DNA of 64,000 bases from Membranipora membranacea (taxonomy: Eukaryota; Bryozoa; Gymnolaemata; Cheilostomatida; Membraniporidae). The stretch is taken from assembly GCA_914767715.1 (NCBI GenBank), contig OU612066.1, positions 38,912,283 to 38,976,282 on the forward strand, in the 5' to 3' direction. The notes below the pieces were generated by a model. The model ran no database searches. It was not told the origin of the DNA and saw nothing but the letters and a program-made list of their open reading frames with translations. Positions 1 through 64,000 of this stretch are shown here, one piece after another. The position numbers were made by a program, and so were the translations under genes. Within the stretch, counting starts at the first letter, position 1; every line of letters begins with the position of its first letter.

Positions 1-900
1 TCTCAATGCAAATCAGAGAGTATCTGGAGTGCAAAAATTTGGTTTTAGATCAAAGCGCAGTACAACTGACGCAATTAATATTATAATGGAACAACTTTAC
101 AACAATTTCAATGATAGAGGCGTCACCCAGGGTGTGTTTTTAGATTTTTCAAAACCTTTTGATACAACAAATCATGGCATTCTTATCAGTAAACAGAAAA
201 CAGTTTGTCTTGGTAAATGATGTTGAGTCAGCTTTGTTGCCAGTCAAGATTGGTGTTCCCCAGGGTTCGGTTCTCGGGCCACTTTTATTTTTAATTTATA
301 TTAATGACCTTTTAAATGCAGCACCGGATCTAAATTATATACTTTTTGCTGATGATACAAATATTTTTAGTACTGAACCTGAAGTTATGAAAAGAAATTT
401 ACCTTTGATTAATGAATGGTGTATCACCAACCGTCTTGTTATAAACTATGAGAAAACCTTTCAAGTCCTTTTTAAAGCCCCAAACAAAAATTTTTAACCC
501 AGAAGATTTCAAACTCGAATTCGGGAACTCTATTTTAAAAGAAAAAGGAACCACCAAATTTTTAGGACTTGATTTAGACTCCAACATAACTTTCTATGAG
601 AATTTTAAAAGCCTAAAAAAGAAATTAAATTTAACTCTGATGATGATGCAAGCACTCCGTCCAGCCATTGACCAAAAGTCAATGGTTGACATATATTACA
701 GCATTTTTTATCCTCATTTGATATACGGATAAGAGTTCTGGGGCCACGCAAGTGATAGGCAACTACGACCAATAGAGACTCTACAAAAAATGCTCTGCGA
801 ATCATTAAGGGAATCGGACCAGGGGGTCACATTTCTTGTCATTTTGAAAAACTTAAAATCATGCCATTGCAAATGCTTTTTGAATACAGAACTTAAAAAC
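1..900 (+). pseudogene. non-LTR retrotransposon reverse transcriptase, decayed, cut by window edge
   Basis: Three overlapping frames (29-220, 159-497, 448-732) together give a reverse transcriptase palm. The first has a fingers motif ending FLDFSKPFD, the second has GVPQGSVLGPLLF and the catalytic FADDTN, and the third carries the thumb with FLGLDLD and a conserved YYSIFYPHLIYG. A stop follows at about 730, and remnants continue (EFWGHAS) to about 900. The piece between NHGILISK and NRKQ is missing, so the copy has an internal deletion as well as frameshifts. The motif set fits the jockey/CR1 side of non-LTR elements. The 5' part lies outside the window. It cannot encode an active enzyme as read. 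Confidence 0.85.
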
Positions 901-1609
901 TTTTATTAAAATCATATTCAATTCAAGATATTTTAAATATGAAAACAAACCATGAGAACAACACTAGATCCAACAAACTTAAAATTATTAAGACCAACAA
1001 CAAGCGAGGAGAGAGGTCCTTGTTGAGCAATGGCATATCCTTGTTCAACAAGTACCTTTTGGAAGTTTGGCAAGGCCAGGGTGCAATCTCACAGTTGGGC
1101 TGGCGGGGCGTCTCTGGTTGTGCGGTGGATAGCGGGTACGTTGGGCATGTTTTGTCTGGGCTTTTCATGATGTTTCTGTGGTGTTTTTGTAATTAGTTGG
1201 AGGGTTGGCCGCCACTCTAGTCACAGACTATCTGGCTGACCCATGCTTTTATTTACTTTCTTTGAACATTTATTTCTCTTAATTTACAATATTTCTTTAT
1301 AGCAAAAATACAAAAAAAAGAAAAAAATATCTTGTATCCCTGCTGTAACAAATCCTAAAACTATTACAAACTTAAAAAATAGCGTTTAAGCGATGGATTG
1401 AACTTGTTACTGCATGATCAAATGACATCTGCACTCAGCTCAGCCATTTAAGTCCTAAGCATTGAGTAGAAAAAGTGCTGACTATAAACCAACTGGCAGC
1501 TACGCTATGCAACACGTGACACTGCGGATGGCACAATGACGATGCGGGTGGGGACATAATGCAAAGTTACTGAAGCGCAATGTCCTATCTATACTGTTTT
1601 TATATCTAT
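901..1609. other. intergenic, no gene recognised
   Basis: AT-rich sequence with short open frames on both strands at 923-1196 that overlap each other and look like nothing known to me. No splice-supported exon or RNA gene seen. Confidence 0.4.
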
Positions 1610-2185
1610 TTTTGTATGTTACTTTTTTGTACTTTCGAGTGATCATTACTCCTGTTCTATTTGTAATAGGATATTCATATTGGGGCAGTTGAATGAGGCC
1701 GATGAGGCCATCAACTGGTTACAGTTTGAAGGAATTCCGATAATTTAAAATTTTAAAATTTTTGGACGCTGGCGTATACTGTACTGTGTTGTATGTCACT
1801 TTTTTTATTTTCGAATGATCATTACTCCTGTTCTATTTGTAGTAGGATCTTCATATTGGGGCATTTGAATGAGGTTGATGAGGCCATCAACTGGTTACAG
1901 TTTGAAGGAAATCCAATGAATTTTAAATGTTTACATTTTTGCATGCTGGCGTATATTATATTGTGTTGTATGTTACTTTTTCGATTTTCGAATGATCATT
2001 ACTCCTGTTTTATTTGTAGTAGGATCTTCATATTGGGGCATTTGAATGATGCCGATGAGGCCATCAACTGGTTACAGTTTGAAGGAATTCTGATGAATTT
2101 TAAATTTTTACATTTTTCGACGCTGGCGTATATTGTATTGTGTTGTATTTTACTTTTTTTGAACTTTCGAGTGATCATTACACAT
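1610..2185 (+). repeat. tandem repeat, about 179-bp unit, 3.2 copies
   Basis: A unit beginning near GTATGTTACTTTTTT and containing CGAATGATCATTACTCCTG, then TTCATATTGGGGCA and GAGGCCATCAACTGGTTACAG, recurs from about 1612, 1790 and 1969, with a fourth partial copy at 2148-2185. Copies differ by scattered substitutions. An open frame at 1793-2242 crosses two units. Each unit contains TTTGTAG followed by an open stretch reading DEAINWLQFEG, which could be a duplicated exon, but no partner exon was found. Confidence 0.8.
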
Positions 2186-2242
2186 CAAAAACTACATCAC
2201 TCATATGTAGTTTTGAAACAGGGGTCTAACTCGGAGTTATGA

Positions 2243-3071
2243 TTTCACAGTTTTATTATGTAAATGTCAAAGATGGGATTATAATTGCAAGGACCTACAA
2301 AGTCAACAAACCATTGTCAATTATTTGTATGTACAGGTAATGTGGAACAGGAATATTGAATATGCTCATGACTAAAATTGATAGCTAAAGATAATTGAGC
2401 AAATTATGAACAACTATAAAAAGGAAGGTGGTATGGTGCAGCACATGTGTGATATACTTAATACGAGGATTGATAAGACTCAGATACTATCATGGTCCAT
2501 AATTTTCCTATAGCCTATGACTACATGTAATAATAAATATAATATATACAAATAATAACATTCAGACCACGGGACGCTGCCATAGCTGACACATCCTTCT
2601 GTCAAACCGTGAAGTCTATCGGTTGAAGCTACAACCTGAGCTCTTCCAGGAGACATATAAGGGCGTGTATTGGCACTTGTATCTGGTGCGCTGCAACCTA
2701 AATCCGATACAGACAGACTCAATATTGCTTTTAGAGCAGCATTAACTGCCAGGTCTAGGTAGCCTGTGGTAAATTTCTTGGTAGTGAATCGAATTGTGAC
2801 CTTTTTGTAGCAGCACAACACTACTCATCAGAGTTATTGCCGGCCTTTAAGATTCGGCTGCTGTGTACTTTTTTCGAAATCACTGATAGAGCCTGGACCC
2901 ATGATTCCATAGACAATCCTGTAGCAAGAGGTGGAGTACTCATTATGTCAGTGTGTCATAAAAATCTGGTCCCGCCCTCAGTTTCTTTAAACTATTTCAG
3001 CCATATGTTTTCTATCACACAATATAAAATCAGCTTACCGTGGTGCGAATACCGATGGGAACACACTGGTT
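2243..3071. other. intergenic, one unexplained minus-strand open frame
   Basis: A minus-strand frame of 113 codons at 2480-2821 is the longest here. It has a few cysteines and no family I recognise. Its ends are not supported by splice sites I would trust. Confidence 0.3.
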
Positions 3072-5237
3072 CTTTATATATCATTTGAAAGGTAATCGAA
3101 CACTGATTCTGAAAATACTGGTTTCAACATGAGGTCATGTCATGACGTTGCGCTATTTTGATAAAAGGCAGGATAACCGTCTTTGAGGAGGAATTTTTAA
3201 GACATTATGGTTCATATCAGACTTTCAACTGCATAATGTTTACAAGAAGCCTCTGAAGCACCTATGAGGGGCAGTTTCTGGATCCTGTGGCAATGAGCAC
3301 CAGAGGAAATATCATCTTTTTATCATTAATTATTAGCATATATAGGTCGCTTTGGTTTAATGGATGAAGAGCCAATGTGATGCAAGCCAAAGACAGAAAA
3401 GACAGGTTATTTACTTCGGGAAGACCTTGTGCTACATGTCATGACTAATAAAAGACATTTGCATCAATAATATTAGGAGTTGCCCTCTCTGTCAGATTAC
3501 TTACAATATTATAAATGTTATTACCAGCTTAGAAGACTTTTTGGGGAAATAGTAGAGTTGATACAAGCTGTTTGGTGATATTCATGTATTAGCAGAGATG
3601 TATAGAACAATGGTACACAGTGATTTTGTATCTACCCAGCGGGCAATTAGTTGTCTAAACTGAGTTGGAAAGAGGTTATCAGAAGAGGCTGAACACTGTT
3701 GCCAATTGTATGCCATATGGACCGGTGGAAGAGGTTGCCAAAAGGGGATTTTTAGCAACCTCTTCAAGAAGTTTAATATAGGTTTTATATCCTTCTCAGG
3801 GAAGGATATAACAGGGATATTGTTAACTACTGTCTCTATCCAATATTTAAATTGAATAATTCATTTATTTGTCATATATCATTTATTATGTTACTCATAA
3901 GGCCTGTAGGGGAGGGAGTCAGGGGTACTGTCTGAGTGGGACTGCTGTGGAAGGCTTCTGCCTTGCTTAGAGCATTTAGCCTAAGAGTGTAAAGACTCAG
4001 CTGCAGTCAATTTATTCATGCTACAACAAATGCATCATTTCATGATCACCACTTTTTAGGTTGAGTGGCAAGTGGTGCCAGAAGCAGTTGATTCAATCAA
4101 TGGCCACATATTTGCCAGTTTCTAACTTCTTGGATGTGATACTGGTTCACAGCAATTAATTAGGGATGCTGATTTATTATTTGGTTGTTTGGTGTCTGGG
4201 TGTAGAGAATTCTTGATAATAATCAATCAGCTAGGGGAGATAATGCTACTTTGGTCTGCGAATGATATCGACCTCGCATTGACAACCATTTTTACACTCA
4301 GCCTAGACTTCCGTGTACTATTGAAAAAAGTGAGGAATAAACTATTCTCATCCTGGAGCCATACTAATAGATGGTAAATACATTATAATTTGAGTGTTAG
4401 CTATGCTTTGTCAGTCCAGAAAAGTTATTTCTGCAACCGCCGACGGCAAGAATATAAAGTATAAAGGCAGAAGCATCTAAAACCACTTCTATCTGTTGCT
4501 GGCAAATGGGGATATGTGGCTCCCTCTGGCATACCTATCATAGACAGGTGATGTCAGAGAATATTGGCCAACAAAAAAGTTACCCATTGGCAACCTCTTC
4601 AAAAGGTTGCTGGCTAAGCCTTGCCGGCTCGGTATATCCCATAAGTAATGACACAGTAGACAATTATGTTACATAATCAACTAAACAATAATGACATGTT
4701 TACAGTGGATACCAAAAAGCAATGATGAGAGCTCAAACTATATGAAATCCAATATCTTTCCCATATAATCAGTCTCCAAAGTTGACATCACTCAAGACAT
4801 ACTAGAATTATAGGCATTCTGACAGAGCAGGCAACTCCTAATATAATTGATACCAATGTTATTTATTAGTCTTGACATGTAGCATGGGTTTCCCGCATAT
4901 GGTATTCATCACATTGAATCGTCATCCATTAAACCAAAGCGACGTAAATGAGCTAATAACCAAAGCATAAAAAAGATGAATTTTCATCTGGTGCTCAATG
5001 CCACAGGAGACAGTAATTGCACCACATGGGTGCCTCAGAGGTTTCGTGTAAATATAAGTCAGTTGAAAGTCCGATATGAGCCATTACATTGTTTCTGCAC
5101 CACATTGTTCTAAAAAGTCTTCCTCAAAGTCAATTATCCTGCCTTTTATCAAAATAGCGCAACGTCATGACATAACGTCATGCTGAAACCAATATCTTCA
5201 GAATCAGTGTTCGAATAACTTTCCATCGATATATAAA
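3072..5237. repeat. large foldback (inverted-repeat) element
   Basis: The left arm (about 3072-3560) and right arm (about 4750-5237) are diverged reverse complements. Matching blocks include TCATGACGTTGCGCTATTTTG with its complement near 5150, the GGTTTAATGGATGA block near 3355 against 4925, and ATTAGGAGTTGCC at 3474 against 4832. Both inner regions also carry GCAACCTCTTCA blocks. The middle (3561-4749) has no recognisable transposase. The right end lies 58 bases from the peptide exon at 5295-5365. It is likely a non-autonomous DNA transposon; target-site duplication not resolved. Confidence 0.75.
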
Positions 5238-5294
5238 ATTTCCAAATCAATGAGTGAGATGTTTGATCATTGCAGAAACATGTAATCTACATAC

Positions 5295-5365
5295 CCGTTA
5301 CTCCTGCATGCAATGCTCATTGCTGGAAGCATTAGGACCACAGTAAGGTAGTATATTATCTTCAT
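5295..5365 (-). pseudogene. secreted Cys-rich peptide family, copy C, orphan first coding exon
   Basis: The minus strand reads a polypyrimidine tract and CAG acceptor (exon start 5368), ATG at 5365, 23 codons, then donor GG|GTATGT after 5295. The encoded piece is a signal-peptide-like start (MKIIYYLTVV...) followed by one cysteine in ACRSN. It matches exon 1 of copies A and B. The intron is replaced after about 55 bases by the foldback at 3072-5237, and no second exon is present downstream, so this copy appears broken. A 5' untranslated exon end with donor GTAAGT is preserved at about 5936. Confidence 0.7.
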
Positions 5366-6180
5366 CTTCTGTAAAAGAAACTCAATCTTTAACTTAATGC
5401 ATCAAAAATATTTGCCCTAAAGCTTTGAAAATGCAGGAAATATTTGGACTGAATAATACTCAACTGAATCATTAGTCTCTTGCAAGCTTGTACTATAGAT
5501 TTGTACGATCTCAAGCAATGAGCATTTCAATGTCAAGATATAAGTCAAGAATTGATGCACATGAACTACTGATGGATGACCAAAACACTTGTCTGCGAAT
5601 GAGAGGGTGATCACTCAGTAAGCAATCGATGATGAGCTTAAAGTGTTAAAATGTGATTGGGACAGAGACATCTCTTCTTGATAACAGGTGAAGAGGCTCA
5701 TGGAACAAACGCAGAGCTTCATATAGGTGAGCTCAATATAGGCGTGCTCACGGACAACTGATTACTTATTTTATCAAATGGCAGAGTTTTTGGTCTTCAA
5801 ACATATTTTGGTCACAAATCTGTACCCCCTTATCATTACGCAGCTACTTTATCCATAAATATAAAAGATCGTATCGGATAAAAAGTTGAGCATGACCAGA
5901 TTCAGTCAAGTGAAGTGCAATTATTCAAAACTTACCCAGTCAAGTTGTGCGCTAATGTTTGACATTTAGGCTTTGGCAAGATTTTGCAATATGGTTGTTT
6001 TAGGGACCCCAACATAAGAAGTGCAGCACACGTTAAAGATGTGAAACAAGATCCATGGCAAAATGTCACCTCATATATGAACAACTAATATGAGGAACAT
6101 ATGTTTTAAGTTTACATTTGGGATAGATATATTTGGCTGTATATGATAACTAACACACAGTGCTCATTTTGAGTGACTGA
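5366..6180 (-). repeat. 5' flank of peptide copy C and adjoining duplicated sequence
   Basis: About 5380-5960 matches the sequence upstream of exon 1 in copies A (13260-13744, opposite strand) and B (18984-19443), including the 5'UTR intron. From about 5950 it jumps into another part of the same repeat (the GGCTTTGGCAAGATTTTGCAATAT block also seen near 7460, 12940 and 19770), so the copy is rearranged and lacks the TATA-like promoter. Confidence 0.6.
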
Positions 6181-6238
6181 TTGTTATATGAGAGGCTCAG
6201 TGTGGCAGAGCAGATGGAATTGACGGTGCCTAATACTG

Positions 6239-6529
6239 ATGGAATTGACGGTGCCTTGGGAAGAAAATCTCTCATATGCGCATGAGAGAAAACTGACAAG
6301 ATACGAAGATCTGGTCACACAATGCCAAGACAAAGGTTGGAATTGCGAATTATTCGCAGTGGAAGTTGGCTGCCGTGGATTCATGGCTAGATCAGCTACC
6401 AAATTTCTGACTAGAGTTGGGCTTTCAGGAAGAGCACTCAAACAAGCCACAAAAAGCATAGTACATGAGGCAGAAAGCGCATCTGCATGGATATGGCAAC
6501 AGCACTGTGTGAAGACAAAAGCTAAGTAA
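6239..6529 (+). pseudogene. fragment of a recurring invertebrate ORF (ELTVPWEE motif)
   Basis: A 96-codon open frame starts MELTVPWEENLSYAHERKL, then has VEVGCRGFMARS and a helical tail ending SASAWIWQQHC. I know this pattern as a piece found repeatedly in invertebrate proteins linked to reverse-transcriptase ORFs; its function is unknown to me. The start is duplicated: an 18-base segment ATGGAATTGACGGTGCCT also stands at 6214, out of frame. The fragment sits inside the peptide-gene repeat block and is probably a retroelement remnant. Confidence 0.5.
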
Positions 6530-6639
6530 TCCTATTACTTGTAAGCTGTAGAGTAATACACAGAGCATCTCTTATACTCAGTCATGTAAAATATCCTTAT
6601 TAGAACAATGTGGTGAAACAAAAACTATGGAGAGCTTTC

Positions 6640-7195
6640 TCATTGAAATAAACAACACTCCAGGCAGGACAGTGGACAAGTCAAAGACGGTTTTACATAT
6701 CTGGCAAAAATTTCAAAACTGCTGATATAATAGAATTAAACTGTTCAGAGAAACAATCAAATTGCAACAAATTTCAATAACAGAATTGCATCTTATGTCA
6801 GTTATTTTAATGAGAAAGCTCTTCATTTCCATAAGGATATTTTACATGTGTGAGTATAAGATATAATTATCATCTGCGTATTACTACTTTCTACTCTGTT
6901 TCACTGAGGCTCTGATATAACAATCAGTAAATCATAAAAAGCCCCATGTGTAAATTATAATATATAACTAAATATAACTATCTCTGTAAATCTACCACAG
7001 CTTGTGTAGTTCACATAAATATGAAGTGGACTTTGAATAAAATAATGAGTTGTCCTAGCTTTTTAAATTTTTTTCATTTCTGATAAAGATGAAAAACAAC
7101 ACACATGCATGTAAAAGTTTTCAATTTTCATTGTAATGTCTTTTATAGAAGAAAATATCTAGGATTTTTGTCTTAGGTATGTTGATCAGCTGGGT
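6640..7195 (-). repeat. dispersed repeat: 3' flank of the peptide gene
   Basis: It shares long matches with 17920-18458, 20740-21120 and 24830-25051: the CACTCCAGGCAGGACA block, the TGAGTATAAGATATAATTAT block, the CTGAGGCTCT block, and the block before TCTAGGATTTTTG. In minus orientation it lies just after the stop codon of the peptide coding exon 2, so it is the 3'UTR and downstream flank carried along in each duplication. Confidence 0.8.
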
Positions 7196-7259
7196 TTACT
7201 TCCTACCAAATCCAACACAGACATTACATAGACACAAGGGTGTATACTTTGGACAGTCG
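7196..7259 (-). pseudogene. secreted Cys-rich peptide family, orphan second exon
   Basis: On the minus strand, acceptor GACAG precedes 7259. The frame matches copy B exon 2: DCP, then cysteines, ending VGFGRK and TAA at 7196. It has four cysteines in this exon (copy B has three) because the segment before the last Cys reads LCNVC. No first exon is found upstream. The intron joins directly to promoter-flank sequence at about 7295, so this is probably a pseudogene, unless an unrelated upstream exon is used. Confidence 0.65.
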
Positions 7260-7289
7260 CTGTCAAGTTTTACCGTTTTGATTTGGGTA

Positions 7290-7900
7290 GACAGATAACT
7301 TCAGGGTTTGCATCAGACTTGGAATGATTTCAAAACAATAATGAGCTTGGTACCCAGACAAAAAATGGTGAAATGAGTCAAATAAAGCCAAGCTGGACCT
7401 AACATAACATGTCACAACTAATTACTCTAAAGTGATTATTTTAAGAGGAAATGTTTGACATTAAGGCTTTGGCAAGATTTTGCAATATATTTGTTATAGC
7501 GTAAGAAGTGCCAGCATGCGTTTGTGGTGCGAAACAAAATCCATGTCAAAAGTGTCATTTCATACGTGAACAGCCAATATGATGAAATGTCAATTTAAAA
7601 AAATATTTATCGAACCAAATTAGCAAATAAACAATTTTAGCAAATTGTTAATGTACCACTTGGTGCTTTTAGGGGCACCCAAGCGTAAAAAGTGCCAGCA
7701 TGCGTTTGTGAAAAGTGTCATTTCATAAGTGGCAATATAAAGAAATAGCAGTTGTTCAAATTAACTAATCAAACCACATTGGCAGTGAGAAAATTCGAGC
7801 AATTTGTTTTTGTACCACTTGGTGCTTTTCTTTGCTGAAATTTGCTGGATTCTTTGCCCTGAAAAGTTAGAGAATATTAGTATTTACCCTTGTCTAAACT
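7290..7900 (-). repeat. dispersed repeat: upstream flank of the peptide gene
   Basis: It matches 12480-13110 (opposite strand), 19590-20150 and 25375-25500. Shared blocks are GGGTTTGCATCAGAC, GAGTCAAATAAAGCCAAGCT, AGGAAATGTTTGACAT and GTGCCAGCATGCG. A second internal copy of the last block lies at 7690-7720. It is the promoter-side flank in the intact copies. Confidence 0.75.
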
Positions 7901-8675
7901 AAATTATTACAGTAGATCACTAGCTTCTATGGTCAATAATGCTGCAAAGTCAATCTAGCCACCTGACCTTATGTTCAAAGTAACCATCAACATTGCATAG
8001 ACTGTGTGATTTGGCTTGGTAAATTAAATCACCGATCGACTAATTGTGTCCATCACATCACCAGTGTAACACAGAGTTTAGTTTGTGATCAATGCTTGGA
8101 ACTGAGTCATGTTTGTGATGCAATTAAAATGTTGACCGGACAGTTTCAATCTATAACAACTCAGCTCAATCTAGTGGTGAGGCGTGCGTGTAGTTGTTTG
8201 CAGTCGATCAAAGGTTTTGTCACATTGACATGCTTCTTGTCTAAGAACAGATATGCAGTTGCTGCTCCATTTTACCTTTGCAAACAATTGACCATGATGT
8301 CCAAGAAAACTTATTGATTGTTACACTTTCAATTTGTTCCCTCAGTTTATCGCCACAAACAAACAACTTCTGTAAAACTGCTATGCTTTTCCCCATGCTA
8401 CACTATGGATGTAAAGTCAGGATAGCCTCTATTTCCAAGTTCTACAGCTAATACCTTCCATATGTTCTTTAAAACGTCAACACCACTCCTGTTCTCGCAA
8501 TTCTGGTCTTGGTTATCATGAATTGAAAAATGTGGTTTTACAACGGATATTATCAATATAATAATATGATCAATATATATACTTTATTCTGTCTCTGCCG
8601 TTATGGTTAAGAAATATTGGTTTTGTAGAGCTAAAAAGTTACTAGTGATATAAAAGTCTGCACATTATAAAAATA
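7901..8675. other. intergenic, no gene recognised
   Basis: One plus-strand open frame of 103 codons (8006-8317) has no recognisable domain. The rest is AT-rich with no exon or RNA signal I can support. Confidence 0.35.
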
Positions 8676-11118
8676 TTATCTTATGAAGAAAACGGAGTTT
8701 AAAAATTTCACACATTGTGCTCTAAAGCATTGTCTCCATAGCTCTATCCTACATTTGATATTACAGTAGCGCCCTGATGGAAGCGTAGCTAGGGCTAATA
8801 TTGGCTCATTGTCTGTTGCATACATACGAAGACAACGGTTCTTAAAAACTCTGGTAAAAACCTCGCACAGAGATGGGACTTCACAGTCAGCTAAAAAGCT
8901 AGCGGTTGATATAACATCATGGAGTTGCGACATGTTTTGGATATATGGCCAAATAATGTCATAGATGATAAATAAAAACACAATCAATGAAAGTATAGTA
9001 ACATCGCATTCTGATTGGTTTAGAAATACCAAGAGAGGACAACTTCTTCATAATAAACAGGCGCTTACGAGCTTTCTCGATTACTGCCTCAGAATGTGCC
9101 TTAAAGATCAACTTGTGGTCAACAGTGGTACCTAAATATACAAATGACTCGACCTGCTCGACTACTGTGCCATTGATTTCCAGGGGATCACATGCACGGT
9201 TGTCTCTCATGTTGGTAAATATGAGTTCTTTAGTTTTAGAGACATTGAGGAGCAGATCTTGCGAGCTGAACCAGCTGGTTAGACATTCTGCTGCAGCAGG
9301 TAATGTAGATGGTACATTAGGATAGCATAGCTCTAGTAAGATTGTATCATCTGCATATTTGATAAGGTGATAGTTACCCATCGATGGTACCGGCATATCC
9401 TGTACATAAATTGTGAATAGGATTGGGCTCCATACACAGCCCTGGGGCGAGCCTGTTGAAGATGTCTTAACGAGTGATTTGGCTTCTTTCGTAGCCACCC
9501 ACTGCTTACGATTCACCAGGAAGCTATGTATCAGGTTCAGCATGTTGTTGTGTATTGAAGAGGACTTCAGCTTGTCTACGAGAAGTGTAGGGCTTCTGGT
9601 ATTAAAAGCGCTAGTAAAGTCCACAAAGAGGCAGCGTGCATAGTTCTTAGAATTTGCATCGAGGTGCTCCGTAACCGTATCTAAGAGGACAGTGAGTGCA
9701 TCTTCTGTTGAGCGATGCTCTCTGTAGGCAAATTGACTGTCATCTGTCAAACATTTGGTAAGTAGTGGCTTCGTGACTCGCTCAAAGGTCTTAGAGAGGA
9801 CTGATGTAAGGGCTATCGGTCGATAGTCCTTGGCCACATTTGCAGTGTTTGACTTTGGGATTGGCTTGATAACAGCATTTTTCCATACATCTGGATATTT
9901 ACCCTCCTTGATACAGTCATTGAATAAATCACATAGAGGATCACCAAGTGCATAGGCTGCAGTTTTGAGTAATTTACCTGGAATGCCATCTGGTCCACAG
10001 CTTTTTCTGGTATCAGTTTGACGTAGGGTTTTGATGACGTCACCAGCAACCAGCTTAGGGATATTATCGCTGCAGAGTGGAGGTAGCTCGGGAGGGTCCT
10101 GGGTTTTCTCGAAACGAAGATAGAAGTCATTAAGAGCGTTAGGGTCTACATTACACTCTTTTGGAGGCTGATTGTTTAGTTTAATAACTTCTTTCAAACG
10201 TTTCCAGGATTGCCTATCACTTGTTTTGAATTCCTGCTCTACGGTCTTAGCATAGCTTCTTTTTGCTCTCCGTATTTCACATTGTAGCTCAGTTTCTATA
10301 TCATTGAGTTTGGCACGATCGCATGAATTTAGTGCAGCGGTCCGAGCCGTCAGGAGCGTTCTGATCTTGCCAGTTATCCATGTTTTGTCATTACTGACAA
10401 CTCGATTAACAGTTGGAACGCATTCACCAAGGCAAAAAGCTAGGTAATCTGACATAATTTCTGCTTTCTCAGAAGAGTCACTTACATTGTCTGTCAGCAC
10501 AGACCAATCAGTAGTTTCTATAGCAGATAGCTGCTTTTCTGTGGTATCATCATTCCACTTACGGACAGGAACTGTAGTTTTCACTAGATATCTGCTTACA
10601 GGTTTATAACGAGGGATGAGAGCTACTGGAATGTGGTCTGACTTGCCAAGTTTTCCTAGAGGGTAGCTCTTGAATGCATTCTTGAACTTTATATAACACT
10701 TATCCAATGTTTTTGACTTCCTAGTTGGACAAGTGACCTGCTGGTAGAAGCTAGGGAGTTTAATATCAATGTGGTTGAGGTCACCAAGTGCTATTATAGT
10801 GGAATTAGGGTTGACTTTCTCAAGGGCATCTATTTGGTGATTGATTGTTTTTATGGTTTCCTTGGCAACGTTGTTAAGTGTTGACTCAAACACAGCTGCA
10901 TATATCAACAATACCGTGATAGCTGAGACTTCTCGTGGGGTCCAAAATGGCCGCAGGGAGATAGCCATAGTTTCCAAATAATGGCTGGAGTGGGTCGACA
11001 TGACATGAAATGAATCGCACCAATGTTTATTGATATACAGTACTAATCCACCACCTATTGTTTTATCCATGCTAATTACATTCCTGTCCGCCCTCACTGT
11101 CATATAATCTGCTAAGGC

Positions 11119-11406
11119 CATTGAATTCCATATCTGGAATAGCATCATTAGCTTTCTTTTGCAAAACAAAGGGCTTGCAAAAATAGCCAGTCCCTAGTAG
11201 CGATCTAGAAATGCCCTAATCATCGACACCGTATGGGGTATAATTACTGTTTGCAATTTTGTAAACAAGACAATTTCTCAGGCTAATTATTCATGCTACT
11301 AGGGACAGCCAATCAGATAACAGTCAGATGGGTCCCTGTGTTTAGTGTCCTAACCGTATAACGCTATGATACTATTTCCATTCTAAGAGAAGAATCTAAT
11401 TCAGTG
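11119..11406. mobile_element. 288-bp non-autonomous DNA transposon, hAT-like, inside the retrotransposon
   Basis: It is flanked by a perfect 8-bp duplication GCTAAGGC (11111-11118 and 11407-11414). Its ends are inverted repeats CATTGAATT and (complement) CACTGAATT. Reading across the flanks with the insert and one duplication removed makes the endonuclease frame continuous (DSQIA then LADYMTV), which independently fixes the boundaries. An 8-bp duplication is typical of hAT elements; no transposase is inside. Confidence 0.85.
11190..11306. mobile_element. 117-bp MITE nested in the hAT-like insert
   Basis: Perfect 12-bp terminal inverted repeats GTCCCTAGTAGC at 11190-11201 and the complement at 11295-11306, flanked by a 5-bp direct repeat AGCCA (11185-11189, 11307-11311). 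Superfamily not assigned. Confidence 0.75.
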
Positions 11407-11660
11407 GCTAAGGCTATCTGAGAATCCAGAAATTTGTCTGATAGCCATGTCTCTGTTATTGCAATTAGACAGCAGTTTTGCAATAAACTTGTGGTCAGCA
11501 AGGCTTCAAGTTGATCAACCTTGTTGTACAAACGGTTAGTATTAGCTAGCAGTATAGATGGTAGTGCTGCTTTGATCATTCCTTTGTACTTGAGCTCCCT
11601 GAGACTTTGTCTGACTCCAGCTCGTTTGCCTCTTTTCTTGCTCCTGAGCAGCTCTGGATG

Positions 11661-11804
11661 ACTGCACTTGATTTACTCCTTATAATTATCAGTCCACACC
11701 TGTTTTTGAGTGTCCTTTGTGGTCTTTCTGAGTTTTAGGAGACTGTTTCTATCAATTGTGGTAGCTTTGAATGATCAGAGTGGCTTATGACCAGTCAATA
11801 TAGC
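11661..11804. other. 5' remnant of the CR1/L2-like element
   Basis: The minus strand stays open in pieces above the endonuclease start, but no further domain is recognisable. Probably leader or ORF1 remnant. Confidence 0.3.
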
Positions 11805-12245
11805 CAGTGGCGTATATTAGCACTCACGGCCCACGGATATCCGTGAGTGGCTGAATAGCTCAGTGTGTAGAGCGGCTGAATAGCTCAGTGTGTAGAGCGT
11901 CTGCTTTATAATCACTGTTAATCAGATTGTTGCGGGTTCGAATCCCGTCAAGGTCAGTTTTTTTTTCAAATGGGTGCTTTATAACTGGAGCATTTTTACC
12001 GTAATCTTCTACTGCTATTGAGTTGTTTTCTGAAAGTACCCAACAGCTCAGTGAGCTATTGAAATACCTCTCTGCTTGCACTATTTTGCTACCGATATGC
12101 AAAAATTTCCGTGGTCGGAGGGCGCTTAAGCGCCCCTCCCACACCCTCCCCGCCAAGCCTACGGCGTGTGGATCGGGCTGCGCCCGATCATTATGCTCAT
12201 CTCTAAAAAGTCAGTGAGTGAAAATTTTTAGAATATACGCCCCTG
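11805..12245. mobile_element. 441-bp non-autonomous hAT-like element carrying a tRNA-like unit
   Basis: Terminal inverted repeats CAGTGGCGTATATT (left) and CAGGGGCGTATATT (right, complement) differ at one position. Both sides carry a perfect 8-bp duplication AATATAGC (11797-11804, 12246-12253). The inside holds a palindrome CACTCACGG/CCGTGAGTG, a tRNA-like sequence, and GC-rich hairpins (GGGCGCTTAAGCGCCC and ATCGGGCTGCGCCCGAT). No transposase frame. Confidence 0.88.
11849..11957 (+). repeat. tRNA-like sequence (SINE head or tRNA pseudogene) with duplicated A box
   Basis: A-box-like TAGCTCAGTGTGTAGAGC occurs twice in a 25-bp tandem duplication (11849-11873, 11874-11898). A B box GGTTCGAATCC stands near 11935. 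The acceptor stem pairs poorly (TGGCTGA against TCAAGGTCA), so it is unlikely to be a working tRNA gene. Confidence 0.7.
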
Positions 12246-12479
12246 AATATAGCAATAAAATCACAATTTTTCAGGAGCTCTAACAAAACACGGCCGCCAT
12301 TCCCGGCGCCAAAATCTGCACAGCTTTCTCAAGTAAAACAACCAAACTGGATGCCAATCATCACGACTAATGTCATAATTTGTCATAATTCACCGACCCT
12401 TGCAATCGGGACCCCAAAACAATGTAAAAATCATTGTGTATAGCCAGAGCTCAACTGTTCAAATGGTTGGTGTCCTCTA

Positions 12480-13260
12480 TTTTTGAGGATATACACTTTG
12501 TGCTATCAATATCTAAATGATGATTTTGATATTTGAGATACTATTTTGCACTTCATATGCAGCCACAATTGATCAACTTTAATAAAGCAAATGTCCGTGA
12601 TTTATGCTTCTGGGATGTGTGCTCTGGTAGCACTCCATAGTATTATGCAGCATCATTGGCAATAGAGGCTAGTGGTCTACTGTAATAATCAATTTTAGAG
12701 AATGGTAAATGCCAATATCTTTATCCTTGGGCAAACAAAAATACACTCATTTTCAGCAAAAAGCACCAAGTGGTACACTAACAATTTGCTAAGGTCCTCT
12801 TTTTGCAAATTTTTTTAAAAAGTTTATTGTGAAAATTGACACTTCCTCATATTGACATGGAATTCTTTTTGCATCATAATTGCATGCTGGCACTTCGTAC
12901 GTTGGGTGGCCCTACATCAAATAAATTGTAAAATCTTGACAAGCCTAAATGTCAAACATTTCCTCTTGAAATACCAACTTCAGAGTAATAGGTGGTGACA
13001 CATGTTATGTTAGATCATGCTTGGCTTTATTTGAGTCAAATAAAGCCAAGCTGGTTCATTATCGTTTTGAAATCATTCCAAGTCTGAGACAAACCCTACA
13101 ATTTTCTTTAAAGGAACTTCCTCATTAACAACTGACCTATTTAAGCACGACGTCTATATGAAGTTAATCAAATCATGGGAAGAACAGCTAAACTACCCAG
13201 GCTACAGACACAACTTGAATGGATATATTTTGAATGTTTGAACTTCACTTGACTGAATCT
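12480..13260 (+). repeat. upstream flank of peptide copy A, with TATA-like box and 5'UTR exon
   Basis: It is the reverse complement of 19430-20150, the flank of copy B. A TATA-like CTATTTAAGC lies at 13138-13147, at the place where copy B has CTATATAAGC. The following transcribed leader ends ACAACTTGAATGG near 13222. In copies B and C the equivalent position is followed by donor GTGAGT or GTAAGT; here it reads ATATAT, so the leader intron donor of copy A is lost or moved. Confidence 0.65.
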
Positions 13261-13744
13261 GGTCATTTGCTTAATTTTTTAATTTGTTACAATCTTTCGT
13301 ATTCATAAACTCAGACATTGTCTCATGGTTAAGGGTACAGATTGGTGACCGATGGGGCCACGATATGTTTGAAGAACAAAAACTTTGCTATTTGATATAA
13401 AGATTAGACAGGGCTCCTTATGCAGAGCTGGTGTTCTACAGGCCTCAGCGCCTGTAATCAAGAGGATATATTTCTCCCTACATATCACACTATCACTTTT
13501 TTGCACTTTAAACTCATCATCATTCCTGACAATCATATACAGTGTGTTAGTCATGTATAAGCAGTTCATGTAAATCAATTCACCATTTAAATCATGGCTG
13601 TATTACAGTACAATGTAGCTCTCATGGGATATTGAAAATTTAGAGTATAAGCTTGCAAGTGGGGAATGTTTCAGTTGAGACATTATTCGGAACAAACCCC
13701 TCCTCCTTGCTTTTTGATTTTAAAAGGTGAAGATTTTTTTTCAG

Positions 13745-14136
13745 ATGATGAAGATAATATACTACCTTACTGCGGTCTCAATGCTGGCAGCTTCAGCAAT
13801 GAGCATAGATTCATGTAGGAGTAATAGGTATGTAGATTACATGTTTCATCATTGATAATACATCTCACTGATTGGTCTAGCCTGCTGTACCCATTGCAAT
13901 TTAATGTCTAAAACCTTAAGTTTATGTGCCACCCACGTTTTGTCATTTCATCATTCTCTTTTTATAAATCTGCACCTATGGCAATCAGTATCTTAGAACT
14001 GACTGTTTTTCTAACAAAATTATGAATTGATATCAGACCATCATCTGCTCTATTTTACAGAGACTGTCCAATTCCTCGAAGCATTTGTCTCCCGGGTATA
14101 CATAGGTGTATACATTTTGGGTTCTTCGGTAAATAG
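13745..14136 (+). CDS. small secreted four-cysteine peptide, copy A (two coding exons)
   Basis: Exon 1 is 13745-13827 (acceptor TTTTTTTCAG before it, ATG ATG start, donor AG|GTATGT). Exon 2 is 14061-14136 (acceptor CTATTTTACAG, stop TAG). Both junctions split an arginine codon in the same phase as in copy B. The product is 52 residues: a signal peptide of about 20 (basic n-region, hydrophobic core, small residues before cleavage near AMS), then a mature part of about 32 with Cys24, 30, 37 and 44 (spacing 5, 6, 6) around the motif CRSNRDCP, ending GFFGK. The C-terminal Gly-Lys could be an amidation signal. I do not recognise the family; the CxSNxDCP core loosely recalls EB-type or other small disulfide modules. 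The leader-intron donor is degenerate, so expression is uncertain. Confidence 0.7.
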
Positions 14137-14309
14137 TAAACCAAGCTGATCAACACTACTGAGACAGAAATCCAGACTTTTATTTCTATACTGTGACATT
14201 ATCATTAACATTAACACACTCTTGTCTTGTGTTTCTTCTTTATTATAATGTAATAAAATGAATCAACAAGTACAACTCTTATTAGAAGTAGTCATCTTAT
14301 TGGTCTAAA
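14137..14309 (+). other. 3' region of peptide copy A
   Basis: Downstream of the stop, GATCAACACTACTGAGACAG resembles the bases after the stop in copy B (GCTGATCAACATACC), so this is 3'UTR-derived, then diverges. No poly(A) signal assigned. Confidence 0.45.
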
Positions 14310-14426
14310 TCTAAGTGCTCAGGCTGATGCAGTGCAAGTTAGTGACCTTACATTATCAAACACTGATATTGAGTGTTTGATAATACAATGCCATCAACTC
14401 ACATTGAAGCCGTCAGAGCACTTAGA
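14310..14426. mobile_element. 117-bp palindromic MITE
   Basis: The ends TCTAAGTGCT and (complement) TCTAAGTGCT are identical, and the arms pair over most of the length with centre near ATATTGAG. Flanked by CTAAA on both sides (14305-14309, 14427-14431). A related copy is at 50206-50295. Confidence 0.75.
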
Positions 14427-14738
14427 CTAAATTTTCTTATATCATTGAACCAAATAAGCTGTGAGTTTTACAGAAATAGATATATTATAGAGTTGCTTGT
14501 AACTCAAACACAGGGCTTATTATGAGTTGCTGATTGTTAACTGAGAGTTTCAGTGTGACAGAGTAGGACAACAGTAATACACAGATGATAATTATGTCTT
14601 ATACTCACGCATATCAGATATTATCATTAGCACAAAGTTTTTAAATCATAAATAAACAAATAATTCTGTTAACTGACTGTATGGAGTGTGAGTTATGTAT
14701 CCCTGTGCTCAAAATCAAATTGGAATCTACTGAAATCA
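14427..14738. repeat. fragment of the peptide-gene dispersed repeat
   Basis: The stretch 14515-14640 (CTGATTGTTAACTGAGAG, then the complement of ATAAGACATAATTATCATC) is related, in opposite orientation, to 18110-18200 and 20930-21010. No gene seen. Confidence 0.5.
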
Positions 14739-14985
14739 AATAAATTATATTACATCAACAGCTTTGAAACTTGTGAGTGAATAGACAGGTCTACCAAAAG
14801 CCATACCAGTTGAATCTGGTCCTGTCCTACCTGAATGGCCAAGGTTTAAAAAGCTTTGCGTGGTTTTTTCCTAGTTAAACCTTGGCCATTCAGGTAGGAC
14901 AGGACCAGATTCAACTGGTATGGCTTTTGGTAGACCTGTCTATTCACTCACAAGTTTCAAAGCTGTTGATGTAATATAATTTATT
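14739..14985. repeat. perfect long hairpin, 111-bp arms and 25-base loop
   Basis: 14739-14849 and 14875-14985 are exact reverse complements as far as I can check base by base, separated by 25 bases. Transcribed from either strand it would fold into a 111-bp double-stranded RNA. There is no protein-coding frame in it. Perfect arms point to recent origin or gene conversion. A cloning or assembly artefact is the alternative. Confidence 0.9.
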
Positions 14986-15590
14986 AATCAAGCAAATAAA
15001 ATAAAATGCGGAAAATGGTTTGTGCTATTAGTGGAAAAAATGTTCTGAGCAAAGATAAAAAGAAATTTATTGGCAGCTCATCAGCCCCAAATTATATGTC
15101 TAAACAATTTCCCCCCTTTCTCCCATTTCAATCTCATGTTTATTTCAAAAAGAGAAAAGAAATTCAATCCAAAAGTTGGGATCAATCTGCTGTAGATAAT
15201 TTATGGTGTTTACTGCACACTATCACTATGGAGGAAAAATTCCAAACAAATGGGATATCATGATTTTTCACTCTCCCTAGTTATATAACACATACGGTCG
15301 GATAGAGACTGAATATATTTTTTATGTGAAAATAATGAAAATATTCAGTTCAGGGTTGATTTAATGGAAACATAAATTGTGTTATCAAATATTAGGGAAT
15401 GTAGTACCCTTACAGTTTTAGTGACAAATCACCACCCCGTTAAGATTCATATATAGTTCAAGCGTTATTTTTTCAACTCTAGAAGTTGACTGCAGCCCAC
15501 AACACACTTTTTCTATGGTCAAGGACCCTTACCAGCCCTACCAGGTCCCTGACCTTAATAAGCACAGAGCATACCAGATATCACAAGAGC
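14986..15590. other. intergenic, one short open frame
   Basis: An 85-codon plus-strand frame at 15006-15263 begins just after the hairpin and is lysine-rich with no recognised domain. No splice support. Confidence 0.3.
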
Positions 15591-15593
15591 CTA

Positions 15594-15678
15594 AGGTCAC
15601 TTGACCTACACACCTGCGTGGTAAGATCAAGTCTTCATAGCCGAGCAGAGCATCTAGAGTATAGAGGTCACTTGACCT
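15594..15678. promoter_or_regulatory. two palindromes AGGTCA-CT-TGACCT, nuclear-receptor-like sites
   Basis: Perfect inverted half sites AGGTCACTTGACCT at 15594-15607 and 15665-15678, 71 bases apart. A weaker third (GTCACCTGACCT) follows near 15740. AGGTCA is the half site bound by many nuclear receptors. The surrounding bases are also partly repeated (TTTGCAGAGAAT, ATCGGCAGAGAAT), so they may be part of a decayed tandem repeat. No gene start is identified nearby. Confidence 0.4.
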
Positions 15679-15779
15679 ACCGATTTGCAGAGAATTGTTG
15701 GGTCCTAATCCTCTAGCAGTGCATACTAGAGTAAAAAATGTCACCTGACCTGCATATCGGCAGAGAATAGATGATCACA

Positions 15780-17910
15780 TCTGCCAGGCTGATGTAACAT
15801 GGAGAGTATGTATAGGAAAAGTATAGGTAACATGTGTACAACAGAAACAACCAATTGTCAGCATTCATTCAGGATATGCGAGATTCATAACCTGATTGGG
15901 GATGTGAAAGTTAAGGGGAGGAGGAAGAAATAAATCACATATGGTACGGTGAATAAGAGGCCTGATTAATGACGCTCAACGGACTGCCAAATTTTCTGTA
16001 AGACTGTATGTGAATTCATTGATCACTGTAACAGTACACAGTAGGGCAATATGTGATGAAATTCCACCACTATTTTACTCTGTGTCAGTATCTAGCTTTC
16101 ACAGCAAGCTGCTGATAAAAGATGCACGAGTGTAACAGTATTAAACTCATTAACCAATCAGATTGAAGTAGGTGATGTGAGCTTGTCAAACAAACAGCAA
16201 ATATGCATCCCTATCGCGCTACATACACTGCTATGTGCTAGTGAGGGGGATCCAATATTTTCTCCTTATATATGAACATTATATCAGTAGCAATAGATCA
16301 GCTTAGCACAATAAAATGAGAAAAGATGTTTAGTATGATAGCAATGCTCACTCACAGAATGATGATCAGAAATAAGGCGATGCCTTTCTTCAGTCATCAT
16401 AAACTGGTATAAAACTGATTTTTACCGATCATCTCACATACAGCAAGCAGTTAATCCAGAAGAAGCTATGAAGCTGCCTGCCTGCCATTCACAAATGAAG
16501 TAATGAAATGAAATGAATGACAGACAGTCATGAATAATGGACAGCGCTATAACGTGTCTCGATAAACAATTTTGATTGTTGGGAGCATTATCCCCACTGT
16601 AATGTTGTGTTAGTATAAAATACTAATACCTTACACTCTCAATTAGATTTTTCAGGTTTAGTTATTTAGCACGGTCTTATGCATATAGAAAAAGTATATT
16701 TTTGATAATATTTTTAATAAATTTCTTAGGATGATTGATCAATTTTGTCAATTGTTACTGATGGGATGGTGAACTAACGACCAATCTATCACAGCATATC
16801 ATGGCCCTGATTGTTAAACAATTTTTATCGGGGATTCGATTGTTCTGCGATGTCACATTGATAATAATTATAATCAACTAATCAGATGCAAAACTTATTT
16901 TGTTAATACTGCATGCCAATTATATATTAATTCACAAAATGATTTTCCATCAAATTTATCTATGAATGACAAAAAGGTGATGTATTTACATTAAGAGCTG
17001 TTGATATGACCTGTCATTTCAGTTGTCCTCACATGTAAAAGGTAAAGATAATTCTGATTCTTACATACAGTGCTGTTCAATCGAATGGTTTTCTTCTCAC
17101 AAACATACATGCCAAAAACTACATGTATGGTGATAAAAGGCTAATCTGCAAAGGCCTGCAGTCGTCTTCCTTAGTTGTGAAGCAAATGAAATAATATGTA
17201 TCACTAAGAAGTTCTTCTAACTCCTTGGTTTTGATGTTAGGGGAATTCGCCAATCAATGTACAACCATTCAAAGCTAAATATATGTTGAAAAATTACCAT
17301 AACCATGTGCCAGATATTGTTGACTTTATTAGCCTGTCACACAGGTTTTATAACCATTATACACAATTGACACTCGACACGATAGGCAAGTGGTGCATTG
17401 TCTGCGACATCTATACTGTTATTTACTCATTAAATTGACCCAGAAGTTAAACGTTGCCGAGTTCATCACTGCTGACTCGCAATGTTTGCAATTAGATCTA
17501 CATCCTCACCTTTAATGTAAATTTCCGCAATGCCATCAACTGTGAACTTCTTTCATAAAATGAAAAACTTTTCCTCATAAAATAACCACCTCACTAAATT
17601 AGCAAATCAATTATGTAACAGTTGAGTTAACAATTGAGTGGACTCTTGTTTGTCTTGTTCATGAAAGGAATCTCTGATATATTGGTGTTACTCAGAGTTG
17701 AGTAGGAGGGATAGGATTATCAAAAAGGTTCAGCCTCCTTATCTAACTGATAGAACAAGGACAAGAACAGCCAATGACTCTAAGTGAGTAAGTTACCCTT
17801 CTAATTTTACAGTATACCATTATACCCAGGCAACCAAGTATGTTACCATAAATAATCATATTCACTTCACAACTAAGGAAAAGCATGCTACGCTGTCCAA
17901 ATTTAGCTCA
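15780..17910. repeat. dispersed repeat R2, no gene
   Basis: About 15940-16100 and 16500-17060 match 34570-34640 and 40530-41190: GGTGAATAAGAGGC, GTACACAGTAGGGC, GGAGCATTATCCCCACTGTA, GTTGTCCTCACATGTAAAAG. Here only a single unit resembling the 26-bp satellite monomer is present (near 16530), whereas the other copy carries a long array. The remainder to 17910 shows no exon I can support. Confidence 0.6.
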
Positions 17911-17919
17911 TCAGCAAAT

Positions 17920-18458
17920 TTAAGACACTCCAGGCAGGACACTGGACAAGTTGAGGACGGTTTTTACTGACTTGCTGATTCGATAGAATTTAATTGTTCT
18001 GAGACACAATCAAATTGCAACAAATTTCAAAAACTAAATTGCATCTTATTACAGTTATTTTAATGAGAAAGCCCTTCATTTCCTTGGTTTCGGCACTCAT
18101 AAGGATATTTTACATGTGTGAGTATAAGATATAATTATCATCTGTGTATTACTACTATCTACTCCGTCACACTGAGGCTCTCATATAACAATCAGCAGCT
18201 CATAAGAAGCCCCATGTGTAAACTATGATATACAACTCAATACAACTATCTCTGTAAATCGCCCACAGCATGTATAGTTGACATTAATATGAAGTGTACT
18301 TCTACTTAAATAAAGAGTTGTCCTTGCTGTGTATGTTTATTACATTTTACAGAAAAATAATTCACAAGCATGTAAAAATGTTTTCAATTTTCATCATGAT
18401 GTCACGTACAGAAAGAAATTTCTAGGATTTTTGGCTTAGGTATGTTGATCAGCTGGGT
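17920..18458 (-). repeat. 3' flank of peptide copy B
   Basis: Same dispersed sequence as 6640-7195, 20740-21120 and 24830-25051, lying immediately downstream of the copy B stop codon on the minus strand. Confidence 0.75.
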
Positions 18459-18983
18459 TTACTTCCTACCAACTCCAACACAGCTACCCCAGACACAAAA
18501 GGGTGCATTCAATGGACAGTCGCTGTAAAATAGAGCAGAAGATGGTATGAGGCTTATTTGACAGATTACAACGCCGATGGATTATAATTATTTGCGTACC
18601 TATCTTGTTCTATCCTATTACTTTGAACTTATGTTTGAATGGGTCTTGCACAGTGGGTGACACATAGAGTATAGGATTCAGACAGTTGCTGATCCACACC
18701 GTTACCTTTATAGATAACCTGCTTTTGAATCATTTGCATGAGTTTTATACAACGGTCTACTTAGACAATGTGGTTCGTATTGGTTCGCCATTCAAAGGAA
18801 GACAATCACTTCCTCTATATCCTTACGTTGCCAAAAGGTACGATAGGCTAAACCAACAAGTGAGATGTATTATTAATGCTGAAACATGTTATCTACATAC
18901 CTGTTACTCTTACATGACTTTATGCTCATTGCTGGAGCTGCCAGCATTAGGACCACAATAAGGCAGTATATCATCTTCATCTT
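18459..18983 (-). CDS. small secreted four-cysteine peptide, copy B (two coding exons)
   Basis: Exon 1 is 18901-18983 with acceptor TTTTTTTTCAG; ATG is at 18980 and the donor is CAG|GTATGT. Exon 2 is 18459-18522 with acceptor TATTTTACAG and stop TAA. The split codon is in the same phase as copy A. The product is 47 residues: signal peptide MKMIYCLIVVLMLAAPA, then a mature part with Cys23, 29, 36 and 41 (spacing 5, 6, 4), the motif CKSNSDCP, and a tail ending VGVGRK. Gly-Arg-Lys at the very end is a classic shape for C-terminal amidation; the modification is an inference. A leader exon ends at 19444 with donor GTGAGT, and a TATA box lies at 19538-19545, so this copy looks fully equipped for expression. 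Likely roles are secreted signal, defence or venom-like peptide; the sequence does not choose among them. Confidence 0.8.
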
Positions 18984-19443
18984 CTGAAAAAAAATATTTA
19001 CCTTTTAAAATCAAAGATGTTTGCTCAAAAAGCAAGGAGGATGGGTTTGTTTCGAATGATGTCTCAACTGTAACATTTGCCTCCTGCAAGCTAATACTCA
19101 TTTTCAATATCCCATGAGAGCTACATTGTACTGTAATACAGCCATGATATAAATGGTGATTTGATATACATGAACTGCTTATATATGACTAAAACACTGT
19201 ATATGAATGTAAGGAATGAATCAATGATGAGATTAAAGTGCTAAAAAGTGATAGTGTGATATGTAGAGAGAAATATATCCTCTTGATTACAGGTGCTGAG
19301 GCGCATAAAACACTCGTAGTACTCTATTCTGGGTCTCTGTCTGCGCTTTATATCAAATAGCAAAGTTTTTGGTCTTCAAACATATCGTGGTCACATAGGT
19401 CACCAAACGACATTCAAGTGAAGTGCAAATGTTCAAAACTCAC

Positions 19444-19510
19444 CCAGTCAAGTTGTGTCTTCTGTCTATTGGATTAACTAAGCATGTAGTTTACCTGATA
19501 TTCATGTGAT
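19444..19510 (-). other. predicted 5'UTR exon of peptide copy B
   Basis: About 30 bases below the TATA box, a leader runs to ACAACTTGACTGG and a consensus donor GTGAGT after 19444. The next acceptor is the one before the coding ATG (18983). Upstream ATGs here open only very short frames. Confidence 0.5.
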
Positions 19511-19537
19511 TTGATTTGTGTCACACAGACATTGTGC

Positions 19538-19545
19538 TTATATAG
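19538..19545 (-). promoter_or_regulatory. TATA box of peptide copy B
   Basis: TATATAAG on the minus strand, aligned with TATTTAAG in copy A, a fixed distance from the conserved leader end ACAACTTGA. Confidence 0.6.
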
Positions 19546-19589
19546 GTAGGTCCTAACCTCCTAACCTCCTAACCTCTTAATGACAAAGT

Positions 19590-20160
19590 TCGTTTACAGA
19601 TAACTGCAGGGTTTGCATCAGACTTGGAATGATTCCAAAACAATAATGAGCGTGGTATCCAGACAAAAAATGGTGAAATGAGTCAAATAAAGCCAAGCTG
19701 GACCTAACATAACATGTCACAACTAATCACTCTAAAGTGATTATTTTAAGAGGAAATGTTTGACATCTAGGCTTTGGCAGGATTTTGCAATATATTTGTT
19801 ATAGCTAAGAAGTGCCAGCATGCGTTTGTGATGCGAAACAAAATCCATGTCAAAAGTGTCATTTCATACGTGAGCAGCCAATATGATGAAATGTCAATTT
19901 TTAAAGTGGACCTCTAGCTTCTATTGTCAATGATGCTGCATAGTACTATGGAATACTACCAGTGCACACATCCCAGAAGCTGGTACTTGGATCGCTGGTA
20001 GTTACAGCTGTTTGCGCTAAGTCTAGAAAATCATGGAAATTTGCTATATTATTAAAGCTGATGAATTGTTGCTGCATATGAAGTACAAAATAGTATCTCA
20101 AATATCAAAATCATCATTTAGATATTGATAGCACAAGTGTACCATATGTAATTTAATATT
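19590..20160 (-). repeat. upstream flank of peptide copy B
   Basis: It matches 12480-13110 in inverted orientation and 7290-7900 and 25375-25500 in direct orientation. Duplication of gene plus flanks explains all copies. Confidence 0.75.
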
Positions 20161-20164
20161 TCTT

Positions 20165-20390
20165 AACTGATAGTTATGTCTCTGTTCTTACTTCTCTCTG
20201 TTGACGCATATTGGGAATCATTCATCAATATGATTACAGCCGTCAATCAAATTTATTTAACCGAATTGATTATTGTTCCAATTTGATTTTCCAAAGATGT
20301 ATGAGGAGTCAAAAGAACAGAATCAGAATGCTGCGAAACTAAGGCATGATTTTATCTAGGCCTAGGCAAACTACGGTTTGTCTAGGTCAG
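20165..20390. repeat. dispersed repeat, inverted partner at 34380-34560
   Basis: Shared blocks include TTATGTCTCTGTTCTTAC, GATTACAGCCGTCAATCAAA and TTTGATTTTCCAAAGATGTA. The partner lies directly after the Ty3/gypsy coding region, so this may be an LTR or flanking fragment. Confidence 0.6.
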
Positions 20391-20739
20391 TATATTGTCA
20401 ATCACTGTAATTCCATATTTTGCTCACACTGAGTATCTGAGATAGTGTGGCTGAGCAGCTAGCATTAAATACTGTAGATATGGAGTGGCAGAGATTGACC
20501 TTCAAACTTAAGTGGAAACACAGCGATTGTAAAGGACAAGATAATGATTTGGGCTGTTCTTGAATATTGTTGTAACTTGCCCTAGATAATCATGTGTCGC
20601 TCCCTAGAGACTAGCTTACACATCAGATGTGAAAGGCTACAGCTTTATATGACTCTGAGTATTCTTGCTACCAAGTATGTTATGCATATAATTATATTCA
20701 CTTCACAACTAAGGAAAACCATGCTATTCTGTCCGAATA
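20391..20739. other. no gene recognised
   Basis: AT-rich spacer between two dispersed repeats; short open frames only. Confidence 0.35.
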
Positions 20740-21120
20740 TCCAAGACACTCCAGGCAGGATACTGGACAAGTCAAGGACGGTTTTTACTGACTTGCTGAT
20801 TTGATAGAATTTAATTGTTCCGAGAAACAATCAAATTGCAACAAATTTCAAAAACTGTATTGCATCTTATGTCAGTTACTACAATGAGAAAGTTCTTCAT
20901 TTCCTTGATTTCGGCACTCATAAGGATTTCCATGTGTGAGTATAAGATATAATTATCATCTGTGTATTACTATTATCTACTCTGTCACACTGAGGCTCTC
21001 ATATCACAATCAGTAAATCATAATGACTCCCATGTGTAAGTGAAAATCTACAACTAAGTTATATCTATCTCTGTAAGTCTCCCACAGCTTGTATAGTTCA
21101 CATAAATATAAACACATGTC
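20740..21120 (-). repeat. fragment of peptide-gene 3' flank, no coding exon
   Basis: Same family as 6640-7195, but the match ends before the coding exon, at about 21110. Confidence 0.65.
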
Positions 21121-21309
21121 TATAGAAAAACCCATAACCAGTACCTCATATCATTTTCTTCAAAAAATGTTTTGGAAAAAATAAAAGAAACGGCTCAATC
21201 ACAGTCATGTGTTCTACCACATATGTTTAGTATAAAAAAAAAATGAGCGTGAGTTTTACTTTACCCATATATCTTGAGCATACATCAATGAACATCAGTA
21301 AGCTTCAGC

Positions 21310-21400
21310 GGCTTGGGTGGCCGAGTTGCTAGTGTGCTCGATCACAGCGCAAGCTGACCAAACTCAATTCCCGGTTGTGACCAAATATTAAGCAAAGATG
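21310..21400 (+). repeat. tRNA-derived SINE-like sequence (Ser/Leu-type head)
   Basis: It has GGTGGCCGAGTTG as A box and ACTCAATTCCCGG as a degenerate B box. It is preceded by GCTTCAGCGGC, similar to the start of the copy at 24487. Confidence 0.5.
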
Positions 21401-21641
21401 TGAATAATCTAATATTTTTATATATACACAATTATATCATGCTTGTGGCGCGAGAGGCCCAGATTTTTTTTTATAACCCTATTTGGCATCTATATCATTT
21501 TCAAGAAAATGTTTTTCAAAAGTGCCATTAAAAATAACAAAAAAGAATGACTATAAAAAATGATTGAATTTACATTTTGTCAATTTTACTTCTTGGTGGT
21601 TTAACTTGTTTTGTTACCTATTTATTTACTCAAACTAAATT

Positions 21642-21925
21642 GACTCTAACGATCAGAGATACACAGACTCTAACGATCAGAGATACACAGACTCTAACGA
21701 TCAGAGATACACAGACTCTAACGATCAGAGATACACAGACTCTAACGATCAGAGATACACAGACTCTAACGATCAGAGATACACAGACTCTAACGATCAG
21801 AGATACACAGACTCTAACGATCAGAGATACACAGACTCTAACGATCAGAGATACACAGACTCTAACGATCAGAGATACACAGACTCTAACGATCAGAGAT
21901 ACACAGACTCTAACGATCAGAGATA
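21642..21925 (+). repeat. 24-bp minisatellite, about 12 copies
   Basis: Unit ACTCTAACGATCAGAGATACACAG repeats essentially without change. Because 24 is a multiple of three it leaves an open frame with an eight-residue repeat, which I treat as a by-product. The flank TTGTTTTGTTACCTATTTAT before it also precedes the 27-bp array at 22255. Confidence 0.95.
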
Positions 21926-22254
21926 AGCAGGTTAATAGTTTAGTCTAAATGTCAGTGTGAAGACAACTGACTTTTCATCTGCACAGAAGTGAAGTGGGTC
22001 CGAATTGGCTGTTTCTTTTAAAGGTCATTTCAAAATATTGCCTTGATCTAGACGACCATACTCCTGCTTCATTTGGCACCCTTATTAGATAAGTGGGTTT
22101 ATTTGGGTTTTGGCAGTATCAAAATAATGTTTAGGTTGAGGTTCATTGATGAATGGAAGGGAAAAAAATCTGCTATCCAGCCACATTACCCGAACCTGTT
22201 GTGCCTAGCTAGATCAACCTGTTTTGTTACCTATTTATTACTACTTACACCCAC

Positions 22255-24466
22255 TACATCATTAAATTTAAACACCTGGTCTACATCATTAAATTTAAAC
22301 ACCTGGTCTACATCATTAAATTTAAACACCTGGTCTACATCATTAAATTTAAACACCTGGTCTACATCATTAAATTTAAACACCTGGTCTACATCATTAA
22401 ATTTAAACACCTGGTCTACATCATTAAATTTAAACACCTGGTCTACATCATTAAATTTAAACACCTGGTCTACATCATTAAATTTAAACACCTGGTCTAC
22501 ATCATTAAATTTAAACACCTGGTCTACATCATTAAATTTAAACACCTGGTCTACATCATTAAATTTAAACACCTGGTCTACATCATTAAATTTAAACACC
22601 TGGTCTACATCATTAAATTTAAACACCTGGTCTACATCATTAAATTTAAACACCTGGTCTACATCATTAAATTTAAACACCTGGTCTACATCATTAAATT
22701 TAAACACCTGGTCTACATCATTAAATTTAAACACCTGGTCTACATCATTAAATTTAAACACCTGGTCTACATCATTAAACTTAAACACCTGGTCTACATC
22801 ATTAAATTTAAACACCTGGTCTACATCATTAAATTTAAACACCTGGTCTACATCATTAAATTTAAACACCTGGTCTACATCATAAAATTTAAACACCTGG
22901 TCTACATCGTTAAATTTAAACACCTGGTCTACATCATTAAACTTAAACACCTGGTCTACATCATTAAATTTAAACACCTGGTCTACATCATTAAATTTAA
23001 ACACCTGGTCTACATCATTAAACTTAAACACCTGGTCTACATCATTAAATTTAAACACCTGGTCTACATCATTAAATTTAAACACCTGGTCTACATCATT
23101 AAATTTAAACACCTGGTCTACATCATTAAACTTAAACACCTGGTCTACATCATTAAATTTAAACACCTGGTCTACATCATTAAATTTAAACACCTGGTCT
23201 ACATCATTAAATTTAAACACCTGGTCTACATCATAAAATTTAAACACCTGGTCTACATCGTTAAATTTAAACACCTGGTCTACATCATTAAACTTAAACA
23301 CCTGGTCTACATCATTAAATTTAAACACCTGGTCTACATCATTAAATTTAAACACCTGGTCTACATCATTAAACTTAAACACCTGGTCTACATCATTAAA
23401 CTTAAACACCTGGTCTACATCATTAAATTTAAACACCTGGTCTACATCATTAAATTTAAACACCTGGTCTACATCATTAAATTTAAACACCTGGTCTACA
23501 TCATTAAACTTAAACACCTGGTCTACATCATTAAATTTAAACACCTGGTCTACATCATTAAATTTAAACACCTGGTCTACATCATTAAACTTAAACACCT
23601 GGTCTACATCATTAAATTTAAACACCTGGTCTACATCATTAAATTTAAACACCTGGTCTACATCATTAAATTTAAACACCTGGTCTACATCATTAAACTT
23701 AAACACCTGGTCTACATCATTAAATTTAAACACCTGGTCTACATCATTAAATTTAAACACCTGGTCTACATCATTAAATTTAAACACCTGGTCTACATCA
23801 TTAAATTTAAACACCTGGTCTACATCATTAAACTTAAACACCTGGTCTACATCATTAAATTTAAACACCTGGTCTACATCATTAAATTTAAACACCTGGT
23901 CTACATCATTAAATTTAAACACCTGGTCTACATCATTAAACTTAAACACCTGGTCTACATCATTAAATTTAAACACCTGGTCTACATCATTAAACTTAAA
24001 CACCTGGTCTACATCATTAAATTTAAACACCTGGTCTACATCATTAAATTTAAACACCTGGTCTACATCATTAAATTTAAACACCTGGTCTACATCATAA
24101 AATTTAAACACCTGGTCTACATCGTTAAATTTAAACACCTGGTCTACATCATTAAACTTAAACACCTGGTCTACATCATTAAATTTAAACACCTGGTCTA
24201 CATCATTAAATTTAAACACCTGGTCTACATCATTAAACTTAAACACCTGGTCTACATCATTAAATTTAAACACCTGGTCTACATCATTAAATTTAAACAC
24301 CTGGTCTACATCATTAAATTCAAACACCTGGTCTACATCATAAAATTTAAACACCTGGTCTACATCATTAAATTTAAACACCTGGTCTACATCATTAAAT
24401 TTAAACACCTGGTCTACATCATTAAATTTAAACACCTGGTCTACATCATTAAATTCAAACACCTGG
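22255..24466. repeat. 27-bp minisatellite, about 82 copies
   Basis: Unit CATTAAATTTAAACACCTGGTCTACAT (27 bases; written here as one period) has point variants (AACTTAAAC, CATAAAATTT, CATCGTTAAA). The three-variant signature CATAAAA / CATCGTTAAA / AAACTTAAA recurs at 22881, 23232 and 24096. Those spacings (351 and 864) are exact multiples of 27, showing that larger blocks have been copied. The minus strand stays open for the whole array (743 codons of DQVFKFNDV), while plus-strand frames are broken by TAA variants. There is no start context, intron or flanking domain to suggest a real protein. Confidence 0.95.
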
Positions 24467-24486
24467 ATTATTTTGAAATGAGCTTT

Positions 24487-24575
24487 GCGAGCTTCAGCAG
24501 CCCAGCGTGGCCGAGCGGTTGGAGTGTTTGATCTCAGCGTGAGAGGCCCGAGTTCAATTTACGGGGAGGCAAGAC
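24487..24575 (+). repeat. tRNA-derived SINE-like sequence (Ser/Leu-type head)
   Basis: GCGTGGCCGAGCGGTTGGAGTG is an A-box region and CGAGTTCAATTTACG a B-box region, directly after the 27-bp array. Confidence 0.55.
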
Positions 24576-24829
24576 TAAAAAAGCAAGGAGGGAGCATGGG
24601 GAGGACCCCTTATTACCACAATTATAACATCTTTGTTGCGCTACATTCTATGGCTGTATTCACTGAAAATAATTGTGGGGGGAGCTCTGCCACATGATAG
24701 GACAAGGATACTCCGGCTGTCTACCTCATAGGTGGCATGGAAAGGACAGCAATTTTAATTTGCACTTATAATGGCATCGCCAATATGCCATTCATCATAA
24801 ACTCAATCGACAACCTTAGTGTATATCAT
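24576..24829. other. no gene recognised
   Basis: SINE tail or unique spacer; nothing supported. Confidence 0.3.
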
Positions 24830-25051
24830 CCACACCCCTGAAGTTTCTAGTGTTTCTAGTGTAGTTGACATTAATATGAACTGTACTTCTACTAAAATAA
24901 AGAGTTGTCCTTGCTGTTAACGTTTTTTTTCATTTTTATTAAAGAGGAAAAACGATTTACAAGCATGTAATAGTTTTCAATTTTCATTATAATGTCATGT
25001 ATAGAATAAAATTTCTAGGATTTTTGTCTTAGGTATGTTGATCAGCTGGGT
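24830..25051 (-). repeat. 3' flank of a peptide-gene copy
   Basis: Matches the blocks just downstream of the stop codon in copy B and at 7000-7195. Confidence 0.7.
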
Positions 25052-25106
25052 TTACTTCCTACCAAATCCAACACAGAGACACAAGGGTGTATACTTTAGA
25101 CAGTCG
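25052..25106 (-). pseudogene. secreted Cys-rich peptide family, orphan second exon (shortened)
   Basis: Acceptor GGCAG precedes 25106. The frame reads DCLKYTPLCLCVGFGRK then TAA at 25052. Compared with 7196-7259 it lacks nine bases (three residues) and has P changed to L after the first Cys. The same abnormal junction to GATTTGGGTAGACAGATAACT lies upstream as at 7290, so both derive from one rearranged copy without exon 1. Confidence 0.65.
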
Positions 25107-25374
25107 CTGCCAAGTTTAACTGGTTTCGATTTGGGTAGACAGATAACTACAGGCCTATTGGCTAAGATCAAAGTGTCACTGTCAATGGCCGACTAGTGCC
25201 AGTTCAGTTTTGCAGATCACTGCACGCCCACGCTTAGGAGGTCTTCTTTGGCCTCACCTCTAGGATGCTTTCTAGTTTTCTAGGATGTATCACATTCTCA
25301 GTATGAGGATTTAGGGCACCTTGCGTCCCTCTTTAGGGGCAACCCAATCTTCTGTTTCTTACTAAACAACAAGA

Positions 25375-25497
25375 TAACTACAGGGTTTGCATCAGACATG
25401 GAATGATTTCAAAACAATAATGAGCCTGGTACCCAGACAAAAATGATAGAATGAGTCAAATAAAGCCAAGCTGGACCTAACATAACAAGTCACCACT
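25375..25497 (-). repeat. upstream-flank fragment of the peptide gene
   Basis: GGGTTTGCATCAGAC through GAGTCAAATAAAGCCAAGCT matches 19605-19720; cut off by the foldback that starts at 25498. Confidence 0.65.
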
Positions 25498-25797
25498 AAT
25501 TTACAAGTTAATTGAGACTTACCTACGTAGTCCATTAATTGAAACTTGACTATAATTCTCATTGAAGCACTGCTATACTATGGGAGACCAAAGGAATTCC
25601 ACTGCGCCTGCGCAGCTCCTCACAATTTACCAGCAGCCGACAAAGTTGTGACGCAAACAAAAATTTGTATACCTCCCTCTGGTTAGGGTGGGATGGAGGG
25701 CCTTTGGTATCCCATAGTATAGCAGTGCTTCAATGAGAATTATAGTCAAGTTTCAACTTGCGGACTACGTAGGTAAGTCTCACTTAACTTGTAAATT
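25498..25797. repeat. foldback element with about 100-bp arms
   Basis: The arms 25498-25600 and 25697-25797 are near-perfect reverse complements (GAGACTTACCTACGTAGTCC, TTGAAACTTGACTATAATTC, TTGAAGCACTGCTATACTAT). A third direct partial copy of the inner part (CTGAAGCACTGCAATAATAC and CCCAAAGGAATC) follows at 25800-25850. Its place at the 3' edge of the DIRS-like element suggests terminal repeats of that element, or a MITE inserted there. Confidence 0.75.
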
Positions 25798-25850
25798 CTC
25801 ATACTGAAGCACTGCAATAATACTATGGGATTCCCAAAGGAATCTTTGTC

Positions 25851-26061
25851 CGGTCACAGCTAGGGTGCTTCAATAAATAATACTACCTTTCTTACCGAAT
25901 TTAGAGTCAATGTAAGTCATTTCTATCAGACCTTCATTAATGAGTACGGTAGTAATAACAGATATGAGATACTTCTTTTTGTAGATCATACATATCTTAA
26001 GATAATTGTATTTCAAACAATAAACAAAACAGTTTATGATAGCACAGCATGAGTAAAAGTA
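25851..26061 (-). other. 3' noncoding part of the DIRS-like element
   Basis: AT-rich sequence between the recombinase stop and the foldback; no frame. Confidence 0.4.
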
Positions 26062-27012
26062 TCATTCTGATTGATAATAGGTTTTTTTATAAAACCTAGC
26101 AAAAGTATGGGAGTTAGACCACCCAGCTGCTTTCAAGATAATGTCAATGTCAGTTCTACTGGCAGCTTTACTGCTGCTTGCAGCCCTGGTACTATGGGCA
26201 GAGAACGAATTAGGTACACCAGCAGTGTGAATGCAATCACATATCCAGCGACTAATCAACTGAGTAGTAACACTTTTATGAGGCTTCTCGAAGCTTATAA
26301 AAAGTTGAGAGATATCTTGTCGAAGGTCTCTCGTCCGTTTAATATACTTCCTCAGACAGAGGACAGGGCATATAGTATCATCTACGTTAAATCTACAAAT
26401 TTTCAAAACAGTATGATAGCCAGGTCTAGTAGTTTTGAGTACCTTGGTAAACTGGCAAACAATGTCATTACCATCGTTGCTACATAAAGAAATATCCATA
26501 GCTCCTAATGATTGCACTCTATGACCAGAAGATACGGCTATGAGAGTCACACATCTATATGTTAACTGTTTCAAAGAGGACAGATTATTGTCAACAGTTT
26601 TTAAATGGTTTAGCACAATGCCAACATCCCAGGATTGTTGATGCTTAGGCAGAGCTGGTCGTAGTTTGAAGATGCCTTTCATAAATTGAACGGTGAGTGG
26701 ATGTTTACCGAAGTCAATATTAGCAGGTTCATCAATTAGCTGAACAGTTTGAGACAAAGCTGATCTCACCGAGTTTATGGTTGAGTAGCTCTTACCATTC
26801 TTAAAGAGTTCTGTTAGGAAGTTGATTCCAACTGTTATCCTCATATGGAGATGGTCAATCACCCCGATTGATGTACAGTAATCTTTAAAGAGTTGCGTAT
26901 AATGTAGATATTGATCATGAGTAGACTTTGATAAGCTAGTCGCACAGATAGTGATTACTTCATGAGATAAGTTAGGGTAAGCCCTTATCGTCTTCCCGAT
27001 AACCTGAAACAA
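26062..27012 (-). CDS. tyrosine recombinase of a DIRS-like retrotransposon
   Basis: An uninterrupted 316-codon frame carries the lambda-integrase-type catalytic set: Arg165 in SSGHRVQSLG, His273 and Arg276 in SAHSTRAASS, Trp298 in AAGWSNSH and nucleophile Tyr308 in FARFYKKTY. It lies after the RNase H region on the same strand, the order seen in DIRS/Ngaro-type elements. These integrate through a circular DNA by site-specific recombination instead of a DDE integrase. The frame looks intact although the RT part upstream is broken. Confidence 0.9.
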   Translation of the reverse strand: MFQVIGKTIRAYPNLSHEVITICATSLSKSTHDQYLHYTQLFKDYCTSIGVIDHLHMRITVGINFLTELFKNGKSYSTINSVRSALSQTVQLIDEPANIDFGKHPLTVQFMKGIFKLRPALPKHQQSWDVGIVLNHLKTVDNNLSSLKQLTYRCVTLIAVSSGHRVQSLGAMDISLCSNDGNDIVCQFTKVLKTTRPGYHTVLKICRFNVDDTICPVLCLRKYIKRTRDLRQDISQLFISFEKPHKSVTTQLISRWICDCIHTAGVPNSFSAHSTRAASSSKAASRTDIDIILKAAGWSNSHTFARFYKKTYYQSE

Positions 27013-27077
27013 TGTAAATTGAGTTTAGCCCATAAATGGGATGCTCACTCATAGGGTCATGCGGTAACCGTACAGTG

Positions 27078-28700
27078 TCACATTGCACTGGTAACGGTAG
27101 TGGATGGTCGACTAAGCAGTCGAGGATTAATGGCAACCTCGTATTGTGTATTCCAAATTTGAGCCACTAAAATAAGTTCAGCTTTATCATCAACACATTT
27201 GTTGACAACTTTGCCAACAAGGGCAAAGGAAGGGAAAGCATAACATAGTTTGAAAGTGCCCGAGTTTACACTAAATGCATCAGTGGCGACGCTATGAGGG
27301 TCAGGTTTCCATGAAATGTACCGGTCTACTTTGTGATTTAATCTAGAAGCAAACAAGTCAATGTCAGGATTGCCAAAGTTCATTGTGATTTTTCTGAAGC
27401 ATGTATTATTGATAGTCCACTCCATGTATGGAGTAAAATTTCTTGATTCAAAATCTGCTTCATGGTTATCTACCCCGGGTATATACGAGGCTGACAGCTG
27501 AATGAGCTGTTCTTTACACCATAGCCAAAGCTGTTTTGCTAGTGAGTCTAATTCTTTTATTCTACCACCAATGTTGTTTATATAATACATAGCACAAGTA
27601 TTGTCCAGCTTTACAGCTATATGCTGAGAACTGGTTGGGTGAAAAGATTTGATAGCAAGCCAACATGCATTAAGCTCAAGCCAATTTATGTGCATGAGTC
27701 GTTCGTTAGGAGACCATAAACCACCAGCTTTGGAACTATCACAAACACCTCCCCATCCCTTTAGAGATGCATCAGAATAAATAGACATATATATATAGTT
27801 GACTTTTTGATGTCCACAGGTATCAAAATGTCATCAGATAACCACCACTCAATGTTAAGTACTGCCCGTTGTGACAGTTTCATACACGCATCAAAATTAC
27901 CATGAGAGAATTTTAGAGCAGAGATTTTATCTCTCTCCCATTCCCCTCTTTCCCCCATTTACATCCTTGAAAATTTGCTATCAAAAGGCCTACAAGACTG
28001 GCTACTTCTCTAATTGAGATTGACATGTGATGTTTCAAGATATGTTTACATTTCTTGCGGAGAGGGGAAATTTTTTTCCCTCGGTAATGAAATAGTCATA
28101 CGAGTACTGTTTATACAAAAACCTAGATGTGTAATAGAATGAGATGGTGTAAGTACAGATTTCTCTTTGTTTACTGAGAACCCCAAAGATTCAAACAAAT
28201 CCTGGGCAACATAATATAAGCTTTCCAAAAGTTTTGATTTAGACTTAGTCATGATAATCATATCATCGACATAATTTATAATGAACACCTAACACCATGT
28301 GTGCCTCTAAGCACAGCAAGAACAGGCTTACAAATTCTAGTGAAAATGCGAGGAGCACTTGTTAGACCAAAGACCATAAATTGATACATATAAAGTTTTC
28401 CTCCCCAAAAAAATTTGAGGTATTTACGATGTTCTCTTGCAATGGGAACAGAGAAGTAAGCGTCTGAAAGGTCGATGCTACCAAGCCAATCGTTACTTTG
28501 GATTAAATCACATACAAAGCCTAGATGTTCCATCTTGAAGTGTTCATATTTTATGAATTTATTTAGTGGTTTCAGATTTAGAATGATACAAAATATTGGA
28601 TATAAATTCACCTGTCTCATGATTAGACGAGATAATAGCCCCAATGCTGAGAAGTGTATTCACTTCAAAGTCAATTGCATCATATTCACTAGATGAGAAT
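27078..28700 (-). pseudogene. reverse transcriptase and RNase H of the DIRS-like element
   Basis: From the 5' side, 28644-28276 has SIDLSDAYFSVPI and VFGLTSAPRIFTR. A frameshift leads to 28288-28046 with catalytic YVDDMI and THLGFCIN. A broken linker (27958-27761) leads to RNase H at 27788-27078 with YSDASLKGWGG, WLELNACWLAI and a DIRS-typical PDIDLFASRLNHKVDRY block. At least two frameshifts separate the parts, so this polyprotein is not functional as read. Confidence 0.85.
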
Positions 28701-29005
28701 TTTATGGGGTTTGGAATATTATTTTGAAGCGGAAAACTTTTAAACTCTAATTTGTATCCAGATAAACAGTTCAGAATGTAACTGTCAGAAGTTATAGATT
28801 TCTACGTCGATTAACAATCTTTAAGTGCACCTACCCTCTTTGGATTTTCTGGTGTGGTGGGTGAGCAGGAGGTAGAGATTTCTGATTCGGGACATCTTGG
28901 CTGTAATGGTACTGATAGCCTTGTTGATGGTTGGACTCCATCCTGCGATATGGGTGGCCTCTGTATTGGTCCCTGCCCTGGCACCTCTGAATCCTCTCTG
29001 CTGGC
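28701..29005 (-). other. linker between gag-like and RT parts of the DIRS-like element
   Basis: Remnant coding sequence without recognised motif. Confidence 0.35.
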
Positions 29006-30170
29006 CTAAAAAAAATTTGCCCGTTGAGGAGGTTTATGAGACAGTTTCTTTGACAGTTTATTAGCAGTTTCCACTGCTCTCATGCTTTCTTCAAGGTTTT
29101 CTCCAAAGAGTAGGCCTTTTTCAGGCTTAGTTTCTGTTGACAAAATGTTTATAATTGTCATTGAGGGAGGTGAGTACAAGATCTCTCCTAACCTCATTAG
29201 TACGGGCCCTAGAAAGGCAGCCAAATTCCATAGAATCTGCTAGAAGTGAAAATACTTCCTCAAACTTGCCTGCTAGTTCAGGTTTTCTAACCACAGACTG
29301 TAGCTCAAGCAGATTATCCATTGCCATTGCTCTAAGGAAATTTGCGTGTATCTGGATATCTGTGGGGGTGTTATTATCATGCCGAAGTGCTCTTCATGTG
29401 TTGTATTGTATGTCAAGTTGTGTTTTTGATCTTATAGTTAGCGTGAAAGAGTGCTTGTGAGTTGGATCGTAAGATGGTGAGATGGAAATAAGGGAAAGAG
29501 CGAGCTGTTGTTAATGCTTCTATTCTTCTCTATTCCACGTTCACAACTGACAGTTAAAATGATGTGGCAAAAATACATTAATGATGAATCATCTATTAGT
29601 TAGAAACGCTGGGTGCCTGGTCTTTGATTGAAAAGGAATGGTTACCATAGTAATATCTCATCACAACCAGTGTAATTAAAATGTCAACGTGGTTACATTT
29701 AGGAAACCAATAATGTCATTTTACGGATATAACACCATGCATTGGGCAGTAAGAGATTTAAAGATGGTGGATTCAACTATATGGAGATCCCCATTTACTT
29801 TCTTAGGATTAGGTTGAAGGGCTCTGAAGACACCCGGCATGATCTAAGCTCAGGAGTGTTGGCAGGAACAGGAAATTTTGTAAATTTCTCCACTACTTTA
29901 GTGCTCTGACTCCCTGATTCATCAAAGTTGTTCCTTGCCCCATTATGTGTAACCTTACAAAAGTTTCTTTGTAGGTTGGTTTTTACAAGGTCAGCCACAG
30001 CAGAATTTATGCTGGGCCCCTGTTTCTCAGTTACTAGCTGAGTAAGTTGGCTTAGATAAGCACTGCCATTGTTTAAGCTGTGATCCTCGTCGCTTATGGC
30101 ATTTTCTTGATTAGATTCTCTGGTAGTTCTGAAGAATCTACCTAGAGCCTGGTCTCCGGAGTCTACACTG
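29006..30170 (-). pseudogene. gag-like ORF of the DIRS-like element, broken
   Basis: Minus-strand frames 29998-29795 (VTHNGARNNFDESGSQ region), 29327-29127 (MAMDNLLELQSVVRKPELAG) and 29224-29006 (LFGENLEESMRAVETANKLS) read in order like the nucleocapsid-side ORF of DIRS elements. They are split by frameshifts and by about 400 bases of unrelated AT-rich sequence (29390-29790), possibly an insertion. Confidence 0.65.
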
Positions 30171-30368
30171 TTGTATTATTGTTATCATGACTCATATCAC
30201 ATGACTGTCATGTGACCACCCTATTATCCACATATAATGCTCTTTGATGGAGGCAGCTTACATGGAGTGAACCCTGGAGCTGATTGGAGTTGACTGGCTT
30301 GGTGCTGTTCTGGATTTTGTTGTGCTGCTTGATTTGCTACTCAGGTGGCTGGATATTGCTGATTTGCT

Positions 30369-30995
30369 GTGATCTGTGGTCCAGATCTGGTGCTTGATTT
30401 GCCCTGCTTGCTGTTCTGCTTGCTGCTACTGTTTGTGTCATGGATTCCCTGGGTCTTGCCCCCCCCCTCCCAGTTGAATTTTGATAGTAACCAGGCTGAA
30501 AACTGGAGGAAATGGAAAAGAAGCTTTGAAAACTACCTGCTAGCTATTAACTCTGTGGTGCAGCCCTATGATGAGACCAATAACCGCTGGCCTGCAGCTA
30601 ATGGAGCTATCTGGTTGAGACAAATTGCTATTTTGCGCCATTGCATCGGTGAGGATGCGGTTGAGATTCTGGACCAATTTGAGTTCAGTGCTACTGATGG
30701 AGAAGATGCTAAGAGACTACCTGATGTCCTGGCTAAATTTGATGGATACTTCAACCCAAGGAGGAATGTACTATTTGAGTGGTATGTGTTTCAGTCACTA
30801 GTTCAGGCTGAAAATGAGCCCATTGACATGTTTGTGAAGAGACTTAGAACCCAAGCTGCTATGTGTGAATTTGGTGAGCAAAAAGAGATGATCTGCTTAC
30901 CCGTTGTGTGTTTGGTCTGAAGAATGTCAAGCTAAAGGAAAAACTCCTATCGAACCCTGATATCACCCTCCCTGCTGCTATTGAGCTCATATGAG
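30369..30995 (+). pseudogene. gag of a Ty3/gypsy-type LTR retrotransposon
   Basis: The frame 30369-30920 has a gag-type helical region (ENWRKWKRSFENYLLA, FDGYFNPRRNVLFEWYVF, MFVKRLRTQAA). A frameshift near 30890 moves it to the frame of the next ORF (VFGLKNVKLKEKLL), which meets a TGA near 30992, 12 bases before the pol start. The element is on the plus strand and continues into pol. No flanking LTR pair was found. Confidence 0.8.
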
Positions 30996-31003
30996 CGTCG
31001 GAG

Positions 31004-34000
31004 ATGACAAGAACACAAATGGAGAGCATCGGAGCCAGCCAATCTATTGCTGCTGTGGAGAAAGAGACACCACCCACACCTGCACCCCGTAAACTCAACT
31101 GCAAATTTTGTGGCTATGAGCATGTAAAAGGCAAATGCCCAGCTTACAGCAAAACCTGCCGCAAGTGTGGTGGCCGTAATCACTTCGCTAGTGTCTGCAA
31201 CAACACTCGCAAGGAAGTCAACACCATTGCTGATAGTAGTAAGGAGTTGAGTATGAATGAACTATTCATTGGTATGGTTAATGGCCAAGCAAAGGAGAGC
31301 TCCTGGTTTAAAATATTCAGTGTTAGCCAGGGAGCAGCCAAACAGGAGGTAAAATTCAAGCTTGATACTGGTGCTCAAGCTAATATCCTCCCTGTCAACA
31401 TAGCTAAAGCACTGGGTGCTACGATCCAAAGGAGTAGTGCTAAGTTTACTGAGTACAGCGGAGATGTAATCAGGAATCAAGGCCACACTATACTGTCTGT
31501 AGGCAGTGCACCTGATGGGAAGCCAATCTCATTCGAACTCGCTGATAATGACAGATGCCCACTGCTAGGGTTGTCCTCATGTGTTGAGCTGAACTTGGTG
31601 CGTCGAGTTGACAGTGTCAAAACCGAGGACATCATTGCTGAGTTTGATGAGTGCTTTAGTGGTATTGGCTGTCTAGATAGAGAGCATGAGATAAAGGTAG
31701 ACCCTTCAGTCAAACCTGTTGTTAACAGGGCACGAAGAATTCCATTATCAATGACGGACAAAGTTAAGGCTGAGCTGCAGAAGATGGAGGACTCTGGGAT
31801 AATTGCTAAGGTTGATGAGCCGACTGAGTGGGTTAGCAGCATGGTGGTCGCCGAGAAAAAGGATGGTAGTGTCAGAATCTGCCTTGACCCCAGAGAATTG
31901 AAGGCGAATAAGGCGATCCTACGAGAACATCACCATATACCCACCCTAGATGATATTGCCCACAAGTTCGCTGGCATGAGAATATTCACCATCCTTGACA
32001 TGAAGCATGCATACTGGCATGTGCCCCTGGACAAGAAAAGTCAACTGCTGACTACCTTCAACACCCCCTTTGGGAGACGTTGTTTCCTGCGTCTGCCCTT
32101 TGGCATAAACTCCGCAGCCGAGGTATTCGAAAAGAGGGTTGAAGAGATGTTTGGCGACCTCCAAGTTGCCATATACTTTGATGATCTAATAATATATGGC
32201 AAAGATCAGGAAGAACATGATCATAGCCTAAGGAGGCTGCTAGAGAGGGCCAAGAAATGTAATGTCAAGTTCAATAAGGAGAAAATGCAGCTCAACAAGA
32301 CAGAAGTAAAGTATTTGGGCCACATTGTATCTGCGGATCGACTGCGTCCAGACCCAGACAAGGTTCAAGCCATCAATGACATGCCAAACCCTACAGACAG
32401 CAAGGGCATACAGAGACTGATGGGGTCGCTCAACTTCCTACGTGGATTCATACCCAACATAACTGACATGACTGCTCCCCTGAGGTCTCTTCTCAATACA
32501 GATGAGTCCAGTTGGGTATGGGGCCCACAACAAGACAGAGCCATGGAGGAAATCAAAAAGGCACTCACCAGTCAGCCACTCCTGCAGTATTTTGATGTTG
32601 TGAAAGAGACGACTCTCCAGGTCGACTCTTCAAAAGCTGGCCTTGGAGCTGTACTTATGCAGAGCAAACATCCAATAGCGTATGCCTCTCGTGCACTGAC
32701 TGACACAGAACAAAACTGGCCACAAATCGACAAAGAGCTGCTTGCCATTGTGTATGGATTTGAGAAATTTTACAGCTATGTGTATGGCAGGCCTGTAGAC
32801 GTTCAGACGGACCACAATCCCTTGGTCAGCATAGTGAAAAAAGAGCTGCACAAAGCATCCCCTCGCTTGCAGAAACTCCTGCTCAGACTGATGAAGTATC
32901 ATGTCAACCGCATATCCTATGTTCCTGGCAAATACCTGTATCTGGCCGACACCCTAACACGAGCCTACATAGGTGATGCAGACGGTGAAATAGAGGAAGA
33001 GATAATCATGGTCCATACTGTACAAGTGTGTGAGGAGAAGGAAGAAGCCCTTCGTGAAGCCTACCTGGCAGATGGAATCATGCAGCTGCTCAAGACAACC
33101 ATACTGGAGGGTTGGATCTGGCAGACTAAGGCTCGAGCACCCTCCGAGCTCCACCCATACTGGAATGTAAGGGACGAGTTGTATATTCAGGATGGCTTCA
33201 TATATAGAGGGGAACAGCTCCTGATTCCTCAACGACTTCGACCAGAATACCTCCGTGTTGTCCATAGAGGCCATCTAGGCACGACCAAATGCATTGAGAG
33301 AGCTCGTCAGTACATGTTCTGGCCAGGGATGGCTACGGACATAAGGGAGATGGTGTCGAACTGCAACACTTGTCAGAAGTATGCCAACCAACAGCAGAAG
33401 GAACCCCTAATGCCTCATGCGATACCTGATCTTCCCTGGTGCAAGGTTGGTATGGACATAATGGATTTTCAGGAGAAGTCTTACTTGGTAGTCGTCGACT
33501 TCTATTCCCATTACCCCGAGATAAGAATAATGAAACAGAAGAGAGGCGAAGATGTAGTAATGGCACTCAAGTCCATATTTGCTGCTCATGGTGTACCTCA
33601 GGAGATAGTTGCCGACAATATGCCCTTCAACAGTTATGTGATGGGTCAGTTTGCTTCTCTATGGGGTTTCAAGATCACCACGTCCAGCCCTGACTTACCA
33701 AAGTCTAATGGCCTGGCTGAGAGGTACGTTCAGACCATCAAATAGTTCCTGAGGAAAGCTGCAGACTCCGATGAGGACCTGTATGAGTCACTGTTAGCAT
33801 ACAGACAGACACCTGTAACGGGGCTCCCATTTAGTCCAGCTGAGATGCTTTTTGGCAGGAACATAAGGGGCCCTCTGCCCTGCACACACTCACACCTCCA
33901 GCCCGCTGCAGTGAGTGCACATGACAGGCTTACCCAGAGGCAGGAGATACACAAGGAGACTTACGATAAAACAGCTAGACCACTGGGACCGCTGACTGAA

Positions 34001-34345
34001 GGTGACAAGGTGCTGGTCAGAACAGGCAAAGAGGACCGATGGCAACCTGGACGTGTTGTAGAGACACACTCATCCCCTAGATCCTGTGTGGTGCACAATG
34101 GACGAAACTTGGTGAGAAGGAACAGAGTGCATCTCAAACATGCTATGGCCACTCCGGCTGCCAACTTAGCTGAGCCCCCTCCCCCTGGCCCACCTGGTCC
34201 ACCAACGTCTGAGGAGACTGCTGCTGAGGGTAACATGGCACCCTCTTCCCCTGCCCCGGCCACTCCCCTGCCCGCCCCAATACGCGGCGCCCGGTTGAAC
34301 CGAGGCACTATGCCCGCCCGATTTGAGGGCTTCCAGATGGGTTAA
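31004..34345 (+). pseudogene. pol of the Ty3/gypsy-type LTR retrotransposon
   Basis: The 913-codon frame 31004-33745 has, in order: a CCHC zinc knuckle (residues 52-65), aspartic protease (LDTGAQANILP, about 120), reverse transcriptase with YFDDL (about 390), RNase H with QVDSSKAGLGAVL (about 540), the integrase zinc-binding HHCC region (about 755-790) and the integrase core. The core has Asp in VVDFYSHYPE, Asp in VADNMPFNS and Glu in GLAERYVQTIK. A TAG at 33743-33745 then cuts the frame inside the integrase. The same frame continues to 34345 with LAYRQTP and FGRNIRGPLP and a proline-rich tail. All catalytic residues are visible, so a single stop is the main lesion in pol. Confidence 0.92.
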
Positions 34346-34639
34346 CTCTGTTAACGCCTCTGCCCCATGCCCCATAAAATCATGCCTTAGTTTCACAGCA
34401 TTCTGATTCTGTTCTTTTGAATCCTCATACATCTTTGGAAAATCAAATTGGGGCAATAATTAATTTGTTCAAATAAATTTGATTGACGGCTGTAATCAAA
34501 TCGATGAATGAGAGAAGAGAAAAGTAAGAACAGAGACATAATTATTAGTTGAGACAACAAAAATCAAATTTTGTACGGTGAATAAGAGGCCATGTGAATA
34601 CATTGATCAGTGTATCAGTACACAGTAGGGCTATTCGTG
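34346..34639. repeat. 3' flank of the Ty3/gypsy element, dispersed repeat
   Basis: 34380-34560 is the inverted partner of 20165-20390; 34570-34640 begins the R2 repeat (GGTGAATAAGAGGC). No LTR signature. Confidence 0.55.
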
Positions 34640-34717
34640 ATGAAGTGAATGAATCACTGACAGTCAGAGATAATAGACAGCACTATAACACAGAGATAAT
34701 AGACAGCACTATAACAC
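34640..34717 (+). repeat. 26-bp satellite, left part
   Basis: Units of CAGAGATAATAGACAGCACTATAACA run up to the LTR boundary. The array resumes at 40204, so the LTR element has split it. Confidence 0.85.
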
Positions 34718-35347
34718 TGTTATATCTGAAACTAAGGGGTTTTAGAATAACCGATGCAACTAAACTCAATACAATCGATAGAACAGGCTCACCTCAAATC
34801 ACTGTTACAAATGTCTGACTTGCTCAAGCAAGATCTTCTCAGTACAGAGCTATCAGTGGATTGTCCTCTCTACTAGCCGCCAGCCTTCTGGGTGACTCTA
34901 CAAGTAATATAATCCTCATATGAGTAATCTAGCTGTCCTCATGAGTATACATGTTGTACAGTAAGCAGTTATAAGTAGAGTCTCTTTCCCATTCTTGCCT
35001 TCTTCCTTTATTTTCTTTTGCTTTTTCTGTCGGTTTTTATTTTCTGTTTTTGTTGTAGCGTCCTACAAGTTTTTGGTTGATTTCTTTGGATCCATAATTG
35101 TAATGATGTATATATATATGTAGTTGGTACAAAGGTATAATATGATTCCTCAGTACGAAATATGATAGTAGTCTGCACTATCTGGTTGCCGTTATATGAC
35201 TGACTGGTTTCTGGCTGAGTCATATTATTTATACCTTTGTATTCCAACTACATGTGTAAATGGGAGTTGCCTTAATTTATGTGTGGTGGGGCAACTCCAA
35301 AGTAATATATGATGGCTATTAGAATTTGACTAATATTCAATATAGCA
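34718..35347 (-). repeat. 3' LTR of the gag-only element
   Basis: 630 bp, same sequence as 39574-40203. An open frame of 79 codons inside both LTRs is identical and is not a gene. Confidence 0.9.
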
Positions 35348-38300
35348 TTATTCCGGCTCTTAAATGACCTAGTCCCTAGGTCACAGTCTACACTATAAAA
35401 CGAAAGATCTCTTGAAATAATAATTGAGTTACTCTACCGTGTTTCACTATACCACCTGAATGCCGCTCCTCTCTGTATACCAACATCTTATCTATATATA
35501 GACAGTGCATATCTTGGGCTTTGACTGCCCGGCACCGTAGTCTGGTTTACTGACAAATGATTTCTTCTATAATAAAGCTGTGGGAGGAAAGGTTTTAGTG
35601 CATACATAAGAGCATATATTTCAATGTGATTGTGGTACAATCCTCAATATGAGTGCTGCTTTAACATCAAGAGATAATCAACTTTTTCCGATCGCTTGAA
35701 ACACACGGTCAGCAAGAAATTTGTTTAATATTATATACTATGTGAACTAAATTGGGGATAAATATGATACACTGAGTCATCTATCGTGGGGTGTGAAGAC
35801 GTGCCTCTCTCTCTCTCTCGGTTCAGGCACGATTGAGTGTCTCTGAATTCGGGTGATCACAGATATTTGACCACATAACCATGGTACCGGGTACTCATGT
35901 CTTGGGCGTTGTAACGATAGGCTCGTCACTTAGCTGATACCGATTTCCTATATCGGCATGTATACAAATTCTTTGTGGTGAAGATCATGATTACGGCTCA
36001 TGATGGTACCCCCACCATAGGCTTATCAAACAGTGTTTGGTTGCTTGATAAAGTAGCTATTAATCATTCTGGCATAAAGGTCACTCTTCATTTCCTTTGC
36101 CTGTAACAATCTGTTGCTGGCCGACGAAGATATTTTAAGTGGGTTAATATATCTACCACCACAATAACGAGCATAAAATAAGCATGATGATAGCAACACA
36201 AATCATGCAGCCAGACAGTTTAATTGGGTTGTGCGATAAAGGTTTCACTGCCAAGCATCTACATTAATATAATTAATGGGTCATCAAAAGCTAGTTAACT
36301 CTATCTTTCCATTACCGACCCTTTTCTAAAACGCTATGAAAGACATTCATTCTATACACACATACATTTCATGATCATACATTCTCAGTATAAGTCATGT
36401 CGTTTGCTAAGTCAGGTCATGGATATCCTGTAGACCCACCCGGCCGGGACCCCTGCGCAGAGGGTTTTTCACCCATTATTGTTTCAATTTCTATGCTTTT
36501 GGTTCAAACATTACATTTCTCTGAGGTGATAATTAATCAAACCTCCGAATGATACATTACATAGGTGATTCTACTTCCCAAGTAAATTGAATTAATCCTA
36601 CATTGTATATTAATTTGATACACATTCTTTGAGATGAGAGCAAGGTAAAATGATTAATTATCTTGAGAAGGTGAATATTTCCCTCAACAAACTCGACATA
36701 CAACGCTCTATCTCAGCGATTTGGAATTCGGAGAAAATAAATCTTGTCATCCTCTAACAATCAAAAATGAAGCTCGATCATCGAATGGTAAAAATATAAC
36801 GCTGTGGTGGAATCAAGCTATCCAGACTTGATTTAATAAAAAGAAACCTAACAACAGTGAGGGACACATTTTCAAAATCATCCTCAGTAGGGTCAGATAT
36901 CGAGTGATTGCTCAGACTACCTCAGTAGCTGGTTATAAAAATCTGTGAAAATCGTAATGCTATGTTCAATGATGCAGGCTTTATGACATCTTGTAAGCCC
37001 TGCTTGTTAAAAAAAATATATGCAACGCTATGGTCAATGATGCAGGCTTTATGACATCCGGTCCGGCCCTAGTTGTTTAAAAATATATTCCTGAGCCCCT
37101 AACCTCCATACCGATAGAGGTGCATACTCGCTGAGCTCATTGTTACTGTAATTATGTTTATTAGCTGAGCTAATTATCTGTAATTACTTATATTGGCTCA
37201 ACTGGATTATAACTGTAATAACCTTGATAACAAGATAGAACTGGTATCACTACTGACTACCATTTACACCAACATTATATGGTGATAAAAGACTGATATA
37301 TCACCTGCCTGTTTCATGCAGATTATAATTGCACAAAATATATTCCAGGTCATGTTACTGTCAGGGTGGGAAAAACCCTGTCTTAATTCAATGGCAGATT
37401 TACATGTCGAACAATGAAAGACGCAGCACAGGATATGACGTCAATTCCGCCTTTGTGGTAGCAGAACATTCTCTTTTTTTTTTGAGATGGACAAAAGGTA
37501 TCATTCTAGATACAGACCTTCCAGGTTTTATCCCAGCTACCTGCCCGTAATAAGAGAAGGCATACTTCTGACTTCAAACTCTCAGATTTCACTGAGAAGG
37601 ACTGACTGGCCTAATTTATGTCTATACCACATGGTATTGGCCAAATACTCTTGTGATATTTGTGTGGGTAGAAAATCGTAAGTCAAAACCTCTAGACAAT
37701 CTTTTTAATGTGGGGTACGCTGCCCCATGATTAATGATGGCAACAATACTATGTACTCTGTCCACAATACATACGAAACCATGCGAAACATCTAAAGGAG
37801 GCAGGGGATGAGACAAGTGCACTTCACCTCACCGAAATCCTGCCCACTGATTCCACAAACTATAACCTCATTGGATAGGCTAATTTATGACCTATGTAAA
37901 AGCACACTGTTACCAATGAACTAAACCTTTAGTTCATTGCTGTTACATGTCATATTTTATTGCAGGATTGATTGTTACAAAAGACTATGGTGAAGCTTGA
38001 CAGTAGGTCAGCAGTGAGAAAAGAGAGAAAGAATTTGGCAGTGAAGACAAGATGATTTGAGAAATATAGTTTTATGGATAAAAGAGTAAACCTTTTGAAT
38101 GAATGATGATTTATAAACTTAGTCACCAGTGAACTATAACACACAAAGAATTATTCAATCTTAATCGACACAAAAACTATTAGACTTAACTTGTTTGCAG
38201 TTAAGTTTGGAGACGTCCACCGACTTGCTAACCATTTTATAACACATTTTCTAAAACTCAAGATAAAAAGCCCACTCGCTCATCAAAGAGTAGACTCGGA

Positions 38301-38349
38301 GCAATCCAACTACACCTTGTTGTGTACACGGCCCAATCCGTTTCTCACA
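35348..38349. other. interior of gag-only LTR element, noncoding
   Basis: Three kilobases without a pol domain on either strand. Near-duplicate segments at 36957-37000 and 37021-37065 (CAATGATGCAGGCTTTATGA) form a two-copy tandem repeat. A short CT run lies at 35809-35820. Confidence 0.5.
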
Positions 38350-39411
38350 TTACCCTGAATTATAGCCCTCATCAGACAATGGGTCTGTGCCCTTCCTTGC
38401 TGATAATTTTAATGATGAATCTGGTGTGATTGTGACAGTTCCACAGTGAGGATCGGCCGCTGGCTTCATGGTACATGAAGGTTTTTCTGTGGGCTGATAA
38501 TCTTCCATCCGTCTGACAGCAAATGGCTCAACTAAGGGACTTTTTGGTGGGAGATAAACAACTTCCTGGGTTACTGAATAATTCTCCAGCATACCAAAAG
38601 CTTCCAAGCTAAACTTAGCCATAGACTCACCCAATTGGCGAGGTTGAAATGATACTGTATGTGGGACCTTCAACTCAACACAATCTTCCTGAACCTCCAA
38701 GCATTTATCAACAAATACCAGTTTTGCAGAGGAATTTTGCCGTCTTCGGCGTTTCCTTTTTCTGGTACCTTTAAAAACCTGTGAGCTATGGGTTCTAGAT
38801 GTGTTGCCTGTAATGAAACTCTCATCGCCATCACTATTCTGTAAGTGATGATCCAATGTCTCCTCAAAACGAAGAAATCTATACACCTCATTCAAATTAA
38901 TTATTTTAAAAGAACCGAATTTCAGCCAGTATGATCTGAGTAAGTCTGATCTAAGGCCTTGTTTAAGGGCCTGGTCGACATACAAACTCAATGCATCTCC
39001 CTCTATTGTCTCAAAGGCTCGCATTATTCTGGCCAGAAAGGAAGAGACTGACTCGTCAGCATTCTGATGGATTTTATTTTGCTGAACCATCATTTTAATT
39101 TACGAGTCATCATTTATTAGTGGCTCAAAAATCTTATCCATATACGAAAATAGGTCGTTCACATTGTCGCAGTCTTTGGTCTTGTTTTTGAAAACTGCGA
39201 GGGGATAGTCTTTGAGAAACAACCCTAATAGAGATATTTGCTGATGATGCGATGCAATACCAAGAGCACCTGCTACGCTGCAAAATCTGAATTTGAATTC
39301 AGCATAGTTTACCCCTTCTGCTGAATCATTGAAAATGGGGATGTGAAGTGGGTTTTTATAGTTCTTTGCCAAGACTGTAATTTGTTTAATTAATGAAGGA
39401 ATTTGATCCAT
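38350..39411 (-). pseudogene. gag of the non-autonomous LTR element, one internal stop
   Basis: Two frames, 39411-39100 and 39093-38350, are in the same phase and separated by a single TAA. The first has a capsid-like N-terminal part (FKFRFCSVAGALGI, LLGLFLKDYPL), the second a capsid C-terminal part (ESVSSFLARIMRAFETI, LKQGLRSDLL), a basic run (KGTRKRKRRRRQ) and an acidic tail. Without the stop it would be about 350 residues. No zinc knuckle. Assignment to gag rests on pattern and position beside the LTR and primer-binding site. Confidence 0.7.
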
Positions 39412-39552
39412 GGCTTTTTAGCCCAATTTCAAAATACCCTACTTAAATAACAGACTCTAAGCCTCGCTGACAACGACAATGGCGCGTCCCTGCGCCTAAG
39501 AACAACTACCAACAGGAAACAACTCGCTTGCAGTGAGGGTACCTCTGAATAC

Positions 39553-39570
39553 AACCCTTATGTTCCACCA
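39553..39570 (-). promoter_or_regulatory. primer-binding site of the gag-only LTR element
   Basis: TGGTGGAACATAAGGG, three bases after the LTR end on the minus strand, has the TGG start expected for pairing with a tRNA 3' CCA. The tRNA was not identified. Confidence 0.6.
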
Positions 39571-39573
39571 TTA

Positions 39574-40203
39574 TGTTATATCTGAAACTAAGGGGTTTTA
39601 GAATAACCGATGCAACTAAACTCAATACAATCGATAGAACAGGCTCACCTCAAATCACTGTTACAAATGTCTGACTTGCTCAAGCAAGATCTTCTCAGTA
39701 CAGAGCTATCAGTGGATTGTCCTCTCTACTAGCCGCCAGCCTTCTGGGTGACTCTACAAGTAATATAATCCTCATATGAGTAATCTAGCTGTCCTCATGA
39801 GTATACATGTTGTACAGTAAGCAGTTATAAGTAGAGTCTCTTTCCCATTCTTGCCTTCTTCCTTTATTTTCTTTTGCTTTTTCTGTCGGTTTTTATTTTC
39901 TGTTTTTGTTGTAGCGTCCTACAAGTTTTTGGTTGATTTCTTTGGATCCATAATTGTAATGATGTATATATATATGTAGTTGGTACAAAGGTATAATATG
40001 ATTCCTCAGTACGAAATATGATAGTAGTCTGCACTATCTGGTTGCCGTTATATGACTGACTGGTTTCTGGCTGAGTCATATTATTTATACCTTTGTATTC
40101 CAACTACATGTGTAAATGGGAGTTGCCTTAATTTATGTGTGGTGGGGCAACTCCAAAGTAATATATGATGGCTATTAGAATTTGACTAATATTCAATATA
40201 GCA
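39574..40203 (-). repeat. 5' LTR of the gag-only element
   Basis: 630-bp direct repeat of 34718-35347, adjacent to the primer-binding site. Confidence 0.9.
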
Positions 40204-40560
40204 ACACAGAGATAATAGACAGCACTATAACACAGAGATAATAGACAGCACTATAACGCAGAGATAATAGACAGCACTATAACGTAGAGATAATAGACAG
40301 CCCTATAACACAGAGATAATAGACAGCGCTATAACACAGAGATAATAGACAGCACTATAACACAGAGATAATAGACAGCACTATAACGTAGAGATAATAG
40401 ACAGCACTATAACACAGAGATAATAGACAGCACTATAACGTAGAGATAATAGACAGCACTATAACACAGAGATAATAGACAGCACTATAACGTAGAGATA
40501 ATAGACAGCACTATAACGTAGAGATACTACACAGCGCTATAACGTAGAGATAATAGACAT
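40204..40560 (+). repeat. 26-bp satellite, right part
   Basis: About 13 units of ACAGAGATAATAGACAGCACTATAAC with variants (GTAGAG for ACAGAG; GCGC or CCCT for GCACT). A single related unit stands at 16530 in the R2 copy, showing local expansion. Confidence 0.9.
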
Positions 40561-41184
40561 AATAGAACATTTTGTTGTTAGGAGCATTATTCCCACTGTA
40601 ATGTTGTCTTAGTGTAAAATACTAACACGGCCTTGAGGTCTTCAGGCCTTCAGGTCTTCAGGTCTTCAGGCCTTGAGGTCTTCAGGCCTTGAGGTCTTCA
40701 GCACTAACATGGTCTTCAGGTCTTGAGGTCTTCAGGATTTCCTTACACTCTCAATTTTAGATTTTTTAGGTTTTCAAATGAATTACATTAAATCTAGTAT
40801 GGTCTAATTGAAATAAAAATGTAATTTTTTAATATGTTCCAAACATTTCTAGGATAATTGATCATTTGTCTATTCTTACTGATGGTGAACTAACTACCAA
40901 TATATCATAGCATATCATGGCACTGATTGTTGAATAATTTTGATCGGACATTAGATTGTTCTCCAATGTCACACTGATAATATAATCAACTAACCAGATG
41001 CAAAAATTATTTTGTTAACGCTGCATGCCAACTATATATTTATTCACAAAATGATTTTCCTTCAAATTCATCCATGAATGTCAAAATGGTGATATATTCA
41101 CATTAAGAGCTGTAGATATGACCTGGAGATATGACCTGGGTTTTGAGTTGTCCTCACATGTAAAAGGTAAAGACAATCTTGATT
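40561..41184. repeat. R2 repeat copy with a small GGTCTTCAGGCCTT minisatellite
   Basis: 40560-41184 matches 16570-17060. At 40626-40735 it carries an extra array of about nine-base GAGGTCTTC / AGGTCTTCAGGCCTT units absent from the other copy. Confidence 0.75.
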
Positions 41185-42276
41185 ATTACCCAATGAAATT
41201 TACATCTGATATCATAGACAAATTGGATGACAAAGGATGTCTTGGTGTAAGATCACAAATGCTGGATTTTTCTAAGGCATTCGACCGTATGCAGCCGAAT
41301 ATCGCTCTCACCAAACTCATTGACATGAACATCAATCCTGTAACTACCAAACTAGTCGAAAGTTTTATCTCTAATAGATCTCAGTGTGTTAGATATGGGA
41401 ACCACACATCAGCATATCAGTCCTGTCACATAGGCGTGCCACAAGGAACGATATTATGGAACATCTGTATCAATGTCCTAACTCCTGAAGTGCCACACAT
41501 AAAATACGCAGATGATTCAACCCTCTATCAAGCGATAATGAAAGTTAATGCTGATATTACTGACAAAACAGCAAGAACAGCCAGTATACTGAAGCTCCAT
41601 GAAAATCAACTCCAGAATGCAGCTGATCAAGCATCACTAAGGTGCGAGAAGAATAGCATGCTTCTGATTGCCGCTAAATCCCAGCCGATAATCTTCACGC
41701 TGCAGAAAACAATCAACATCAACCAATTCAGAATTAACGACTCAGCCATCAGTAACAGTGACAATGTGAAGCTGTTGGGTGTGACATTCGAACGTCATCT
41801 GAGGTTTTCTGCGCATGTCTCAACGATTATTGAAAAGTGCCGACCAAAATTTCACGCGATGTGCCAACTGCGGAAAGCAGGTGTCAGTAATTGCCACATA
41901 ACCTTCTTCTACCAGACCCGCGGACTGCCGCATATAACATACGCTGCACGATGCTGGTTTCCGCAACTAAAGAAAGGTGATGCAGAGAAACTCGAGAATT
42001 ACCAACGCCACTGTCTCCGGTTTATCTACCCAGACCTCGAGCACACCGAAAATCGCCTTCAAGAAACCGGGTTGCCAACCATCACCACCAGAATATCAAC
42101 TCTGTGTGAGAAATAATTATTTATGGTGTTTGCGAGCCAGTCCTAGTCATCCACTATACAGCCAATCGAAAACTGGCCGGATATCTACACACAGCAGGCG
42201 ACATATTAAAGATAAATCCCGCAAGGCTTTAAGATCAAAAAGCCTTTTCCAGCAGTTTTCTTACTTTTATTTGTAA
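41185..42276 (+). pseudogene. non-LTR reverse transcriptase, 5'-truncated
   Basis: The frame to 42116 contains MLDFSKAFDRMQPNIAL, FISNRSQCVRYGN, GVPQGTILWN (a few residues of the usual GPLL are lost), catalytic IKYADDST and the thumb. A frameshift near 42110 moves the last 50 codons to another frame (STHSRRHIKDKSRKALRS), ending at 42276. An A/C-rich tail with ACAAACAAACAAA lies near 42428. It is inserted into an R2 repeat copy. The CR1/jockey group is likely. Confidence 0.85.
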
Positions 42277-42449
42277 TTTTTTATTGTGTACCGGTACATG
42301 ACAGAATACATTTTTCTATTTACAATGAGTTATTGTGCGCTCATTCAAACAATTCTTTTTTAGTACTGTATCATTGTGAGCACTGTCTTATTTACCTTAC
42401 CGTATTGACAGGCATTAAAGTCTATACAAACAAACAAAAATACAATACA

Positions 42450-43960
42450 TGTTCAACTAATTGTTTTTTTTTTCACAAACCTACAAGCCTACAACTACAA
42501 TTATATTGAAAGAAATTATTGCCAAAAATATTCAGCGGATGGTGCGTTCCCCCGGGATGGATACCTAGCAAACCTTCTAGATCCTCAAAAACAAATGTGT
42601 AACAGTCTTGTCAAGGTAAGCTAAAACAAATGGCATGTTTCATTGGGCATGAGTTCCATTAGTTTAATATATACAGATGCAGAAAAGACCAACCTATAAC
42701 TCACTTAACTCATATATCTGAGTAATGAATGGCATAACTATCCGGAACTCACTCGAAACCGATTAAGCTAACCTGTTCACTACCTACCTGCCCCATAAGA
42801 AACACCAGCCGTCCAATCAAGAGATCAGCTCAAGTAAATGGTTTGCGATCCTTAATCCGTTTTTGAAGTTAGTTATATTCTTCACCGCAAATACCACAAT
42901 TACTTTTGCAGTATTTTTTATTGACTTCACTAGTGTGATCATTACCACTAGCGTGGGCAGTCTGATGAACATGACATTTAGAATTACATGGTCAGTTCAT
43001 TACAAATTGAGAGCCAGGGTCACAAAACTTAAAAATAGTAAGCCAATAGTATCATCAGTGGGAAACACAAAGAGTAGAGCTCTGAGTTAAGGCTTACTTT
43101 CTATCCACTGACCGGATGAAAACTGAACAACTAATAATACTCATCTTGTATCAACTTGATAAGGTAACTCAACTGAATGCTACAGGTAGCTGTTCATACA
43201 GGAAGCTCGTTGAAGATGTATGCTACTTTTCTCAGGCTGTGCTTCCCAGGACAGGGTTTGTTCGGCTGCGCAAATACATCGTCACAAATAACTTGTTAGA
43301 CAGAAGGGGCAAAAAGCTACATGCCCGCATCATCCAGTGTTTTGTACAGATATCATTTGCTTTTGTTGCCTCTTTATGCGTCACAGAAAATTAATATTAC
43401 AGCATTGAAAAGAATAAATAGGAAATACAAATGTGGAATATTGACAGGTCAATAACATTTCATAAATTTTGACAATGAATCAGGTCTTTGTTTTTAAGTT
43501 CTATACACTGCACTCTCTCTATCTCTCTCTCTCTCTCTCTCCATTATCGTAAAATACAGCCTGAGGAATGAGCTACGCATCAGCTTCATATTTTTTTCTC
43601 TGATTGTAACATTGTAACATGATAGTTTGTGAATATCAGAAACTCATATTTCAGGGGAACAGAACGTAATACAATGATGTTAAGAGCCAAAAAAAGGACA
43701 ATTATTTTAGATTGGAACAAAAGCTAAACGTTATATAAAAAATGACGATTCTACACACCAAACAAATTTATCTGTAATGCTGTTATGAATGTAAAAGGTG
43801 CCAGTAAACAACATAAACAGGCTTTAGAGATGTCCTTTTTTTTATTTGTCTCATAGTCATTAGAAATTGGTTTTACCACAATAGTGCTGTGTTTGAGCAG
43901 ATTGGTAATGACATTTGAAGTGGTAGAATCAATATTGAAGTATTATACCTGGAAACTCTT
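42450..43960. other. intergenic, no gene recognised
   Basis: Short frames at 42863-43090 and 43116-43394 have no domain or splice support. A CT run lies at about 43513-43541. Confidence 0.4.
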
Positions 43961-43963
43961 GTA

Positions 43964-43967
43964 TGTA

Positions 43968-43998
<31 letters not shown>

Positions 43999-44128
43999 AT
44001 GTATGTATGTATGTATGTATGTATGTATGTATGTATGTATGTATGTATGTATGTATGTATGTATGTATGTATGTATGTATGTATGTATGTATGTATGTAT
44101 GTATGTATGTATGTATGTATGTATGTAC
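43964..44128 (+). repeat. (GTAT)n microsatellite
   Basis: About 40 units after a short GT run. Open frames on both strands here are artefacts of the repeat. Confidence 0.98.
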
Positions 44129-44269
44129 CTTTATTGTGTCAATGATGACAAACAAAATATTTCCTGGTGATAAAAGATTTGAGTTGATAAAAAAAAATGA
44201 TATAAATGTATGGTAATAAAAATATAAAAGAAAAACTACTAAGACTCCCTCACCATTAATCATTTATTA

Positions 44270-46335
44270 AGAACAGCTACTGCTTTTAGCGCGAAAGCAG
44301 TTCTTTCTGAGATTGGTCCGGTGTTCAAGAGCTAGATACCTCCCTGATGGTAATTGATCAAATATAGTAAGAGGGTCGTCGAGTGCTGTTTCTAGTCTCC
44401 AAGCTTTATTGTGTATGCGCTTGTTGATAGTATCATTAGGTATTGGAAGTTCTAATTTTGCAGCCTTTACTGCACTAAAATTGACTGCCAGAGTTAAAAT
44501 ACAAATTTACTCCATAAGTTAAGGGGCTTTACATCAGGAGTCAACTTTGGAACAAAAAATTCACAGTACTGCTATGATAGTATCACAGACTCATTCTTAG
44601 ATCTGATCGGTTGCCCTTTTGCATATATATTATAGAGATTGCACTTATCTATTGAGCTCAACATCTATGGCAGCGATAGTCATAGTCATAATGAAAGGCA
44701 ATACAATGAGATCTAGCAAGGTACTACCTTGAGCTTCACATGTACATAATACACCCCAAACCCCAAACCCCTAACCCCAAACCCCAATCTAGGAGTGATT
44801 CGGCCAAATAATACTGAACCTATGTTATTTTACTTGAGAGAAGACAACTATCGATGCCATAGATGTTGAGCTCAATAGATAAGTGCAAACTCTATAATAT
44901 ATGCAAAAGGGCAACCAATCAGGTCTAAGAATGAGTCTGTGATACTATCATAGCAGTACTGTGAATTTTTTGTTCCAAAGTTGAATCCTGATGTAAAACC
45001 CCTTAACTTATGGAGTAAATTTATATTTTAACTCTGGCAGTCAATTTTAGTGCAGTAAAAGCAACCTGGGAATTAAAGGCTTTGTTGTATTTTAACTCCC
45101 AATGATAAATTCTTGTATTACCTATAGGGTTAAATTTTTGTAATATATATTCCAGCTATATACTCAATTTTGATAGTTTTTCTGCGGATTTTTTTACAGA
45201 CACTAGATCTTTCTTATCTCTGTCGGACATCTGATGTGGAAGAGAAGAGAACTCTCCATGAAAGTTTTGTAGCAGTTGAGTCTAAGCTGCTCAGCTGTTC
45301 CTAAGTGGCATAGCTTACTCATGATGTGTAGTTTCTTCCTGGTCTTCTTAACTACTAGGTTGGTGTTATTTGAGAATTTGAGCTTTGAGTTTAGAATAGT
45401 GCCAAGGTATTCGTAGTCGCTCACTTCCTCTATGACAGTGTTGTTGATTGTGAGGGCAGGATGAACAGGATTGTCGGTGCAGTTTGAGAAAGTGAGCGCC
45501 TTGGTCTTTCCTGCATTGATGAGGAGGTCATGGTTCTGGCACAAGAATTCAGAAACCTAATGTTGGTGAAGAAGTTATAAGATGAGAGTATCGTTGGCAA
45601 ACTTGATGATCCTGATGTTTTCTGTGAGTGATCTGACTTGGTCAGTGTAGATAGAGAACAGTATTGGGCTCAGCACACATCCTTGAGGGCTGCCAATAGA
45701 TGTTACATTAGAAGCTGATTTGCTATTTGGAGTTATCACCTTCTGTTGGCGATTGGTGAGAAAACTGTAGGTCCGGTTTATAATGTTGGTGTTTAGGTTT
45801 GTTGGTAGTAGCTTGTTCACCAGCGTGGTTGGAGAGATGGTATTAAAAGCGCTGGTGAAATCAATAAACATGGATCTTACACTATTTTTAGAGTTTTTGT
45901 CGAGGTTGTCACTAACTAGATCTATTGTGAGTAATAGCGCTTCCTCAGTCGACCTACCAGGGCGATAGGCAAACTGAAGAGGGTCAGTTACCAGTGGTTG
46001 GAATTGCTTGACAAGCAGACGTTCAAGACATGTCGATATCATTGAGGTCAGGGCAATAGACCTGAAGTTTTTTACCTCATTCACTGGTGTTGTCTTGGGT
46101 ATTGGTTTGATGTTGGCTTTTTTCCACTCGTCGGGGAAGACACATTCTGCTATACTGTTGTTAAATAATGTTCTGATGGACTTGACTAATATATGAACTG
46201 CTGCTTTAATGAGCCTGGGTGGAATATTATCTGGACCGCAACTCTTTTGTTCTTTGACACATTTCAAACTACAATAAACTTCATCTACAGTGACAAAATA
46301 AGATATATGGTTATGTCTTAACAGCATCTGGTGGT
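44270..46335 (-). pseudogene. CR1/L2-like retrotransposon, 5'-truncated and split by a foldback
   Basis: The minus strand reads from about 46330: SCGPDNIPPRLIKAAV, FRSIALTSMISTCLERL, FIDFTSAFNTISP, SPQGCVLSPILFSIY, then FANDTLIL where the usual catalytic motif is YADDT. The first aspartate is replaced by Asn, so the active site is damaged. A frameshift near 45560 leads to 45544-45203 (thumb, YEYLGTILNSKL). After the foldback at 44464-45061 the end resumes with DPLTIFDQLPSGRYLAL and a stop near 44270, then AATAAATGATTAATG. The 5' truncation point falls in the LRAT-like gene at about 46330. Confidence 0.85.
44464..45061. mobile_element. 598-bp foldback element inside the retrotransposon
   Basis: The arms 44464-44681 and 44847-45061 are close reverse complements (TTACTGCACTAAAATTGACT, CACAGTACTGCTATGATAGT, TCTATTGAGCTCAACATCTA). 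The spacer holds CCCCAAACCCCTAACCCC (44752-44788), resembling telomeric C-strand sequence. It interrupts the 3' coding part of the CR1/L2-like copy. Confidence 0.85.
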
Positions 46336-47396
46336 GCGAAGACATCTACATAATTTCACAGCCCTCCCGATCTGTGAACAGCGCGGGTCGTTTGTCAGAA
46401 CTCCGGTTACAAAGTGCTCACAATTATTAAACAGAAAGCTGTACTTTTTATGACCTACACAATCAGAGGCTCTCGCCCAGGCCTCCTCCTCCTCCAGGTC
46501 ATCAGAAGGGTAACCGTCATCGGTTCTCATGATCCAGTCACCTTTCTCTAGAAGTCTGAAGTATTCTATCATACTAGCAGTTGTCTCCTCTACCGGTTGC
46601 AGATTAACTATTTTGAGCGTTTCTGTTACAATCACACATTTACTGCGGCGGTTGTAGCATGATGCCGAGGATTGAGGAGCAGAAGAGTTGTGTCTTTTCT
46701 TTCTTCTTGGTACATAATGTGTCATGCGAATCATGTAGGTCTACAATAAAAAAGCAGAAGCATCCTTTATCTAACACCATCTCACGTTCAAACTGCAGGT
46801 CTGTGTCAGGCGGCCACCCTATGTTTAGTTTTAGGGCATAAACTTTGACTGGAATATGGACAACTGGCAGTGGCATTCCATCACTGACAAATGGTAATGT
46901 ATGCAATACCATAAGCAGCAGCACTGGCAGATTTTTTGAACATAAACGACTACCTTATTTGCTGCATGTATTTTTGTTTTTATAAAATTGATTTTCTAGG
47001 AGGCTGGGAGGCACTACCTTCCCTATAAAGCTAAATTAAGTGGCCTAAGATGCTATATCTGACCATGAAATGTATTGGACTGTAGTGGGTCTCCTCTAAG
47101 TATAAAGTAAGTAACTGAGGAGATGTGGGATGCTCGTTGTGGTAAATTCGACTTGTGGAATCAACGGTTTTTTATGCTCATAAAGAATACCTTATTAGTA
47201 ATGATTAGCTCACCTGTTTGCTAGCAAAGTGCGTTGAACTTAGCATGAAGTGGTGCTCAAAATGCCCTGAGATGTAAAAGTGCTTTGCCTTGCCCAGAAA
47301 ACTTCTACTCGGATCGATGAAATCTTGAAAACTTTCTGCTTGAGTGTCTTTGTAAGTGGGTAACACCATCACATCCTTTGCCAGCTGAGCTGCCAT
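46318..47396 (-). CDS. LRAT-like (NlpC/P60 superfamily) protein, paralog 1, tail altered
   Basis: Exon 1 is 47214-47396 (donor CAG|GTGAGC) and exon 2 is 46318-46740 (acceptor TTTTTTATTGTAG); both junctions are phase 0. The 201-residue product has FIDPSRSFLGKAKHFYI, a His pair (48-49, EHHFML) at the place of the LRAT-family catalytic His, GDWIMRTDDGYPSD, an acidic EEEEAWARA helix, and the family signature NNCEHFVTG with nucleophile Cys168. LRAT-family enzymes are thiol acyltransferases or phospholipases, often membrane-anchored at the C-terminus. After GVLTND the paralog's hydrophobic tail is replaced by CRCLRTTRCC, exactly where the retrotransposon begins. The intron also contains an unexplained open stretch (46740-46924, minus). 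Substrate unknown. Confidence 0.75.
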
Positions 47397-47469
47397 CGTT
47401 ACTTCTGCTTCAAAACACCATCAGTTCACGTAAACAAGGAGTTAAACATGTTTTTCTTTTCCTAAGCAC

Positions 47470-47605
47470 GATCGAGCACATCTGGGGGTTCAACAAGTCC
47501 TAGAAGTCAGTGGACTGCAGTGGGATTCGAACCCAGGGCCATCGACACTTTTATACTGAAGACCAGCGCTGAAAACCAACCTCTGACCCACCTCCTACTC
47601 CTACT
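47470..47605 (-). repeat. tRNA-derived SINE
   Basis: On the minus strand it starts AGGAGGTGGGTCAGAGG, has B box GGTTCGAATCCCACTGCAG near 47530, and a tail that includes CCCCCAGATGTGCTCGAT. The same layout and tail occur at 53011-53142, so it is one SINE family. Confidence 0.75.
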
Positions 47606-47612
47606 TCAGTAA

Positions 47613-49131
47613 CATAGGGGTATATATACTCACTAATCACAACAACAATGGAAAGAACAGAATTAGCAACTGCTCTATGTCAAGCAAAGAACCTCAACCG
47701 TATTTCGTTGAACTCAATCGAAATCAATAAATTGCAGCTCACCTCTTAGTATATTGAGATGAATATGATAAGTGTCCTCAGAGTCGAGAGTAAAAGAGTT
47801 AGTAAAAGTACAAAAGCTGTCAGTTACACTGCAAACCAGATTATGTCAATGATCTTATCTGTGGTGTCAACCGAGTTTCGCTTGTGTATTAAACCAATAT
47901 GATCCTTGTCAGTGTGTTCTTATATTGGTAATACCATTGGTCGGAATCAAGACATGGGATCAGTGAATAAGATCATTGGATATTATATCATGGATTAGAT
48001 GTTTTTTACAAATAACGGTACACAAATATTCCCACTTTGCTTCCCCATCAATTTCTACCTTTCTTTTTCCCTATGAAAATAAAGCGCATAGCTCCCATAC
48101 TCTTTAGTTGGCAGACAAATCAATAAAAGTCCATATTTTTAGTTGACGCATTGCAATCTGTTATAGGCTGACTACTGACGGCATTTATATATTGTCTATC
48201 TGCTCATCAGGATGCAGAGAGGAAATATCATTTATTCTAAGGGAAATAATGTAATGCCATAAGGCTCTATTGGGTGGTATCAATGTAGGGTTGAAAGACT
48301 AACATTCCTTACCTATTTATTTATGAACTTCAAATACAATATTATGGCATTAAAGGATAAATGTGCTTTTGGTCCGATCATGTAGATAATGCCCAGACCA
48401 TAGTAACCAGGCAAGGTCTGGTGTTAGGATCGCAAACAACAATCCATGTACTTAAACATTATACTAGCACAAACAATAGGCTCAAGATGTGTAACCTTAC
48501 CCCACACTGACATCGAGATTACACTTACACGTTAGAATCAACTTACTTCTACCTCTATCTCTACTTCATGTGTGCCCACCCATAATCCTGGTACTCAATA
48601 TGGATGAACTAGTTCATGCTCTTTTGATCAGAGATATACAAGCAATAGTATATCTCATGATCAGCGTGACCTTAGAACAAGTTTGATCCAGTTTGTGATA
48701 TATTACTCATTGCTTTATCAAAATTAATTCGCAGGGTAAGCTAGATAAAATTACTGATAAAGCTAACCTTATTTAGCAAATGATGGCCTTCATACAATGG
48801 AGAGCAGTCATCTAATGATTATGCTGAAAGGCATTAAACTCCAGAATGTTACTGGGGGACTTTCAATGTTTTGTAGGTTAGGAGTTCAAGTACTACTGTA
48901 GATGGCAAAGCATATAAATGACGCTCCAGTAGGTCCAAGTAATAAATCCACGCATCACCATATACGATTTTACAAGTTCATATATTTTATAAATATTTTA
49001 TTATAATGAAAACTAGTGTTTATACAACTTTTGTTTCTATGCAACTTTGTGCAATAAAATTCTGATGAATTGCCAAAAAAAACAAGACTCTGGCAATGCC
49101 TTGCACTGTATATAGCTGTAATATTATGCTA
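47613..49131. other. intergenic between the LRAT-like paralogs
   Basis: No exon supported. AGAACAAGTTTGATCCAGTT near 48674 resembles the end of the TIR element at 50989-51696, so a solo end may be present. Confidence 0.45.
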
Positions 49132-49137
49132 TTTATT
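49132..49137 (-). promoter_or_regulatory. poly(A) signal of LRAT-like paralog 2
   Basis: AATAAA on the minus strand about 140 bases after the stop codon at 49279. Confidence 0.5.
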
Positions 49138-49278
49138 CAATAATGATCAGAAAGCAAAAGAGTTGGATGAAATCCTAAAGCAGATGAAATAAGAAAGAAT
49201 CTCCCTGATGAAACATGACAGGAATCTAAACTTAGCTGGTAAAATTGATGTGGTGATAGTGGTGTATTTAGCGCTATG

Positions 49279-50515
49279 CTACTTTAAAAGTATTGCGGCG
49301 ACGCTACCAGCAACAGCAACACTAGTTACTGAACTTGCTCCTGCTCCTTTTTTTAGGGCGTTTGTAATTTGTTTGCAGATGGAGTCGTTCTTCAGAACTC
49401 CAGTTACAAAATGCTCACAATTATTACGAAAAAAGCTGTAATTTTTATACCCTACGCAATCAGAGGCCCTCGCCCAAGCCTCCTCCTCCTCCAGCTCATC
49501 AGAAGGGTAACCGTCATCGGTTCTCATGATCCAGTCACCATTCTCTAGAAGTCTGAAGTAATATTTCATATTATCAGTTGTCTCCTCTACCGGTTGCATA
49601 TTCACTATTTTGAGAGTTTCGCGTCTTATCTCACATTTACTGCCATCGGTAGAGTAGGATATGGAAGACTCACTACCTGAACTTGAAATAGGACCAGGAG
49701 CAGCCTCCTGTTGTTTATCACTTGTGGGTGTAAAGTGAGTGAACTGAATCAGGCATGTCTACAAATGACGGATAATATCCACATTAGTGCACACCATGAA
49801 GATAAAGAGCATGTATCTTTAGCATTGACACAGTGCCCAGTACCACACACTTGGGTGAGGTCGGTCAACATGCACAGATGATAATGACTTATATCCCTCT
49901 TGATCCGTCACATTATGATTGAGTAAGCAAAACTCAAGGCTGATTCTAAGGCAAGTTATAACACAGAGTAAGAAAGCTTATATCAAACAGAAACATATTA
50001 AGTAGTGCCTGCCTATTGCCCAACACCATCACTCTTCAGCAGACCGATCCCTCATTTGAGAAATGCATTGAATTGAGCAATTCCTTGAGAAATACGTTGT
50101 AGTCACGTTTATGTACACAGTTTAACAGTTGCAACAGATTGCTTCCCAGTATTTTAAACATCAATACCATCAATGCATGGTTATGGATAGTTTTGTGGTT
50201 ATGGTTAGAGTCTAAGTGCTCAGATGTAATGAAATGAGTGTTTGATAATGTAATGCCACTTACTCTCATTGGAGCTATTTGAACACTTAAACTAGGTATT
50301 GGGATGCTAAATGCCTTTAAAATTGAGTAGTTGTCAGTGATTGTAATTGATGATTAGCTCACCTGTTTGTCTCCGTAGTAATTTGATTGAATGATAAAGT
50401 GGTGCTGGATTAGACGGCTAGTGATGTAAAAGTGCTTTGCTTTGCCCAGAAAACTTCTACTTGGATCGATGAAATCTTTAAAGTTTTCTACTCGCTTATC
50501 AGTGTGAGTCGGCAT
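49279..50515 (-). CDS. LRAT-like (NlpC/P60 superfamily) protein, paralog 2, intact
   Basis: Exon 1 is 50363-50515 (ATG at 50515, donor CAG|GTGAGC) and exon 2 is 49279-49758 (acceptor CATTTGTAG, stop at 49279); both phase 0, as in paralog 1. The 210-residue product has FIDPSRSFLGKAKHFYI, His38-His39 (IQHHFII), a low-complexity Ser-rich insert, IVNMQPVEETTDNM, GDWIMRTDDGYPSDELEEEE, and NNCEHFVTG with Cys165. It ends in a small-residue hydrophobic stretch (SVTSVAVAGSVAAILLK), a plausible membrane anchor as in many LRAT/PLAAT proteins. Head-to-tail placement with paralog 1 and shared exon phases show tandem duplication. The catalytic class is inferred from the motifs; substrate unknown. Confidence 0.82.
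50206..50295. mobile_element. MITE related to 14310-14426, in an intron
   Basis: GTCTAAGTGCTCAGA at the left, GTGTTTGATAATGTAATGCC in the middle and GAACACTTAAACT at the right match the 14.3-kb copy. It lies in the intron of LRAT-like paralog 2. Confidence 0.65.
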
Positions 50516-50988
50516 AGCTTATGCTGCTTGAAAGTGAGCAAAATCACCAATTAGTGACAGGTAAAAAAGGAACCTGTTTCTATTACTAAGCCCAGAAGTT
50601 AGCTCAGTTGAGCATCCGTAAATCATTGCAAGGTGAGAATCGATAATCTTTGTCAAAAGAACTAGTATCTCACCAGATCCACCTGAGAAATATTCCCAGC
50701 ACGATAAAAATTAGAATAAAAAACACAGGTAAATGTTCTGGGTTGACTAATAACCTGATGAGGAATTCTGTTTCACGCTAGATCATTAGTCAATCAAAGT
50801 GTTGTACATATTGAAATGTGTACCTCACCGTCCAGTTTCTTTGGTTGAATATGAGAAGAGTATCAGCAGAGCCCTGTAGCTGTTTCACTTTCAGAGTCTG
50901 CAGTAGATATGAACGCAGTCGACAATTATATATGTTATTTTTACTATAAGCCTTATCAGGTTTTTAGCAGCTCATCTAATCAGTGTAG

Positions 50989-51696
50989 GTGATGATCTAG
51001 ACCAAGTTTGGTCCATTTGCCTGCATTCCAAGTCGCTCGCTATCCACTAGTCACGCCGCAGGCAAAGGGACCAAGAATTAACTACCACTTTGCGGTAATT
51101 GTCTGCTCCCAGGTGGGTGGACAGCTAATTTTTTAGCAGGAGATGTGTAACAGACTATAAAATAACATGTAATCAAGTATGAGGATTCCAAATATGGAAT
51201 TATTTTTCCAAAATATGAACTACGGGCTGAGATATCTTGTTAAATGTGTAACCCTTCCTTATGATGCCAACACACAATTTTTGGAGTTGTCTCCATTCGT
51301 CTATAATACAACTATCTTTACCTCTCAAATTGTCTGAGATATCAGCAACAGGAAACAGCCATTTCTAATGTAAAAAATCAGGACATATGTCTGACATAAT
51401 GGTCTTTTCTGATTCCTGTGAGCAATATGGCGTACAATAGTTTATACACTCTTTTAATTGAGTTCAAAGAATGATATACCTTGGGAGCATCACCAATTTT
51501 CTGAAATCATACCTTTCATGATTTGCCTCCCTCGACACTTTTGTGTATACGAGGTACAATCAGTAGGCATGGGCGTTTATCAAGACAATCCCAATGGATT
51601 GGTAGTTAATTCTTGATCCCTTTGCCTGCGGCGTGACCAGTGGGAGGGAGCAACAGGAATGCAGGCAATTGGATCAAACTTGTTCTAGTGATGATC
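50989..51696. mobile_element. 708-bp TIR element
   Basis: The arms 50989-51085 and 51592-51696 are inverted copies: GATGATCTAGACCAAGTTTGG against GATCATCACTAGAACAAGTT, and CACGCCGCAGGCAAAGGGA against CCCTTTGCCTGCGGCGTGA. No transposase frame. Related hairpin sequence (CTCCCCTTCCACTAGTCAC) is at 60890-60930. Confidence 0.75.
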
Positions 51697-52270
51697 ATAA
51701 TATAAGCACCCGTGGGCAATATAGTATTTGCTGTATGAAGGTATCTACCAAAATTGACCCAGCGGGCAAATTGTATGCAGCAACATGGTTCCAACGTTTC
51801 AATTGGGATGTTTCTGTGTTACATGGTACGGGTTTAACACTCAATCTGTTGCAGAGGCATAAATTGCGAATACCAAGCAACACAGTTTTTTCCAATACGG
51901 TAACTGCACAGTAACTACATTTACTTCACTAGAGAGTAACTGGCTTTAAACAAGACAAAATGCTTAACATTTCGTTCACAAACACTCTTTGGGGCTCCAA
52001 ATTGTGTATAATTTTGCACTGTTTTATTCCATTTTACATTAAATCAAATATAGTCTATAAACTGCGCGGGAATGATGCAGACATAACAGCGTAGCTTCTT
52101 TTTTTTTTACTTTATTTTTTTTTTAAATGTAAATCACTTTTTTATTTAGCTGCTCTCCAGCAATCTTTACATGAATATAAGATAGATACATATACATATT
52201 CAATTTAGCGCACTCCTGTACAAGGTAGCAAGCTAGGCTATTGTCCAGAGAGCTCACCTCCTTCAGCAGC
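51697..52270. other. intergenic, no gene recognised
   Basis: Frames on both strands near 51633-51914 overlap each other and have no domain. T-rich tract at about 52098-52125. Confidence 0.4.
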
Positions 52271-52345
52271 ATGGGTAGTGACCAGGATTCGAACCTGCAA
52301 CTCTCAGATTGAGATGCTCGAATCCTAACCACTATGCCACCCTGG
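52271..52345 (-). repeat. tRNA-like sequence (SINE head or tRNA pseudogene)
   Basis: The minus strand reads GGGTGGCATAGTGGTTAGGA (A-box region), an anticodon-like CTCAATCTGAG, B box GGTTCGAATCC, and GGTCACTACCC. It folds roughly as a cloverleaf with imperfect stems. Confidence 0.6.
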
Positions 52346-52627
52346 CTGTTTTTTCATTCAATGAGAATGTTTTACAATACCAGCCTTCCAAGAAAACAAA
52401 AAATAAGGGAAACAAAACTTTCAATCAAGATGACGAGAAGATAATCAGAAAAATTGAGTTTTTATGATTTATAATTGATTATTGAATGTAAAGTAAATGG
52501 AATATTCACTGCATTTCCATGTTAGTTTTGAGGTCGAGCTGAGGCTAATTAAGAGGCTCTGCAAGCTATGGGAATGCCTCCGAGCTCGAGCTGAGCTTAA
52601 AGGTTCAGCTCGCACTCAACAGCTCAT

Positions 52628-52695
52628 GCTACAGTGAGCTGGCATGGCCAAGCGGTTAGCAGTGGGAGGCTGGGGTTCAAATCCTGACGGCGGCA
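52628..52695 (+). repeat. shortened tRNA-like sequence (Ser/Leu type)
   Basis: GGCATGGCCAAGCGGTTAGC, then only about 15 bases before GGGGTTCAAATCC; the anticodon arm is missing. Followed by a T-rich tail. Confidence 0.5.
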
Positions 52696-53010
52696 GACTT
52701 TGTTTAATGTTTTTTTTTCTCAGCTCTATCATGAAAATGGCTGCATATTCCAAGATCAAGCCAAGAGGTGACAACTCAGCTCGATCTAGGCCGGATGGGC
52801 CATGGTGATTGTTAAAAGAAGATGCTATCATATTATCGAAAAAGTTATTTGATGTTGGGCGTAGCTTGAACATGTCTGGTGAATTTGTATACATCACTTG
52901 CATTTAAAAGTTGATTAAAAGGTTGATTAAAATCCGATGTCATATCACTCGCCCATCCCGAGGCATGGGTGGCGAAATATTAATGCCTTTATCAATTTGC
53001 TCTCAGTTTG
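52696..53010. other. no gene recognised
   Basis: A 95-codon minus frame (52616-52903) overlaps the tRNA-like repeat and is not credible as a gene. Confidence 0.35.
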
Positions 53011-53142
53011 CAGGCAGGTCGGAGCACACCTGGGGGCCAACCAATCCCCAGTAGAAGATGGACTGCAGTGGGATTCGAACCCACGACCTTAAACACTTGC
53101 GTGTTGAAGTCCGGCGCTCTAACCAACTGAGCCACCTCCTAC
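53011..53142 (-). repeat. tRNA-derived SINE, well-preserved head
   Basis: The minus strand begins GTAGGAGGTGGCTCAGTTGG, has TTAGAGCGCCGGACTTCAAC, and B box GGTTCGAATCCCACTGCAG, then tail CCCCCAGGTGTGCTCCGACC. Same family as 47470-47605. Confidence 0.8.
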
Positions 53143-53739
53143 ATTTAATCTCCCCTGGTAAGCTGCTAAAGTTCGGCAATACCTGGTGACATCCCAACAG
53201 TGCAATAGAATGCGTTATATGAACCATAATTTAATGAATCCCACCCTCCCTGCTGCTGTGCTAGACCTTGTGACTATAAACTTTTAGGAAAGCTCAATAA
53301 ATAAGTGAATATTATAAGAGTTGTCCTTTCCTAAAGTAGTGGAACACAACAACTAGAATAAATGTTACAAGGGTCACATGATCACAATAAAATGGTCACA
53401 TGATCTATATAGTAAAGGTTCCTAAAAAGATTTTGGCTTTGAACTACATGTCCTAGAGTTCATTTGTAGCTCTAGTTTTTCCTACACAGAAGAAGATTTG
53501 ATGCGACTCCTGGAACTTGTCACTGAAAGATTGAAGAAAAGTTATCTCTGCTCAAGGAGTAACTCCTTGCTCTGCTGATCTTTACCAAAAAGATGGCTTT
53601 GAGTAAATCATTCAAACAGCTGATATAATCGCTATGATATCCTGCATATCCTTAGTTGCTATTGTTTCTATATTACATAATTATTAAGAAGCAGTAACAA
53701 ATAAGAGTAAGCAACTTTCTTTTCTTAGAATCAATCAGT

Positions 53740-53789
<50 letters not shown>

Positions 53790-54322
53790 TTGAATCCCCA
53801 CCCCCCTATCTTATTATGTGCCCCAGGACTACTTCAAAACAATGTTTGGACTGTCTCCCCCCCCCTTGAGCCTTTGGGTCAGGGAGGAGGCAGTCCAAGG
53901 CACTCCAACATTAGCCAAGTTTTGGAGTAGAACTATGTTACGTGCATTACAGTTATGTATGGGCAGTAGCCAATTCTATGAAGAATTGTAGTCGAGGGTT
54001 TGTTGGTGCAGCCCATGTTGCATGCTAAGACCTAGTTGTTACTCCTTGAGTTTAGACTATACTCCAATCCAACCCTCGGGTGATGTAAGACGTACGGCAG
54101 GTGTTGTATGGGACATGTCATACAGTAATCATGAGGCCCCTCCGGCACGAAGAACAATGCTCTATAGGCCTTGAGTGCTGTAAGACATGCCCAATACAGC
54201 GCCTGCAAACATTTTTAGTGCTCATTCAGAACAACGTAAATCTTTCTCATGGCAGCATAAGGGCGTACACGTTGCAAGCACTACACCCCTACACTTCACC
54301 CGCCTACACTCCTGTGACCTGA
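53143..54322. other. intergenic with a (CT)n microsatellite at 53741-53786
   Basis: Apart from the CT run and a C-rich stretch near 53800-53870, no gene or repeat is supported. Confidence 0.5.
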
Positions 54323-54608
54323 GTTTCAAGCTTGCAAGTCACTGGGTCGCATGTGGTCACTATAAACTAAAATGTGAATTATCAGGTTCAGGTTCCTACT
54401 CTTGCATGTGCCGTTAGCGCACCGGGCACTTTACTAGCTGGTAATCCCTACTTCTCTGTGTATATGAGGTTATCGTATACCAGATGAACAATAGAAGGCC
54501 TGCTGCATTGCCAGCTAGTTAAGTGTGCTAACAACACATGCAAGTCTGAGCACCTTCAATCCGATGCACATTTTGGTTTGTAGTGATCCACTAGCTTGCA
54601 AGCTTGAA
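54323..54608. repeat. diverged foldback element
   Basis: TTTCAAGCTTGCAAGT at 54323 pairs with ACTAGCTTGCAAGCTTGAA ending 54608; CTTGCATGTGCCGTTAGC near 54403 pairs with GCTAACAACACATGCAAG near 54526; and both arms contain CTAGCTGG or its complement near the centre. Confidence 0.7.
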
Positions 54609-55095
54609 TATCAGCTAACATGATTTTCACAACTGAGCTTTATTTCGTCATGGCATGTCAAGGAGCAGTTTGATGAAGGATGCACAGGAAATAATTGACA
54701 GATTCGTACCCAGAGCACAATATGGGAACATCATCAGAGTTAATCTTACTCATTGAATTTAGCAATTCTCACCTGGCCACAAAATAGGTGCATATATCAG
54801 CCTATCTGAGTACAATGTGTTTACTGTGGTTTACTATATGCCTAAGTGACTAAAATTTGATTATAATCACTAGTAACGGCATCCCATTATCAATCATCAA
54901 TGAGGGAAGGTCACTAACCCCCACCAATATCAAGGTTTAGGCACTAGCTCTTTGGTAAATGATTAACTAGTTCTGAGTCAGTGTAGTATAGATCGTGTCC
55001 ATATCAGATTGCAACAGCGCAATGAATATAATTTGTATTAAAAAGTAGTTTTCTGCATGCTGTTATCATACAGTTTTGTTTTGTTTCTAGTAATA
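54609..55095. other. intergenic, no gene recognised
   Basis: Nothing supported on either strand. Confidence 0.35.
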
Positions 55096-56082
55096 GGGGA
55101 AGGCCGGGTACGTTGAGCCAGTTTTTACATATTTTATTGTAACATGCAGTTGAATTGTGCCAGATTAACAAAAATTGGCACTGAAATTGGTCTTCCTGTC
55201 TTCCATCAACATGAGTGAGGTCAGAAACCTATTACAGCAAGAAAAGGAAATATTGCTGTTTCAAAAAAAATTGGGAAGCGGCTCAACGTGCCCCAAGCAC
55301 GGGGCACGTTGAGCCGGGTCCGCATTTTGAATGGGGCACGTTGAGCCACTCTGTTATGGTCATCTCGTTGCTGGTGATAACTTTTTTAATTCATTGCAAC
55401 CATAAGAAGTAAAGGAAAGGAACCAAATTCTTTGCAACAGCGCATTTTTTCACTCAAGTGAACTATAAAATATAATTCGCAACACAAATAAATGTCTTAA
55501 ATTTTTGTGGTAGAGGAAAACTTGCACACGGCAAACTTGGTGATAAGTGAAGGGAAAAGTGAACTCAGAGTAATTGCTGACTCCATTAAAGAAACATCAA
55601 TTGCAATGTTTTTGTTTTTGTGTACATATACTTCATACACTTTCATCATATAACATTTATATACTGCGGAGCATGGCTCAACTTGCCCCAAAGGGCATGG
55701 CTCAACGTGCCCCAACAGCCTGTTTTTCACTTTCAATTCGAGTTCAACAAAATCTCTCCATCAGAGATAAGTTTAGATCATGTGATTTTGAGACTAAATA
55801 TGATGTTATCACATAATAAAAGTTGCAACTTCTCAGTCACGCCTTGTTTGGAATAAATGACATTTCCGTCGATTGGTGCAGTATTTACTTTGTACGCTAA
55901 AAACAATGAAAAACTCAATAATTATCTTCCCTTAGTAGCTATCTTTCTTTTTTGTCTGCTCGAAAAGGGTGCCTTTGGTCACATGACCTCTGATGGAGGG
56001 GAAAACTCAAAACATAAAATGGTATTTGAAATAAGTGGGGTGGATCAACGTGCCCCATGGCTCAACGTGCCCCGCCTTCCCC
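55096..56082. mobile_element. 987-bp TA-flanked DNA transposon with repeated GGGGCACGTTGAGCC motif
   Basis: The terminal inverted repeats are 24 bp (GGGGAAGGC then a G-rich/ACGTTGAGCC end) with two mismatches, flanked by TA on both sides (55094-55095, 56083-56084). The motif GGGGCACGTTGAGCC or a close variant occurs eight times in both orientations: near 55104, 55281, 55299, 55333, 55677, 55697, 56044 and 56060. No transposase of useful length. TA duplication suggests the Tc1/mariner group or another TA-targeting family. Confidence 0.82.
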
Positions 56083-56531
56083 TACACTGTTCAGTAGCTG
56101 TAATATCCCTTGACTGTTTTTCCTGGTGAAGATTTACACTATAATTAGATCTTCCTCCAGTCCACATCAACCAGAAAAATTTAGTGTACTAGTTGTAGTA
56201 ACTAGTTGTACTAACTAGTTGTAGTAACTAGTAGTAGTTGGCCTACTAGTAACAATTTGGACAGTCTTCTTTGCTTTGGGTAGTTAATCATTCTTCTGTC
56301 TCATACATGTAATGCCACATACAGTGATAGTCTTATGTAGGCAGTCTTAACCACCCAAAACATCCTCTGAATATGTGAATTACAGGTGAGGCATAGCTGT
56401 TAGTAGTATTAGTGTCTGTGCTGTTTGTGCTGATGCCATAATGATTGACCTCTGTTTATATCATTGTAGAAATGAGAAGGCTGCAAGTCTGAGTAATTAT
56501 TCTCTGTAAGTGCCCCAAATTGTAACCAATC
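56083..56531. other. upstream region of the MROH1-like gene
   Basis: Includes a short ACTAGTTGTAGTAACTAGT tandem near 56190-56235. It should hold the promoter; no TATA or other element is convincing. Confidence 0.35.
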
Positions 56532-56574
56532 ATGGACGAGGTGGCTGTCCGTAAGACTGGAAAACAAGTCGATA
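56532..56574 (+). CDS. MROH1: MROH1-like exon 1 (predicted start)
   Basis: ATG at 56532 with 14 codons plus one base, donor A|GTAAGT. Its end phase matches the acceptor of exon 2. Confidence 0.5.
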
Positions 56575-59500
56575 GTAAGTTGTATACTGAGTATTTCCGG
56601 TGTGGGACTTGGTTTGTCCAATCCTCAGTGTGCTTAGATTTAGAACCGGTTGTTTCCACATATTCAAAATCTTTACATCTGTGTCCGTCAGTTTCTTGCG
56701 CACAATTAATTGACGTAATAGCCACAAATTATCTCAAATTTGCCAGTCTTGACAATCATACAAACCAAGCATCTTCTGAGATGAATTCTGAAGAGTATGT
56801 TTACAATATGTACCAAGTGCCAACTTTTGTGAAAAATAGGTGAAACATTGTGAAACTGCTGCTTCCAATGATCATCATAGAGAAATTGTGGTTTATACGT
56901 CGAACACACTGAGCAGTTGCAACCTCAGAGGTCTGTTTGACATCATCACCATGAACATACACAGGCTACCCATGTAGCCTCCCGATTCTAAGCGGCTCAA
57001 TCAGTGGTGGCACCTCCAGAATGCCAAGTGGTTTGCATGATGCATTTGTTACTTTATAAGCCTCAGCAGATCTTCAAAAGGTTGGGGCATTTTTAATCGC
57101 AACTGATGTCAGCTTTTTCAGCCCCCTTCAGCCTATTACAAAACAGATTCTTGCATTATGCTAACAATGCTCAGTATTAAACCCGCCATTCTATAGTACG
57201 ACTGCCGATTTTTGCAAGTTCTACATTATTCTTTTCTATGCTGTGTTTGTATTATAATACACTGTGACCACTATTTTCCAGACCTTGTTAAAGGATTGAT
57301 ATCTGCTCTGGATGACAGAAATAAGACAGTACAGAATGCTGTGGGTGATGCCCTGTTCAACATTGGAAAGAAACATGTCAACATGGTGCTCAGTTCCTGT
57401 CTCAATTATCTCATCGTTAACTTAAAGGTCAGTGATCCTGAGTTAAAAGAGACTGGGTATACCCTCTCAAGCTCTGTATGATCTCAGCTTTGAGTCTCAT
57501 CTCGGCTGTCATCGAGATTTTGTATATTCATGGTCGCAATTTAGAATATTTTGAATGAAATTATTTGCTTTCAAGCTGACAGCATGGTATGTAATGGTAT
57601 GTAATTGCCAAAACCAAAGTAGATGACAACTGTCTATCCAATAAAATCCTCCCAGGGGAGAGAGTTCCTTTCCTAACTCTTCTACATACCCAAAAGTTCA
57701 AACATTTGTTTCATATTTCTTTAGCTTAATGTTCGGATATCATTATTTAAACAAAAAGTGAGTCCCCCGATATTGGTGACTGATTGCATTGCATGATACG
57801 CCAAAATTTATGCTTGTAACTTGTAAAAATATTTCAAGCTTGTCTAAATGCTATTTCTTTCGTGGGCGTTTCTCAAGGCCAATCAAACTTATGGTAACCC
57901 CCTATAAACTTGGCATAGCATGATACCACCCAATGTTAATTTGTTCACAGACTGTTTGTTTGTCTCCAAAATCTTTCATGTGATAAGTTCAACTCCTGAC
58001 CTCTGTATCATCCTGTAAGAATCAGGAAACAGGCCTGCTATCCTCACAGAGCGTCAGTTCGGTGTTTCTCTGTCGAAGCCTGTATAATTATTTGTGGGCA
58101 GTGTACCGCAGCAGTCATTTTTTTGTGCTTAACATCAGTAGCAGGATTATATGAGAGCGACCCATGGCTCATACGCTACAAAGGTAACATGTCTTCGCTT
58201 GTAATCGCATATCGACTCAGCTTTGTACCCATAATGCTTTGGTTGCTGGAAACGCGATACTGACTGACATGTTGTGATATAAACAGCTACAGCCTGAGTA
58301 GATGTATTGTAGCCTGAGGATAGAGGTGTTCCCCTTCTGTAGTATTGTCATCATACAATTATATATTGTCCTCATTATAGCCATGGAAGGATGGGAGGTT
58401 TTGATTTTGACAATCAATTGCTCTAATGCTTAGTTGGATACATGATGTGTCTGCTGACAGGTATAAAACCAGTGCAGGTCATTGATCTTATCTCTGAAGT
58501 CTATTATAAACAGTGCATAGACATATACAATGGATAGCCTGCATGATAAGACACTAGTTAATATCGTAGCTCGTCTCACGTGTTACTGAATTAAGCCTCA
58601 CTCTACGCGTGTAAATGATAACTGTATGAACTTTGATGTGACAGCTAACTGATAGCATGTGCTGAGATGGTTCGGTAAAGCTAGCACAACAGGCCTACCG
58701 AAAAGTCTTTACACTATGTGTGTGGTTCTCTTCCCGCTGATCCTGTACAAGGTTGTTTTATGACAAAAGTAACTTGTCCATATTTGGTAGCTATTACATC
58801 TGTGATCCTCATATTTTACTAACCGATTACTAAGTCCCACAGTTCAGATAAACACATAATCCAGTTATTAGCTCTGGTTTTCATTTTGGGGATCGATAAA
58901 GTGGTGTCACCTTTGGGGACTGATCTAGCGGTTTCTCTTTGGGGATTGAGATAGTGGTTTGCTGACTGCTGGCTGTGAAGTACAGTATCTCACCTGTTAA
59001 CCCCCCCCACCCCACCTAACTGTTCATTGTTCTCTAGAGATTGAACCACCTTTCAAGTTGCTTCATACTAGAACTTAGCTTGTTTATAGTCTGTTGGTAA
59101 CAATGAAATGTCACAGACTCTTAGATCTGTCTGAGCCCTCAGACTACCCATACCAGAGTCTGGTACCCCATCGTCGTGTACCTTACTCATATCATGTTAT
59201 GTTTATCTACCACCAGACCCTATCTCAGGACCACAGGATAGCCATACTTATAGTGATGGAGAGAATAGTGGTGGAGATGATAGATTATATAGAAGAGGAT
59301 ATCTCTAAAGATCTCATCAAGCAAGCAGCTTCTGAGATGATCTCATCTAAGGTGGGTCACAGGTTGCGGGGTCAGAGGTCGGAGGTCGCAGGGCCTCACT
59401 TTAATTAAATCTCAAACCTTTTGAATCTGGATCATCTTCATAACGCTACAGTGATAAGAAACTATAAGTCAGAACAGACTACCGGTGTCTTATACCTTAC

Positions 59501-62500
59501 CCGGGTCGCTGGTAGAGGAATTCAATAGTGGTAATGTGATATAGGGGTCGTACTAACAGCGATCACTTTAACTGCTATTGGTACTGATTATGTGTGTCCC
59601 CTCTGAGTGATCACACATTATTATTGTGCAAAGAGCGGCAACCAACAAGTCAGTTAATTCAACAAATCAGGTGTGAATTGATCTTTATCCTGACTGGATA
59701 TAGGAGGAATAAATTCATTCATTCATTCATCGTTTATTACAGTCTCATATTTGAGAAATATTTTGTTTTCGCTGAGCAATAAAAGTTATGGTGTAAACAT
59801 TAAAAAGTTTTGGTCTGGTTGGTTTTAAAAATTGAAAAAAATATACAGTAAGAATTATCACTAGTTGGCTAAAAAAGTATACTATTTAACATCCGCACAC
59901 AGAGGGATCGGAAACAGTCAGTTCGTATGTTTACCCTCGCTTTGATTGCTCTGTATCGACCAGACGGAAGTTTATCGAATGTAAATACTGGGTCAGCGTG
60001 GTCAGTAGCTACGAGTCTGAGGCATCTTGTTCTCATCACTCTTTCGTATATTGCCTCGATGGTGTCAAACTTGCAGCTACCTAGATAGCCTGCGAGGCTT
60101 ATAACTCTATTGAGCGATTTCCTAGATGACGAGGATAAGTGGCCATATAGAGTGCTAAGGTGGTACAAAAATATACATTCAATAAAAGTAGTATAGCATT
60201 GCATTCTAAGAGGCACAGCTATATGCATTGAATACAGCTTCTTCATGATGTAAAGTCTCTTGCGGGCTTTCTTGATGACTTCGATGGAATTTTCTAGGAG
60301 CTTAAGCTTTTTGTCAATAATAGTGCCTAAGTATTTAAAACTGTCAACCTGCTCTACATTATTACCATTGATAACTAAGCTATCATGTGCAGGATTGTCT
60401 CTAAGATTGCACAATACAAGCACCTTTGTCTTTGACACATTCAAAAATAGATCATTATCATGTCACCAACCAGCCAAGCCAAATCTTGGGCAGCATTACC
60501 CATACATGAAACATCACTTCTCGACAAAAGCTCAATCAATACTGTGTCGTCAGCATATTTAATCAAATGAAAGTTACCAGAGCTAGGCTTAGGCATATGC
60601 TGTACATATATTGAAAAAAGAAGGGGACTGATAACACAACCTTGTGGAGTTCTGACAGAGGTAGTTAGTGCAGATGCAAATATGTTGGTCATGACATGAC
60701 ATTGTGTGCTATAGAAAGATGAAAAAGCCTCAATGCTCTCAATGAAAACAAGCAGCCGAAACAACTGATATCTAACATCCATAACAAGTCATTTGTGTCC
60801 AGTCAATCATACATATGCCTATGTAGGTGTTGCCTATTATTGTCTAGATTAAGTTAGATCCTCTCTGGGACACTCTGCCTGCATACTATATGCTCCCCTT
60901 CCACTAGTCACATTGGAGGGGGAGCAACTCTATACTTGGTCTACTATAGTCCTATAGACTGACATCCTCTCTGTTTCTCTGTAACAGGACGTGATACCCG
61001 AGTGGCAGACCGCTGCCAGTAATCTACTAGTCGCTGCCGGACACAAATATACTAATATAGTGATGGAGGAGCTGACTCTACACTTCCAGCCTGGAGTTCT
61101 GCCTCATTTCTTTGTAGTACAGACTATGGGCAAGCTAGCCCTGGCTAACTGTAAGTACTGACCATAGACTCAATATACTATACTAAGTCTATGGTACTGA
61201 CTCAATAGAATCTACTGTCTGAGCTTGCAGATGTAGATGTAGGTGACTTAGGCTAATAACAGCCTCATCCCCTCCCCCCACCGCGCATTCCTAAAAAGAT
61301 CAGCTAGCATAAACAGCTCAGATGACGCATATTTATTACATACATATATATAATATAAATATGCTGTTACTCAATGGAATCTCACAACATCAATGTACCT
61401 AAAGTCACCCAAAGTCAATTGGCGAAATGTGATTGGCAAAACATAGCATTGGCAAAATTCACATTGTCGAATTATCTGTGAAATGTAGGCAAAATGTCTG
61501 CTCCATTTTGTTGCCTATGTTTCACATGTCTGCCACCCATTTAGAGCGGTTTTATTAATTGACATATTACTTATTGTTGCAGCTTATGGTATGGTACCAT
61601 TCATTAATGTAGTACTGGGTACTATGCTTCCAATGCTTGGTCTGGCTAAACATGATAATATAAGATGGGTCTTCTCATACAGTAAGTCAAACAATATTTC
61701 TATAATGAAATTAATGTTGAACTTTGCAGTAGGATATGATCTCACTGGGAGTTACAGAATATGTGTATTGTGGTATACTCAGTATACTCCTCAAGATAAC
61801 CATAATGTTTAACAGCTGCACAGAGGTAGATTAACGCACTGTGAGGTGTCCTTCAATCACCTCTGTGTAACATGATCTTGTAGTAGACCCATTATACCTA
61901 GTCAGCAGGTTAGTAGGACCCACCCTCCCATTGTATCAGTAACAAACCAAATACCTGATTTCTATTTGCAGCTTTATCAAAGTTTGCAGAGTCTATAATA
62001 TACTATGTAGAGAATATAGACCAAGCACCTGATAAGAATGTCACCGTACAAGTTTTCTCTAATGAGTTCTACTCAGCCTATGATATGCTGTTTAGCCTGT
62101 GGTTACCTCAGGCTAAGGATCATAAGGTATGTTACAGTGATGGGGGCGTCATGATATATTATGAGGGTATGACTTGATATCCGTTGGGAAAACAGGCCAC
62201 AGAAGCATGTTGGGAAATTGTTAACAGGCAACCTTCTGTCTGTCCAGAAAATTTCAAATTGTTTTTTTTGTGCATACGGACAAAATTACAAAAAATAGCA
62301 ATGAGATTCTTAGCATTGTGATAAAACATCATTATGCATATAATGCTCACAAAATATTCACAATTGCCATTAAAGGTCTGTCGTAGACAATGGGTTTAAT
62401 TGGCTCTATCATGTATGGTATATGTAAGTGGTGTATATATTACACTATCATGTATGGTATATGTAAGTGGTGTATATATTACAACCTGAGCTCTTTTTTT

Positions 62501-64000
62501 GCATATTCAGCTATCAGTTTGTAGATAGTGTGTGTACTGTACTGTAATCGTACTGTAATGGCACTCTGACTTGTGTTTGTAGTGTCTGTGTGTCTGTACT
62601 GTAATGGCACTCTGACTTGTGTTTGTAGTGTATGTGTGTCTGTACTGTAATGGCACTCTGACTTGTGTTTGTAGTGTATGTGTGTCTGTACTGTAATGGT
62701 ATTCTGACTTGTGTTTGTAGTGTATGTGTGTCTGTACTGTAATGGCACTCTGACTTGTGTTTGTAGTGTATGTGTGTCTGTACTGTAATGGCACTCTGAC
62801 TTGTGTTTGTAGTGTATGTGTGTCTGTACTGTAATGGTATTCTGACTTGTGTTTGTAGTGTATGTGTGTCTGTACTGTAATGGCACTCTGACTTGTGTTT
62901 GTAGTGTATGTGTGTCTGTACTGTAATGGTATTCTGACTTGTGTTTGTAGTGTCTGTGTGTCTGTACTGTAATGGCACTCTGACTTGTGTTTGTAGTGTA
63001 TGTGTGTCTGTACTGTAATGGTATTCTGACTTGTGTTTGTAGTTGAGGATAGCAGTGATAAGAGCCGTAGGACAGATAAGTTATATTATACACCCTGATA
63101 AGCTAACAGAACAGCTCCCTAAACTACTGACCGGTATAATATCTCTGTATAAGAAACAGTCTGATCAGCTACCCATCACCGAGGTAACGGCGTCAATACA
63201 AACTCGGCTATGTGCAGATAAAAAATGACTTGTGAAAGACATCTCAAAGAATAAACAGCCCATAGCTTAGGATATCAATTTATAGTTTTACCCTATATAA
63301 TTACCCATACCATCTCTTTACTATATCTTAAAGATCTATTACATGCACTGCAGGTGTTAAGTTTTATGCGCAGATGATAAGATCACTTGCCTTTCATGAT
63401 GCGGAAGTATGGTATCCTTCGTTTTAGTTCCGCTGACCGACAACCAGAGTATTTGCCATGTTTGTGCTTATACCTCCATTAAAGCACAATTTTCTTCAAG
63501 CAGGACATTTAACCAGCGACTTTAATTCACTTTACAGAGCCTCTGTATGGTGTTAGACGCAGCTACTAAATCAGAGACTCGTACACTCGACGCACAGCTC
63601 GATTCTCTCATGAATCAGTTACACTCCCTTATCTGTCAGCCTGTAGACTACTCTAATAATGATCAGGTCAAGAATCAGAACGAGCTCCTCCGCTGCTTCG
63701 CTATGCTTAGTAAGTCACTTATACTGACTCACAGATGGAAATGTGTGGGTTTAAATTCTCTCAAGGTGAGAGATTTTTTATTCAGGTGTAAGACACGAGA
63801 TTTATTCGAATGACACAAAATCCTCAGTTTTTCTCACTGAGTGGAAGACCATGATTTTGTAGGTATATTTGTTGGAGGACCATGATATGGTCGATCTCTA
63901 AGCTATCATTGGATGTAGTTTCTATTTATATAATCTTCAGATCGCTGCTACTCTGACAAGGTAGTGGCTAATCTACTGCTAAGATTAGAGCAGAAGGTGG
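56532..64000 (+). CDS. MROH1: MROH1-like HEAT-repeat protein, 5' part (exons 1-9, open at right edge)
   Basis: Nine exons join in phase: 56532-56574, 57282-57427, 59217-59351, 60988-61150, 61583-61681, 61972-62126, 63043-63183, 63538-63709 and 63941-64000 onward. They encode about 330 residues of alpha-helical repeats with the order and wording typical of MROH1: ISALDDRNKTVQNAVGDALF, MERIVVEMIDYIEEDISKDL, HFQPGVLPHFFVVQTMGKLA, LGTMLPMLGLAKHDNIRWVF, then FAESIIYYVENIDQAPDKN, QLPKLLTGIISLYKKQSDQ, and TLDAQLDSLMNQLHSLICQP. The animal family is usually about 1,600 residues, so roughly four fifths lie beyond the window. HEAT arrays act as protein-binding scaffolds; vertebrate MROH1 has been linked to lysosomes, which I report as literature knowledge only. 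Exon 1 is the least certain: it is chosen for its ATG, GTAAGT donor and correct phase. Confidence 0.88.
57282..57427 (+). CDS. MROH1: MROH1-like exon 2
   Basis: Acceptor TATTTTCCAG, donor AAG|GTCAGT. Encodes the first HEAT pair, LISALDDRNKTVQNAVGDAL to YLIVNLK. Confidence 0.85.
57428..59216 (+). other. MROH1-like intron 2
   Basis: 1.8 kb with no further exon, repeat or RNA gene that I can support. Confidence 0.6.
59217..59351 (+). CDS. MROH1: MROH1-like exon 3
   Basis: Acceptor CTACCACCAG, donor AAG|GTGGGT, 45 codons, phase 0 at both ends. Confidence 0.85.
59710..60790 (-). pseudogene. CR1/L2-like retrotransposon, 5'-truncated, in MROH1 intron 3
   Basis: The minus strand reads RTPQGCVISPLLFSIYVQHM and catalytic KYADDTV (60782-60441), a frameshift, then NVSKTKVLVLCNLRDNP, FKYLGTIIDKKLKL and the C-terminal LPSGRYRAIKARVNIRTDCF (60444-59869). 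After the stop at 59869 the 3' end has AATAAACGATGAATGAATGA near 59735-59710, a short-unit tail of the kind seen at CR1/L2 3' ends. Same family as 8676-11660. It is antisense to MROH1 and lies between exons 3 and 4. Confidence 0.88.
60840..60960. repeat. hairpin sequence related to the 51-kb TIR element
   Basis: TGCTCCCCTTCCACTAGTCAC pairs with the following GGAGGGGGAGCA. GCCTGCATAC and ACTAGTCAC resemble the arm at 51030-51060. Confidence 0.45.
60988..61150 (+). CDS. MROH1: MROH1-like exon 4
   Basis: Acceptor CTCTGTAACAG, donor ACT|GTAAGT. Encodes WQTAASNLLVAAGHKYTNIV to TMGKLALAN. Confidence 0.9.
61583..61681 (+). CDS. MROH1: MROH1-like exon 5
   Basis: Acceptor TTATTGTTGCAG, donor ACA|GTAAGT. 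Encodes YGMVPFINVVLGTMLPMLGL and AKHDNIRWVFSY, the most diagnostic block for the family. Confidence 0.9.
61972..62126 (+). CDS. MROH1: MROH1-like exon 6
   Basis: Acceptor TCTATTTGCAG, donor AAG|GTATGT. Encodes LSKFAESIIYYVENIDQAP to WLPQAKDHK. Confidence 0.9.
62550..63042 (+). repeat. 46-bp minisatellite in MROH1 intron 6, ending at the splice acceptor
   Basis: The unit TACTGTAATGGCACTCTGAC plus TTGTGTTTGTAGTG and a GTGTGTCTG end repeats about 10.6 times, with two main variants (GGCACTC, GGTATTC) in mixed order. The last unit's TTGTGTTTGTAG is the acceptor of exon 7, so every unit carries a potential acceptor. The minus-strand open frames here are repeat artefacts. Confidence 0.95.
63043..63183 (+). 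CDS. MROH1: MROH1-like exon 7
   Basis: Acceptor GTGTTTGTAG from the minisatellite, donor GAG|GTAACG. 47 codons, phase 0. Encodes LRIAVIRAVGQISYIIHPD and the LPKLLTGIISLYKK block. Confidence 0.88.
63538..63709 (+). CDS. MROH1: MROH1-like exon 8
   Basis: Acceptor CACTTTACAG, donor TTA|GTAAGT. Encodes SLCMVLDAATKSETRTLDAQ to LLRCFAML. Confidence 0.9.
63941..64000 (+). CDS. MROH1: MROH1-like exon 9, cut by window edge
   Basis: Acceptor TATAATCTTCAG in the right phase; reads RCYSDKVVANLLLRLEQKV up to the last base. Confidence 0.8.

Follow-up and report, generated by a model that had tools for sequence, protein, structure and literature searches.

A candidate family of tiny secreted four-cysteine peptides in the bryozoan Membranipora membranacea

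The window analysed here, a stretch of 64,000 nucleotides of Membranipora membranacea DNA, contains two complete two-exon genes, A on the forward strand and B on the reverse strand, and relatives of these genes are dispersed on other contigs. We consider it about an even call that they represent a lineage-specific family of tiny secreted, disulfide-stabilised and often amidated effector peptides, with microbes as the likeliest target. Each gene would be expressed as a precursor of about 40-52 residues, from which the near-constant signal peptide would be cut off; the four cysteines would pair into two disulfides, and in many members the C-terminal glycine (with Lys or Arg) would be turned into an amide. 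The product, compact and roughly 20-30 residues long, would be released from the cell and act on microbes, either pathogens or resident symbionts. The family is new, of an already known kind.

The precursors of A and B are 52 and 47 residues long and share a layout of hydrophobic signal, four cysteines and C-terminal GK (A) or GRK (B); their signal peptides are predicted from computed hydrophobicity only. Exon 1 of gene A (13745..13827, start codon at 13745 or 13748) encodes the predicted signal peptide and the first cysteine and is followed by a GTATGT donor at 13828; a phase-2 intron of 233 bases (13828..14060) precedes exon 2 (14061..14136), which encodes the mature part with three cysteines and ends in FFGK-stop. 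AATAAA lies at 14252..14257, offset 115 past the stop. Gene B is built likewise on the reverse strand: exon 1 (18901..18980) holds the start codon, predicted signal peptide and first cysteine, with a GTATGT donor at 18900, a phase-2 intron of 378 bases (18523..18900), an exon 2 (18459..18522) encoding the mature part with three cysteines and a terminal VGVGRK-stop, and AATAAA at 18336..18341, offset 117 past the stop. These exon ends, including acceptors that end directly before 14061 and 18522, are those proposed in the initial annotation. A TATA-box-like site lies 5' of gene B (19180..19185, reverse strand), the gene A variant being TATAAG. Three bases 5' of the gene B ATG stands an acceptor-like T-run with terminal CAG (18984..18994, reverse strand), which recurs 5' of gene A, of an orphan signal exon in the window and of the relatives on other contigs. 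The intron falls inside the first cysteine loop in the window copies, and between A and B its ends can be aligned and its interior cannot.

Scanning the two strands for the motifs gave three signal and four mature exons, those already annotated in the window, and no others. Every signal exon is 2 mod 3 in length from its ATG and every mature exon starts with a codon-completing base, so the constant intron phase noted previously is phase 2 in all units. Gene A lies on the forward strand and all other units on the reverse strand, in keeping with the mixed orientation described, and comparison of the copies bore out their common upstream and 3' sequence. Beyond A and B, the window holds an orphan signal exon with an intact donor, for which a second exon was not found (unit C', 5295..5365), and two orphan mature exons ending in VGFGRK-stop (unit C, 7196..7259; unit D, 25052..25106). 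Unit C has lost its promoter and signal exon by deletion, along with AATAAA; unit D has the same deletion junction plus an insert of ~215 bases, pointing to one ancestral deletion common to both. A scan 5' of units C and D found no alternative first exons. A segment of 3' flank only (20667..21112, reverse strand) can be read as unit D resuming after 3.7 kb that contain two minisatellites. The four-cysteine description holds for A and B, which have four after the signal, and is uneven among the orphans, where the exon at 7259 has four of its own but that at 25106 has three. Nor is the window a cluster of many working genes: two of the five units look intact and complete, the remaining three look to be decaying, and the 20 kb array consists mostly of remnants of a family that extends far beyond it. 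The region is rich in retroelements and repeats, with two palindromes near unit edges. Gene content agrees with an animal host, given an MROH2B-like exon and retroelements that are closest to animal ones among named matches; the nearest relatives of a LINE query (66% identity) are unnamed and mostly on short metagenome contigs, and an LRAT query had no match at E 1e-5.

Searched at the DNA level, with very common words skipped, the 339 Mb assembly gave three exon-1 and four exon-2 matches, all in the window. At the protein level, and with a sequence pattern, ten more loci came to light on two other contigs (C7 and C10), which have the family signal and the acceptor-like site directly 5' of the ATG; their mature parts are intronless and differ. 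The pattern occurs at 12 places in the genome and its reversed form at none; the family comprises at least the 12 pattern loci and gene A. For each of six precursor pairs, 0 of 2000 shuffles attained the observed alignment score. Two of the loci (L057 and L058) are degenerate. An intronless CxSNxDC pattern matched the genome 295 times, compared with 127 times for its reversed form. Among the matches listed, we inspected twelve hand-picked regions (13 matches), which look unrelated to the family of A and B: four were copies of another cysteine-rich peptide, three CKTNSDC frames, two C(V/N)TN(A/K)DC frames, two short CxTNTDC frames, one a short CKSNSDC frame and one EGF-like, and DNA comparison with A or B gave one match, at E 0.46.

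Several outside loci form close pairs or groups (L059/L066, L061/L062 and L063-L065) in which the signal peptide is unchanged, the 3' flank nearly unchanged and the mature part changed. Between L059 and L066, the mature part differs at ~17 of 58.5 changing sites, compared to 0 of 44 in the signal and 5 of 150 in the 3' flank, an excess with p 6e-7 against the 3' flank, 3e-5 against the signal and 0.037 against the upstream flank; changing against synonymous sites within the mature part gave p 0.21. Gene conversion acting on the two ends could give the same appearance of a rapidly evolving mature part. Other close pairs differ little (L061 vs L062 against the 3' flank, p 0.18). A near-constant export signal with a changing active part is typical of defence or venom peptides, and divergence of mature parts while signal and cysteines hold fits an arms race. 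Amidation-type C-termini (Gly with or without basic residues) occur in all four window mature exons and in five of the ten outside loci; L059, L060 and L065 are among those with other ends. One exon, at C3:3204273, matches peptidylglycine alpha-amidating monooxygenase (PAM; E 1.4e-8) and is a candidate part of an amidating-enzyme gene. The processed, secreted four-cysteine peptide proposed initially is well supported, and the amidation signals add to it; there are also the dispersed relatives with constant signal and changed mature part.

No candidate homologue of the aligned A and B precursors was found in 5.8 billion proteins, which is weak evidence of absence because the search needs three shared 5-residue words. 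Narrow literature searches listed no paper on this family. In viral contigs the 3' flank pattern had no match and the donor-site pattern two, with three more in prokaryote contigs; none of these stretches had the remaining exon, and we attribute them to chance. Solved structures gave nothing better than E 0.29 for the family precursors. Coral-type SCRiP peptides have eight cysteines. A weak 21-residue alignment of A with one of them (Hact-SCRiP1, PDB 7lx4; E 0.42) does not indicate descent. Nor does that of B with omega-atracotoxin-Hv2a (PDB 1g9p and 1hp3; E 0.29), which covers a CxSNxDC stretch and, further on, a CxxGSCV stretch; the aligned part of the spider toxin contains a CC pair absent from B.

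Comparable peptides are known from other lineages. The CRP-I peptides of Mytilus mussels are described as lineage-specific, secreted and cysteine-rich, with a conserved signal, a positively selected mature region carried by the last exon, an untranslated first exon and many exon-missing copies, amidation being assumed for one tested peptide (PMC10138031). The family reported here shares the conserved signal with diversified mature part, the gene conversion alternative aside, whereas it has four cysteines, no CC pair, no propeptide and other spacing in place of the six-cysteine C-C-CC-C-C array and dibasic-cleaved propeptide given in that description (PMC10138031). Legume NCR peptides (PF07127, Nodulin_late) are characterised by a conserved signal, a mature part of 20-50 residues with four or six cysteines, and high diversity (PMC7230169, PMC6594739), and A and B have the layout of signal peptide and cysteines that PMC7230169 outlines. 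Nodulin_late scored 20.6 bits with B and 19.1 bits with A, spanning signal and cysteine part, below the curated cutoff of 30.4 bits; none of five further family members matched at E 10, and two hand-rearranged precursors had no match, as was the case for true relatives. NCR hosts are legumes with nodule-specific expression and the host here is an animal, and we take the likeness as convergence. Aphid BCR peptides, compared by description only, are likewise secreted cysteine-rich orphan peptides of an animal, some of them antimicrobial, but have six or eight cysteines and, in that account, mature parts of 44-84 residues (PMC6594739).

Whether the window copies themselves are functional bears on this interpretation. 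A and B could be recent pseudogenes in a wholly decayed cluster, the family being functional only elsewhere in the genome. Three of the five units are incomplete, units C' and C have no TATA or AATAAA matches, and the window selection tests were individually non-significant (p 0.066, 0.11, 0.26, 0.17 and 0.07). However, A and B retain frame, splice sites and AATAAA, and exon-2 features survived in 0.14-5.8% of neutral simulation runs, making general decay quite improbable in our judgement. Indels were multiples of three in five of five cases in exons and five of 20 in flanks (p 0.005), the exons having been codon-aligned by hand, which favours the in-frame result, and the 20 flank indels being a subset of pairwise comparisons chosen to avoid double-counting events. 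A motif written post hoc, after data inspection, matched four times in the window and not in 60 Markov sequences. Nor do we give much weight to an origin of the units as transposable element copies with a chance open frame. The retroelement- and repeat-rich setting and the palindromes would suit such an origin, which we reject as largely refuted and hold to be very improbable: in the assembly, with very common words skipped, exon 1, exon 2 and flanks have no match outside this single region.

The role of the peptides is a separate matter, and defence, venom and signalling, all suggested at the outset, are indistinguishable by the sequence analysis presented here. The secreted peptides might instead be directed at animals, in venom or as a chemical deterrent. 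Venom peptides also usually combine a constant signal and a changing mature part with amidated ends. Pointing the same way, the precursors gave matches to toxin families of spiders and cone snails, namely Toxin_23 (E 0.016-0.018), Toxin_11 (0.11) and Toxin_29 (0.087-0.17), and to omega-atracotoxin-Hv2a. All these family matches fall below their curated cutoffs (best Toxin_23 15.8 bits vs 22.2; Toxin_29 13.3 vs 25), however, and the window cluster has few intact copies; we regard this role as unlikely. A function as peptide hormones or neuropeptide-like signals would agree with the amidation-type ends and the amidating-enzyme exon, but is quite improbable, given fast-changing mature sequences outside the cysteines and the absence of mid-precursor dibasic processing; most receptor ligands do not have a fast-changing mature sequence. 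For the preferred reading of effectors directed at microbes, the net charge of A (+2) and B (+1) before amidation is weak for a membrane-active antimicrobial. A narrower version, to which we assign only a slim chance, is that the family forms an animal NCR-like set of amidated four-cysteine peptides, independently evolved, that manages bacterial symbionts living in the host and whose mature parts are tuned to these partners as they change.

Genes with coding exons shorter than 90 bases may be missed in annotations, and a part of the immunity or chemical defence of animals may thereby stay hidden. The close pairs, together with the intron-bearing and intronless members, make this family a compact case for studies of effector diversification, and one that could also be useful for understanding how an intron arrives inside a cysteine loop.

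The sequence evidence argues that the window contains members of a real family of small secreted cysteine-rich peptides of a known kind, present as five units of which two, A on the forward strand and B on the reverse strand, are predicted to be intact genes. The 64 kb window lies at 38,912,283 on contig C2, in an assembly of 18 contigs and 339 Mb. The exon coordinates in the initial annotation matched exactly on re-check, and its observation of secreted four-cysteine peptides was confirmed and then extended to ten or more additional loci, of which two look degenerate. A and B are both complete, with spliced precursors of 52 and 47 residues and phase 2 introns of 233 and 378 bases, respectively; the ends of these introns can be aligned with each other and the interiors cannot, as expected of a real intron. 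Signal peptides were judged from hydrophobicity alone, with best 10-residue means of 1.74 for A, 3.23 for B, and 2.37 for C', an orphan signal exon on the reverse strand. Indel lengths were multiples of three in 5 of 5 exonic cases compared to 5 of 20 in the flanks (p = 0.005). Using features picked after the data were seen, a motif scan gave four matches in the window and none in 60 Markov sequences, and exon-2 features survived in 0.14%, 1.4%, and 5.8% of neutral simulation runs from B or from C, which, like D, is an orphan mature exon on the reverse strand. Substitution tests in the window, taken one by one, were not significant, either for exons against flanks (A and B, changing sites of exon 2 versus 3' flank, p = 0.066, and exon 1 versus upstream, p = 0.11; C and D, exon 2 versus 3' flank, p = 0.07) or for changing against synonymous differences (B and C, p = 0.26; B and D, p = 0.17).

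The incomplete units retain traces of how they arose. C' is a signal exon alone, and its likeness to other units stops within the intron, beside a repeat also found at 3073-3507. C and D are mature exons alone; the far 5' flank joins exon 2 almost directly in both, and so a single shared deletion, 1066 bases as measured on B, removed the promoter and signal exon. D later acquired approximately 215 bases at the deletion junction; TGTAGTTATCT, spotted by eye as a repeat on either side, suggests a mobile insert. The 3' flank of D resumes 3.7 kb away, past two minisatellites: a 24-base array (21642-21925) and 82 copies of a 27-base unit at 97% (22254-24466), the latter carrying long open reading frames on each strand (743 amino acids on the reverse). 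The far 5' flanks of C and B (7291-7596 and 19596-19900) are 96% alike, compared to approximately 82% for their 3' flanks, which points to recent exchange between units. Palindromes near unit edges, at 14739-14985 (91% self-complementary) and 25498-25797 (74%), are possible fold-back elements.

AATAAA occurs 111-117 bases past the stop codon in A, B, and D, and a pattern scan found none 3' of the stop in C. Upstream, only B matches TATAWA; A has TATAAG at that position, and C' has neither. A T-rich run ending in CAG, 0 or 3 bases ahead of the ATG in A, B, and C', suggests that an untranslated exon or spliced leader probably comes ahead of the "first" exon. An acceptor-like site also precedes the ATG in relatives on contigs C7 and C10.

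DNA matches in the whole assembly (three for exon 1, four for exon 2) all fell in the window, and the 20 kb to its left contained no DNA relatives. A protein search with B returned eight matches, four in the window and four elsewhere (E = 1.1-3.3). Three of the latter, all on C7, are intronless frames that share the signal, have four cysteines after it, and carry an acceptor-like site ahead of the ATG; the remaining match, on C10, was rejected on reading for lacking these features. For each of six pairs, the pair score was reached in 0 of 2000 shuffles that preserved the composition of the signal and of the mature part. A DNA pattern of acceptor, ATG, and signal codons, built from B, C', and the C7 protein-search loci and not covering gene A, matched 12 times compared to 0 for the reversed pattern; two matches were in the window, nine on C7, and one on C10, and 7 of the 12 were previously unseen. 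Among the ten loci outside the window (L057-L066), L057 and L058 look degenerate, with three cysteines and run-on frames. L059 and L060 (C7:3954347 and 3958016) are inverted, 3.6 kb apart, and identical in coding parts, with no changing or synonymous differences and 7 of 188 upstream positions differing. L061 and L062 form a pair, L063-L065 a trio, and L066 stands singly on C10. Cysteine spacings after the signal are C-x2-C-x5-C-x8-C, C-x2-C-x5-C-x4-C, and C-x3-C-x5-C-x4-C outside the window, C-x5-C-x6-C-x4-C in B, and C-x5-C-x6-C-x6-C in A. Another secreted cysteine-rich peptide is encoded by four near-identical intronless frames over 42 kb (L014-L017, C2:6003500-6049500), in which CSSNRDCYSC follows the signal; they are unrelated to the window family at the DNA level.

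Differences between relatives are concentrated in the mature part. L059 and L066 show three synonymous and no changing differences in the first 20 codons, compared to 1.6 synonymous (16.5 sites) and 17.4 changing (58.5 sites) in the 25 mature codons, whose hand alignment includes a gap of one codon; their flanks differ at 5 of 150 positions (3') and 32 of 200 (upstream). The changing mature differences stood out against the 3' flank (p = 6e-7), the signal (p = 3e-5), and the upstream flank (p = 0.037), and were not significant against synonymous differences within the mature part (p = 0.21). Across four pairs, with L063 a member of two, there were 21 differing positions (one a gap), none in residues 1-19 or at a cysteine. 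Changing and synonymous differences numbered 6 and 1 between L061 and L062, 5 and 1 between L063 and L064, and 2 and 0 between L063 and L065. Diversifying selection on the mature part is the simplest reading. The main alternative is gene conversion homogenising both gene ends, and a mosaic structure is present in window units as well, A and B being approximately 92% alike over 300 bases upstream of the signal exon and 74% in the 3' flank.

The window also contains two related LRAT-domain frames on the reverse strand (46318-46734 and 49282-49758), the second without homologues at E 1e-5, and an exon of an MROH2B-like HEAT-repeat gene (63526-63810, E = 2.8e-15), of which further exons may lie in 57-64 kb. 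Tyrosine-recombinase and reverse-transcriptase frames at 26062-28644 (reverse strand) resemble a DIRS-type element. A LINE reverse-transcriptase frame of 736 amino acids (8959-11169) has nearest relatives that are 66% identical, unnamed, and mostly on short metagenome contigs; the best-scoring named relatives of the window retroelements are from fish and a hemichordate. Together with the MROH2B-like exon and the LRAT-like frames, these relatives are the grounds for taking the host to be an animal; from its general look, it is tentatively guessed to be a sponge or another early animal. A tRNA-like Rfam match (11874-11956, 35.5 bits) overlaps a 25-base tandem repeat, and ARAGORN called no tRNA there.

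Each of the window's four mature exons terminates in GK or GRK. Outside, the ends are GG in L061, GK in L062, G in L063 and L064, and GR in L066, and L057-L060 and L065 have no amidation-type end. The copper monooxygenase family has 14 matches in the assembly, of which one appears to be a peptidylglycine alpha-amidating monooxygenase, matching solved structures at E = 1.4e-8, and another (L031) resembles, by eye, a dopamine-beta-hydroxylase relative. Judged by that one match, as distinct from an assembled gene, the amidating enzyme is probably present in the genome. The amidation site described in the available text on sponge phoenixin precursors makes amidation plausible even in sponges (PMC9004410).

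No Pfam family scored above its cutoff for A, B, or the relatives tested. The nearest for A and B, Nodulin_late, fell below its cutoff and matched 0 of 5 relatives, and the likeness to legume NCR peptides is therefore treated as convergence. The nearest animal kind is the mussel CRP-I set, for which the available text describes a conserved signal, a positively selected mature part, and many incomplete copies (PMC10138031). Signalling peptides would be our third choice of function and venom or deterrent peptides our second; our first choice is that these peptides may act as effectors directed at microbes.
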